DNA of 64,000 nucleotides from Chondrosia reniformis (lineage: Eukaryota; Porifera; Demospongiae; Chondrillida; Chondrillidae): assembly GCA_947172415.1 (NCBI GenBank), contig OX359194.1, forward strand, positions 5,394,001 to 5,458,000, read 5' to 3'. The notes below the pieces were generated by a model that ran no database searches, was not told the origin of the DNA, and saw only the letters and a program-made list of their open reading frames with translations. The translations under genes and the position numbers were made by a program. Each line of letters starts with the position of its first letter. The first letter of the stretch is position 1. Below are positions 1 to 64,000 of the stretch, in pieces.

Positions 1-3000
1 CTACTTATCCAGTAATACTAGGTGAGTGTTATTGTACAATAATTATTGTTCATATAGAGTGATTCTCCTACAGTGGAATATCATTACAATGAGGAATTTT
101 CATGATGATGAGATTCAATTGAGAGTGATTTGGGTATATACATACGTAACAATTAAATTAATTAAATAATCTCATGAAGAGGGAAGTTAAACTATGAAAT
201 AGTAATTATTGCTGAATTAACTCATGCAGGAAAGCTGGTTCTGATCACCATTGATTTGCTAAATACATGCAACAGCCATTTGCCGTTAATTTCATATACC
301 GTAAAGTATATATAGAAATTTATGTGCCCAGGCATTGCCTTGCATAATTAATTCGCATAGACACATACACTTTACAGTATATACGTAATTATTAAAATCA
401 ATTTATATTTTAGTTATCTAAAAATAAGATAATTTTGTAATTTCAGCACATACGTATATACATATATGAGTGCATATTTAACCCATCAATGTCACAAGTC
501 AATGGAATGTTAGAGGACACTGTATTGGTTATTATACTTGGACTTACTTGGATTAGGTGAATCAATGAAAACATATATATATATATATATATTCTCAAAA
601 TAATGCAAAATATTCCACAGCTTATTTCATAATGGGAATATAAATATGGTGGTAATATTGGACCAGTGGCATAATACGTATACGTATGTATTGACAAATT
701 TGATTTACTTTATTACAGAAACTCCACCTCCTCTACTTGTAATACCTCTGCCATCTCAAGTACAAGGAGTCATGTTAACTCAAAGTGTAACATCCTTGAC
801 TGTTTCATGGACTGCAGTAACTCATCAAATGTATGATATATTATATGTAGTTAGGTATTCAACTGATAGTGGTACTGAAAAAGATCCACCATCTGATGCT
901 ATGAAGAGATCAGGAATTACAGATACATCAACTACACTCAGTCCGACTGGACTTCAATCCAATACCACCTACTATGTTTGGATAGCAGCTGAAATCCGTG
1001 GTGCTGGAGTTCAAGGACCTTATAGCATGAGAATGCCAGAGACTACATATTCAGGTAATGTACGTAGCTATAATAGGTCAATTATTGTTGGGATCAATGT
1101 TTTTCAAAATGATAGGGTTATGATAATGTACCTATACAATACATACAATTTTGCATTGGGACCTATATATTATATATTCAATGTTTCAAAATTAAAGCTA
1201 GTCATTTCATTCACTTATATATCATGACTGTGAAATGATGAGTCACCATTAATTGGTATATACAGAATGGAACAGTTAGTTTAAGGTATTTTTGTATGTT
1301 TGTGAATGATTACGTGTTCCTTATACGTATATCATTATGATTTTTTTAAGGATCTTTATTTTATTATGTATTTCATAGCATGCATTTTACACCAAAAAGA
1401 ACATACTATATCACACCTACACCACATACAGTATATACTCCTTAATAAATGTTTCCTCTACTTTGATGTTGAGCCATAACTTAAAATTCAAATGTGTTTG
1501 ACTTCATTTGAAGTTATATATCACTCTGTATACGTAGCTACTACTAAATATGTCCTTTATATATACGTACTATTTATTATTCATATTGTATAGAATCCTT
1601 ACAAGTGAGAGGTGTTAGAATTAGTAAAGGGACGTTAGATGGATCTCCATCTTTGACAGTTTCATGGATTGCGGTATCTGAATCTGGAGTAACTTACACT
1701 GTGTGGTATTCCACAAATAGCGGTACTACAACAGAACCACCATCTGGAGCATCAGTACTGTCAGGAATTTTTAGTGCATCAACCACATTGACTGATCTTT
1801 CACAAGGAACCACATACTATATTTGGGTAGCTGCTGTAACAGACAGGGATCAAGGACCTTACAGTTTAAGAACCTCAGCAATTACATTTCAAGGTACTAG
1901 TGTAAGTAGAATATCAATGGTCCTTGTTTAGTGTATACGTATATTCACTAAATGAATATTTATGAAAACTTATACATATGTTAATGACAACCTCTTCATT
2001 ATGTAGCACCTCCTCAAGTACAAGGAGTCTCTGTGATAGCTACAGTTAGTAGAAGAAAGCCCTCCCTATTGGTTCATTGGACTGCTCCGATAGGGCAGAA
2101 TATCTCTTATGTAGTACAGTATTCTGCAACCAATCAGAACACTCCTCCAAATGATGCTCTTGAATTAATATCTTATTCAACTTCCATTTTACTGTCAATT
2201 GGAATTCAAAGTGGAACTACATATTATGTTTGGGTTTGTGCTATATCTAATAAACTCCATGGAAAATACAGTAGAAGAGCAATGAAAACAACCTTTCAAG
2301 GTACCCATGGTAGAGTAGTGGTGCCTTAACTAGAAGTCTTTGGCACTACTACAGTGCAGATAATGATATACATTTAGCAGGCAGCTTTATAACAGCTTGT
2401 TGTGACCCAAGGGTAACTGCTGATTCAAGGTTGCACTGTACATACTTATGTAGTTTGCATTATAACAAACATTTGCTCTTACATCATACTCATGAAAATG
2501 GCATCATTTATATATATATATATTATTTCATCCAGCAATGGTTCAAGTAATGCATGATTTTAATGCCACATCAGTTTCTTGTTTATATATATAGAACTTT
2601 CATTGACTGTATATTCATGTCCCAACAGTTCCAGGTGCTCCCACTGGACTGGTTATAACTCCACCACCTGACAAATGTGACCAGCTGAACTTACACTGGA
2701 CAGCACCCTCCAACACAGGAGGACTTCCTGTCAAGTACAGAGTGTACAGCAATGGTGTTCTTGTACATCGTATTCTCAGTTCAACAAGAGCAGCCATTCT
2801 TGGACTAGCAATCAACTCTGAGTACAGAGTGAGAGTAATAGCTTTCAATGAATTGGGAGATGGAAAAGAAGTGACAGGAGTTAGAAGGACCAGACAACAT
2901 GGTATATTATATATGTTGTGATCAACTGCATCAAATCTCTCTCTCTATACATATATAAGCATTCTCTTTTCTGTAGCTCCCACAATCTCCTTTCTCTCTT

Positions 3001-5513
3001 CACCACATTCAACAAGAATAACATTTACACTTTCATCACCACCGTTAATTGATTCATCAAGTTGTACAATCACTCCCAATATTTCCAGTCTACCCACAAA
3101 GATGGTGTCCACCTCTAATTCTACTAAAGTACTAACTGTTGAAGGTTTAACTTCTGGAGTTAACTATACCGTCACCTGTATCTCTTCAAGGGAAGGTTTG
3201 GTATCTTGTGATTCTGTGACCAGCATTATTGGTATGTACGACTATATAGATATATAAATGGTATGTAAATGGGTAAATAATTATTCCATTGATCATGAGT
3301 GTGCAGCTGCAGGCTAATATGGCAAAGCGTGTCGATTTGTTACTTGTTTTGATTAGATTGGATTGGTCTGTACCACTGGCATTATTTAGCATTATGTTGT
3401 AGCTCTGGATCTGGATGATATTGTTTATTTGTATAAACAATCTTTCACATCTCAACTGTGCACCTTATACATGTTTTTAAATATTATTTTCAACTACTTA
3501 TATCTTCATCTACAGTTACCTTATCAGTACCTCCAAAGGTCACTGGTCTGTTTGTAAGAGTTGTATTTACTAAAGCACCTACTCTCACTATTAGCTGGAC
3601 ACCAATAACTGATTTTGATTATGACATTTCATACACTGTGTGGTATTCTACAAGCAGTGGTACCACAACAGAACCACCATCTGGAGCCTTAAATGTGTCG
3701 GGTATCACTGGTACAATAGCTACAGTGAGTGGACTTACACAAGGTACAACCTACTATATTTGGGTAGCAGCAATTTCATCAGTTGGTGAAGGACCTTTCA
3801 GTACAAGAGTGACAAAGAGAACGTATAAAGGTATTACTGTAAAGGAGCATTCTATGTATTAATATGTATAGAACCTGAGAATTTGGTCCATGCAGTACAT
3901 ATCATATAAACAGTTTGAGCCATTGATCCTCACAGAATGTAAATATCGTAATCTATCACTGGCTCAAGTTTTATCTTATATAGTCCATCATGATCAATAG
4001 CTATATATGTACATTTAATTGTCAAATATACTTTTGTGGTTCCTGATCACAGCTCCAGCACAGGTTGAAAAGGTGGATCTAGTGAGTATCAGTTGTGTTC
4101 AACCAGCTCTTTGGGCATTCTGGTTGGCACCTTCAAGTGAACGTCCCATCCAAAACTATGAAATTGAGTACAGGTCATTAAGTAGATCAACAGAGTGGAA
4201 TAGAGTATTGCCAAACCCAACTAGTACATCAGTTACAATAGAGAACCTTCAATCTGGACATACCTACCAAGTGAGACTGAGAGCTGTGTCTGATGTTGGA
4301 TGTGGAGTGTGGAGCAAACCTGTCCTTCAATGCACAATTAATGGTAATGTACGTACTTCTAGTGTATATAGGTTGGACTTCCTTTAGCTGTGGATTAGCT
4401 GTATATATTGAGACAGTTAAGGTTTCCTTGATTGATTTCAGCACATGTATTTTAATTTTCAAACTGTAGATACTGATGAATGTTTAGCTAACAATGGTGG
4501 ATGTGATCATATATGTCTAAATACACCAGGATCATATACTTGCGCTTGTAATACTGGCTATACACTAAATAAAGATGGACACACATGTGGTAAGCAATCC
4601 TGTAAAGGGAAATTCCCTATTGTTGCCTTATTTAGAGTTCTTGTTTGACTAGAAAGAGATCTAGATACACTGTACAGTTTCACTGTATAAAATAAGTAAG
4701 TTTTTATTTTTTAGATAACGTAATAACAGTCAACTTTGTGGAGATAAGTGCTTCAGGATACGAAGGACAGACTGTAGTACTAACTGTTGAGAGAGAAGGG
4801 TGGATAGCCACGCCTCTTGTGGTGACTGTGAGAGTAGTAGAACTAGACATCTGTCTCTATGGAAGTGGTAAGCTGATATCACATCTGAAGCTGTAGCAGT
4901 ACTTTGCTTTAGGTTGAGGTCTTGTTAATTTTACATCTTAAAGTCACAGCTATATCTGTGTACCTATTATCCTTCATTTGAATGTGTATTATAATGATTG
5001 GATAGTAAATGTTTTTAAATCTACATAACTCTCTCTTACTCTTTATGCTATATAGTGGACTCCATTAGTGTTAATCATACATACAAAATAAATTTATTTT
5101 GAAAATACAAACCTGTGCCTTTTAAAATAAATCTTCTGAATTTGATTCAATGGAAATACACTAGCATATGTTTATTACAGAAAACATCGTGGTTGTTCCC
5201 TATATTATACATAAATAATGCAAATTAAGCCAGTAACCTCACTAACACACGTTTTTAACCATGAAACATGTAGTCACGGTATTTTTCTTATGACCCAACT
5301 CATGCAGCTAATGAAGGTGATTATGTTCTGGGGAATTCTACACTGACCTTCTCTGAAGTTTACAAGTCGTTTGAGAGACAGTGCATATCAGTGGAACTAG
5401 TGGCCGATGAAGATGATGGAGAGAGAGATGAAGTGTTTCATATTCTCATTGACACTCCCTTTGGAGTACAAACCAAGAGAAGAGCAGTCACTTGTTTGAT
5501 ACATAATGCATAA
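1..5513 (+). CDS. Gene 1 (3' part): Ig-FN3x7-EGF-Calx-beta secreted protein
   Basis: Multi-exon host gene entering from the left edge. Exons: end of Ig 1-21 (reads TYPVILG, then donor GTGAGT), F1 719-1054, F2 1594-1893, F3 2007-2300, F4 2629-2901, F5 2977-3231, F6 3516-3830, F7 4053-4343, EGF 4470-4589, CxA 4715-4867, CxB 5308-5513 (TAA). Every exon has AG/GT borders, phase 1 at both ends, and stays open. F1 is clearly diverged from the F1 of other copies up to about 1010, while its end and the following intron match them again. F6 carries an F1-like tract ([10 protein letters not shown]). An AATAAA lies at 5586-5591, 73 bases after the stop. There is no membrane segment, so the product should be secreted. 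Introns over 300 bases (22-718, 1055-1593, 2301-2628, 4868-5307) hold only AT-rich sequence. The function is unknown; adhesion or recognition is inferred from the domains. Confidence 0.85.
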
Positions 5514-6299
5514 GTACTGTAACTCCTGCATGTATAGGCTATTTCAACTTGTTGCCAAGAAAACTTTCAAACAAATGTTATTAAGAATAAAAATATACAA
5601 GTAAAAATATACAAGTTAAATAAAAACATTCACATGTGGAAAAAGTATCAAAACAAGACTGTGATCATATGGTAAGGCTAACATTGCAGAAGTGGCATAC
5701 TGAAACCTAACCATACACATCACTTCTATGTTTGGGTGCATCATCTTTACTAACAGGATTACACTCAGCTTGATCCTCAGACCTTAAGCATGATCTTAAT
5801 AATGAAAATGTATATAAATTGTCTATGTGGATGGATGCTGGGGGTTCACAACACTAGGATTTTTCTTGTAGTCATGAGGCAGGAATGTGATTTGTTGTAC
5901 TTGGTATCTATATATAACATGAAGGTGCATTATGGAATTTATGCAATCAATGAAATCACCCCAATAACATATATAATATTTTGAGCCATCTTCCTACACC
6001 ATGAAACTACTTAAAATAAATAACTACGTATAGCAAATCTTGAAATAATATAGAAAACTTAAAGCTTAGCACTCCCTGCAAATGTCTAGACCCTCCACTG
6101 ATAACAATTACTTCTACAGCGTTATTATGTGGCAACTGAACAGTGCTACTTCATGCAGAATATCTGACTTTTGTTAGAACCTCTGATAGCTGGTTGCACA
6201 TGTAGGCTCTGACCACAAAAGGATTATGGTAACAAATCATGGCTATATCTTAGCATATGTGCATGTGTGTAGCTATATGTGTAGTGTCTAACATTATAA
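5514..6299. other. Intergenic region after gene 1
   Basis: About 790 bases with no gene that I can support. It holds the likely poly(A) signal of gene 1 (AATAAA at 5586-5591). The whole stretch recurs after gene 4 (35619-36520) with small indels, so it belongs to a large segmental duplication. Short open frames here, such as the one at 5790-5984, are not conserved in the second copy. Confidence 0.6.
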
Positions 6300-6860
6300 A
6301 GGAAACCTTCCATTGAGTTATAATAAAGGGAAACCATAAGAAACAGCAATAACAGACGAGAAAACATAGAATTTAGGAAATGGTTTGTTGGGATATTTCT
6401 CAGTTGGATAATTATCTCGTCCTCTTTCTAAGGGTAAATTGAAAATCTCATCTTTGAAAGTTTAGATCGATTATCTCTAGGTGAAAGTTTCTAAATCATA
6501 TTTATATCCACCTCTCTAATTAAGTAGTATTAAGATTGATATTCACTTTAATTATTATCTCTATATAGCTATTTTTCACCCCTATTCTTGTAAAATATGA
6601 ATGTATATAATTACTCTAGAAATATATAGCACTGAAGGTTTCTTTGTATGCATACTTTTGTTCTCTCCTTCAGTTACTTCACAACCAGCTACAACTATTA
6701 CAGTTGGATCAGGTTCTCCTCCAGTCAACATTATTGCAACACCTACCATTAGTCAACCAGTAGAGTTACAGTGTGTCACAAGCAGTCAAGAAGTGGTATA
6801 CTACAGGAAGTACAGTTAATGCCACTTCAGGTGAAGTGTGGACAACTGCTGGATGTAGAC
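6300..6860 (+). pseudogene. Decayed class II gene start (leader + Ig remnant)
   Basis: Remnant of a gene start of the cluster. A class II leader block begins near 6300. The leader exon 6380-6433 still aligns with the intact class II leader at 7705-7765 but has lost about 12 bases after the ATG and is out of frame. An Ig exon begins at 6674 after a good acceptor (TCCTTCAG) and reads [17 protein letters not shown], then shifts frame just after the first Ig cysteine and stops. Homology to the Ig exon ends near 6855, where unrelated sequence takes over. The same decayed start is present at 36521-37108, so it was already broken, at least in part, before the segment was duplicated. Confidence 0.75.
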
Positions 6861-7210
6861 TGATGATGGAGAAGATGATGAATACTTTGATGGAGCAGAG
6901 CTAGTGTGGAAGTCAAGTAGAAGGGACGGACAGGAGTGAAACAGGAGAGGAATGAAATGACTATTATGGCATTAATGTGATGAGATTGCCATCAAGGGAT
7001 GCATATGCTTTTGGTATGCAGCAGTTAATTGACATTTTATTTTCAAAAGAGGAGCTCTCAATTTCATTCTTAGTTTGCTCTAAAAAGAGCACATTGGACA
7101 GAGAGTGAGTCAACAAGCTATACTTACATTAATTGATAAATGGTATGGTGCTGATTGGGACCTAAAGATTTTGACAGCAGAGGCAAATTAAAAGTGTAGA
7201 GACACAAAGG
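6861..7210 (+). pseudogene. Coding-like remnant, possibly BEN-type protein
   Basis: Immediately after the decayed Ig remnant lies sequence whose three forward frames give protein-like stretches in turn: an acidic run followed by YFDGAELVWKSSRRDGQ, then EELSISFLVCSKKSTLDRE, then LIDKWYGADWDLKILTAEAN. No single frame is open. A second copy lies at 37109-37460. The last part resembles, from memory, the C-terminal region of invertebrate BEN-domain or transposon-derived proteins, but I cannot confirm this. It may have been captured together with the broken gene start. Bases 7211-7562 that follow show nothing beyond AT-rich sequence and short repeats around 7400-7460 (several variants of AAGATCTTG). 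Confidence 0.3.
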
Positions 7211-7562
7211 TATACTTTGTTAAGTAAATTGTCAACATATAAACCTTTTTCTCTTTGACTTTTTAATATTACATCATTGTACATATTTTATATGTTTATA
7301 ACATGTACGTATATATATACCTTTCCATTATCTTGGGGAACCTGTATAAAACATGTACGTATCTTGGTAATTTTTATACCTGTTTCGATTTCATGCATGA
7401 TTTTGGCAAGATTCACAAGAAAGATCTTGTGAAGATCTTGTATGAAATCTTGCAAAGATTTATGTAATAAGAGTTTTCTAGTACGGGATATAATAAGCTT
7501 GAGATACTAGTAATATGTAAATGAAAGTGAGTGTGCAGTTTCCAAGAGGAGTACTTTTATAT

Positions 7563-7704
7563 AAGGAAACTTTCCATTGAGTAATAAAGAATAAAGAGAA
7601 ACCATAAGAAACACTATAACAGGCAAGAAAACATAGAATTTACCCAAATTCATTTTACATTGGTCCCACGGGTAGTAGTGGTACTTTAACACTTCAGCTA
7701 GGAA
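7563..7704 (+). promoter_or_regulatory. Class II leader-proximal block upstream of gene 2
   Basis: A block of about 140 bases directly before the ATG of gene 2. It is conserved before gene 5 (37815-37977) and gene 6 (47332-47488), and in decayed form before 6380 and 36614. It begins with GGAAACTTTCCATTGAGTAA and includes AAACCATAAGAAACA. It does not resemble the block in front of genes 3 and 7. Conservation next to the start codon suggests promoter plus 5' UTR. No TATA box or initiator can be assigned with certainty in such AT-rich DNA. Confidence 0.45.
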
Positions 7705-9458
7705 ATGGAGATTGGCTCAGTTTATTGGATATTTCTCAGTTGGATAATTATCTTATCTTCCAAGGGTAAGTTGAAATTCTTAATTATCTTTGAAAGTTTA
7801 GCCCCAATAGAATCTCTAGGTTAATATTTCTAAATTGAATAATGTAGACTATAATATATTACTTCAATTTATAACAGACACCCTTAAGACGCATGCATCC
7901 TAGCGTAGACCACAGCCTAATCCTATATAATATTATGTATGTATAATATATAGATATAATTACACTTTTATCTTGCCTACGCTCTCTCCTTCAGTTGCTT
8001 CACAAGCAGCTACAACTATTACAGTTGGATCAGGTTCTCCAGTCAACATAACTGCAACACCTACCATTAGTCAATCAGTAGAGTTACAGTGTAGTAGGCC
8101 AGGGACACCCAAACAGTGGTATAGTACAGGAAGTATAGTAGAACCCACAGGTGAAGTGTGGACAACTGGTGGACTTACTAGGAAATTAGGTTTTTCTACA
8201 TTTTCTACAAGTCATGCTCGAACATACACTTGTCGTGTGACTATGAATGAAATAATCACAACAACTTACACAGTAGTGCTTGGTAAGTTTGTACAATTAA
8301 TTGCAGAGCATAGCTGTCCTATTGTGTATATGTGCAGAGTTATGATTCAACTCACAGCCATAGTTACCACATATATTACGTGTTTAAACCATAAAGCAGG
8401 AACTTGATGTAGCAACTTTAATAGACAATACATAAGTCAGGTCCTTATGTATAATTGAAAACTGAAATTCTTTGCACATAAAGTATACCCATAATTGGTA
8501 TCTGTATAAGTGTATCTGCATTAATCCTAGCCCAACCTTTATATCTTAGCTACCCCACCAACTCCACCTAAAGTCCAAGGTGTCAACATTACAAGAGGTA
8601 TATCTAATGGTTCTCTATCTCTGAGAGTTTCATGGACTGCAGTACCTGGATCTGGAATAACCTACACTGTGTGGTATTCTACAAATAGTGGTACTACTGC
8701 AGAACCACCATCTGGGGCATTATATGTGTCAGGTATCACTGGTACATCAACTACACTGAGTGGACTTGCAGAAGGTACAACCTACTATATTTGGGTATCA
8801 GCTGTTTCGTCAGGTGTACCAGGAACTTACAGCATAAGAATGTCAGAGATGACATATTCAGGTAATGTAACTGATATGTAGGTCACTTAGATTGTGCAAC
8901 TAACACAATTAGCCTTTAGCTCTATAAGTTTCACTATACCAAATTATGAAAACTTTTAATTCTTACTGTTATATAGTGTACATCAACAATTTGTCGTTAC
9001 TTTCTAATTCATATTTTGTGTGTTTCCAAATAATCTTTGTCATTGACATTTAGTCTATATACTCCACTTAGTTTTGCTAAATTGATTCCAGAGTATGGAT
9101 GGTAGTAGTAAACGTATTTTTGCATGGTACTCTTTATAATTGCTAGAAAACAGCTACATATAGGGTTATTTTCACCTATATAGGATAGGGATTACTTCCT
9201 TTGGCTAACCTCTTGTTTCAATCCTGTTTCACATTCTATCAAAAGTAAAATAGTGCTATCCCAACCATCATTTAAAATACTCTCATTTTGTTATGTATGA
9301 ACTGTACTTTAACTATAAATTTCTGTAGGTACATATACATTACATCTGCCCCACTTATAGTAACTGTGATGCAAATAACATGCTCTAGTGTTAACATTGA
9401 TACATTAAGTCGCCGCTCAAATGTCTACTAAAAGTATTCGATCCCTCCACCCTTACAG

Positions 9459-10850
9459 AACCACCAGCTCCCTTAGAGGTAAACATTACTGGAAAGGCTT
9501 GTGATGTGAACATTTCATGGATGTCCCCAAGTGTCACTGGAGATCTCCCCATCACTGGATATGTTATTGAATACATTTATTTAATCACTAACACTTCCAT
9601 ATCATTAAATGTTACTACTTTGAATGTGCACATAGCACAGTTGATATCTATGACAAAATATATGTTTAGAGTAAAGGCTGTGAATGATTTAGGAGTCGGA
9701 CCGTTTGTGGATAAGAATTATACAACTGAGGAAAGGCGTGAGTAGCACATACTGTACGTATACGTATATATTGAATGCGTATTAACAAACAATTGAGTAT
9801 ATATGTCATACTCTCTCATGTATTACGCAAGTACACAACTCTACTATTCACAGCTACTAGACCACTCCAGATAGATCCACACTTTCCAAAGGGCATCACT
9901 ATCAACAAACCATCAGAACACTACAGATACAACTGCACTATTAGTACATTCAACAAGACTGAAATAACTACAATCTCCTTCACTAAACAAGATCACACAA
10001 AACAAGATTCTTTGAAGTCTGATACAACATATATGGTACATTGTATAGCATATGATGAGAATGGAAGTGAAGCATGCTTTGAGGCAAATGGAACAGTGAA
10101 AACTTATGAGTAACATGTAGTGATATCTCAACCTTAACATTACACATACTGTATATGTGCTGTTGTTTCTGTAGAACCAGGAAAGATTAAAGAGGTCAAT
10201 ATCAATAAAACTAAGGTAATGGATAATGATGTGAAACAATCTTTTACATGGATATCACCAAATTCCAGTGCAAAATACAGCTATATTATCAAATATGGTA
10301 ATGCTGCAAATGTTACTAGTCCAAATGGAACATCAGTAATGACAAAGAGTATAACTGTAACAAATATAAAACGTACATACACTAAAATGGTGGGCTTGCC
10401 TATTCCAAGTAGTAGAGTGACCTATAACTTTTGGATAGCAGCCATTTCTGATGCTGGAATTGGAGAATTTAGTGAGAGAGTTTGGATTACATATGATGGT
10501 AAGTCTGATGTAGAAATTGAATGATCATTTACTGTTAATAGTATGCTTGATTGCTCTTTCAGTTCCTGAGGCACCAGATTCTGTTTCATTCTCAAATATC
10601 ACATGCAACAGTATAACAGTTCACTGGAACATAACAGAACAGTTTATTGGTAGACTACCTCACACTGGATATACAGTAAAGTATTGAAGCAAAGAAAATG
10701 AATCAATCAGTTTAAACTTATCTAATCAGAATAGACTGATCATGATCAGTAATTTAGATGTAAACACAGTGTACACAATTGAAGTTAGTGCCAACAACAG
10801 TATTGGAGAGGGAAATGTTACTAAGCAAATTGTTAAAACTGAAGTGAGAG
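9459..10850 (+). CDS. Extra FN3-type exons X1-X4, found only in gene 2
   Basis: Four exons between F1 and F2 that no other copy has. X1 is 9459-9737 (starts EPPAPLEVNITG; has the FN3 core ISWMSPSVTGDLPITGY and FRVKAVNDLGVGPF). X2 is 9854 to about 10110 and is F5-like, lacking the strand-B Trp. X3 is 10175-10498 (FTWISPNSS ... YNFWIAAISDAGIGEF). X4 is 10563-10850 (PEAPDSVSFSNITCNSITVHW ending EVSANNSIGEGN). X1, X3 and X4 are phase 1-1. X2 would be as well, but its donor is shifted by one base (TATGAGTAAC), and X4 carries an in-frame TGA. They lie inside sequence that corresponds to the F1-F2 intron of other genes, so they were either inserted here or lost elsewhere. X3 resembles the F1/F2/F3 group, and X1 and X4 are more typical FN3 domains. 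Confidence 0.7.
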
Positions 10851-11888
10851 GTGCGTATGATTTTATTAACATAATAAAAAAGGCAACACATGTACAGAAA
10901 GTATTTAACCCCTCAACATGACATACGTATATACGTAACTATTATGGATATACGTATAAATTTATGGTTTTCACACCAATTTATGAAATACAATATGCAC
11001 ATCTTTAAGTGTATGTATATAGACATATTTCTACCAGCTCATCTATGCACTACCTTTTTTGCGTTCTCTAAATCAAATTAGGATTAAGCTGGGTGCCATA
11101 AGTTAATACATCTTTTCTCATAATATTAAGTTTACAGCAATTTAACAAAAAGTGTGCCTGGTCCTCCACCTCACCCCAGCACAAACTTGGCAGGTCCTCT
11201 AGTCGAATGGGAGGAACCAAATTTAACTGAGACAACCAGTACGTAGACCAGCCAAAACTATTCTCTTGCCTTTGTCAAATTTCATTTATGTAGCTATGTG
11301 GTTGCTGTATTGCTTAAAGCTATTATTTTAAAGTGAAAGTGTGCTCACTCGTTCTATGCGTTCTTCTCTGTCGCTCCGTCATGAGGAAAATGTTACCTGT
11401 ACTTGTACAGCAATGGTGATTTTGTTTAACCATTAATTTGTCCTATAGCTCCTATCCCAGCAATGTTTAACAATAATCGCCATTCAAAATTTTAATTGTG
11501 CCACTGATAATAATGGTTGTATATATTAATATTCTGAATATCTAGATTAATTATAAATATGCTAGTAAAGTATACATTCACTTAACCAAAAAGGTTTCTG
11601 TGCATGTGATTTGATTATCACTATGATTATTTAAGGAGCTTTATATATATACGTATGTATTCCATCATAGCCAACGGTTTATATACACCAAAAAGAACTT
11701 ACAATATCATATACTGTACTCTCTGAATACACCACATTCTCTTTAATAAACGTTACCAAACCTATGAGGCTGAGTCATAAGTAAATAACTTAAATGTGTT
11801 TGAATACATTATAATATTTACAGATTTATATGCTGTATATACGTCGCTACTACTAAATATATCCTTTATTAATATACGTATTATATAG
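10851..11888. other. Long intron of gene 2 before F2
   Basis: About 1 kb of intron. Its second half (from about 11440) aligns with the F1-F2 intron of genes 5 and 7. Its first half holds a LINE scrap on the minus strand (11085-11260) and a short higher-GC patch near 11340-11400 that I cannot assign. Confidence 0.5.
11085..11260 (-). mobile_element. LINE C-terminal scrap
   Basis: The minus strand reads RIVLAGLRTGC, then after a frame change NLVPPIRLEDLPSLCWGEVE, followed at once by DQAHFLLNCCKL and a stop. The pattern LRTG, then a Cys region, then E-x-x-x-HFLL-x-C is typical of the end of non-LTR retrotransposon polyproteins (the zinc-knuckle region after RT/RNase H). Only this short piece is present and it is frameshifted. 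The exact clade cannot be told. Confidence 0.45.
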
Positions 11889-12342
11889 AATCCTTACAAG
11901 TTAGTAAAGGGACGTTAGATGGATCTCCATCTTTGACAGTTTCATGGATTGCAGTATCTGAATCTGGAGTAACTTACACAGTTTGGTATTCCACAAATAG
12001 TGATACTACAACAGAACCACCATTTGAAGCATCGGAACTGTCAGGAATTATTAGTGCATCAGCCACATTGACTGATCTTTCACAAGGGACCACATACTAC
12101 ATTTGGGTAGCTGCTGTAACAGACAGGGATCAAGGATCCTGCAACTTAAGAACCTCAGCAATTACATTTCAAGGTACTAGTGTAAGTAGAATATTAATGA
12201 ACAAGGAAATTATTAACTGTTTTAACACCTACATTGGACTCACTTAGTCTCGCCATCGCGGCATTGAAGAAAGGGTTGCGGCCCCTGCTTATGGGCTTAG
12301 TAATTCATAGTAAAAATCGTCAGAAAACTCAAGTTTACCACT

Positions 12343-12388
12343 GTGCTATAAGGCCTTTTCGGAGAATACCACTCCTCATCAGTAGCAC
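12343..12388 (-). ncRNA. Hammerhead ribozyme (left arm, minus strand)
   Basis: On the minus strand this reads GTGCTA, CTGATGA, GGAG, TGGTATT, CTCC, GAAA, AGGCCTTA, TAGCAC. Both conserved core strands (CUGAUGA and GAAA) are present. Stem II is GGAG/CUCC and stem I is GUGCUA/UAGCAC. Stem III is minimal (AA/UU around GGCC). The predicted cut follows UUA, before UAGCAC. A minimal stem III is known from hammerheads of Penelope-like elements and usually needs dimers for efficient cleavage. Confidence 0.7.
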
Positions 12389-12585
12389 TGGGTAGCAATT
12401 CTTTAGAGTAACTAAGCTACCAATTCTTTATCTCTCGACAAAGGATTGGCTGAAACACATTTAAAAACGTCAAACAGTACTATTTTGCCTACATAATAAT
12501 ATTGATGTTGGTTATAGAGTTTTCTGAGTTTTAGGTTTGACATTTTTAAATTGGTAGCTTGGTTACTCTAAAGAATTGCTACCCA

Positions 12586-12631
12586 GTGCTACTGATGAGG
12601 AGTGGTATTCTCCGAAAAGGCCTTATAGCAC
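12586..12631 (+). ncRNA. Hammerhead ribozyme (right arm, plus strand)
   Basis: This is the inverted twin of the motif at 12343-12388, identical over all 46 bases and on the plus strand. It has the complete core CUGAUGA ... GAAA with stems I and II paired and a minimal stem III. On the gene 2 transcript this copy is in sense orientation. It could in principle cut the intron, but the two complementary arms would also pair with each other and compete with ribozyme folding. Confidence 0.7.
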
Positions 12632-14323
12632 AGTGGTAAACTTGAGTTTTATTAGAATATTAATGCTCAATGGTCCTTGTTTAGTGTATACGTATATACA
12701 CTACATGATATTTCTTATACGTATATTTGTATACACATACATATCTTAATGGCAACCTCTTCATGATGTAGCACCTCCTCAAGTACAAGGAGTCTCTGTG
12801 ATAGCTACAGTTAGTAGAAGAAAGCCCTCCCTATTGGTTCATTGGACTGCTCCGATAGGGCAGAATATCTCTTATGTAGTACAGTATTCTGCAACCAATC
12901 AGAACACTCCTCCAAATGATGCTCTTGAATTAATATCTTATTCAACTTCCATTTTACTGTCAATTGGAATTCAAAGTGGAACTACATATTATGTTTGGGT
13001 TTGTGCTATATATATCTAATAAACTCCATGGAAAATACAGTAGAAGAGCAATGAAAACAACCTTTCAAGGTACCCATGGTAGAGTAGTGGTGCCTTAACT
13101 GAAATTCTTTTGTACTACTACAGTGCAGATAATGATATACATTTAGCAGGCATCTTTATAACAGCTTGCTGTGACCCAAGGGTAACCACTGATTCAAGGT
13201 TGCACTGTACATACAGTACTTATGTAGTTTGCATTATAACAAACTTTTGCTCTTACATCATACTCATGAAAATGGCATCATTTATATATATATATATATA
13301 TATTATTTCATCCAGCAATGGTTCAAGTAATGCATGATTTTAATGCCACATCAGTTTCTTGTTTATATATATAGAACTTTCATTGACTGTATATTCATGT
13401 CCCAACAGTTCCAGGTGCTCCCACTGGACTGGTTATAACTCCACCACCTGACAAATGTGACCAGCTGAACTTACACTGGACAGCACCCTCCAACACAGGA
13501 GGACTTCCTGTCAAGTACAGAGTGTACAGCAATGGTGTTCTTGTACATCGTATTCTCAGTTCAACAAGAGCAGCCATTCTTGGACTAGTAATCAACTCTG
13601 AGTACAGAGTGAGAGTAATGGCTTTCAATGATTTGGGAGATGGAAAAGAAGTGACAGTAGTTAGAAGGACCAGACAACATGGTATATAATATATGTTGTG
13701 ATCAACTGCATCAATTCTCTATTTAATCATCCTCTTTTCTGTAGCTCCCACAATCTCCTTTCTCTCTTCACCACATTCAACAAGAATAACATTTACACTT
13801 TCATCATCACCTTTAATTGATTCATCTGACTGTACAATCTCTCCCAACATTTCTAGTCTACCCACAAAGATGGTGTCCACCTCTGATTCTACTAAAGTAC
13901 TAACTGTTGAAGGTTTGACTTCTGGAGTTAACTATACCGTCACCTGTATCTCTTCAAGGGAAGGTTTGGTATCCTGTGATTCTGTGACCAGCAACATTGG
14001 TATGTACAAGTGTAATATATTATATAGATATATAAAAGCTTCTTTATTTATTCATAATAGAAGAAGTTGGTTAATCAGGGTATTAGGGATTCCCAGTTAA
14101 ATTGGAGTCATCAAGACACATTCAAAACCTACTGTACCGACCTTTTAAATGGTCTATTCAAATATAATTGGAACAATATCATACCATATACAAAGAGGTT
14201 TTGACCTGTCTCTCCCACCAATTTTGACTGACTAGCATGAATTGGAAGTTTGTACTGTAATAATTATTCCATTGATCACAGTGTGTAGCTAACAGGCTAA
14301 TATGGTAAAGTGTGTCTACTTGT

Positions 14324-14364
14324 CAGGAGTGCATAATGAATAAAAAACGAATTATGCACTCCTG
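14324..14364. repeat. Small perfect hairpin in the F5-F6 intron of gene 2
   Basis: A 14-base inverted repeat, CAGGAGTGCATAAT / ATTATGCACTCCTG, around a 13-base A-rich loop. The same hairpin lies at 22188-22228 in the same intron of gene 3 and is absent from that intron in genes 1 and 4 to 6. It is a tiny palindromic insertion shared by descent between genes 2 and 3. Confidence 0.7.
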
Positions 14365-16907
14365 ATTTGTTGATGTCGAAAAATGAATTGGAAATATATA
14401 TATAATATTGTTTATTATAGCTGACTGTGTATTCTACGTACTGACAATCCTCCAAATCTCAACTGCACCTTTTATAATTTCTTTTCCTAAAATTTTAATG
14501 ATTATTTACATAATTTTCTAATTTCTAATTACATTCCACTACATAATATCTTCATCTGCAGTTACCTTATCAGTACCTCCAAAGGTCACTGGTGTGTTTG
14601 TAAGAGTTGTATTTACTAAAGTACCTACTCTCACTATTAGCTGGACACCAATAACTGATTTTGATTATGACATTTCATACACTGTGTGGTATTCTACAAG
14701 CAGTGGTACCTCAACAGAACCACCATCTGGAGCCTCAACAATGTCAGGAATCACTGGTACAATAGCTACACTGAGTGGACTTACACAAGGTACAACCTAC
14801 TATATTTGGGTAGCAGCAATTTCATCAGTTGGTGAAGGACCTTTCAGTACAAGAGTGTCAAAGAGAACTTATAAAGGTAATACTTGAAATGAGCATTTTA
14901 TTTATTAATATGTATAGTACCTGAGAATTTGGTCCATGCAGTACATATCATATAAACAGTTTAAGCCATTGACCCTTACAGTATGTAAACATCAGGATCT
15001 ATCAATGGCTCAAGTTTTATCTTATATATTTTATGATAGTCCATCAATAGCTATACACATATAATTGTGAAATATACTTTTGTGTTTCCTGATCACAGTA
15101 CCAGCACAGGTGAAAAAGGTGGATCTAGTGAGTATCAGTTGTGTTCAACCAGCTCTTTGGGTATTCTGGTTGGCACCTTCAAGTGAACGTCCCATCCAAA
15201 ACTATTAAATTGAGTACAAGTCATTAAACAGATTGGAATAGAGTATTGCCAAACCCAACTAGTACATCAGTTACAATAGAGAACCTTCAATCTGTACATT
15301 CCTACCAAGTGAGAGTGAGAGCTGTGTCTGATGTTGGATGTGGAGTGTGGAGCAAATCTGTCCTTCAAAGCACAATTAATGGTAATGTAGTACTTCTAGT
15401 GTACGTATATACGTAGGTTGGATTTCCTCTAGCTGTGGATTAGCTGTATATATAGAGATAGTTAAAGCTTCCTTGATTGATTTCATTACTTCTTTTTTAA
15501 TTTTCAAACTGTAGATACTGATGAATGCTTAGCTAACAATGGTGGATGTGATCATATATGTCTAAATACACCAGGATCATATACTTGTGCTTGTAATACT
15601 GGCTATACACTAAATGAAGATGGACACACATGTGGTAAGCAATCCTATAAAGGGAAATTCCTGATTGTTTCCTTATTTAGAGTTCTTGGTGCAGTTTCAC
15701 TGTATAAAATAACTAAGTTTGTGTATTTCACAAAGTTTTTATTTTTAGATAACATAGTAACAGTCAACTTTGTGGAGATAAGTGCTTCAGTATACGAAGG
15801 ACAGACTGTAGTACTATCTGTTGAGAGAGATGGGTGGATAGCCACACCTCTTTTGATGACTGTGAGAGTAGTAGAACTAGACATCTGTCTCTATGGAAGT
15901 GGTAAGCTGATATCACATCTGAAGCTGTAGCAATACTTTGGTTTAGGTCGTTGTTAATTTTCAGTCAAAGCTGTTTACAGTCGACTCCTGATATAATGAA
16001 CACCAAAATCCCAGCATAATTGTTCATTATAAAAGAAGTTCTTTATAACTAAATGTACTTTATTTGTATATAACTATACAAATATACTACTCATCAGTGA
16101 AGTATTAATACAGTAAACATGCTTACAAAATTAAAATTACGTAAAATAGTATATTAATGGTACTCAGGGTGGACTTTTCAACTGAAAATTCGTCACAAAT
16201 ACCCTTCTCCTTCCTCCCTTCATCCACTTCGTCCAGTAACTTTGGTTTAAGATTGATAAATAAAGCCGTTTTTGAGAGAGGCTACTGGTTTAATTTGCAT
16301 TATTTACATATAATTTTAGGGAATACTTTCTGTTTAAATTAATATATAGGCATTCTAGTCTATTTCCATTTAATCAAATTCAGAATATTCATTTAAAAGG
16401 CATGGGTTAATTAACTAGGTTAATTACTAAATATATTTCAAAGCTAAATAAATTTATATGTGTGTATATATACGTATATAATTTGATGCTGACATTTTTA
16501 TCACTAATGGAGTCCACTTTACTAATTAAATTAATCCAATCATTCCATTCAAATTAAATATAGGTACACGCGTACTTGCTAACCATGAAACATGTAGTCA
16601 CGGTATTTCATATGACCCAACTCATGCAGCTAATGAAGGTGATTATGTTCTGAGGAATTCTACACTGACCTTCTCTGAAGTTTACAAGTCATTTGAGAGA
16701 CAGCACATATCAGTGGAACTAGTGGCCGATGAAGATAATGGAGAGAGAGATGAAGTGTTTCATATTCTCATTGACACTCCCTTTGGAATACAAAGCAAGA
16801 GAAGAGCAGTATCTTGTTTGATACATAATGTATAAGTACTGCTGTATAGGCCAATAATACAGTATACTGTTTTGTTACTTCTATACTTGAAAAATGCACC
16901 TAACAGT

Positions 16908-18105
16908 ATGTTGGATGTGGAGTGTGGAGCAAATTTGTCCTTCAAAGCACAATTAATGGTAATGTATACGTAGTACTTCTAGTGTACATATATAGTGTTG
17001 AATTTACTCTAGCTGTGGATTTGCTATATATATTGAGACAGTTAAGGTTTCCTTGATTGATTTCAATACTTCTTTTGAAATTTCAAACTGTAGATACTGA
17101 TGAATGTTTAAAAAGGGAAATTCCCGATTGTTGCCTTATTTAGAGTTCTTGTTTGACTAGAAAGAGATCTAGATACACTGTACAGTTTCACTGTATAAAA
17201 TAACTAAGTTTTCATTTTTTAGATAACATAGTAACAGTCAACTTTGTGGAGATAAGTGCTTCAGGATACGAAGGACAGACTGTAGTACTAACTGTTGAGA
17301 GAGAAGGGTGGATAGCCACGCCTCTTGTAGTGACTGTGAGAGTAGTAGAACTAACCATCTGTCTCTATGGAAGTGGTAAGCTGATATCACATCTGAAGCT
17401 GTAGCAGTACTTTGCATCAGGTTGAGGTCTTGTTAATTTTACATCTTAAAGTCACAGCTACATATATATATGTGTACGTGTACCTATTATCCTTAAAATA
17501 TAATGGATTTAATTATTTTTTTTAAATCTACATAACTCTCTCTTACTCTATGCTGCATAGTGGACTCCATTTGTGATAAAAATGTCAGCATCAAATATAT
17601 ACATAGTACATACAACTTTAAATACAGTCAGTAATTAATCTAATTAATTAACCCATGCATTTAAATGAATCTTCTGAATTTGATTAAATGGAAATACACT
17701 TCCTTATGTCTATATTAATAAAGTAAGTATTTATGGTGCATGGTTATTCCCTAAAAGTAAGTTTAGGGAATAACTACCAATAATTGTATTGTTGTAAATA
17801 TATAATACAAATAAGCCAGTAACCTCATACAATCATATTTGTTAACCATGAAACATGTAGTCACGGTATTTTAATATGACCCAACTCATGCAGCTAATAA
17901 AGGTGATTATGTTCTGAGGAATTCTACACTGACCTTCTCTGAAGTTTACAAGTCATTTGAGAGACAGCACATATCAGTGGAACTAGTGGCTGATGAAGAT
18001 GATGAAGAGAGAGATGAAGTGTTTCATATTCTCATTGACAATCCCTTTGGAATACAAAGCAAGAGGAGAGCAGTTACTTGTTTGATACATAATTATATAG
18101 GCTAG
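16908..18105 (+). pseudogene. Duplicated gene tail (F7 end, EGF stub, CxA, CxB)
   Basis: A second, incomplete copy of the 3' end follows gene 2: the last 51 bases of F7 (16908-16958), the first 17 bases of EGF (17094-17110, cut in the codon run DTDECL), a full CxA (17223-17375, with DIC changed to TIC), and a full CxB (17894-18105, stop TAG). Without an upstream start it should not be expressed alone. It could serve as an alternative 3' end for gene 2. The intron before CxB is 518 bases long and has an in-frame TAA just upstream of the conserved acceptor, which helps to fix that acceptor. Confidence 0.75.
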
Positions 18106-18341
18106 TAATAAAGTACTGCTGCATTGGCCACTAATGTAAGGGCTACTAATATTAGTACTGTAACAGTATAAGTATTTGCAATTGGTTTATATAATTATAG
18201 TGTTAATTATAAGTACTGTAACTCCTGTATACTGTATACTAATAAAGTACTGCTGTATAGGCTATAAACTAATATAGTTTTGCTATTTCTACTTGAAAAA
18301 TGCAGTTTGATAGATTATCTATTATACGTAATTAATTATAA

Positions 18342-18551
18342 TCTTATTTGGCATACAGTACACAGCTGTAGGAAGGTTGGAAAAACACCTCCAGTATACG
18401 TAATATATGTAATATACTTACCAGTGTACACATTGACTTCTTGCTCAATGCATAGACTATATATCTATACTTACGTAACGTTACGGTTACGTATATAAGT
18501 ATAGATAGTCTATGCTCAATGGAAGCCGATACGTTAGTGATATATAGAAAA
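18342..18551 (+). promoter_or_regulatory. Class I leader-proximal block upstream of gene 3
   Basis: This conserved block, beginning CTTATTTGGCATACAGTACA and ending GAAGCCGATACGTTAGTGAT just before the ATG, is shared with 24621-24748, 45949-46080 and 57442-57576. It always precedes a leader of the MEVGSA type (truncated in the second case). Here it is interrupted by a 63-base hairpin element at 18451-18513. It is probably promoter plus 5' UTR, and it is unrelated to the class II block. Confidence 0.45.
18451..18513. mobile_element. 63-base hairpin (mini-MITE) in the gene 3 leader region
   Basis: A near-perfect palindrome with arms 18451-18479 and 18486-18513, rich in ATAGACTAT and TTACGTAAC. 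It is flanked by the 8-base direct repeat GCTCAATG (18443-18450 and 18514-18521). The empty site, with a single GCTCAATG, is seen at the same place before genes 6a and 7. An 8-base duplication fits a very small hAT-type non-autonomous element. Confidence 0.65.
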
Positions 18552-18609
18552 ATGGAAGTCGGCTCGGCTGCAGGTATTTGGATACTTCTCATTTTCTGTT
18601 CTTCTAAAG
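18552..18609 (+). CDS. Gene 3 exon 1: class I signal peptide
   Basis: ATG, then MEVGSAAG followed by the hydrophobic core IWILLIFC and a small-residue stretch CSSK, ending one base into the next codon at a GT donor. This is a short but typical secretion signal. The start is fixed by conservation of the same ATG and leader in genes 6a and 7. Confidence 0.8.
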
Positions 18610-21600
18610 GTACCGTACTTTATAACCATTCATGATTAGATTCATTAATTAAAATATAGATTACGTAGTCTATGATAAATCTATATATGATTAAAATAAG
18701 GGAAAAGAGACACTTATGTATGAAAAGAGCTTACTGTATACGTACCTAGATATTATTTAGTATCGTGCACGAAGGGTCTCGAGGCTCTTTAATCTTGCCT
18801 ATATATACGCTCTATCCTTCAGTTGCATCACAACCAGCTACAACTATTACAGTTGGATCAGGTTCTCCAGTCGACATAACTGCAACACCTACCATTAGTC
18901 AATCAGTAGAGTTACAGTGTAGCAGGACACAAGCATTCAAGAAGTGGTATACTACAGGAAGTGTAGTAAAATCCACTCCAGGTGAAGTGTGGACAATTAC
19001 TGGTCTACCTACTAGGATATTAGGTTTTTCTACATTTGCTACAAGTCATGCTGGAACATACTCTTGTCGTGTAAATAATGGGAATGATAATGAGAATGAA
19101 ATGAACACAACAACTTACACAGTAGTGCTTGGTAAGTTTGTACAACTAAATGCAGAACATAGCTGTCCTATTGTGTATATGTGCTGAGTTATGATTCAAC
19201 TCACAGCCATAGTTTCCAACATATAATTACGTGTAGTAGGAACTTTATGTACGTATATATATATATGTATATAACTTTAATAGACAATACATAAGTCAGG
19301 TCCTTATATATATAATTGAAAAGCTGAAATTCTCTGCACATAAAGTATACACATAGTATAATTGGTATTGCTTGAAGTGTATCTGCATTAATCCTAGCCC
19401 TCTAACCTTTGTATCTTAGCTACCCCAACTCCACCACCACAAGTCCAAGGTGTCGACATTACAAGAGGAATATCTGATGGATCTCTATCTTTGACAGTTT
19501 CATGGACTGCAGTATCTGGATCTGGAATAACCTACACTGTGTGGTATTCTACAAATAGTGGTACTACTGCAGAACCACCATCTGGAGCATTAAATGTGTC
19601 AGGTATCACTGGTACATCAGCTACACTGAGTGGACTTGCACAAGGTACAACCTACTATATTTGGGTATCAGCTGTTTCATCAGGTGTACCAGGAACTTAC
19701 AGCATGAGAATGTCAGAGACTACATATTCAGGTAATGTAACTATAATAGATCACTTATTGTTGGGATCAATGTTTTTCAAAATGATAGGGTTATGATAAT
19801 GTATATATATATACAATACATACATTTTGCGTTGGGACCTTTATATATATTCAATGTGTATACATATATATTAGATATTCAATGTTTCAAAATTAAAGCT
19901 AGTCACTTCATTCACTTATCATGACTGTGAAATGATGAGTCACAATTAATTGGTATCCAGCCATAATTAGTATACTATATGTTTCATATATCATACTACA
20001 TACTATGTATACATACGTAGCTACTACTTATTATATCATTTATAGAACTTATTCTTTATTAATGTTCATATTGCATAGAATCCTTACAAGTGAGAGGTGT
20101 TAGAATTAGTAAAGGGACATTAGATGGATCTCCATCTTTGACAGTTTCATGGATTGCGGTATCTGAATCTGGAGTAACTTACACTGTGTGGTATTCCACA
20201 AGTAGTGGTACTACAATAGAACCACCATCTGGAGCATCAGTACTGTCAGGAATTATTAGTGCATCAGCCACATTGACTGATCTTTCACAAGGAACCACAT
20301 ACTATATTTGGGTAGCTGCTGTAAACGGCAGCGATCAAGGACCTTACAGTTTGAGATCCTCAGCAATTACATTTCAAGGTACTAGTGTAAGTAGAATATT
20401 AATGGTCTTTGTTTAGTGTATACACTAAACGAATATCTATGAAAACCTCTTTTACGTATATTTGTACATGTATATATGCAACCTCAAAACTTATATATAC
20501 AAATGTTATTGACAACCTCTTCATTATGTAGCACCTCCTCAAGTACAAGGAGTTTCTGTGATAGCTACAGTTAGTAGAAGAAAGCCCTCCCTATTGGTTC
20601 GTTGGACGGCTCCGATAGGGCATGATATCTCTTATGTAGTACAATATTCTGCAACCAATCAGAACACTCCTCCAAATGATGCTCTTGAAATAATATCTTA
20701 TTCGGCTTCCATTTTACTATCAATTGGAATCCAAAGTGGAACAACATATTATGTTTGGGTTTGTGCTATATCTAATAAACTCCATGGAAAATACAGTAGA
20801 AGAGCAATGAATACAACCTTTCAAGGTACATACCTACGTAAACAAATGTACTTTACTGCAAAATTATTTCTCGTGTGATTGATGGACAAATGAACCAATT
20901 AATATAGAAGGAAACTTGACTTGTTAATTTTATATAGCTCATGATCAATGAACTGTAAGTCTTTGACCTGATGTTCACCATTTATTTCCTAAAATTCCCA
21001 ACAATACTACCATTACAGTATAACATATAAAGATATAACAGGCATCTTTATAACAGCTAGCCACTTGGTAGTGACTCAAGGGTAACCGATGATTCATGGT
21101 TGCACTGTACATATGTAGTTTGAATATAACGTGCATACATAAACACTTTGAAATGGCATCCACATGAATGTTATTTTATCCGAGGACAATTTAGGTTCAA
21201 GTATTACATGATTTTAATGCCACATCAGTTTCTTGTTTGAAGGTATATAGAACTTTCATTGACTGTATATATATACATGTCCCAACAGTTCCAGGTGCTC
21301 CCACTGGACTGGTTATAACTCCACCACCTGACAAATGTGACCAGCTGAACTTACACTGGACAGCACCCTCCAACACAGGAGGACTTCCTGTCAAGTACAG
21401 AGTGTACAGCAATGGTGTTCTTGTACATCGTATTCTCAGTTCACCAAGAGCAGCCATTTTTGGACTAGCAATCAACTCTGAGTACAGAGTGAGAGTAATA
21501 GCTTTCAATGATTTGGGAGATGGAAAAGAAGTGACAGGAGTTAGAAGAACCAGACAACATGGTATATAGTAGTCAACTGCATCAATTCTCTATCTAATCA

Positions 21601-24496
21601 TTCTCTTTTCTGTAGCTCCCACAATCTCCTTTCTCTCTTCACCACATTCAACAAGAATAACATTTACACTTTCATCATCACCGTTAATTGGTTCATTACG
21701 CTGTACAATCTCGCCCAACATTTCTGGTCTATCCACAAAGATGGTGTCCACCTCTGCTTCTACTAATTTAAAAGTACTAACTGTTGAAGGTTTGACTTCT
21801 GGAGTTAACTATACTGTCACCTGTATCTCTTCAAGGGAAGGTTTGGTATCCTGTGATTCTGTGACCAGCAACATTGGTACGTATGTACAAGTGTAATATA
21901 CTATATAGATATATAAAAGCTTCTTTATTTATTCATAATAGAAGTTGATTAATCAGGTTATTAGGGAGTAAAATGGGAGACATCAAGACACATTCAAAAC
22001 CTACTGTACCAACCTTTTAAATGGTCTATACCAATATAATTGGAACAATATCATACCAAATACAAAGGGTTTTGACTAGTCTCTACCACCAAATTTGACT
22101 GACTAGCATGGGTTTGTACTGTAATAATTATTCCATTGATCACAGTGTGTAGCTAACAGGCTAATATGGTAAAGTGTGTCTATTTGTCGGGAGTGCATAA
22201 TGAATAAAAAACGAATTATGCACTCCTGATTTGTTGATGTCCAAAAAGGTTAAGTTAGTGCTGGAGTTGGAATTGGAAATATTTAATATTCTTTATTATA
22301 GCTGATCCTACGTACTAACAATCCTCCAAATCTCAACTTTTATAATTTCTTTTTCTATAATTTCAATTATTATTTGCATAATTTTCTAATTTTTAAATAC
22401 TTTTAACTACTTATATCTTCATCTACAGTTACCTTATCAGTACCTCCAAAGGTCACTGGTGTGTTTGTAAGAGTTGTATATACTAAAGTACCTACTCTCA
22501 CTGTTAGCTGGACACCAATAACTGATTTTGATTATGACATTTCATACACTGTGTGGTATTCTACAAGCAGTGGTACCATAACAGAACCACCAATGTCAGG
22601 AATCACTGGTACTACAGCTACACTGAGTGGACTTACACAGGGTACAACCTACTATATTTGGGTAGCAGCAATTTCATCAGTTGGTGAAGGACCTTTCAGT
22701 ACAAGAGTGTCAAAGAGAACGTATAGAGGTATTAATTGAAAGGAGCATTCTATGTATTAATATATGTATAGTACCTGAGAATTTGGTCCATGCAGTACAT
22801 ATCATATAAACAGTTTAAGCCATTGACCCTTACAGCATGTAAACATCAGGATCTATCAATGGCTCAAGTTTTATCTTACGTATATATTTTATGATAGTCC
22901 ATCAATAGCTAAACACTTATAATTGTGAATATACTTTTGTGTTTCCTGATCACAGCTCCAGCACAGGTTGAAAAGGTGGATCTAGTGAGTCTCAGTTGTG
23001 TTCAACCAGCTCTTTGGGCATTCTGGTTGGCACCTTCAAGTGAACGTCCAATCCAAAACTATGAAATCGAGTACAGGTCATTAAATAGATCAACAGATTG
23101 GAATAGAGTATCGCCAAACCCAACTAGTGCATCAGTTACAATAGAGAACCTTCTATCTGGACATACCTACCAAATGAGAGTGAGAGCTGTGTCTGATGTT
23201 GGATGTGGAGTGTGGAGCAAGCCTGTCCTTCAATGCACAATTAATGGTAATGTAGTACTTCTAGTATATATAGGTTGGACTTCCTTTAGCTCTGGATTAG
23301 CTGTATATATTGAGATAGTTAAGGTTTCCTTGATTGATTTCAATACTTCTTTTTAATTTTCAAACTGTAGATACTGATGAATGTTTAGCTAACAATGGTG
23401 GATGTGATCATATATGTCTGAATACACCAGGATCATATACTTGCGCTTGTAATACTGGCTATACACTAAATGCAGATGGACACACATGTGGTAAGCAATC
23501 CTGTAAAGGGAAATTCCTGATTGTTACCTTATTTAGAGTTCTTGTTTGACTAGAAAGAGATCTAGATACACTGTACAGTTTCACTGTATATTTATAAATA
23601 ACTAAGTTTTTATTTTTTAGATAACATAGTAACAGTCAACTTTGTGGAGATAAGTGCTTCAGGATACGAAGGACAGACTGTAGTACTAACTGTTGAGAGA
23701 GAAGGGTGGATAGCCACACCTCTTGTAGTGACTGTGAGAGTAGTAGAACTAGACATCTGTCTCTATGGAAGTGGTAAGCTGACATCACATCTGAAGCTGT
23801 AGCAGTACTTTGCTTTAGGTTGAGGTCTTACATCTTAAAGTCACAGCTATATATATGTATGTGTACGTGTACCTATTATCCTTCATTTGAATTAAAATAT
23901 AATGGATTTAATTTTTTTTTAAATTTACATAAGTCTCTCTTACTCTATGCTACATAGTGGACTCAATTAGTGATAAAAATGTCAGCATCAAATATATACA
24001 TACATACAACTTTGAAATACAGTCAGTAATTAATCTAATTAATTAACCCATACATTTAAATGAATCTTCTGAATTTGATTAAATGGAAATACACTTCCTT
24101 ATGTCTATATTAATTTAGGAAGTAAGTATTTATGGTGCATGGTTATTCCCTAAAAGTAATTTTAGTGAATAATCACCACCAATAATTGTATTGTTGTAAA
24201 TAATACAAATAAGCCAGTAACCTCACATACAATCATATTTGTTAACCATGAAACATGTAGTCACGGTATTTTCATATGACCCAACTCATGCAGCTAATGA
24301 AGGTGATTATGTTTTGAGGAATTCTACACTGACCTTCTCTGAAGTTTACAAGTCATTTGAGAGACAGCACATATCAGTGGAACTAGTGGCCGATGAAGAT
24401 GATGGAGAGAGAGATGAAGTGTTTCATATTCTCATTGACACTCCCTTTGGAATACAAAGCAAGAGAAGAGCAGTCACTTGTTTGATACATATATAA
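18552..24496 (+). CDS. Gene 3: intact Ig-FN3x7-EGF-Calx-beta secreted protein (957 aa)
   Basis: This is the reference copy of the family. Exons: SP 18552-18609, Ig 18823-19131, F1 19420-19731, F2 20079-20378, F3 20532-20825, F4 21289-21561, F5 21616-21876, F6 22429-22728, F7 22956-23246, EGF 23371-23490, CxA 23621-23773, CxB 24294-24496. The total is 2874 bases, divisible by three, with one open frame and GT/AG at all borders. Residues: leader 1-19, Ig 20-122, FN3 123-799, EGF 800-839, Calx-beta 840-957. There is no transmembrane helix, so a secreted or matrix-bound protein is expected; EGF and Calx-beta suggest calcium-dependent stiffness or assembly. F5 has a 6-base and F6 a 15-base in-frame indel relative to other copies. 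The hairpin at 22188-22228 lies in the F5-F6 intron; other introns over 300 bases show nothing notable. The role is unknown. Confidence 0.87.
18823..19131 (+). CDS. Gene 3 exon 2: Ig domain with variable loops
   Basis: Reads [19 protein letters not shown], then VELQC (first cysteine, strand B), KKWY (core Trp), [19 protein letters not shown] (strands E-F, second cysteine) and TTYTVVLG. The C-W-YxC signature marks an Ig fold. Compared with genes 2, 5, 6a, 6 and 7 the framework is almost identical, but four loops differ in sequence and length: after the first Cys, after YTTG, after GEVWT and after the second Cys. This copy has the longest last loop but one ([11 protein letters not shown]). Confidence 0.85.
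19420..19731 (+). CDS. Gene 3 exon 3: FN3 domain F1
   Basis: A proline-rich start ([17 protein letters not shown]), then [19 protein letters not shown] and [18 protein letters not shown]. The strand-B Trp and the YxIxVxAV pattern define FN3. The central tract from YTVWYST to the SGL(A/T)QGTTYY stretch is almost shared with F2 and F6, which points to sequence exchange between these exons. Confidence 0.85.
20079..20378 (+). CDS. Gene 3 exon 4: FN3 domain F2
   Basis: Starts [17 protein letters not shown], then [20 protein letters not shown] and [18 protein letters not shown], ending AITFQG. A complete FN3 domain in one phase 1-1 exon. Gene 7 has a 12-base and gene 2 a 15-base in-frame deletion in the same exon. 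Confidence 0.85.
20532..20825 (+). CDS. Gene 3 exon 5: FN3 domain F3
   Basis: Starts [18 protein letters not shown], then [19 protein letters not shown] and [20 protein letters not shown]3 domain with a Cys in the strand-F region. The intron before it is only 153 bases, as in all copies. Confidence 0.85.
21289..21561 (+). CDS. Gene 3 exon 6: FN3 domain F4
   Basis: Starts [17 protein letters not shown], then [18 protein letters not shown] and [14 protein letters not shown]. This is the most classical FN3 of the set and the best conserved exon in the cluster; some copies differ by only a few bases. Its antisense strand is by chance open for 77 or more codons in most copies. Confidence 0.85.
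21616..21876 (+). CDS. Gene 3 exon 7: FN3-like domain F5
   Basis: Starts [19 protein letters not shown], has a Cys in place of the usual strand-B/C core region, then [20 protein letters not shown] and [10 protein letters not shown]. The L-x-x-G-x-x-Y-x-V pattern is FN3, but the strand-B Trp is missing and extra cysteines suggest a disulfide-stabilised variant. The intron before it is only 54 bases here. Confidence 0.75.
22188..22228. repeat. Small hairpin in the F5-F6 intron of gene 3
   Basis: Counterpart of the hairpin at 14324-14364: GGAGTGCATAAT and its complement around an A-rich loop. One base differs in the left arm. Confidence 0.7.
22429..22728 (+). CDS. Gene 3 exon 8: FN3 domain F6
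   Basis: Starts [20 protein letters not shown], then [21 protein letters not shown] and [18 protein letters not shown]. It lacks five residues (SGAST) present in other F6 copies, an in-frame 15-base deletion. Confidence 0.85.
22956..23246 (+). CDS. Gene 3 exon 9: FN3 domain F7
   Basis: Starts [15 protein letters not shown], then [19 protein letters not shown] and [17 protein letters not shown], ending VLQCTING. An FN3 fold with four cysteines that could form extra disulfides. Confidence 0.85.
23371..23490 (+). CDS. Gene 3 exon 10: calcium-binding EGF domain
   Basis: Starts [18 protein letters not shown], then [17 protein letters not shown]. The D-x-D-E-C start, the N of CLN and the GYTL aromatic are the calcium-binding EGF signature, and all six cysteines are present. 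Phase 1-1, 120 bases in every full copy. Confidence 0.92.
23621..24496 (+). CDS. Gene 3 exons 11-12: split Calx-beta domain and stop
   Basis: CxA (23621-23773) gives [20 protein letters not shown] and [14 protein letters not shown]. CxB (24294-24496) gives [17 protein letters not shown] and [15 protein letters not shown], then TAA. Joined, these match the Calx-beta pattern (EGD-Y, STLTF, E-x-DE-x-F). The CxB acceptor is placed at CATGCAG because the sequence just upstream is out of frame or has a stop in most copies, while everything after it is open in all. The domain ends the protein. Confidence 0.8.
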
Positions 24497-24620
24497 TATA
24501 TAAGTACTGCTGTATAGGCCAGTAATACAGTATACTGTTTTGTTACTTCTATACTTGAAAAATGCACCTAACAGTATGGTTATGGATAGATTATATTATA
24601 TAGCTATAATTAATTGTAGT

Positions 24621-25331
24621 CTTATTTGGCACACAGTACACAGCGAAGGAAGGTTGGAAAAACACCTCCAGTATATGTAATATACTTACCAGTGTGCACA
24701 TTGCATGATTTCTTGCTCAATGGAAGCCGATACGTTAGTGATAGAAAAATGGTATCTGGAAACTTCTCATTTGGATCCTTTTCTGTTCTTCTAAAGGTAA
24801 GCTTTTACTATTCATAATTAGATTCATTAATTAAAATATAATAGATTACGTAGTCTATATGATTGTGGACAACTGGTGGACATGCTAGGAAATTAGGTTT
24901 TTCTACATTTTCTACAAGACATGCTGGAACATACTCTTGTCATGTAGGTAAAGTGGATATAACAACTTACACAGTAGTTACTAAATGCAGAACATATATA
25001 TATAGCATGTCATATTGTGTATATATATGTGCAGAGTTATGATTCAACTCACAGCCATAGTTACCACATATTTAATGTTTAAACCATAAAGTAGGAACTT
25101 GATGTACATATAGTTTTCATTAACTTAATGCGTAAGTCAGGTATTTATATATATAATTAAAAATTTAAATTCTTTGCACATAAAGTATACCCATACTATA
25201 ATTGGTATTGTTTGAAGTGTATATGTATTAATCCTTTTTTGCATCTTAGCTACCCCCACTCCACCACCACAAGTCCAAGGTGTTGACATTACAAGAGGAA
25301 TATCTAATGGATCTGTGTCATTGAGAGTTTC
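24621..25331 (+). pseudogene. Broken class I gene start (leader, Ig end, F1 start)
   Basis: The class I block (24621-24748) is followed by a leader exon (24749-24796) that has lost about 19 bases after the ATG, reads out of the hydrophobic frame and ends in phase 0. Only the last part of an Ig exon remains (24864-24978, from VWTTGGHARK to TYTVV), and its donor is deleted. F1 is cut after about 80 bases (25250-25331, [19 protein letters not shown]), where homology to the cluster stops. The stub thus lost its downstream half at the point where unrelated DNA and the nidogen-like gene begin. Confidence 0.75.
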
Positions 25332-25837
25332 TACAATTTTCTTCCTACATGTAAGTATAATAGTAGATGTACAAGGTTAAACTATGTAAAGATACATTTA
25401 TACTAATATATCTTGTCAAAGTTTGATTACATAAATAAATACTGAAAACTTAGATTAAATCACTCCTTTCAGAGTCATAAAATTGAGGGAAGTAAACTTA
25501 AGCACAGTTTTCAGGCCAAGTAGAAGTAACATAAGCAAAAAGAGTACGTACGTATATACTTCATTTAAAGCTGCAATTATCTACTGTGTCTGTATATATA
25601 TAATCAGTGGACATACGCATAAGGAGATATGTAAACTGCTCTATACAATACTTTGTGCAGTAAAATTAACATTGCACAATTAAAACATACATAGGTAATA
25701 TGATTTAATTAAGGACTAGACAGGAATTATAGCTAAGACTAATTGTCTATAACAGGGCTGTGTACTAGTAGTTCACCTACTACTATTGAGCAATACTGTT
25801 ATGACCATTTGCTAATCTAATTTTCTTAATAACTTAC
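25332..25837. other. Unique spacer without recognised gene
   Basis: Cluster homology ends at 25331. The following 500 bases are single-copy within the window. The open frame at 25483-25683 has no recognisable features. Confidence 0.5.
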
Positions 25838-25958
25838 TTTCTCCTATTCCACCAAGCACAAAGGATAGCAACAATACAACAAGCAAGACAGGCTAAAGTT
25901 AGAAATGCAGCCAAAAGCCCAGCAGCATACACAGGGAAACCAGATGAGCCTGAAGATA
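25838..25958 (-). CDS. Isolated membrane-anchor exon on the minus strand
   Basis: The minus strand reads SSGSSGFPVYAAGLLAAFL, then TLACLACCIVAILCAWWNRR and K, between a good acceptor (CTTTTATCCTTGTAG) and a GTAAGT donor. It is a single-pass transmembrane helix with a Ser/Gly stalk before it and a basic WWNRRK stop-transfer after it, as in type I receptors. The exon enters in phase 1 and leaves in phase 2. No partner exons were identified with confidence. A possible short exon lies upstream on the same strand near 26240-26312 (after acceptor CCTTCATCAG), but its donor is weak. The + genes of the cluster lack any such anchor. This may be a leftover of a neighbouring receptor gene or part of a gene with exons I cannot recognise. 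Confidence 0.5.
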
Positions 25959-28203
25959 CTACAAGGATAAAAGAACAGCCAGGGTATGTTATCAGACAAA
26001 ATAAAGAATATTGAATAAGAAAATATTTAATAATAATAAAACACCTACATACATATCTATGTACACACAAAAACATATATACGTATATCAGGTAGAGCTA
26101 CGTACGTATGTACGTGCATAGACTCCATTGTATGGGGAAGAAAGAAATATATTGTGCTATCAGACAACAGGCTCATGCAAAAATAATTCAACTCTCATTC
26201 ACCACGCTTCATTTAGAGCAAAGGAAACCTTTCTCCACCAGCACTCTACCACTACAAGTGATAACCCCTGTCAGAGATGTTCTTATGCATATAACTGATG
26301 AAGGAATGAGAATGATAGTAAGTATACCGCAAGTAGTTATGGGTTTACTGTGTTATATTTTCCAATTTGCATTTGTATAGTGCTCACTGATTCATGAACG
26401 TTAAAGTTTTTAGCAGAATTATCTGCTAATTAATTCTAATTCCTTATGTTGTATTGCTTTATTATATTAATTTTCTCTTTTTATTTTAGGTTTGACTTTG
26501 CAATAATGTTCTTTGTTTAACTTATTGGTTTGTCGATCAAATTCAGTTTTGGATTTCTTTGTCTCTCTTGTTAGAAAGCCAAATCCAACTTTAACACATC
26601 AACAGATCAAGAAAACTAATGACTAACTTTATTGCCTCTTGCCAGTCAGGGCTTTATTTGGCAACCAACACAGGAAGTCCTTCCAATGATATACATACAC
26701 ATTCAAAAGAAATAAAATTGGCTGTGATATAATAATCATAATAACAGTCATATATAGTTGAGCATCAGCACCATAGCAGGTTTGGACATTTTAACCTGTA
26801 GATCTGTGACGTGTTATATTATCGTAACACTACTTAACCGTACTCGAGTCACTTTCGGGTAAAGATCATTATTAAGTTCTGTACAATAGCATATATACAT
26901 CACAGAAAGTTCTAGAAAGCTAAATTACAAACCAACAGATACAGCAGCAATATAAAATCATCACAGGATGTTTACTATGCATGCAGTAGTTAGTTAGTTA
27001 CTATGCTACAGATCTTCAGCAGAATTAAAGAAAAAATATTTTAAATGAGCCTGCTCAATAAACCACTGACTATAGTACTGTTTTTATTGGACAATCTAGC
27101 ACACCATCAAGTAGATCAAACTTCAATCCAATGATTCATTCAATAAATAACATTCAGCATGCCTAACAAATTTCTTTTTCATTATAAACCACAGACTCTT
27201 GGAAAATGTATATATGTAGATTACACTTTTAAGAGAGAGCAAGACAATACTAAAATCAAATGCAGTATGCATACTTGTATAGGCTACATATGGCTGGCTA
27301 AGTATATATACTATCTCTGTCTTAAGGACTGTAAACAGTGACACACTAAATTGTTCTGTCATGAAGTACCACATTTAAGAACAGCTCAGGCTTGCAAGTC
27401 ACTGGATGAAGGTAGTACCTAGACATTATACAGTATTGTACTGTTCATCTTAACTGCAGCAATCCTTAATTCATCAATAACATAACTATAGTATCCATTT
27501 CCACTTATGATGAATTAATAAGTGAACACACACTGAGAAACCAAATGAGAGCAAAAAGCTAGCGCTGGTTCTTTGATGTTTTTCATCTTGAGTGACTGTG
27601 AGACAATCACGTGCACTGGTTGCCAATTCAATAGGACTTCAGTCCCCCAACCAAGATTAGACTACATGTGGGTCACTTGGCTAATTTGGTGTAATACATT
27701 CCAGTGATTATATCTCAATAGCTTTTGCACAGGCCTGGTGCAATTACCTACTTATACCTTCACATTTACATATATACGTACATAAATTTTATTCTCATAC
27801 AGTAAAAGACATTAGCTTGTATCGTGAAGGGACTCCATTAATTTGTGTATAATACTACATTTATTGAATAACCACCTTTTAATTGAATTAAAGCTGTTAT
27901 TGTGTGAATGGAAGGCTTCAATTATGTATGTGGTATTATTATGTATCAGTACTTTACATAAAGCAGCCCAAATCTTAAGAGGTGCATGGAAAGGGAAGAC
28001 ATTTTTATCCACTTAATTATTAGATGTATATAGCATATAATAGGAACAGATGGATAGTGAAATTGAATTTTGTATAATTCTACAATGCGGAATTGCAATT
28101 ACAGTGGCCTGTTTATTCTATCAGTCACACTTGTGGCTTCTTATGAAGCCATTGAAATCCATTTCTAATATCCCTAGTTGTTACACTTCCGATCTATCAC
28201 GAT
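25959..28203. other. Unique spacer between gene 3 cluster and gene 4
   Basis: About 2.2 kb of single-copy, AT-rich sequence. Short open frames on both strands (for example 27123-27374) look like chance. I see no repeat family, RNA gene or domain here. It may hold regulatory sequence or undetected small exons of the minus-strand gene. Confidence 0.45.
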
Positions 28204-28310
28204 ATACCGTATGGACCTAAATTTTCGTGGGACTAAACTTTTGCGGATGGCTGCCAATCAGCGAAAACCGCGAAAGTTTAGTCCCGCGAAAATTTAGGAC
28301 CATACGGTAT
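28204..28310. mobile_element. 107-base foldback MITE upstream of gene 4
   Basis: Terminal inverted repeats of about 43 bases, starting TACCGTATGGACCTAAATTT on the left and matched on the right by TACCGTATGGTCCTAAATTT read in reverse, with few mismatches, flanked by TA. It ends about 200 bases before the start codon of gene 4. A TA target fits a Tc1/mariner-like or similar non-autonomous element. Confidence 0.7.
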
Positions 28311-28511
28311 ATAGTGTGTGTATTAACAATTTAGTATTTTAAATTCTAGTATAGACCTGTGAGAGGGTACAGGAGCAGTCTCTTTGTCCTGCTATTTGTA
28401 CTATATACTAGAGGTTCGCACATATACATAAGATTGCTTTGTTTCTTGATTATATGGTATTGCATTGATTCCATTTACTGCTATTATCCCTGTGTCTTCA
28501 GATATATAGAT

Positions 28512-29488
28512 ATGGCAAAGTACATTTCAGCAGTAATCTGGATGTTACTTCTGGTTTGGGTGGTTGAGAGTGTTCCTGCTCCTGGAATGTATCCTACACA
28601 GGGGACAGCTTTGCGAAGAGCTGATGATGGTCACAGTGCTGCTCTCAGGATGCCTAGAGGAATGAAATTTCCATTCTTTAAGACCCAACATTCCTATGTT
28701 GAGGTTAAGCAAAAGGTATCTTGTTTACTACCTATATTACTGCATTATCTTCTTACAGGTAAATACAAATGGTATCATCTCTTTCTCTGGGAGCTTTCAT
28801 CAAGCCTGGGAACCAAGTCCATTCCCACGCTATGAAAGGGTAGAGGGGACCCAGATTCCAATAGTTGCCCCCTTTCATGCTGATATAGATATAACTCGTA
28901 GAGTTGGAAACAGAAATGGTGGTACAATTACATACAAAGCCTATGGCAGTGAAAATGCTGGTATATTGCAGCGGGCTACTAATGATATCCGTAACAGCTT
29001 CCCTCACGCTTATAGTTTTGAAGCTAGGTATGTTCTGGTAGCTAGCTGGTTGAAAGTAATGTCTTTCTGTGATCGGAGTTGCACAAATGCAGCAAATTCA
29101 AAGGTATTTTTAATCAACATAAGACTTCTCTTAGAGTAGATGCCGTTACACAATGCATGCTGATAAAATCTATAAACCAATGTGTTAGTTAATTCAATGT
29201 GGCAGTTTTCTTTTTTTTTTCTACAGACTAACACATTCCAATGTGTACTGATTACTAATGGAACTTGGTCTTTTGCTATGTTCAATTATCTTGATGACGG
29301 TATGGGATGGAGTTCCTTTCGAAGGAATCACATTACCTATTATGCAGTAGCTGGCTATGACGATATCATTAGAGAGCGAACACTCAATATAGAACATTCA
29401 GGAACTAGTAGAATATCTAATATTGTATCAATGTCAAATGTAAACGTATCTGGAAGATTCATTTTTCAAATTGATGAAGTTAGCCTCC
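28512..29488 (+). CDS. Gene 4 exons 1-3: signal peptide and NIDO domain
   Basis: Leader MAKYISAVIWMLLLVWVVES, then a NIDO (nidogen-like) domain at about residues 65-270: VNTNGIISFSGSF, IPIVAPFHADIDITRR, ARYVLVASWLKVM, TFQCVLITNGTWSFAMFNY and AVAGYDD. These are the successive conserved blocks of NIDO. The domain is found in nidogen, tectorin and mucin-4 type extracellular proteins. Exon junctions inside it are phase 0, unlike the shuffled part of the gene. Confidence 0.88.
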
Positions 29489-32400
29489 GTGAGTTAATTA
29501 TATTGATTTATTCACTTCATGTGTTATGATTGCATTGATGATATCTTCAGGGGGGATGTGACACTGATGTTTGCATTTATCTTTCTTTACTAGAGACTTG
29601 TGATCCTCCATGTAATAACAATGGTACCTGTATTCCTGGTAATGAATGTGCTTGCACACCATATTTTAGAGGTAGCAGATGTGAAATAGGTTAGTGAAGC
29701 ATAGGCTAAAATCACAATCACTAAATTGCAGCATGGCTATATACATACTCATCACATCTATTGCTGTGATAGTTACCTATGTACATGTTTATAAACTTCA
29801 AGAATGCTTCAGATGAGGTAATGCTATTCAAACAAGATATAAGTTAAAAGAAATGATAGCAGTTTTTACTGATTGATTATTAGTATTCCTCTTTGTACAT
29901 ACGTAATATACTATAATTTCTATAGTAACTTGATTGTTGTTTTTGGTTTACCACAATTGTCACTCCATGACTAAATAATAATTAAATTTATTACATATTT
30001 CTTAGATATAGATGAATGTCTCAACCCAAATACATGCCATCACAGTTGCAACAACACTAATGGTGGTTTTCTATGCATTTGTGACTCAGGTTTTCTTCTA
30101 GGAATAGATGGAAGAACTTGTATTGGTACGTATGTAAGTGTAATTAAAATGCACTTAGTTTTTGTAGTGTCCAAGTGCTATCCTAGATTTAGAATTTCAG
30201 ATTAATTTCCTTTAATGTAAATGTTACCTTTATGCATGGGCACACTATATCTTTGTTCTGTTTGATTTCAGATGATAATGAATGTTTACGAAATCCTTGT
30301 GATCATCGCTGTAACAATACTTTGGGAAGCTTTACTTGCTACTGCCTTGAAGGATACATATTGGAAGACAATGGAATATCTTGTAGAAGTGAGTGCTAAC
30401 TTACAAATGTTTCAAAATTAAAGCTAGTCACTTCATTCACTTATCATGAGTGAGAAATGATGAGTCACTATTAATTGGTATATACAGAATGGTTAGTTTA
30501 AGGTATTTTTGTATGTTTGTGAATGATTATGTGTTCCTTTTATGTATATCATTATAATTATTTAAGGATCTTTATTATGTTATGTATTTCATAGCATGCA
30601 TTTTACACCAAAAAGAACATACGATATCACACCTACACCACATACAGTATATACTCCTTAATAAATGTTTCCTCTACTTTGATGCCATAACTTGAAATTC
30701 AAATGTGTTTGACTTCCTTAAAATTTACATACTACTCTGTATACATAGCTACTACAAAATATGTCCTTTATACGAACTATTTATTATTCATATTGTATAG
30801 AATCCTTACAAGTTAGAGGTGTTAGAGTTAGTAAAGGGACGTTAGATGGATCTCCATCTTTGACAGTTTCATGGATTGCGATATCTGAATCTGGAGTAAC
30901 GTACACTGTGTGGTATTCCACAAGTAGTGGTACTACAACAGAGCCACCATCTGGAGCATCAAAACTGTCAGGAATTATTAGTTCTTCTGCCACATTGACT
31001 GATCTTTCACAAGGAACCACATACTACATTTGGGTAGCTGCTGTAACAGACAGGGATCAAGGACCCTACAGTTTAAGAACCTCAGCAATTACATTTCAAG
31101 GTACTAGCTATATAGTGTAAGTAGAATATTAATGGTCCTTTTTTAGTGTATATGTATATATATGCACTAAATGAGTGAAAACCTTTTATATTTTGTATAC
31201 ATATATATTTATGAAAACTTATATTAATGACAACCTCTTCATGATGTAGCACCTCCTCAAGTACAAGGAGTCTCTGTGATAGCCACAGTTAGTAGAAGAA
31301 AGCCCTCTCTATTGGTTCATTGGACTGCTCCGATAGGGCAGGATATCTCTTATGTAGTACAGTATTCTGCAACCAATCAGAATACTCCTCCAAATGATGC
31401 ACTTGAATTAATATCTTATTACTCTTCCATTTTACTGTCAATTGGAATTCAAAGTGGAACAACATATTATGTTTGGGTTTATGCTATATCTAATAAACTT
31501 CATGGAAAATACAGTAGAAGAGCAATGAAAACAACCTTTCAAGGTACCCATGGTATATAGAATACTGGTGCCTTGACTGAAAGCCTTTGTACTACTACAG
31601 TGTGGTTAATGATATATATGATTTAGCAGGCATCTTTATAACAGCCTTTTGTGACCTAAAGATAACTGCTGATTCAAGGTTGCACTGTACATATGTAGTT
31701 TGATTATAACATAGGGACACTGTACATAGGGACATAAACATTTGCACTTACATCATACTTATAATGTATTCACATGAAAATGGCATCCACATTGTATACA
31801 CATTATTTTCTCAGGGGAGAATTTAGGCTCAAGTATTGCATGTTTTTAATGCCACATCAGTTTCTTGTTTATATATATAGAACTTTCATTGACTGTATAT
31901 ACATGTCCCAACAGTTCCAGGTGCTCCCACTGGACTGGTTATAACTCCACCACCTGACAAATGTGACCAGCTGAACTTACACTGGACAGCACCCTCCAAC
32001 ACAGGAGGACTTCCTGTCAAGTATAGAGTGTACAGCAATGGTGTTCTTGTACATCGTATTCTCAGTTCAACAAGAGCAGCCATTCTTGGACTAGCAATCA
32101 ACTCTGAGTACAGAGTGAGAGTAATAGCTTTCAATGATTTGGGAGATGGAAAAGAAGTGACAGGAGTTAGAAGGACCAGACCACATGGTATATAATATAT
32201 GCTGTGATCAACTGCATCCATTTCCTATATAATCATCCTCTTTTCTGTAGCTCCCACAATCTCCTTTCTCTCTTCACCACATTCAACAAGAATAACATTT
32301 ACACTTTCATCACCACCGTTAATTGATTCATCAAGCTGTACAATCACTCCCAACATTTCCAGTCTACCCACAAAGATGGTGTCCACCTCTGATTCTACTA

Positions 32401-33252
32401 AAGTACTAACTGTTGAAGGTTTGACTTCTGGAGTTAACTATACTGTTTCCTGTATCTCTTCAAGGGAAGGTTTGCTATCCTGTGATTCTGTGACCAGCAA
32501 CATTGGTAATTACAAGTGTAATATACTATATAGATTAGTTAGTTAGTTATTTATAATCTAGATACATGGGACAGCCTGTTAATGGGGATTTCCCCTCTTC
32601 TCCAACAGCATATAATTAACCAGCTTCCACTGTAGAAAAATCCAGATTTATATGAAATGATAGTGATTGCTTGTTGTGATCATACTGATATTAATATAAA
32701 TGAGTCTCATGCAGCAACACAGTGTTGTCAATTTGGCAAATATATGCATAAGTACTGTACACAAAAATAGCTGATCATATTATTTCGTAGCTCTGGGTGC
32801 TTATATATATATTTTTATATTTCTTATATTTTTGATATTTCGTAGCTCTGGGTGCTTATATATATATTTTTATATTTCTTATATTTTTGATCATCTGCCC
32901 TATTTTTCATGATCTTAGGTGTAAGTTATTCATTGAATGTTCCAAAATCATCCCTCATTTCCACTCGCTGACTATCCCACAAAAGACTACATTCATAATG
33001 TCATATACTAACAAGCAAATTACTGATCTCATATATTCCATGTATTCACACCATAAGTCACTAAGTTTTATATAATGTATGTAAAAATATCCATTTTTAT
33101 AAAGCACACACAAACACCCCCACTCACCCCACTCTAGATGCAGCAGTATTATGTATGATGATCTATACTCTATGTGACCTGTAAACCAAACCTGGTTGGG
33201 CCATCTTTTTTCTGATTTCAGTTCTTTGTATGGCATGTCACAATAATAAACA

Positions 33253-33323
<71 letters not shown>

Positions 33324-35618
33324 CTATACAATCCTCTGAACCTCATCTGTGAATTTTATTTGTAATTTGTAATTTCTTATCGTAACCTCCCACACAATGT
33401 TTGTCTATTTGACAAATACAGTATATACGTATATAGCATTATTTTGTAGCTTATTCTGGGTGCTTATACGTGTATATGTATAATATAGCTGATCCTGCGT
33501 ACTATATATATAATAATCCTCCAAATCTCAACTCAAATCTCAGTTATTATTTGCATAACTTCTAATTATATATACTTTCAACTACTTATATCTTTATCTT
33601 CAGTTAAATCATAATACAAGCTGGTTAATTGTACTTAGGGATTCACAGTTAAATGGGTAAATAATTATTCCTGAGTGTGCAGCTGCAGGCTAATATGGCA
33701 AAGTGTGTCAATTTGTTACTGGTTTTGACTAGATTGGTCTGTACCACTGGCCCATTATTTTGTAGTTTATAGCTGGGTCCCTATAATACTCTATATCCAA
33801 CGTACTATATAACAATCTTCCAAATCTCAACTGTGCACCTTATACATATTTTTTAATATTATTTTCCACTACATATATCTTCCTCTGCAGTTACCTTATC
33901 AGTACCTCCAAAGGTCACTGGTGTGTTTGTAAGAGTTGTATTTACTAAAGTACCTACTCTCACTATTAGCTGGACACCAATAACTGATTTTGATTATGAC
34001 ATTTCATACACTGTGTGGTATTCTACAAGCAGTGGTACCACAACAGAACCATCACCTGGAGCCTCAACAATGTCAGGAATCACGGGTACATTAGCTACAG
34101 TGAGTGGACTTACGCAAGGTACAACCTACTATATTTGGGTAGCAGCAATTTCATCAGTTGGTGAAGGACCTTTCAGTACAAGAGTGACATATAAAGGTAT
34201 TACTGGAAAGGAGCATTCTATTTAATATGTATACATAGTACCTGAGAATTTGGTCCATGCAGTACATATCATAAAAACAGTTTGAGTCATTGACCCTTGC
34301 AGCATGTAAACATCAGGATCTATCAATGGCTCAAGTTTTATATATATTTTATGATAGTACATCAATAGCTATATACGTACATATATAATTGTGAAATATA
34401 CTTTTTTGTTTCCTGATCACAGCTCCAGCACAGGTTGAAAAGGTGGATCTAGTGAGTATCAGTTGTGTTCAACCAGCTCTTTGGGCATTCTGGTTGGCAC
34501 CTTCAAGTGAACGTCCAATCCAAAACTATGAAATCGAGTACAGGTCATTAAATAGATCAACAGATTGGAATAGAGTATTGCCAAACACAACTAGTACATC
34601 ATCTATAATAGAGAACCTTCAATCTGGACATACCTACCAAGTGAGAGTGAGAGCTGTGTCTGATTTTGGATGTGGAGTGTGGAGCAAGCCTGTCCTTCAA
34701 AGCACAATTAATGGTTGGACTTACTCTAGCTGTGGATTAGCTGTAGGTTTCCTTGATTGATTTTAGTACATATATTTTTAATTTTCAACCTGGTAGATAC
34801 TGATGAATGTTTAGCTAACAATGGTGGATGTGATCATATATGTCTGAATACACCAGGATCATATAGTTGCGCTTGTAATACTGACTATACACTAAATGAA
34901 GATGGACACACATGCGGTAAGCAATCCTATAAAGGGAAATTCCCTATTGTTGCCTTATTTAGAGTTCTTGTTTGACTAGAAAGAGATCTAGATACACTGT
35001 AAAGTTTTACTAAGTTTTATTTTTTAGATAACATAATAACAGTCAACTTTGTGGAGATAAGTGCTTCAGGATACGAAGGACAGACTGTAGTACTAACTGT
35101 TGAGAGAGAAGGGTGGATAGCCACACGTCTTGTGGTGACTGTGAGAGTAGTAGAACTAGACATCTGTCTCTATGGAAGTGGTAAGCTGATATCACATGTA
35201 TTATAATGATTGGATCTATGCCTTTTAAAATAAATCTTCTGAATTTGATTAAATGGAAAAACACTAGCATATTTTTATTAGTTTAAACAGAAAACATTGT
35301 GGTCGTTCCCTATATTATATGTAAATAATGCAAATTAAGCCAGTAACCTCACTAACCTCATTAACCATGAAACATGTAGTAATGGTATTTTCATATGACC
35401 CAACTCATGCAGCTAATGAAGGTGATTATGTTCTGAGGAATTCTACACTGACCTTCTCTGAAGTTTACAAGTCATTTGAGAGACAGCACATATCAGTGGA
35501 ACTAGTGGCCGATGAAGATGATGAAGAGAGAGATGAAGTGTTTCATATTCTCATTGACACTCCCTTTGGAATACAAAGCAAGAGAAGAGCAGTCACTTGT
35601 TTGATACATAATGCATAA
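28512..35618 (+). CDS. Gene 4: NIDO-EGFx3-FN3x6-EGF-Calx-beta secreted protein (1113 aa)
   Basis: A chimeric, intact gene. Exons: SP+NIDO 28512-28715, 28759-29103, 29227-29488; EGF 29594-29689; EGF-CA 30006-30125 and 30272-30388; F2 30801-31100; F3 31250-31543; F4 31915-32187; F5 32251-32505; F6 33891-34196; F7 34423-34713; EGF 34797-34916; CxA 35028-35180; CxB 35413-35618. The total is 3342 bases in one open frame. The first two junctions are phase 0 and all later ones phase 1. The F7 donor is GTTGGA because a small deletion removed the usual GTAATG; splicing there may be weaker. From about 30405 the intron before F2 is the cluster's F1-F2 intron, so the NIDO/EGF half was joined within an intron. 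The start is the ATG at 28512; an upstream in-frame ATG (28359) lies before an acceptor-like TGTGTCTTCAG and is less likely. Spacer 32506-33890 holds a tandem duplication and a TTA microsatellite. Confidence 0.87.
29594..30388 (+). CDS. Gene 4 exons 4-6: three EGF domains
   Basis: EGF 29594-29689 (TCDPPCNNNGTC ... RGSRCEI) is a plain EGF. EGF-CA 30006-30125 (DIDECLNPNTCHHSC) and 30272-30388 (DDNECLRNPCDHRC) carry the calcium-binding start. Each is one phase 1-1 exon with all six cysteines. The last leaves the frame so that F2 begins KSLQ instead of ESLQ. Confidence 0.88.
32781..32890. repeat. Tandem duplication, 55 bases twice
   Basis: Two adjacent, identical 55-base units beginning TATTTCGTAGCTCTGGGTGC in the F5-F6 intron of gene 4. 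A single diverged relative (TTTTGTAGCTTATTCTGGGT) lies further on at about 33443. Confidence 0.8.
33252..33320. repeat. TTA microsatellite
   Basis: About 23 perfect copies of a TTA/ATT triplet. The preceding sequence (GTCACAATAATAAACAA) looks like the 3' tail of a retroposon, for which such triplets are common ends, but no coding part is left. Confidence 0.85.
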
Positions 35619-36520
35619 GTACTGTAACTCCTGCATGTATAGGCTATTTCAACTTTTTGCCAAGAAAACTTTCAAACAAATGTTATTAAGAAGAAAAATA
35701 TACAAGTAAAAATATACAAGTTAAATAAAAACATTCAAAATATGAAGGTAGAAGTAGGGACAGCAGTGCCTAGTAATTAGCACATGTGGAAAAGTATCAA
35801 AACAAGACAGTGATTATATGGTAAGGCTAACATTGCAGAAGTGGCATACTGAAACCTAACGATACACATCACTTTTATGTTTGGTGCATCATCCTTACTT
35901 CTTGAAGCCCCCATGCTCACTTATTACTGTGCCTAGCTAGGCTAGCCACTTAGCAGATACATTTCATGGTCAATGATCAGATTGATTGATCAGGATTACA
36001 CTCAGCTTGATCCTCGGACCTTAAGCATGAACTTAATAATGAATTACATTGTTTATGTGAATGGATGCTGGGGGTTCACAAAACTAGGATTTTTCTTGTG
36101 ATCACGAGGCAGGAATGTCATTTGTTGTACTTGGTATATATATATATAACATGAAGGTGCATCATGGAATTTATGCAATCAATGAAATCATACCAATGAC
36201 ATATATAATATCTTGAGCCATCTTCCTACACCATGAAACTACTTAAAATAAATAAATACGTATAGCAAATCTTGAAATAATATAGAAAACTTAAAGCTTA
36301 GCACTCCCTGCAAATTTCTAGACCCTCCACTGATAACAATTACTTCTACAGCGTTATTATGTGGCAACTGAACAGTGCTACTTCATGCAGAATATCTGAC
36401 TTTTGTTAGAACCTCTGATAGCTGGTTGCACATGTAGGTTCTGACCACAAAAGGATTATGGTAACAAATCATTGCGATATCTTAGCATATGTGCGCTTGT
36501 GTAGCTATATGTGTAGTTAT
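35619..36520. other. Intergenic region after gene 4 (copy of 5514-6299)
   Basis: Second copy of the spacer after gene 1, with a likely AATAAA at 35724-35729 and a few insertions not found in the first copy (around 35745-35780 and 35900-35995). No gene seen. Confidence 0.6.
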
Positions 36521-37108
36521 AAAGGAAGCCTTCCATTAGTTATAATAAAGGGAAACCATAAGAAACAGCAATAACAGACGAGAAAACATAGAATTTATAT
36601 ATATAATTAGGTAATGGATTTGTTTGTGGATATTTCTCAGTTGGATAATTATCTTGTCCTCTTCCAAGGGTAAATGGAAATCTTTGAAAGTTTAGATTGA
36701 TTATCTCTAGGTGAAGGTTTCTAAATCATATTTATATCCACCTGCTTAATTAAGTGGCATTAAGATTGATATTCACTTTAATTATTATCTCTATATAGCT
36801 ATTTTTTAGCCTAACCCCTTGTCTTGTAAAATATGTATGTAATATATATAATTACCCTAGAAATATATAGCACTGAAGGTTCTTTTGTATGCATACTTTT
36901 GTTCTCTCCTTCAGTTACTTTGAATTCACAACCAACAGCTACAACTATTACAGTTGGATCAGGTTCTCCAGTCAACATAACTGCAACACCTACCATTAGT
37001 CAATCAGTAGAGTTATGGTGTAGCAGGACACAAGTATCCAAGCAGTGGTATACTACAGGAAGTACAGTTAATGCCACTTCAGTTGAAGTGTGGACAAATG
37101 CTGGATGT
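36521..37108 (+). pseudogene. Second decayed class II gene start
   Basis: Counterpart of 6300-6860. The leader exon 36614-36669 keeps WIFLSWIIILSSSK in one frame, but its ATG is in another. The Ig exon from 36915 stays open longer than its twin (VELWCSRTQVSKQWYTTGS to VEVWTNAGC) and then meets the same foreign sequence at the same place. The two copies carry different lesions after a shared breakpoint. Confidence 0.75.
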
Positions 37109-37460
37109 AGACTGATGATAGAGAAGATGATAAATACTTTGATGGAGCAGAGCTAGTGTGGAAGTCAAGTAGAAGGGACGGACAGGAGTGAAACAGGAGA
37201 GGAATGAAATGACTATTATGGCATTAATGTGATGAGATTGCCATCAAGGGATGCATATGCTTTTGGTATGCAGCAGTTAATTGACATTTTATTTTCAAAA
37301 GAGGAGCTCTCAACTTCATTCTTATTCTGCTCTAAAAAGAGCACATTGGACAGAGAGTCAGTCAACAAGCTACTTTCATTAATTGATAAATGGTATGGTG
37401 CTGATTAGGACCTAAAGATTTTGACAGCAGAGGCAAATTAAAAGTGTAGAGACACAAAGG
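37109..37460 (+). pseudogene. Second copy of the coding-like remnant
   Basis: Copy of 6861-7210 with the same order of protein-like pieces and similar frame breaks. It came with the segmental duplication. Bases 37461-37814 that follow hold only AT-rich sequence and AAGATCTTG-type short repeats. Confidence 0.3.
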
Positions 37461-37814
37461 TACACTTTGTTAAATAAACTGTACATATAAACCTTTTTCT
37501 CTTTGATTTTTTAATATTATATCATTGTAGGTATTTTATATTTTTATAACATGTATGTATATACCTTTCCATTATCTTGGGGAACCTGGTAATTTTTATG
37601 CATGATTCCTGCAGAGAACCTTACAAGATACCTGTGTCAATTTCATGTATGATTTTGGCAAGATTCATAAGAAAGATCTTGCAAAGATCTTGTATGAAAT
37701 CTTGCAAAGATTCATGTAATAAGAGTTTTCTAGTAAGGGATATAATAAGCTTGAGATACTAGTTATATGTAACTGAAAGTGAGTGTGTAGTTTCCAAGAG
37801 GAGTACTTTTATAT

Positions 37815-37977
37815 AAGGAAACTTTCCATTGAGTAATATAGAATAAAACCATAAGAAACAGCACTAACAGGCAAGACACCACAAGAAATAGCAATAACCG
37901 GAAACATAGAATTTACCCAAATTCATTTTACATTGGTCCCACGGGTAGTAGTGGTACTTTAACACTTGAGTTAGGAA
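37815..37977 (+). promoter_or_regulatory. Class II leader-proximal block upstream of gene 5
   Basis: Matches the block before gene 2 (7563-7704), including the part reading CATTGGTCCCACGGGTAGTA just before the leader, with a small internal duplication of the AAGAAACAGCA region. Confidence 0.45.
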
Positions 37978-38070
37978 ATGGAGATCGGCTCAGTTTATTG
38001 GATATTTCTCAGTTGGATAATTATCTTATCTTCCAAGGGTAAGTTGAAATTCTTAATTATCTTTGAAAGT

Positions 38071-39840
38071 TCATAGGGGATGGATGAGGGTGTTACAGCA
38101 AAGTTGAGTCCTATAGGGCCAGTATACTTCTTCCTCCACTTTGTCCAGCTTTTTATTGTTGTAGTTGTGGACTCTTCTCTTCGTGTCTGGTTGTCTTCTT
38201 TGTGATTCAAGGGTCAGTCTATCAAGTTTCTTAAAGTGTTTTTCTCTGTTTTCCTTTGTTGTGTCTCCTTCATGCAGTAGTATCCAGCTTTCCATTTTTC
38301 TGAATGTATCTTGATCTAGTAATCTCCTCAGCAATTCTTGTTGGAGAAACTGCTTCTCCTTCAGCAGGTGAGTCAGTTTGATATGAGCCAGACTGATGGT
38401 CGACATAATGGAAGAAGATCAAATGGTTATAGTTTTGATGTTAGTAACCTCTTCACAAAAGTACCAATCCCAGAGGCAGTGGAGATAATCTCCAAAAGAC
38501 TGAAGGAAGACAGGACAAGTTTATCACCTGAAATGATTGTGGACCTATAATTGAAATGCCTCAAGACTAACTATTTCCAGTTTGGCAATAACTTCTATGA
38601 ACAAACTGAGGGAGCAGCCATGGGCTCACCGCTTTCACCAATAGTATAGCAAATTTATACATGGAATACTTTGAAGAACAAGCTATCCAAACAGCTGAGT
38701 TGAAGCCAACCTTATGATTATGCTATGTGGATGACACATTTTCAATCTGGAAGCATGGAAAGCATCATCTCCATCAGTTCTGGGACCATCTCAACTCCCT
38801 CAGGACCTCCATCAAGTTCACTATCATGGAGGAAGAATGTGACCAGAAGCTACCTTTCCTAGATGTACTGGTTAGGAGACCAACCCAAGGTCTCCAGACA
38901 AGTGTGTACAGAAAGCCCACATACACTGACAGGTACATCCACTTTAAGTCAAACCACCACCCAGCCACCAAGATTGGAACAATGATGTATCTCAGCAGAA
39001 GAGCAGAAGAGGTTTGCAGCAAAGATGTGATACAAGATGAACTGGACCATCTAGCCACCACATTCAAAGCCAATGGCTATCCCAACCACCTGATAAGGAG
39101 GATACTATGGGCAGAGAAGAAACCAAAGAAGGAGACCAAGGAACAGGAGTACACTCTCTACATTCCTTATGTCAAAGGGATAAGTAGGAACTACACAGAC
39201 TATGCAGACCCCTGAACATAAAGGTACATAGTTAACAAGACGACCAACATGCTATGATCCATCCTCATTAAAGTTAAGAGACCAATTGAGAGCAAGCTCA
39301 AGACAGAAGTCATTTACAGCATACCATGTGAATGTGGAAAGGTGTACATAGGGGAGACAGGAAAGACATATTGACAGAGAGAATTGGCTGGGCATAGAAG
39401 AACTGTTAGAAGAATGGACAACTACAACTCTCTAGCAGTCCATGTACAAAGGACCACACATAGCATAACCTGGGACAAAGCAGAAGTTATTGAGCAAGAG
39501 AACAACAAGATCAGGAGGAAGATTAAGGAAGCATTGAGGATCCAGAACACAGACCAGTGTCTTAACATGGACCAAGGAATGTAGATAGACCACATTTGGA
39601 GAGACATACCTTATGATTAACACTTTAATTTATTTTTATCTAAAATTCATTTTTATCCTAATCTATCATTTACCGCCCAGAATATTATATCATAACTCAT
39701 CACACATCACCTTCTTCTATTTAAACTGGTTGTATATATATATGCTTTCTTCCCCGGCTGAAGAAGACCTACAGGTCGAAACTTCCTAATTCTTTGATTA
39801 ATAATAAGTGTTGCTGATGCTCAAATCATATCAAACCGAC
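38071..39840 (+). mobile_element. Penelope-like element, C-terminal GIY-YIG type, with inverted 5' piece
   Basis: Insertion in the first intron of gene 5; about 115 bases of host intron present in gene 2 are missing. The + part (from about 38395) shows RT blocks FDVSNLFTKVPIPEAVEII, VDDTFSIWKH and LPFLDVLVRR, then a GIY-YIG endonuclease region (CECGKVYIGETG, HRRTVRRMDN), the domain order of Penelope/Neptune-type elements. The first about 325 bases are the element's own N-terminal region in reverse orientation (KKLDRLTLESQRR and GLNFAVTPSSIP on the minus strand). The copy is incomplete and clearly broken in several places. It ends with a hammerhead-like core (39758-39782). Confidence 0.82.
39758..39782 (+). 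ncRNA. Hammerhead-like core at a Penelope 3' end
   Basis: CTGAAGA, A, GACC, TACA, GGTC, GAAAC. Both core strands and a 4-pair stem II are present, with one extra A before stem II and no clear stem III, so this is a weakened hammerhead. Penelope-like elements are known to carry such motifs near their ends. Confidence 0.45.
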
Positions 39841-41300
39841 CATATAATATTATGTATGTAATATATAGATATAATTACACTTTTATCTTGCCTACGTTCT
39901 CTCCCGCAGTTGCTTCAAAACCAGCTACAACTATTACAGTTGGATCAGGTCCTCCAGTCGACATAAATGTAACACCTACCATTAGTCAATCAGTAGAGTT
40001 ACAGTGTAGCAGGACACGAGCACCCAAGCAGTGGTATTCTACAGGAAGTAGAGTTAATAACATTTCAGGTGAAGTGTGGACAACTGGTGGACCTATTAAG
40101 AAATTAGGTTTTTCTACATTTTCTACAAGTCATGCTGGAACATACTCTTGTCTTGTAAAAGATATCGGTGAAATGAACACAACAACTTACACAGTAGTGC
40201 TTGGTAAGTTTGTACAACTAAATGTAGAACATAGCTGTCCTATTGTGTATACATATATATATATATATACGTATGTGCAGAGTTATGATTCAACTCACAG
40301 CCACACTTACCGCATATATAATTATGGGTTTAAAAGTAGGAATTCGATGTACATATATGATTCATGTGGCAATGTATAAATTACAATTGAAGATCTAAAT
40401 TTCTGTCACTAAAAAGTGCACATAGAGTATACACATACCATAATTTTTTGAAGTGTATATATATAAATGCATAATTACTGGACCTATACCCTTTGTATCT
40501 TATGTAGCTACCCCACTCCACCACCACAAGTCCAAGGTGTCAACATTTCAAGAGGTATATCTAATGGATCTCCATCTTTGACAGTTTCATGGACTGCAGT
40601 ACCTGGATCTGGAATAACTTACACTGTGTGGTATTCTACAAATAGTGGTACCACAACAGAACCACCATCTGGAGCATTAAATGTGTCAGGTATCACTGGT
40701 ACATCGACTACACTGAGTGGACTTGCACATGGTACAACCTACTATATTTGGGTATCAGCTGTTTCATCAGGTGTACCAGGAACTAATAGCATGAGAATGT
40801 CAGAGACTACCTATTTAGGTAATGTACATACTGTAGTTGGTAGGTAGGTCACTAATTTATTAATACATTGGAATGTTTTTCAAGAAGATACGATAATACT
40901 GTACATATATGTACAATTTTGCTTTGAATGTTGGGACCTACAGTATATATTTAATGTTTCAAAATTAAAGCTAGTCACTTTATTCACTTATCATGACTGT
41001 GAAATGATGAGTCACAATTAATTGGTATATATAGTATAATACTCCTAATTAGTATACGTATATGTTTTGTTCATACCTTACTACCTTTCTTAATTACATA
41101 CGTACATGTAGGTATACATTGTTTACCCAATTATCCAAGCAATGTAAAATAATATTTAAGAATGATAGCCATTCAAGTGCCACTGATAACAATGTTTATT
41201 ATTATATAGTCGTTTACTCTAAATATCTACAATACATTCAATCACTTACCGAAAAGGTGCTTACATGATCACTCTGATTAGAATCCATATACAATATCAC

Positions 41301-41348
41301 ACCCATTCACACCCATTCACACCCATTCACACCCATTCACACCCATTC
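41301..41348. repeat. Decamer minisatellite ACCCATTCAC
   Basis: Nearly five perfect head-to-tail copies of a 10-base unit in the F1-F2 intron of gene 5, not present in the matching introns. It has no spacers, so it is not CRISPR-like. Confidence 0.9.
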
Positions 41349-43886
41349 TTTGATGCTGAGCCATAAATATATATATATTTACAAATTTACATATATACTA
41401 CATACTATCTATACGTAGCTACTACTTATTATATCATTATATAGAATGTATTCTTTATTATATCTTCATATTGTATAGAATCCTTACAAGTGAGAGGTGT
41501 TAGAATTAGTAAAGGGACGTTAGATGGATCTCCATCTTTGACAGTTTCATGGATTGCAGCATCTGAATCTGGAGTAACTTACACTGTGTGGTATTCCACA
41601 AGTAGTGGTACTACAACAGAACCACCATCTGGAGCATCAGTACTGTCAGGAATTATTAGTGCATCAGCCACATTGACTGATCTTTCACAAGGAACCACAT
41701 ACTACATTTGGGTAACTGCTGTAACAGACAAGGATCAAGGACCCTACAGTTTGAGATCCTCAGCAATTACATTTCAAGGTACTAGTGTAAGTAGAATATC
41801 AATGGTCCTTGTTTAGTGTATACGTATATACAATATATAAGGGAAAACCTTTTATATTTTATATTTATGAAAACTTATATTAATGACAACCTCTTCATGA
41901 TGTAGCACCTCCTCAAGTACAAGGAGTCTCTGTGATAGCCACAGTTACTAGAAGAAAGCCCTCCCTATTGGTTCGTTGGACTGCTCCGATAGGGTATGAT
42001 ATCTCTTATGTAGTACAATATTCAGAACACTCCTCAAAATGATGCTCTTGAAGTAATATCCTATTCAGCTTCCATTTTAGTGTCAATTGGAATTCAAAGT
42101 GGAACAACATATTATGTTTGGGTTTGTGCTATATCTAATAAACTCCATGGAAAATACAGTAGAAGAGCAATGAATACAACCTTTCAAGGTACCCATGATA
42201 GAGTACTGGTGCCTTAACTAGAAGTTTTTGGCACTACTACAGTGTGGTTAATGATATACATGCATGTCTATAGATTTAGCAGGCATCTTTATAAAAGCTA
42301 GTTACTTTCATTGGTTGTGACCCAGCGGATTAAAGGTTGCACTGTACGTATTTAGTGAGGACTTAAATTTGGTGATTTGGCGAGTAGTTTAATTAATTTA
42401 ATTCTTCGCCAAATTCGCAAAAGCAGCTATCGATATCTAACGTAATGGTATATACGTGTCGTCATGTATATACGTATATGAAAATGGTATACACATGAAT
42501 TTTATATATGCACAATATTTTCTCAGGGGAGAATTTAGGCTCAAGTATTGCATGTTTTTAATGCCACATCAGTTTCTTGTTTAATGGTGTATAAAACTTT
42601 TATACGTATATTCATGTCCCAACAGTTCCAGGTGCTCCCACTGGACTGGTTATAGCTCCACCACCTGACAAATGTGACCAGCTGAACTTACACTGGACAG
42701 CACCCTCCAACACAGGAGGACTTCCTGTCAAGTACAGAGTGTACAGCAATGGTGTTCTTGTACATCGTATTCTCAGTTCAACAAGAGCAGCCATTCTTGG
42801 ACTAGCAATCAACTCTGAGTACAGAGTGAGAGTAATAGCTTTCAATGATTTGGGAGATGGAAAAGAAGTGACAGGAGTTAGAAGAACCAGACAACATGTA
42901 TGTTGTGGTCAACTGCATCAATTCTCTACTTAATCATCCTCTTTTCTGTAGCTCCCACAATCTCCTTTCTCTCTTCACCACATTCAACAAGAATAACATT
43001 TACACTTTCATCACCACCGTTAATTGATTCATCTGACTGTACAATCTTGCCCAACATTTCCAGTCTACCCACAAAGATGGTGTCCACCTCTGATTCTACT
43101 AAAGTACTAACTGTTGAAGGTTTGACTTCTGGAGTTAACTATACTGTCACCTGCATCTCTTCAAGGGAAGGTTTGGTATCCTGTGATTCTGTGACCAGCA
43201 ACATTGGTATGTACAAGTGTCATATATTATATAAACATTTCATTATTAAATCATAATACAAGCTGGTTAATTGGGCTTGGTTACTGATCCTACGTACTAA
43301 CAATCCTCCAAATCTCAACTGCACCTTTAAAAATCTCAACCTTTTATTAATTATTATATAATTTTATATATAATTATATTAAATATTAATTAATATTAAT
43401 ATATAATTTTCTAATTTTTAAATACTTTCAACTGCCTATATCTTCATCTGCAGTTACCTTATCAGTACCTCCAAAGGTCACTGGTGTGTTTGTAAGAGTT
43501 GTATTTACTAAAGTACCTACTTTCACTATTAGCTGGACACCAATAACTGATTTTGATTATGACATTTCATACACTGTGTGGTATTCTACAAGCAGTGGTA
43601 CCACAACAGAACCACCATCTGGAGCCTCAACAATGTCAGGTATCACTGGTACATCAACTACACTGAGTGGACTTACACAATGTACAACCTACTATATTTG
43701 GGTAGCAGCAATTTCATCAGTTGGTGAAGGACCATTCAGTACAAGAGTGTCAAAGAGAACATATAAAGGTATTACTTGAAAGAAACATTCTGTATATTAA
43801 TATGTATATATTATTATGTTTGTACGTATATTACCTGAGACTTTGGTTCATACAGTACACATCATACAAGTAATCAGGAATAATCT

Positions 43887-44025
43887 TAGTGTGTCAGAAT
43901 TTCTAAATTTTCCCAAGGGGCATGCCCCCAGGCTCCCCTAGCTGGGCCAGCCCCTGACAAAAACATCCTCCTCTTGTTATCACTTTACATGTTTTCATCT
44001 TGAGTAATGATATATACATGACCAT
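43887..44025. repeat. Dispersed repeat with GGGGCATGCCCC palindrome (copy 1)
   Basis: A stretch with unusually high GC for the window, beginning GTGTCAGAATTTC and containing GGGGCATGCCCCCAGGCTCC and GCTGGGCCAGCCCCTGAC. The second copy lies at 55319-55444 in the same F6-F7 intron of gene 6. Genes 1 to 4 lack it at this site. Its reverse strand reads [13 protein letters not shown], like a scrap of a DNA-transposon protein, but this is too short to assign. Confidence 0.6.
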
Positions 44026-44725
44026 ACACGTACGTACATATAATTGTGAAATATACTTTTGTGTTTCCTAATCACAGCTCCAGCACAGGTTGAAAAGGTG
44101 GATCTAGTGAGTATCAGTTGTGTTCTACCAGCTCTTTGGACATTCTGGTTGGCACCTTCAAGTGAACGTCCCATCCAAAACTATGAAATCGAGTACAGGT
44201 CATTAAATAGATCAACAGATTGGAATAGAGTATTGCCAAACCCAACTAGTACATCATCTATAATAGAGAACCTTCAATCTGGACATCCCTACCAAGTGAG
44301 AGTGAGAGCTGTGTCTGATGTTGGATGTGGAGTGTGGAGCAAGCCTGTCCTTCAATGCACAATTAATGGTAATGTAGTACTTCTAGTGTATATACGTAGG
44401 TTGGACTTCCTCTAGCTGTGGATTAGCTGTATATATTGAGACAGTTAAAGCTTCCTTGATTGATTTCATTACTTCTTTTTTAATTTTCAAACTGTAGATA
44501 CTGATGAATGTTTAGCTAACAATGGTGGATGTGATCATATATGTCTGAATACACCAGGACCATATACTTGCGCTTGTAATACTGGCTATACACTAAATGA
44601 AGATGGACACACATGTGGTGAGCAATCCTGTAAAGGGAAATTCCCAATCGTTTCCTTATTTAGAGTTCTTGTTTGACTAGAAAGAGATCTAGATACACTG
44701 TACAGTTTCACTGTATATTTATAAA

Positions 44726-44919
44726 TACTAATTAAATTATCCAATCACATTCAAATTAAATATAATAGGTACACGCATATTTGCTAACCGTGAAGCATGT
44801 AGTCACGGTATTTCATATAACCCAACTCATGCAGCTAATGAAGATGATTATGTTCTGAGGAATTCTACACTGACCTTCTCTGAAGTTTACAAGTCATTTG
44901 AGAGACAGCACATATCAGT
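44726..44919 (+). repeat. Partial CxB exon duplicated before CxA in gene 5
   Basis: About 195 bases identical or nearly so to 45446-45638: intron end, acceptor CATGCAG, and the first about 85 bases of CxB ([14 protein letters not shown] to QHIS). They lie upstream of CxA, out of functional order, and join directly to the CxA polypyrimidine tract. The piece has no proper donor and is probably skipped. Confidence 0.8.
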
Positions 44920-45948
44920 TTTTATTTTTTAGATAACATAGTAACAGTCAACTTTGTGGAGATAAGTGCTTCAGGATACGAAGGACAGACTGTAGTACTA
45001 ACTGTTGGGAGAGAAGGGTGGATAGCCACACCTCTTGTGGTGACTGTGAGAGTAGTAGAACTAGACATCTGTCTCTATGGAAGTGGTAAGCTGATATCAC
45101 ATCTGAAGCTGTAGCAGTACTTTGCTTTAGGTCATTGTTAATTTTCAGTCAAAGCTATATACATATATATGTGTGTATGTGTGTGTGGAGGTTACTGGCT
45201 TAATTTGCATTATTTACATATAATTTAGGGATATGTACTTTAGGCATATACTAGTTTATTTCCATTTAATCAAATTCAGAATATTCATTTAAAAGGCATG
45301 GGTTAGTTAATTACTAAATATGCAGTATTTCAAAGCTAAATAAATTTATATGTGCGTATATATACGTATGTATATAATTTAATGCTGACATTTTATCACT
45401 AGTGAATCCACTTTGCAGCATAGAGAGAAGAGATATTTAAAAAATACTAATTAAATTATCCAATCACATTCAAATTAAATATAATAGGTACACGCATATT
45501 TGCTAACCGTGAAGCATGTAGTCACGGTATTTCATATAACCCAACTCATGCAGCTAATGAAGATGATTATGTTCTGAGGAATTCTACACTGACCTTCTCT
45601 GAAGTTTACAAGTCATTTGAGAGACAGCACATATCAGTGGAACTAGTGACTGATGAAGATGATGGAGAGAGAGATGAAGTGTGTCATATTCTTATTGACA
45701 CTCCCTTTGGAATACAAAGCAAGAGAAGAGCAGTCACTTGTTTGATACATAATATATAAGTACTGTAACTCCTGTATACTGTAATAAAGTACTCCTGTAT
45801 ACTGTATACATTGGTCACTAATAAGTACTGTAACAGTATATATACATATACAAGTATACTGTTTTGTTACTTGTACTTGAAAAATGCCCCTAATAGTATA
45901 GATTATATTATATAGCCATAATTAATAATAACTATAATTAAGCCTAGT

Positions 45949-46080
45949 CTTATTTGGCATACGGTACACAGAGCTGTAGGAAGGTTAGAAAAACACCTCC
46001 AGTATAAGTAATATACTTACCAGTGTGCACATTGATTTCTTGCTCAATGGAAGCCGATACGCTAGTGATATATAGAAAAA
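45949..46080 (+). promoter_or_regulatory. Class I leader-proximal block upstream of stub 6a
   Basis: Same block as before gene 3 but without the hairpin insertion. It ends directly at an intact class I leader. Confidence 0.45.
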
Positions 46081-46990
46081 ATGGAAGTCGGCTCAGCTTC
46101 AGGTATTTGTATACTTCTCATTTGGATCCTATTCTGTTCTTCTAAAGGTATAAGCTTTTACCATTCAAATTAGATTCATTAATTAAAATAAAATAGGTTA
46201 CGTCTATAATCATAGATACAGGAACAATATTGTTCGTGTATCTATGATATAATCTATGATTAAAATAAGGAAGAAGTGACATTTAATTTGTATATATCGA
46301 AAAAGAGCTTACTGACAAACTGTACCTAGAATTATATTTAGTATCGTACGGAGGGTGCACAAAGGGTATATGGCTTCGAAGGCTCTTTTATCTTGCCTAC
46401 GCTCTCTCCCGCAGTTGTTTCACAACCAGCTACAACTATTACAGTTGGATCAGGTTCTCCAGTCGACATAACTGCAACACCTACCATTAGTCAATCAGTA
46501 GAGTTATGGTGCAGCAGGACAAAGGCACCCAAGCAGTGGTATACTACAGGATATATAGTAACACCCACTTCAGGTGAAGTGTGGACAGCTAAAGGACGTA
46601 GATTAGGTTTTTCTACATTTGCTACAAGTCATGCTGGAACATACTCTTGTCTTGTAAATAATTGGAATGAAATGATCACAACAACTTACACAGTAGTGCT
46701 TGGTAAGTTTTTGCAGGACATACCTGTCCTATTGTGTGTATATGTGCAGAGTTATGATTCAACTCACAGCCAAAGTTACCACATATTATGTGTTTAAAAC
46801 CATAAATTAGGCACTTGATGTAGCAACTTTATAAGACAATACATAAGTCAGGTGTATATGTATATATAATTGAAAAGCTGAAATTCTTTGCACATAAAGT
46901 ATACACATACTATAATTGGTATTGCTTGAAGTGTATCTAGCCCTCTAACCTTTGTATCTTAGCTACCCCACCAACTCCACCACCACAAGT
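46081..46990 (+). pseudogene. Stub 6a: intact leader and Ig, F1 cut short
   Basis: SP 46081-46147 (MEVGSASGICILLIWILFC, slightly longer than in gene 3) and Ig 46415-46702 are both intact and in phase. F1 starts at 46963 (ATPPTPPPQV) but is cut after about 28 bases and runs into sequence that matches the spacer upstream of class II genes (compare 6120-6260), reaching a TGA within 20 codons. As it stands it could encode a secreted single Ig domain. Its leader and Ig exon could also be spliced onto the exons of gene 6 downstream, skipping the gene 6 leader, because all junctions are phase 1. Confidence 0.7.
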
Positions 46991-47331
46991 TGATACTTAT
47001 AATACATTTCAAAAAGAAGGAAAATGAGGGATGAAACTAATTGTGGCAACAGTGCTACTTCAGAAACTCTGTCTATAACCATGATTAAAGACGTACTTTT
47101 GTTAGAACCTCTGATTGCTGGTTGCACATGGAAGTTCTGACCACCTAAACCACAAAAGGATTTTGGCAAACAACAAACAAATCATGGCTACAGTCGCAAA
47201 TATCTTAGTATATGTGCGCGTGTGTGTATGTATAGTGTCTAACGTTATACAAACTGGTGATATCATACTTTTAGTCTTATAACTGAAAGTGAGTGTGCAT
47301 TGAATAGGTTTCCAAGAGGAGTACCTTTATT
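46991..47331. other. Spacer fused to the cut F1 exon
   Basis: From about 47030 this matches the intergenic spacer before the decayed starts at 6.1 and 36.3 kb (AGAACCTCTGATTGCTGGTT), showing that an unequal exchange or deletion joined the F1 exon of one unit to the upstream spacer of the next. No gene is present. Confidence 0.6.
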
Positions 47332-47488
47332 AAGGAAACCTTCCATTGAGTAATAAGGGAAACCATAAGAAACAGCAATAACAAGCGAGAAAACATAGAA
47401 TTCATTTTACATTAATATTGGTGCCACGAGTAGTATAATAGTAGTAGTAGATATAGAACTTGGCAGTTTATAACCTTTGCGTAGGCAA
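47332..47488 (+). promoter_or_regulatory. Class II leader-proximal block upstream of gene 6
   Basis: Third full copy of the class II block (compare 7563-7704), more diverged, with a GTAGTAGTAG expansion close to the start codon. Confidence 0.4.
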
Positions 47489-50400
47489 ATGGAGATCGCC
47501 TCACTTTGTTGTATATTTATAATTTTGTCATCTTCTAAAGGTAAATCGTGTAATAATATATAACGGGAGTTCATTTCAATTTGCATACTACTCTGGATCG
47601 GAGCCCCATTTTAATAGACGCGGGTAACTCCAATTCATAGACAGTGTACACGCAGCCTCGTTATTGGTGTTCAGTTAAGTATATACTAGGCCTACATTGT
47701 AGGATATCTATGAGTTGAATTCTAATCTTTGAAAGTTATAATTAGCCCGATAAACTCTATATATACGGTAAGTCAAATTTCAGGTCAAAGAATGTTAAAT
47801 ATACGTATATAGGCTTAAGATAATTACTTTAATTTATAACAGACAACCCATTGTAGTCTATAGAGAGATTACTGCTCATTTGTGTAAGCCTACCCTCTGC
47901 TGTCGTATAAAGAATATTTGGATATATATTTGGTACTTATTGTTTTGATCTATTTTCAATGTAAAATCTATTCTTTACGTATAGACTAGTTCAATCGACC
48001 TTTGACCTTTTGACTGAAGGTTCCTTTGTATGCATACTTTTGTTCTCTCCTTCAGTTGCTTCACAACCAGCTACAAATATTACAGTTGGATCAGGTTCTC
48101 CAGTCGACATAACTGCAACACCCACCATTAATCAATCAGTAGTGCTATGGTGTAGCAGGTCACCAGCTTCCAAGCGGTGGTATACTGCAGGAATTAAAGT
48201 AACACCCACAGGTGAAGTGTGGACAGCTCCTGGACGTATATTAGGTTTTTCTACATTTGCTACAAGTCATGCTGGAACATACTCTTGTCGTGTAAAAAAT
48301 ATCGGTGAAATGACCACAACAACTTACACAGTAGTGCTTGGTAAGTCTGTAAAACTAAATGCAAAACATAGCTGTCCTATTGTGTATATGTGCAGAGTTA
48401 TGATTCAACTCACAACCATAGTTACCACTAATTACGTGTTTAAAACCATAAAGTAGGAACTTGATGTATATGTTTGATGTAGCACCTTTAGTAGACAATA
48501 AGTCAGTTTCTTACAATTGAAGAGCTAAAATCCTTTGAGTATATACATATAAAGTTACACCATAGTTTGGTTGAAGTGTACATATATGCATTAATCCTAG
48601 CCCTATATACCCTTTGCATCTTATGTAGCTACCCCAGTACCACCTCCGCCACAAGTCCAAGGTGTTGACATTACAAGAAGTACATCTAATGGATCTGTAT
48701 CATTGACAGTTTCATGGACTACAATACCTGGATCTGGAATAACCTACACTGTGTGGTATTCTACAAATGGTGGTACTACAACAGAACCACCTTCTGGAGC
48801 ATTAAATGTGTCAGGTATCACTGGTACATCAACTACACTGAGTGGACTTACACAAGGTACAACCTACTATATTTGGGTATCAGCTGTTTCATCAGGTGTA
48901 CCAGGAACTTACAGCATGAGAATGTCAGAGAATACATATTCAGGTAATGTAACTATAATAGGTCACATATTGCAAAATGATTGGGATCTTTATTATATTA
49001 TGTATTTTCTAGCGTCTATTTTACGTACACCAAAAAAATCATACAATATCACACCTACACCACATACAGTATATACTCCTTAATAAATGTTTCCTCTACT
49101 TTGATGTTGAGCCAAAACTTAAAATTCAAATGTTTTTGACTTTATTAAAATTTATATACTACTCTGTATACGTAGCTACTACTAAATGTATCCTGTATAT
49201 GTTCTATTTATTATTCATATTGTATAGAAGCCTTACAAGTTAGAGGTGTTACAGTTAGTAAAGGAACGTTAGATGGATCTCCATCTTTGACAGTTTCATG
49301 GACTGCAGCATCTGAATCTGGAGTAACTTACACTCTGTGGTATTCCACAAGTAGTGGTACTACAACAGAACCACCATCTGGAGCATCAGTACTGTCAGGA
49401 ATTATTAGTGCATCAGCCACATTGACTGATCTTTTACAAGGAACCACATACTACATTTGGGTAGCTGCTGTAACAGACAGGGATCAAGGACCTTACAGTT
49501 TGAGAACCTCAGCAATTACATTTCAAGGTACTAGTGTAAGTAGAATATTAATGGTCCTTGTTTAGTATATATTATACACTACATGAATATTTATGAAAAC
49601 CTCTTATATATTAATGGCAACCTCTTCATTATGTAGCACCTCCTCAAGTACAAGGAGTCTCTGTGATAGCTACAGTTAGTAGAAGAAAGCCCTCCCTATT
49701 GGTTCGTTGGACTGCTCCGATAGGGCAGAATATCTCTTATGTTGTGCAGTATTCTTCAACCAATCAGAACACTCCTCCAAATGATGCTCTTGAATTAATA
49801 TCTTATTCGGCTTCCATTTTACTGTCAATTGGAATTCAAAGTGGAACAACATATTATGTTTGGGTTTGTGCTATATCTAATAAACTCCATGGAAAATACA
49901 GTAGAAGAGCAATGAAAACAACCTTTCAAGGTACCGATGATAGAGTACTGGTGCCTTAACTAGAAGTCTTTCGCACTACTACAGTGTGGTTAATGATATA
50001 CATTTAGCAGGCATCTTTATAACAGCTTGTTATGATCCAACGGTAACTGCTGATTCATGGTTGCACTGTACATATGTAGTTTGATTATAACATAGGGACA
50101 TAAACATTTGCACTTACATCATACTTATAATGTATTCACATGAAAATGGCATCATGAAAAATCTAATATACCATTTTCCTACATGCTATATGCCTATTCT
50201 GTAAAAAGAGCCTATAGGGGAACTAAACCTAAAGAGAGCTTTAGATGAAGATACAGGAGTCTTTTCTTCCTTCTTTTCCCTTCTTTCATCTTCTTCTCCA
50301 CTAGGTCAGACAGCCGTTTCTGGGAATTCCACCCTTCATCAGTGATCCTGGGAGTCTTTGTCTTTTTCTTTATCTTGATCTTCTGTGAATCCTTGGCTCT

Positions 50401-53400
50401 CTATGCTAAATCTAGGGGCCTTATATACACTATTTTGGCGCCAAAAGTTAAATAAGGTGTTAACTAAGACACATGATGAAATTTAATTTTATGAAAGGAA
50501 TGTAGGTCCAATTAACTTTTATGAATTAATTATAAATCTATTAGTAAACTTGCTTGTACAGGTAAAACAGACTCAGCATAACTATAGACAAAAGTAGGAC
50601 ATATTACGTAAGTCTACCCTTAGGTCTTCTAGTAGTAACATTTCTTTGGAGGTGGGGTAACACAATATGGGGTAACACAAGACAGTCCTTAAGCATACTA
50701 GCTACTTTTTGCTTATACTTGATTCTAACTAGAGGCTGCCGGGATAGGAAGGTTTTAAAGGTTGATTTTAGCTTAAAGTATTTGTAACCCTGCTTAATAA
50801 GCCTATTGCATAACTGCAAACTTTTAGCCTGAAAACTGGAGAAGTCACTACATATTCTGGAATACCTAATTAGTTGTGAAATAAAGACACCATAGGCTGG
50901 GGTATTAGGAATATTACTATCTAAATGGGGGAAATTTACTATATCAAAGTTAAAGTCCTCTCGCTTATCATATACTTTAGTGATAAATTGATTGTTAGTA
51001 ATGGTTATATCTAAGTCTAAAAAGGGGGATTTTTTAGGGCTGGTATTTGTCTTTTTAAGAATAAGTTCTTTGGGGTAAATATCACTAATTGACAGTTCAA
51101 AATCCTTGTTGTTAATACATAAAAGGTCATCAATATACCTATAAGTATTGGAAAATTTAATAGCTAGGGTGATGTTATCCTTAAGTAGTCCTTTCATAAA
51201 CTCATACTCATAGGCAAACAGAAAAAGATTAGCAACTACAGGGGCACAGTCAGTACCCATAGGGATACCTACACATTGCTTAAATACAGAACCGTCTACA
51301 CATACATAAATGTTGTCAATAAGGTAATTAAAGAGCTCTACTAAATGAACAGCTGTGACTGCTTTATTGGAGACATTGTTAGACCAAAAGGCTTTATCCT
51401 GACAGACTTCTATATATTGGGACTTCCTACAGGTATAGGCACTATAAATAAGGTTAGTAATCTTATCTTTAAGTAGGTTATGGGGGATCGCTGTATATAA
51501 TGTAGAAAAATCAAAACTAGCTAGCTGGGTTTTTCTAGTGGGTATAGACCTAAGACTATCTAAGACTTCTAGTGAGTTTTCTACTATCCAAAAGGCATTA
51601 ACACCAGTATTCCTATATATACCTAGGCAGTATTCTCTAAAATGTTTGAGAATTAGTCTGAGTGCTGAATTTAGAAATCTAGAAAGGGGTTTGGTAGTAC
51701 ATTTGTGAGAAGCAGCTATGAATCTGTAGTTGTAAGGGTTCTTATGTAGCTTAGGCATCCAGTAAAAAGAGGGAAGGTTACACCAGTCTGGTTTAGGTTC
51801 TAAGTTCTCTAGTTTTAAGAAATCTATGTGTTTCCTAATTAACTGTTGTGGTTCTACTGTACATTTAGCATAAGTGGAGGTACTGCCTAGTTCTTCATTA
51901 ATAATTTGTCTATAGTAGGACTTACATATAAATATTATATTATTAGAGGCCTTATCGGCAGGGGCTATAACATACTTATCATGTAGGTCTGCTAAGAATT
52001 TCTTAATTTTAGGGCAAGTAAGGGTCTTCTTGGCTACTGAGGATTTGGTATACAATTTAGACAGCTTAGAGATCCTATCATTAATTTTCTTAAGTACAGT
52101 ATTTTCCCACTCACTAAATACAGAAATAGATACATTTTCTCTACGGGCCCAGGTAATCTTATATTTTCTAAGACCTTCCTTACACATTTTTAAAGCAGTT
52201 ACCCAATTAAAGTTATTAGGTTCTCTAAATTTTGGTCCTTTCTTAAGAAGTTTTCTAAGTTTTGGGTTACTAACAATACATAGGTCACCTGTTAAAACAT
52301 GGCCTAGGGGCTTGTAAATGAAGGGGGACTTGTGACACTCACATGGTTCTGGTTTTCTAAAGACATCTGACTTAGAGGCTTGTGAAAAGTTAAAGATTTG
52401 AGGTCCTATTGGTTGGGTATACTTATATACTACACATGGGGGCTCTTTGTTTTGTATAAAGGGTGGGACAGTTTCTAACACTAACTTTTGGTTTAAGATA
52501 CCTGAGAGGCCTATTTTTTCTACACCTTTATTATGAAACACGATTTTAAGAAACCCTTCTGGACTTGTCGTTTTCGTTGGGTGTTTGGGAAGGCTGGCTG
52601 AAGCGCGTGCTTTAATAACGTCTTTAATCATTAGCATAAGTCTAAGCGGAAAAGGTGTTTCTGGGGTATCGATGAGACATTGTACCGAGTTTAACAAACG
52701 ATGAAGGTGTCGAGCTTGTAATGCAAAAGTATCGCGTTTAAGTTTGGCTAGAAAGCCTACGTTCTTGTAAAGTGGTAGTCGTTCTTTGAGCCATTCAGGG
52801 TCGAAGGTAGCGTTATTACTACTGCCTGTCGATTTTAGATTGGAGCGCCGATGCCGTCTTTTATGAGATAAGCGATTAAAAAGGTTCCATACGATGATTT
52901 CTTTTTTAAGTTTCGAAATATTGCCAACGCCTTTAATGTTATCGTTAAGTCCATATGGGTAAATAGAGCAGAGTTCCTTGTACCAGAACGCTTCTCTCAG
53001 TAGTCTGAGGCTAGTAGAATTAGGTGTCTCAGGTATCTGTTCTATGGGCATAATCAAGGCATCATCAAAACTATGGTTATCAGAATTAAAGTGATTGTAA
53101 AGATACAGTGGCTTAAAACCTTTGGTACTAGTCCTATGGTTGTTCATTCTACTCCTAAGCATCTGAGAGGTTTCTCCTACATACTGTACATCACATTGTT
53201 TACAAGTAATAAGATACACAACATTCCTACTCTGGCATCCTAGGGGACCACAAGGGCTACGGACTTGATAGGTCCTGCCAGTAACTGAACTCTTAAAAGT
53301 AGGGCCAGTAACTAAAGAGGGACATGTTTTACACCGCTTATTGCTACACTTCTTAACTAGTGATCATGTATAAGTACGCATTTTTTTATCCAAGGAAAGA

Positions 53401-56400
53401 ATTTAGGCTAAAGTATTGCATGTTTTAATGCCACATCAGTTTCTACTTCTTTGAAAGTATATAGAACTTTCATTGACTATATATTCATGTCCCAACAGTT
53501 CCAGGTGCTCCCACTGGACTGGTTATAACTCCTCCACCTGACAAATGTGACCAGCTGAACTTACACTGGACAGCGCCCTCCAACACAGGAGGACTTCCTG
53601 TCAAGTACAGAGTGTACAGCAATGGTGTTCTTGTACATCGCATTCTTAGTTCAACAAGAGCAGCCATTCTTGGACTAGCAATCAACTCTGAGTACAGAGT
53701 GAGAGTAATAGCTTTCAATGATTTGGGAGATGGAAAAGAAGTGACAGGAGTTAGAAGGACCAGACCACATGGTATATAATATATGTTGTGGTCAACTGCA
53801 TCAATTCTCTATTTAATCATCCTCTTTTCTGTAGCTCCCACAATCTCCTTTCTCTCTTCACCACATTCAACAAGAATAACATTTACACTTTCATCACCAC
53901 CGTTAATTGATTCATCAAGCTGTACAATCTCGCCCAACATTTCCAGTCTACCCACACAGAAGGTGTCCACCTCTGATTCTACTGAAGTACTAACTGTTGA
54001 AGGTTTGACTTCTAGAGTTAACTATACTGTCACCTGCATCTCTTCAAGGGAAGGTTTGGTATCCTGTGATTCTGTGACCAGCAACATTGGTATGTACAAG
54101 TGTATTATACTATATAGATATAAAAGCTTCTTTATATATAAACATTTTTTTTATTAAATCATAGGTTAATTGGGCTTGGTTACTATGATCCTACGTACTA
54201 ACAATCCTCCAAATCTCAACTGCACCTTTTAAAATTTCTTTTTCTATATATAATTTTAATTATTATTTGCATGATTTTCTAATTTCTAATTACTTTCCAC
54301 TATATCTTTATATCTTTCAACTACTTATGATTCTGTGACCAGCAACATTGGTATATGTGCATTGTGTATTATATAAAGATTTCTTTATTAAATCATAATA
54401 CAAGCTGGTTAATTGGGCTTGGTTACTATGATCCTACATACTAACAATCCTCCAAATCTCAACTGTGCACCTTATACATATTTTTTAATATTACTTTCCA
54501 CTACATATATCTTTATCTGCAGTTACCTTATCAGTACCTCCAAAGGTCACTGGTGTGTTTGTAAGAGTTGTATTTACTAAAGTACCTACTCTCACTATTA
54601 GCTGGACACCAATAACTGATTTTGATTATGACATTTCATACACTGTGTGGTATTCTACAAATAGTGGTACTACAACAGAACTACCATCTGGAGCCTTAAA
54701 TGTGTCAGGTATCACTGGTACATCAACTACACTGAGTGGACTTGCACAAGCTACAACCTACTATATTTGGGTAGCAGCAATTTCATCAGTTGGTGAAGGA
54801 CCATTCAGTACAAGAGTGTCAAATAGAATGTATAAAGGTATTACTTGAAAGGAACATTCTATATATTGATATGTACATGTTATTACATATATTAGATTTT
54901 GATCCATACAGTACATATCATATAAATAGTTGATCCTTACAGTGGGAGCCATGATCTATCAATGGCTCCAGTTTTATCATGTAGAAAGTGTGGGGGCATG
55001 GGAAGCAAAATTTGGTGTGGACTTCACATCTTGTCACATCTTGCCCAATTTCTGTTCTAAGTATCTGGCTAAAGCTGCTAAATAATCTTAGATCCTATGT
55101 TAGGAAAGATAATAAACTGAAGTCTCGACCACTTCTCCGCTCCATTTACAATTATAATGTCATGCGAGACTAGCCCCGCAGAGGTGTATATATAGCACAG
55201 AGAAGCATCCAGTCCTTCTTCACCTTTGCAGTGAACAGTAACTGTACACGATTACACACATCACACTTGTGGGTACACATGCCATATACCATGCATACCA
55301 TGTATAGTATAATAATAAATAAGTGTGTCAGAATTTCAAGGGGCATGCCCCCAGGCTCCCCTAGCTGGGCCAGCCCCCTGACAAAAACATCTCTTGTTAT
55401 CACTTTACATGTTTTCATCTTGAGTAATGATATATACATGACCATATATATACATAATACGATAAAATAATTAAAGTAGAATAAAAAATCTTGTTAGTGT
55501 TAATTGAAGGTATGATGTCATTCCAGATGGGGTCAAGTGACATGCCTTGGTCCAAGATGCATGATGCATTTTTATCTTATTCAATTTTTTCAACTCCTGT
55601 CACCTTTCCTCTATTTAAACCAACTCTGTAATCCTATTCCTCATTACTGCTGATGAAGACCTACGGGTCGAAACGCTCAATCTAGCTCAATTTTGTTGGC
55701 GATAGCTCCAATAAACTTATCTTTCATAATGAACACAACTAAGATTACCCCCTATACATGACCATATACATACATATCATTGTGAATATATATACGTTTG
55801 TGTTTCCTGATCACAGCTCCAGCACAGGTTGAAAAGGTGGATCTAGTGAGTATCAGTTGTGTTCAACCAGCTCTTTGGGCATTCTGGTTGGCACCTTCAA
55901 GTGAACGTCCCATCCAAAACTATGAAATCGAGTACAGGTCATTAAGTAGATCAACAGAGTGGAATAGAGTATTGCCAAACCCAACTAGTACATCAGTTAC
56001 AATAGAGAACCTTCAATCTGGACAAACCTACCAAGTGAGAGTGAGAGCTGTGTCTGATGTTGGATGTGGAGTGTGGAGCAAGCCTGTCCTTCAAAGCACA
56101 ATTAATGGTAATGTAGTACTTCTAGTGTATATAGGTTGGACTTGCTCTAGCTGGGGATTAGCTGTATATATTGAGATAGTTAATTATAAAGCTTCCTTGA
56201 TTGATTTCAATACTTCTTTTATAATTTTCAAACTGTAGATACTGATGAATGCTTAGCTAACAATGGTGGATGTGATCATATATGTCTGAATACACCAGGA
56301 TCATATACTTGCGCTTGTAATACTGGCTATACACTAAATGAAGATGGACACACATGTGGTAAGCAATCCTATAAAGGGAAATTCCTGATTGTTGCCTTAT

Positions 56401-57327
56401 TTAGAGTTCTTGTTTGACTAGAAAGAGATCTAAATACACTGTACAGTTTCACTGTATAAAATAACTAAGTTTATATTTTTAGATAACATAGTAACAGTCA
56501 ACTTTGTGGAGATAAGTGCTTCAGGATACGAAGGACAGACTGTAGTACTAACTGTTGAGAGAGAAGGGTGGATAGCCACACCTCTTGTAGTGACTGTGAG
56601 AGTAGTAGAACTAGACATCTGTCTCTATGGAAGTGGTAAGCTGATATCACATCTGAAGCTGTAGTAGTACTTTGCTTTAGGTTGAGGTCATATTGTTAAT
56701 TTTATAGTCAGCCATCTTAAAGTCACAGCTATATATATGTGTACTTTTTATCCTTCATTTGAATGTGTATTATAATGATTGGATGGTAAATGTTTTTAAA
56801 TCTACAAAATTCTCTCTTACTCTCCATGCTACATAGTGGACTCCATTAGTGATAGGAATGTCAGCATCCAATTATATATATGCGTACAAATATACTGAGC
56901 TTTGAAATACATTCAGTAATTCATTTAATTAGTTAACATATACCTTTTAAATAAATATTTTGAATTTGATTAAATGGAAATACACTAGTATGTCTATTAT
57001 TACTTTAAGCAGAAAGTATCTCCTAAAATTAAAATTATATCTTTATACAAAATAAGCACACTCATATTTGCTAACCATGAAACATGTAGTCATGGTATTT
57101 CATATGACCCAACTCATGCAGCTAATGAAGGTGATTATGTTCTGAGGAATTCTACACTGACCTTCTCTGAAGTTTACAAGTCATTTGAGAGACAGCACAT
57201 ATCAGTGGAACTAGTGGCCGATGAAGATGATGGAGAGAGAGATGAAGTGTTTCATATTCTCATTGACACTCCCTTTGGAATACAAAGCAAGAGAAGAGCA
57301 GTCACTTGTTTGATGCATAATGCATAA
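47489..57327 (+). CDS. Gene 6: intact Ig-FN3x7-EGF-Calx-beta secreted protein (952 aa)
   Basis: Exons: SP 47489-47540 ([17 protein letters not shown]), Ig 48056-48340, F1 48629-48943, F2 49228-49527, F3 49637-49930, F4 53499-53771, F5 53835-54089, F6 54523-54837, F7 55817-56107, EGF 56239-56358, CxA 56483-56635, CxB 57122-57327. The total is 2859 bases in one open frame with GT/AG borders. The leader is short and diverged but keeps a hydrophobic core. The F3-F4 intron is enlarged to 3.6 kb by a Naiad-type element in the opposite orientation, and the F6-F7 intron holds a dispersed repeat and a Penelope tail; neither touches an exon. F6 carries a long F1-like tract (about 54651-54770). The 515-base SP-Ig intron contains a unique GC-richer patch (47575-47660) that I cannot assign. 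Confidence 0.86.
50316..50342 (-). ncRNA. Hammerhead-like core in the Naiad 3' tail
   Basis: The minus strand reads CTGATGA, A, GGG, TGGAATT, CCC, A, GAAAC. Both core strands are present with a 3-pair stem II flanked by an A-A mismatch. Base by base it resembles the better-formed core of the foldback at 12586-12631, including TGGTATT against TGGAATT in the loop, so the two are probably related. Activity is uncertain. Confidence 0.4.
50604..53363 (-). CDS. Naiad-type protein: N-terminal GIY-YIG endonuclease + reverse transcriptase
   Basis: The frame is open for 919 codons. No ATG begins it, so the natural start is probably lost or upstream. Order: a cysteine cluster ([14 protein letters not shown]), GIY-YIG block ([19 protein letters not shown]), then, numbering from the GTG at 53219, a CxC motif at about 293-295 (EPCECHKSP), PADKASNN near 420, RT block [12 protein letters not shown] (569), block [11 protein letters not shown] (651), block C YIDD (695) and SPFLDLDI (731). 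An N-terminal endonuclease followed by CxC and RT is the permuted order described for Naiad/Chlamys Penelope-like elements; ordinary Penelope elements have the endonuclease at the C-terminus. The catalytic YIDD is intact and no stop interrupts the frame. Confidence 0.85.
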   Translation of the reverse strand, partial: SLVKKCSNKRCKTCPSLVTGPTFKSSVTGRTYQVRSPCGPLGCQSRNVVYLITCKQCDVQYVGETSQMLRSRMNNHRTSTKGFKPLYLYNHFNSDNHSFDDALIMPIEQIPETPNSTSLRLLREAFWYKELCSIYPYGLNDNIKGVGNISKLKKEIIVWNLFNRLSHKRRHRRSNLKSTGSSNNATFDPEWLKERLPLYKNVGFLAKLKRDTFALQARHLHRLLNSVQCLIDTPETPFPLRLMLMIKDVIKARASASLPKHPTKTTSPEGFLKIVFHNKGVEKIGLSGILNQKLVLETVPPFIQNKEPPCVVYKYTQPIGPQIFNFSQASKSDVFRKPEPCECHKSPFIYKPLGHVLTGDLCIVSNPKLRKLLKKGPKFREPNNFNWVTALKMCKEGLRKYKITWARRENVSISVFSEWENTVLKKINDRISKLSKLYTKSSVAKKTLTCPKIKKFLADLHDKYVIAPADKASNNIIFICKSYYRQIINEELGSTSTYAKCTVEPQQLIRKHIDFLKLENLEPKPDWCNLPSFYWMPKLHKNPYNYRFIAASHKCTTKPLSRFLNSALRLILKHFREYCLGIYRNTGVNAFWIVENSLEVLDSLRSIPTRKTQLASFDFSTLYTAIPHNLLKDKITNLIYSAYTCRKSQYIEVCQDKAFWSNNVSNKAVTAVHLVELFNYLIDNIYVCVDGSVFKQCVGIPMGTDCAPVVANLFLFAYEYEFMKGLLKDNITLAIKFSNTYRYIDDLLCINNKDFELSISDIYPKELILKKTNTSPKKSPFLDLDITITNNQFITKVYDKREDFNFDIVNFPHLDSNIPNTPAYGVFISQLIRYSRICSDFSSFQAKSLQLCNRLIKQGYKYFKLKSTFKTFLSRQPLVRIKYKQKVASMLKDCLVLPHIVLPHLQRNVTTRRPKGRLT
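54328..54353 (+). repeat. Short duplicate of the F5 exon end
   Basis: GATTCTGTGACCAGCAACAT plus TGGTAT repeats the last bases and donor of F5 (54068-54093). The intron sequence that follows it is also doubled (ACAAGCTGGTTAATTGGGCT and on), so this is a tandem duplication of about 250 bases inside the F5-F6 intron of gene 6. Confidence 0.7.
55319..55444. repeat. Dispersed repeat with GGGGCATGCCCC palindrome (copy 2)
   Basis: Second copy of 43887-44025, slightly shorter, at the same intron position in gene 6. The sequence before it (54988-55190), absent from gene 5, has a coding-like look but no recognisable domain. Confidence 0.6.
55500..55750 (+). mobile_element. Short Penelope-like 3' end
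   Basis: About 250 bases without coding sequence that match the end of the element at 38071-39840 in layout: a CCTCTATTTAAACC stretch, then a hammerhead-like core (55650-55674: CTGATGA, A, GACC, TACG, GGTC, GAAAC), then a short tail. It lies in the F6-F7 intron of gene 6. Severe 5' truncation is usual for these elements. Confidence 0.65.
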
Positions 57328-57441
57328 GTATACTCCTGTATAGGCTACTATAAATTATAGGCTATAAACTAATATAGTTTTGTTACTTCTACTTGAAAAA
57401 TGCAGTTGGATAGATTATCTACTATACGTAATTAATTATAA

Positions 57442-57576
57442 TCTTATTTGGCATACAGTACACACAGCTGTAGGAAGGTTGGAAAAACACCTCCAGTATA
57501 CGTAATATACTTACCAGTGTACACATTGATTTCTTGCTCAATGGAAGCCGATACGTTTTAGTGATATATAGAAAAA
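57442..57576 (+). promoter_or_regulatory. Class I leader-proximal block upstream of gene 7
   Basis: Fourth copy of the class I block, close to those at 18342 and 45949. It starts only 115 bases after the stop of gene 6, so the promoter of gene 7 and the 3' end of gene 6 share a very short spacer. Confidence 0.45.
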
Positions 57577-60500
57577 ATGGAAGTCGGCTCAGCTTCAGGT
57601 ATTTGGATACTTCTCATTTTCTGTTCTTCTAAAGGTAAGCTTTATTCATTCATAATAAAGTAGATTAGATTTATTTATTAAAATATGGGAAAAGAGACAC
57701 TTATGTTTGTCGAAAAGAGCTTACTGACAAACTGTACCTAGATATTATTTAGTATCGTGCACGGAGGGTATATGGCTTCGAAGGCTTGCCTACGCTCTCT
57801 CCTTCAGTTGCTTCACAACCAGCTACAACTATTACAGTTGGATCAGGTTCTCCAGTCGACATAACTGCAACACCTACCATTAGTCAATCAGTAGAGTTAT
57901 GGTGTAGCAGGTCACCAGCAGCCAAGCGGTGGTATACTACAGGAAGTAGAGTAGAAGCCACTTCAGGTGAAGTGTGGACAACTAGTGGACCTGCTTGGAT
58001 ATTAGTTTTTTCTACATTTGCTACAAGTCATGCTGGAACATACTCTTGTCTTGTAAAAAATAGGAATGACATGACCACAACAACTTTCACAACAATTTAC
58101 ACAGTAGTGCTTGGTAAGTTTGCAGAACATAGCTGTCTTATTGTGTATATATTATGATTATGCTCATTATATAGTTACAGCTGTATGTTCATAAGTATAC
58201 AAATGGGTTAATGCCTTATTGATAGATGATTATATAATAACAGAACTTCACTAACAAGGCTATACTAAATCAAATTATACTAACTGTTTTGACAACTTAT
58301 AATAGCATATATAATTGTAGCAGTGGACCTAATTATCATCAGTGACCTATAGCTATAGTAGGTGGTACTTTTGTACTGAAATGTATCATGAAATGTAGAG
58401 TTAGCAAAGTTATTGAGAGTCAGCAACAAGAATTCTTGAAATAAAACACTTCAACCCGTAGGTCTTCATCAGCAGTTGCTGTCACTCAATAACTCAATAA
58501 ATGATCACAACAAATATATATATCATTAAATGAAGCACACAATAGTAAACAAACACCTAATGTAGCTGTAATACTTGGTATATGTGTACTTGTAATCAAA
58601 GTAACAACTGTTGGAACCATCTTTTCCGTTTCCCTACACACTGCCTCCGGGTCCCAAAAGGAGGAGGACATAGGAGGAGTCTGGCTTCCTATGTTAATGT
58701 AGCTATTAGGCAGGAAAGTGACCCCCACCCATCACCACCATGGCCAATCGCCCATATAATGTGTCAGTCAAGACCCTGGCGACCCGAGTGGCAGCCAAAG
58801 CTGGAAGAGGGTGATTTTAAGGATGTGCTCTGGATTGCGAGCTCTGTAGAATCCTTTGCTCCTGATAATGCCCAAATATTGGCTGCCATCAGGAGCAAGC
58901 ACCCGCCTCCCCACCCAAACTCCAACATGCCACTGAAACCGGTAGACCATCCACCATGTTTGCATGTGTCTAGTGAGGGGTGTCCAGAGCCATCAAGATC
59001 TTCCCTAGTGGTTCAGCAGGGGGCCCAGATGGCCTTTGGCCGCAAAATCTCAAGGACATGATCTGTGGCTCTGATGTCTCTTATGCTCCCCGCCTCCTGA
59101 GAGCTCTCACTGCCTTCATCAATCTGGTTCTTGACGGAAAGACCACACCTGCTGCATGCCCTTTCTTCTTTGGGACATCTCTCATTGCTCTTCAAAAGAC
59201 AGATGGGGGAGGGGTGAGGCATATTGCAGTAGGATGTACACTCCAGCGCTTGGCTGCCAAATGTGCAGGGGCCCGGGTCATGGAGGTCATGGGGGACCTT
59301 CTGGCACCCTTCCAGCTTGGTTACGGGACCCTGCTTGGTGCTGAGGCGGCAGTTCATTCTGCTCGTACATACCTCCACAACCTGCAGCCCGGCCACTTAA
59401 TCCTGAAGCTTGACTTCAAGAATGCTTTTAATACCATTCGACATGACAAGATGCTCTTGACAGTGAAAGAGAGGGTTCCAGACAGCTATCCCCTTGTTCA
59501 CTCGGCATATAGTGTGCATTCCTCCTCCTTCTTTGGGGGCGACACTTTGAAGTCAGCTGAGGATATTCAACAGGGGGTCACCTCTTGTTCTGTCTCACAA
59601 TCCATGACATTGTTCAGGAACTGCAGTCAGTCTTCCGGGTGTTTTATCTAGATGACGGAACCTTGGGGAGAGTGTGGAGGAGGTACTTGAAGATCTGAAC
59701 CAGGTGGAGAGAGCAGCCTTGAACTTGGGGCTCAACCATGCAAAATCAGAGCTAATCTGTGTAGAATCTGCTACAAGAGAGGCCATGCTCTCTGCTGTCC
59801 CTGTCTCCGAGTGGTTGAGCCAGCTGATGCTATTCTTCTTGGATCTCCCATTGGAGGTGTCAGTGATGTTGATGGTGTGATTACAGCGAAGAGAGTGGCC
59901 CTACAAGTGATGGAAGGCAGGGTCCAATACCTACATCCCCATGCATGATGCCCTCTGTCTGCTCCGTCATGCCTTCTCTCTGCCCAAGATGCTATACACC
60001 TTACGAACATCTCCCTGCTTTCTTTCAGCAGAGTTGGAGAGTTTTGATTTACTGCAAAGATCTTTATTGGGATCCATAGCCAACATCTGCCTCTTGGACA
60101 GTGTGATGGCTTTGACTCAAGAATCCCTCTTGGTTAGATCAGGCGGCCTAGGGATTCGGAGTATAACCCAGCTTGCTCCTTGCCTTCTTGGCCTCACCTG
60201 TGGGTTCATCCACTCTCATTAGCCAACTCCTCCCCTCAAGCTTGAGAGACATCCCTGAACCTCTATGCAGTGAGGCAATGAGGTGCTGGAAAGAGGGGCA
60301 ACGGGGCCCTGCAACTCTCAGCCATTGGACTTCGTATGGATGGTGACACCATTAGGGTTGCTAAAGGTCTCTCTTTGTGTTGGAATCCCTCTTTGTCTGC
60401 CCCATGATTATCAACACTGTGGGGCCAGGGTCGACAGTCTGGGTACACACGGTCTCAGCTGTCGCAAGAGTCAGGGTAGCTTATCCTGTCATGCCAGTGT

Positions 60501-63500
60501 CAGTAGAATCATCCAAAGGCACTTGTCATCGGCCGGAATCCCTGCACAGCAAAGGTGTGTCTTTATAATTGCTGATGGCAAATGCCCAGACGGTGTAACC
60601 ATCATGCCCTGGAAGTGTGGTTGTGTGCTGGTGTGGGACGTTACATGTCCTGATACCTATGCTCCCTCGCACGTTGGACTAGCCTCTGGAGAGGCCAGTT
60701 TAGTGGCTGCTAAGGCAGAGCAGATCAAGAACAGGAAGTACGTATGTGGAGTTATTGGTCAGTCATCACTTTTCTCCAAGTCAAGTGGAGTGTTTTGCCC
60801 AGAAACCATCACCTTCTTTCAAGATCTGGGTCGACGCCTAATAACTCAGTCTGGGGACCCTCTGGCACTCAGCTATCTGAAGCAGGAAATATCAGTCGCA
60901 GTGCAACAGGGTAAGACTGTGGCAGTGCTCGGAACAGTCAAGCCAGTTACCTCAGCTGCTCCAGCATGACTGGCAAAATAGGACACATTATATTTACATA
61001 TATACAAACTAACAAAATAGGACATATTGTTTTGGTAGATTTAGTTGTTTCAGTTGTAGTTTACATTGTTAGTTTAATTTATTATTGTATATATATGTAA
61101 ATAATGTATCATAATACATATATATATGTAAAGTTATTAGGTTCACTATTTATATCTTAGCTACCCCAACTCCTCCACCACAAGTCCAAGGTGTCAACAT
61201 TTCAAGAGGAATATCTAATGGATCTGTGTCGTTGACAGTTTCATGGACTGCAGTACCTGGATCTGGAATAACCTACACTGTGTGGTATTTTACAAATAGT
61301 GGTACTACTGCAGAACCACCATCTGGAGCATTAAATGTGTCAGGTATCACTGGTACATCAACTACACTGAGTGGACTTGCACAAGGTACAACCTACTATA
61401 TTTGGGTAACAGCTGTTTCATCCGTTGGTGAAGGACCTTACAGCATGAGAATGTCAGAGACTACATATTCAGGTAATGTAACTATAATAGATCACTTATT
61501 GTTGGGATCAATGTTTTTCAAAATGATAGGGTTATGATAATGTACCTATACCTATACATACATTTTGCGTTGGGACCAATATATTAGATATTCAATGTTT
61601 CAAAATTAAAGTTAGTCACTTCATTCACTTATCATGACTGTGAAATGATGAGTCACAATTAATTGGTATATACAGCCATAATTAGTATATATGTTTTATT
61701 CATACCTTACTACCTTTCTTAATTACATATTGTTTACCCAATTATCCAAGCAATGTAAAATAATATTTAAGAATGATAGCCATTCAACTGCCACTGATAA
61801 CAATGACTGCGTTATTATATATCTACAATACATTTGATCACTTACCCAAAAAGGTTTATATGTTTATGCTTGCATGATTACATTATCACTCCGATTAGAT
61901 ACTAAAAAGAGCATACAATATCACACCTACGTACGTATACTGTATTATCTGAATACTCCCATACTTTGATGCTGAGCCATAAATATATACTTGATTATAA
62001 TATTATATTTATATACTACGTACTATGCATATACGTATACGTAGCTACTACTTATTATATCATTTATAGAACTTATTCTTTATTAATGTTCATATTGTAT
62101 AGAATCCTTACAAGTGAGAGGTGTTAGAATTAGTAAAGGGACATTAGATGGATCTCCATCTTTGACAGTTTCATGGATTGCAGCATCTGAATCTGGAGTA
62201 ACTTACACTGTGTGGTATTCCACAAGTAGTGGTTCTACAACAGAACCGCCATCTGGAGCATCAGTACAGTCAGGAATTATTAGTGCATCTATCACATTGA
62301 CTGATCTTTCACAAGGAACCACATACTACATTTGGGTAGCTGCTGTAAACGGACCTTACAGTTTGAGAACCTCAGCAATTACATTTCAAGGTACTAGTGT
62401 AAGTAGAATATTAATGATCCATGTTTAGTGTATACACTAAATGAATATCTATGAAAACCTCTTATACGTATATTTGTACATATATATATTGTATACATGT
62501 TAATGGAAACCTCAAAACTTATACAAATGTTATTGACAACCTCTTCATGATGTAGCACCTCCTCAAGTACAAGGAGTCTCTGTGATAGCCACAGTTAGTA
62601 GAAGAAAGCCCTCCCTATTGGTTCGTTGGACTGCTCCGATAGGGCATGATATCTCTTATGTAGTACAGTATTCTGCAACCAATCAGAACACTCCTCCAAA
62701 TGATGCTCTTGAAGTAATATCTTATTCAGCTTCCAGTTTACTTACAATTGGAATTCAAAGTGGAACAACATATTATGTTTGGGTTTGTGCTATATCTAAT
62801 AAACTCCATGGAAAATACAGTAGAAGAGCAATGAATACAACCTTTCAAGGTACATACCTACGTAAACAAATGTACTTTACTGCAAAATTATTTTATGCAT
62901 AGCTGCATGTCGTGTGATTGATGGACAAATGAACCAATTAATATAGAAGGAAACTTGACTTGTTTATTTTATATAGCTCATGATCAATCAACTGTAAGTC
63001 TTTGACCTGATGTTCACCATTTATTTCCTAAAATTCCTAACAATACTACCATTACGGTATAACATATAAAGATTTAACAGGCATCTTTATAACAGCTAGC
63101 CACTTGGTTGTGATCCAAGGGTAACCACTGATTCAAGGTTGCACTGTACATATGTAGTTTGAATATAACGTGCATACATAAACACTTTGAAATGGCATCC
63201 ACATAAATTTTATTTTATCCGAGGACAATTTAGGTTCAAGTATTGCATGATTTTAATGCCACATCAGTTTCTTGTTTGAAGGTATATATATAGAACTTTC
63301 ATTGACTGTATATACATGTCCCAACAGTTCCAGGTGCTCCCACTGGACTGGTTATAACTCCTCCACCTGACAAATGTGACCAGCTAAACTTATACTGGAC
63401 AGCACCCTCCAACACAGGAGGACTTCCTGTCAAGTACAGAGTATATAGCAATGGTGTTCTTGTACATCGTATTCTCAGTTCACCAAGAGCAGCCATTTTT

Positions 63501-64000
63501 GGACTAGCAATCAACTCTGAGTACAGAGTGAGAGTAATAGCTTTCAATGATTTGGGAGATGGAAAAGAAGTGACAGGAGTTGGAAGAACCAGACTACATG
63601 GTATATAATATATGTTGTGATCAACTGCATCAATTCTCTATTTAATCATCCTCTTTTCTGTAGCTCCCACAATCTCCTTTCTCTCTTCACCACATTCAAC
63701 AAGAATAACATTTACACTTTCATCACCACCGTTAATTGATTCATCACGCTGTACAATCACTCCCAATATTTCCAGTCTACCCACAAAGATGGTGTCCACC
63801 TCTGATTCTACTAAAGTACTAACTATTGAAGGTTTGACTTCTGGAGTTAACTATACCGTCACCTGCATCTCTTCAAGGGAAGGTTTGGTATCCTGTGATT
63901 CTGTGACCAGCAACATTGGTATGTACAAGTGTCATATATTATATAGATATACGTATAAAAGCTTCTTTATTAAATCATAATACAAGCTGGTTAATTGGGC
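57577..64000 (+). CDS. Gene 7 (5' part): SP-Ig-FN3 ... continues past the window
   Basis: Exons in the window: SP 57577-57634 ([19 protein letters not shown]), Ig 57808-58113, F1 61161-61472, F2 62103-62390, F3 62556-62849, F4 63328-63600, F5 63664-63918; F6 onward lies beyond the edge. All are open and in phase, giving 595 residues so far. The Ig exon has extra residues in its last loop (NRNDMTTTTFTT). F2 lacks four residues (DRDQ region, 12 bases). F1 carries an F6-like end (VSSVGEGPY) instead of SSGVPGTY. The Ig-F1 intron is 3 kb because of a Penelope scrap and a LINE. Confidence 0.85.
58440..58480 (-). mobile_element. Penelope 3' scrap with degraded hammerhead core
   Basis: The minus strand reads CTGATGAAGACCTACGGGTT, then GAAG (58447-58472): the same 3' motif as at 55650, but decayed in the second core strand. 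Only a few tens of bases are recognisable, in the Ig-F1 intron of gene 7 just before the LINE. The stretch 58150-58440 before it is not homologous to other copies of this intron. Confidence 0.45.
58540..61080 (+). mobile_element. Broken LINE, probably with a restriction-like endonuclease
   Basis: GC-richer than its surroundings. In order: an N-terminal part (58582-59061, RPWRPEWQPKLEEGDFKDVLW); RT with PSGSAGGPDGLWPQNLKD, SLIALQKTDGGGVRHIAVG, LKLDFKNAFNTIRHDKM, a QQG block, and FYLDDGTLG near 59640 in another frame; then a C-terminal region (60283-60969) with HCGARVDSLGTHGLSC (CCHC-like) and CPDG ... LVWDVTCPDT. The last part has the look of the PD-(D/E)xK endonuclease of R2-type LINEs, though I am not certain of the clade. 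There are frame breaks at about 58990, near 59575-59600 (a loss within QQGDPLGPL), and between 59870 and 60283, so it is inactive. It has no clear poly(A). Host sequence resumes near 61130. Confidence 0.8.

Follow-up and report, generated by a model that had tools for sequence, protein, structure and literature searches.

The window analyzed here, a stretch of 64,000 nucleotides, contains a tandem array of animal genes. Unit 3 of this array reads intact over 966 residues in phase-1 exons with no internal stops when its exons are joined at splice sites picked by script, and it runs in the order signal-peptide-like leader, one Ig exon, six FN3 exons and one FN3-like exon, EGF, Calx-beta-like domain and stop. 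Its candidate signal-peptide exon (18552-18609, phase 1) was called by hydrophobicity, and the Ig exon, Ig3 (18823-19131, phase 1-1), lies in an open stretch from 18819 to 19133, with boundaries set by script. The exons FN_A to FN_G follow at 19420-23246, comprising FN_A (19420-19731), FN_B (20079-20378), FN_C (20532-20825), FN_D (21289-21561), FN_E (21616-21876), FN_F (22429-22728) and FN_G (22962-23246). The EGF exon occupies 23371-23490, and the Calx-beta-like domain occupies 23621-24496 in two exons (23621-23773 and 24261-24496), with the stop codon at its end. All exons and Ig copies located here and below lie on the + strand. In Pfam searches, FN_A, FN_B, FN_C, FN_D, FN_F and FN_G matched fn3 above the cut-off; FN_E gave no fn3 match in any of the three copies searched and is FN3-like by size and place only. 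A hand-joined EGF and Calx chain matched EGF_CA and EGF; Calx-beta matches were weak, with E values of 0.063 and 0.028, both under the curated cut-off. The encoded proteins appear to be secreted. The window is AT-rich, its genes are compact, and its domain mix comprises FN3, EGF, Calx and NIDO, features that might suit a sponge host.

All six Ig exons named in the original prediction were found, and all are open. In addition to Ig3, they are located in unit 2 (7995-8282, open stretch 7991-8284, boundaries read from sequence), unit 5 (39910-40203, open stretch 39906-40205), cassette 6a (46415-46702, open stretch 46411-46704), unit 6 (48056-48340, open stretch 48052-48342, boundaries by script) and unit 7 (57808-58113, open stretch 57804-58115). 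The outermost positions given earlier, 7995 and 58113, are splice-site boundaries visible in the sequence. Candidate signal-peptide exons were identified for unit 2 (7705-7765), unit 5 (37978-38038), cassette 6a (46081-46147), unit 6 (47489-47540) and unit 7 (57577-57634). For five of the six full Ig exons, the candidate leader is at most 700 bases upstream; the exception is Ig5, with its leader approximately 1.9 kb away. A stop codon follows immediately 3' of the Calx-beta-like exon, although transcripts may have an alternative 3' end; from the stop of unit 6, it is approximately 250 bases to the start of the unit 7 leader. The FN_A exon of unit 7 starts near 61166, beyond an insertion with a reverse-transcriptase match. 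Moreover, a single FN3 body in unit 6, extending from 48629 onward, is preceded by two open leader-Ig cassettes (46081-46702 and 47489-48340) with phase-1 junctions; the other units have one open cassette per body within the window. Both the leader and the Ig of 6a are open, the FN_A that belongs to it breaks off soon after the acceptor, and this cassette may be a truncated gene.

Three further Ig copies are damaged. The copy at 6670-6853 is broken by a frameshift and has lost its 3' half, the copy at 36926-37105 is truncated and has the same broken 3' end as the copy at 6670, and a fragment (24863-24979) lies in a unit remnant at 24766-25332, together with a signal-peptide end and an FN_A fragment (25255-25332). 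These three copies were left out of all rate tests, and those at 24863 and 36926 were used in one alignment. Frameshifted or truncated exons were excluded from all codon work. FN_A copy u1 and CALX copies u2b were dropped from the M8 fits and the minimum-change counts, and PHI kept u1. For the dual-rate runs, u2b was dropped and FN_A was run both with and without u1; u2b was also dropped from the clustering and identity set, and u1 from the clustering test. The comparisons of the Ig exon are based on six full Ig sequences from one assembled sequence.

Based on sequence pattern and predicted sandwich, the head is a member of the immunoglobulin superfamily. Cys34, Trp43, Tyr81 and Cys83 are invariant in the six copies, giving the Cys, Trp and Tyr-x-Cys pattern. 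The Pfam matches to Ig_2 and Ig_3 are below the curated cut-off, V-set is also a weak match (E 0.022), and a profile search matched obscurin-like 1 (E 0.00035). A first structure model (pLDDT 41), which placed the variable sites in strands, was replaced by a second (pLDDT 64). With the second model, the best Foldseek match is an sDscam Ig1 (E 8.9e-5, TM 0.54), and 38 matches have E values of 0.001 or less, with Ig domains among the matches listed. The top rows of the profile and fold searches are mostly I-set-type proteins, with V-set weak as well and the model at pLDDT 64, and the head is tentatively described as I-set-like, probably closer by sequence to I-set than to V-set.

Averaged over pairs of copies, amino-acid identity in the Ig exon is 0.774, and in nine other exon types (FN_B to FN_G, EGF, CALX1 and CALX2) it is 0.911-0.961. 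For FN_A it is 0.870 across five units and 0.782 with the divergent first copy at 757 included; the earlier statement that the FN3 exons hardly differ thus suits six of the seven and is overstated for FN_A. Variable columns make up 43 of the 109 in the Ig alignment, and the variants of the six full Ig exons are clustered (1 of 500 permutations equally clustered). The ten other exon types showed no clustering at the 5% level, with 47 to 490 of 500 permutations equally clustered. The original prediction described a frozen framework with sequence and length variation in four loops. Much of this description stands: the framework has few changes, even at the DNA level, the variable segments fall mainly on the predicted BC, C'D, DE and FG loops, and the length changes are whole codons that fall, with one exception, at columns 54, 63-65 and 86-91, in the second, third and fourth variable segments. 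However, 17 of the 76.5 minimum nonsynonymous changes fall outside the four variable stretches, including Q/W variation at column 33, the residue immediately before the first Cys; the second segment covers the C' strand as well as the C'D turn; and a four-codon insertion in u7 (columns 100-103), the sole length change outside the segments, sits inside the predicted G strand.

On the pLDDT 64 model, the variable sites are concentrated on the predicted BC, C'D, DE and FG loops, with 1.63 extra residue types per site in these loops and 0.44 elsewhere, and none of 97 shifted masks matched this concentration. The loop mask was drawn manually on the DSSP string with the variable sites already known, and AlphaFold used the same alignment, which leaves the loop assignments partly dependent on the variation. 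In the Ig topology, these loops lie together at one pole, and the prediction supports a gathering of the variable positions at that pole of the domain.

The loop variants are mosaic among the copies (PHI p 0.001 with a window of 30 or 50, and 0.043 with a window of 100), and the framework is frozen at the DNA level, synonymous sites included. Because these two features occur together, gene conversion or recombination forms part of the explanation, and the best reading is that loop variants have been reassorted among the genes by one of these processes.

Over the Ig exon as a whole, nonsynonymous change exceeds synonymous change, with a pN/pS of 1.95; neutral hot-spot nulls, with or without recombination, reached this value in only 2-4 of 1000 runs, the nulls being without multi-nucleotide mutations. 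Multi-nucleotide or templated replacement mutations may raise nonsynonymous over synonymous change without selection. A ratio close to this, 1.87, was obtained for FN_G, where changes are few. Counted as minimum changes, the Ig exon has 76.5 nonsynonymous and 14.5 synonymous, a higher ratio than the 148.5 and 87.5 of the FN3 exons taken together (Fisher p 1e-4). The predicted diversifying selection is thereby supported for the exon as a whole, but its restriction to the loops is uncertain: the variation is clustered and centered on the loops, yet the first model (pLDDT 41) gives its loops a pN of 0.239 and a pS of 0.151 (one-sided bootstrap 0.107), and its strands 0.151 and 0.079. Localization of the variable sites, equaled by no mask shift with the second model, was weak with the first, where 4 of 108 shifts did as well. 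A site-wise codon analysis, proposed earlier and carried out on this one assembly, gave 72 for M8 against M7 and 71.9 for M8 against M8a in the Ig exon, but this apparent support is undercut by the nulls. Across 40 neutral hot-spot runs the M8 statistic was 19-95: without recombination, it was 18.9-70.4 and none of 20 runs reached 71.9, and with recombination, it was 21.0-94.9 and 2 of 20 did so, the simulated fits having four beta classes instead of five and one starting point. Since neutral hot spots inflate the statistic, 72 is not usable at face value, and we set it aside as evidence of selection. The dual-rate test (Ig 31.5) was also set aside, as FN_B scored 17.4 and FN_G 5.1. FN_E gave an M8 statistic of 15.8, with a class of about two sites.

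Nucleotide divergence in the loops is 0.248, compared with 0.211 in the adjacent intron for the same six noisy pairs, the loops being higher in four of six. In u2-u3, the cleanest pair and the only one with a clear loop excess, the values are 18/66 for loops and 22/260 for the intron (p 2e-4). The pS of FN_A, 0.104 over ten pairs, is below the loop divergence. Because the loops diverge about as much as the neighboring intron, they need not outpace the neutral rate. Furthermore, the variable segments have more synonymous change (10.5 over 24.9 sites) than the rest of the exon (4 over 53.9), as would be expected from local mutation or an old divergence. These two observations, the recombination indicated by PHI and the nonsignificant loop excess under the first model all agree with relaxed constraint, in which change in the loops is tolerated as neutral drift and the strands are kept identical by gene conversion together with purifying selection, so that neither diversifying selection nor a recognition role is required. 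We consider this the foremost rival, although a rather unlikely one, given the rarity of a pN/pS of 1.95 among the neutral runs, the lower nonsynonymous to synonymous ratio in the pooled FN3 exons of the same genes and the lack of clustering at 5% in any FN3 exon.

Somewhat less probable is functional specialization without immunity, in which the paralogues bind different matrix or cell-surface partners in development and the loops changed once per duplication. The Ig-FN3-EGF-Calx architecture is one commonly met in adhesion and matrix proteins, and the copies carry fixed, differing sets of loops, both as this explanation would have it; however, a simple partition of roles would call for fewer loop variants and less mosaic exchange among neighbors than are seen.

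Homophilic, isoform-specific binding of the Dscam or protocadherin kind, with alternative leader-plus-Ig cassettes spliced to a shared FN3 body, would account for the two open cassettes of unit 6 with their phase-1 junctions and for the best fold match to an sDscam Ig1, but it is very unlikely. Only one unit of the window has two open cassettes, and 6a itself may belong to a truncated gene. Chelicerate sDscams are reported to have an Ig of the same general fold beside the leader, an FN3 stalk and tandem 5' Ig exons with their own leaders, as here; each of their genes has a single constant body, and the protein contains three Ig domains, three FN3 domains, a transmembrane part and a cytoplasmic part (PMC4835542, PMC10154414). 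In the present array, by contrast, duplication involves entire genes, the reading stops after the Calx-beta-like domain, and it is the loops that vary. The sDscam homophilic interface is described as lying mainly on strands B and E of the ABED face (PMC10154414), and here those strands are almost invariant except at column 33. The specificity expected of Dscam and sDscam, on the ABED face, is accordingly not what this family displays. The least credible explanation is hypermutation targeted to the loops, whether germline or somatic: synonymous change is indeed concentrated in the variable segments, but the nonsynonymous excess persists with hot spots modeled.

Among other known systems, vertebrate V domains of antibodies and T-cell receptors vary in the BC, C'-region, DE and FG loops, in length as well, on a fixed framework. 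The present family shares this arrangement, but its Ig head is probably closer to I-set by sequence and its variants are copies within one assembled sequence. The sponge aggregation factor, a candidate for allorecognition, resembles this family in being extracellular, in containing Calx-beta domains and in having clustered genes. It has Calx-beta arrays and a Wreath domain; the sequence here shows mostly FN3, with one Ig and a weakly matched Calx-beta domain. Hydractinia Alr, Botryllus fuhc/fester, FREP and VCBP are invertebrate recognition families, several of which have Ig domains and show selection or high polymorphism; their domain architectures differ from this one, and polymorphism is demonstrated there, whereas here a single sequence is compared. 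For the Geodia adhesion molecule, Ig domains with CDR1-like regions and signs of mutational events have been reported, and the sections of that report we drew on make no mention of tandem arrays of this kind (PMC7916673). The Ig of a Geodia receptor kinase (PDB 8qpx), which has the Ig domain in common, ranks 16 among the matches listed. A search of viral contigs for relatives of the Ig alignment gave 118 pattern matches, none of them confirmed. Six bacterial loci matching one FN_A exon (genome contigs: four Treponema MAG records, Seleniivibrio and an acidobacterium) were not used. Our searches of open-licence papers returned no description of this gene family.

Because near-identical genes differ mainly in the Ig loops where antibodies vary, they are good candidates for recognition molecules. 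On balance, we favor, with modest confidence, a tandem birth-and-death family whose members act as recognition proteins: diversifying selection would work on their Ig loops, and gene conversion would reassort them. Each apparently secreted multidomain protein would carry an N-terminal I-set-like Ig head on a stalk encoded by seven FN3-type exons plus an EGF and a Calx-beta-like domain, and the head would bind a partner through the pole formed by the BC, C'/C'D, DE and FG loops. New loop sequences would be favored by selection, while the strand framework would stay constant, its DNA kept nearly identical by short-tract gene conversion or recombination among neighbors; the same process would move loop variants from gene to gene. 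The copies may have ligands of their own, with partners that might be microbes or other individuals, and an immune or allorecognition role is plausible. A bolder reading, which we hold only tentatively, is that an early-branching animal, perhaps a sponge, has evolved a germline antibody-like repertoire, a secreted I-set Ig family with CDR-like loops under diversifying selection that neighboring genes swap loop by loop via gene conversion; alternative leader-Ig cassettes may then be read out on a shared FN3 stalk.

Recognition proteins with Ig variation at the loop pole are best known from jawed vertebrates. If the interpretation is true, this family would be an independent invertebrate case of a frozen framework with shuffled loops, and an antibody-style solution would be possible without gene rearrangement. 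It would also provide a concrete candidate for invertebrate recognition of self and non-self or of microbes, and the variable exon, at only approximately 300 bases, makes the question directly testable in this family.

The plus strand of the window carries related genes in a tandem array, and the DNA is eukaryotic, as judged by these exon-intron genes. With the copies numbered as units along the window, a complete unit consists, in order, of a leader exon, one Ig exon, seven successive FN3-type exons (FN_A to FN_G), an EGF exon and two Calx-beta-like exons that run to the stop codon. Unit 3 encodes an open protein of 966 residues, and all its junctions are phase 1 with GT-AG sites. FN_E has no fn3 match in any of the three copies tested; the other six FN3-type exons all match Pfam fn3 above the cut-off. 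Matches to Calx-beta are weak (E 0.063 and 0.028). Leader exons were called from a hydrophobic stretch ahead of a donor site, without a predictor, and are candidates. All six complete Ig exons (units 2, 3, 5, 6 and 7, and 6a, a leader-Ig cassette upstream of that of unit 6) are preceded by one; five lie at most 700 bases upstream, and that of Ig5, the Ig exon of unit 5, lies about 1.9 kb upstream. Other units are damaged in places: unit 2 has broken FN_C and FN_G exons, unit 5 has a broken FN_C, and the 3' splice site ahead of the last exon is clear in units 3 and 4 only. Units can be tightly spaced, with about 250 bases from the unit 6 stop to the unit 7 leader.

Several units carry additional material. 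Unit 2 contains three further FN3-like exons (9401-10524), of which one matches Pfam fn3 above the cut-off, one matches below it and one has no match; behind this unit lies a second copy of both Calx-beta-like exons (17237-18093), whose aligned frame begins with a stop codon. In unit 4 (28515-35612), a leader, a NIDO exon (E 7e-35, in a chain joined by hand) and a pair of EGF-like exons appear to lead into the FN_B-FN_G-EGF-Calx exons common to the family, as if another head had been set on the same stalk. On the minus strand, an open frame at 25834-26097 includes a strongly hydrophobic, transmembrane-like stretch and has no Pfam match at E 0.01. In unit 6, the intron between FN_C and FN_D harbors a long retroelement-like frame on the minus strand (50604-53363; 919 uninterrupted codons), which we read as Penelope-like; its GIY-YIG match is just under the cut-off, and reverse-transcriptase models gave no match. 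An insertion between Ig7 and FN_A of unit 7 (58977-60969) has a reverse-transcriptase match just under the cut-off at 58977-59651. Frames that look transposon-like by eye lie between the unit 5 leader and Ig5 (38071-39215), and the one frame scanned there matched no reverse-transcriptase model.

The Ig exon is the most variable of the exon types compared, with a mean amino-acid identity of 0.774 (six exons) versus 0.870 for FN_A (five units) and 0.911-0.961 for nine other exon types. Its variants are clustered (1/500 permutations), which holds for no other exon type (next lowest, FN_F, 47/500). Most of these variants fall in alignment columns 37-42, 45-54, 60-67 and 84-96, and the four stretches hold 59.5 of the 76.5 minimum nonsynonymous changes. 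Outside them the framework is nearly identical at the DNA level, including synonymous sites (4.0 minimum synonymous changes over 53.9 sites). Length differences are whole codons and are confined to three of the four stretches, except for a 4-codon insertion in unit 7. Thus, the original prediction of a frozen framework with four variable stretches holds in outline, but 17 of the 76.5 changes and the unit 7 insertion fall elsewhere.

Matches of the Ig exon to Pfam Ig_2, Ig_3, I-set, ig and V-set are all under the curated cut-offs, and by profile it matches I-set domains, among them those of obscurin-like 1. An initial AlphaFold model was of low confidence (pLDDT 41); a second, with Ig6a placed first (pLDDT 64, pTM 0.58), matches solved Ig domains, the best being sDscam Ig1 (E 8.9e-5, TM 0.54). 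With a loop mask set by hand from the secondary structure of the second model, the predicted BC, C'D, DE and FG turns average 1.63 extra residue types per site versus 0.44 for the remaining sites, and no shifted mask out of 97 is as good; in a similar test on the poorer first model, 4 of 108 shifts are as strong. The AB and CC' stretches and two counted EF residues show 0.33-0.50 extra residue types per site, and the C' strand adjoining the C'D turn is variable as well. In general, Ig topology places the BC, DE and FG loops at one pole.

Pooled over pairs, the Ig exon has a pN of 0.129 and a pS of 0.066 (one-sided codon bootstrap, 0.006). By minimum counting without a tree, it has 76.5 nonsynonymous and 14.5 synonymous changes; the corresponding totals for all FN3 exons together are 148.5 and 87.5 (Fisher, 1e-4). 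The Ig count also departs from the neutral site ratio (p 0.019). Site models return a 2dlnL of 72, compared with 15.8 for FN_E and at most 3.4 for the others of ten exon types; however, the nominal significance of this value is not trusted, because simulated neutral hot spots yield 19-70, or 21-95 with recombination, and 2 of 40 runs reach it. In contrast, the simple ratios of 1.95 and 1.88 are matched in only 2-4 and 0-4 of 1000 null runs across four settings. Diversifying selection on the Ig exon is therefore supported at p ~0.005, with multi-nucleotide replacement as one possible loophole. Separately, in the FN_E exons (53831-54091 and others) about two sites fall into a fast class (M8, 15.8), and the residue preceding one Cys is S, D or R depending on the copy; the FN_G exons (22962-23246 and others) show 18 nonsynonymous and 3 synonymous minimum changes.

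Within the loops the case is less clear. Over the same six pairs, loop divergence is 0.248 versus 0.211 in the adjoining intron and is higher in four of the six (0.218 over all fifteen pairs), and this near-equality counts against diversifying selection; the intron alignments contain many gaps, and for Ig7 the neighboring intron is not comparable (K 0.29-0.90). For units 2 and 3, the sole pair with a clean intron, the loops differ at 18/66 positions versus 22/260 in the intron (fourfold odds, p 2e-4). FN_A, a better-aligned yardstick, has a mean pS of 0.104 (ten pairs). Synonymous change is also enriched in the variable stretches (10.5/24.9 versus 4/53.9 sites), which were picked for their variability. 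Hence, the selection originally predicted for the loops is supported for the Ig exon as a whole, whereas the loops themselves lie only slightly above the adjacent intron.

By the PHI test, the Ig exon shows recombination, with p 0.001 at windows of 30 and 50 and p 0.043 at 100 over 25 informative sites; among four FN3 exons given this test, FN_G alone does so (7 sites, p 0.003). The closest relative of the unit 6 Ig exon shifts by loop: unit 7 for BC, 6a for DE and unit 5 for FG. Together with the few silent changes of the framework, this pattern suggests short exchanges that would homogenize the strands and reassort the loops. In other exons of the family pS is low (0.020-0.085; FN_A, 0.192 with the divergent unit 1 copy included), and introns are more diverged than the silent sites of those exons (mean K 0.093-0.392). 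The low silent divergence may result from conversion or from recent duplication.

In the literature covered, that of open-licence papers, we found no account of an Ig-FN3x7-EGF-Calx family whose variation centers on loops; Ig-based variable recognition families are already known, and the combination seen here appears new. The double cassette 6a/6, two leader-Ig cassettes ahead of one FN3 body, leaves room for alternative use like that of leader-Ig cassettes described for sDscam (PMC4835542), but the FN_A of 6a itself is truncated soon past its acceptor, so that 6a may instead be a gene that has lost its body. A homophilic, Dscam-like mode is less likely: the sDscam interface is described as dominated by the B and E strands of the ABED face, with the residue ahead of the first Cys touching its counterpart (PMC10154414), whereas here these strands are almost invariant, except for a Q or W ahead of the first Cys, and the loops vary. 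Rather, the family would probably encode a secreted, stalked protein, the loop pole of whose single Ig head touches a varied partner.
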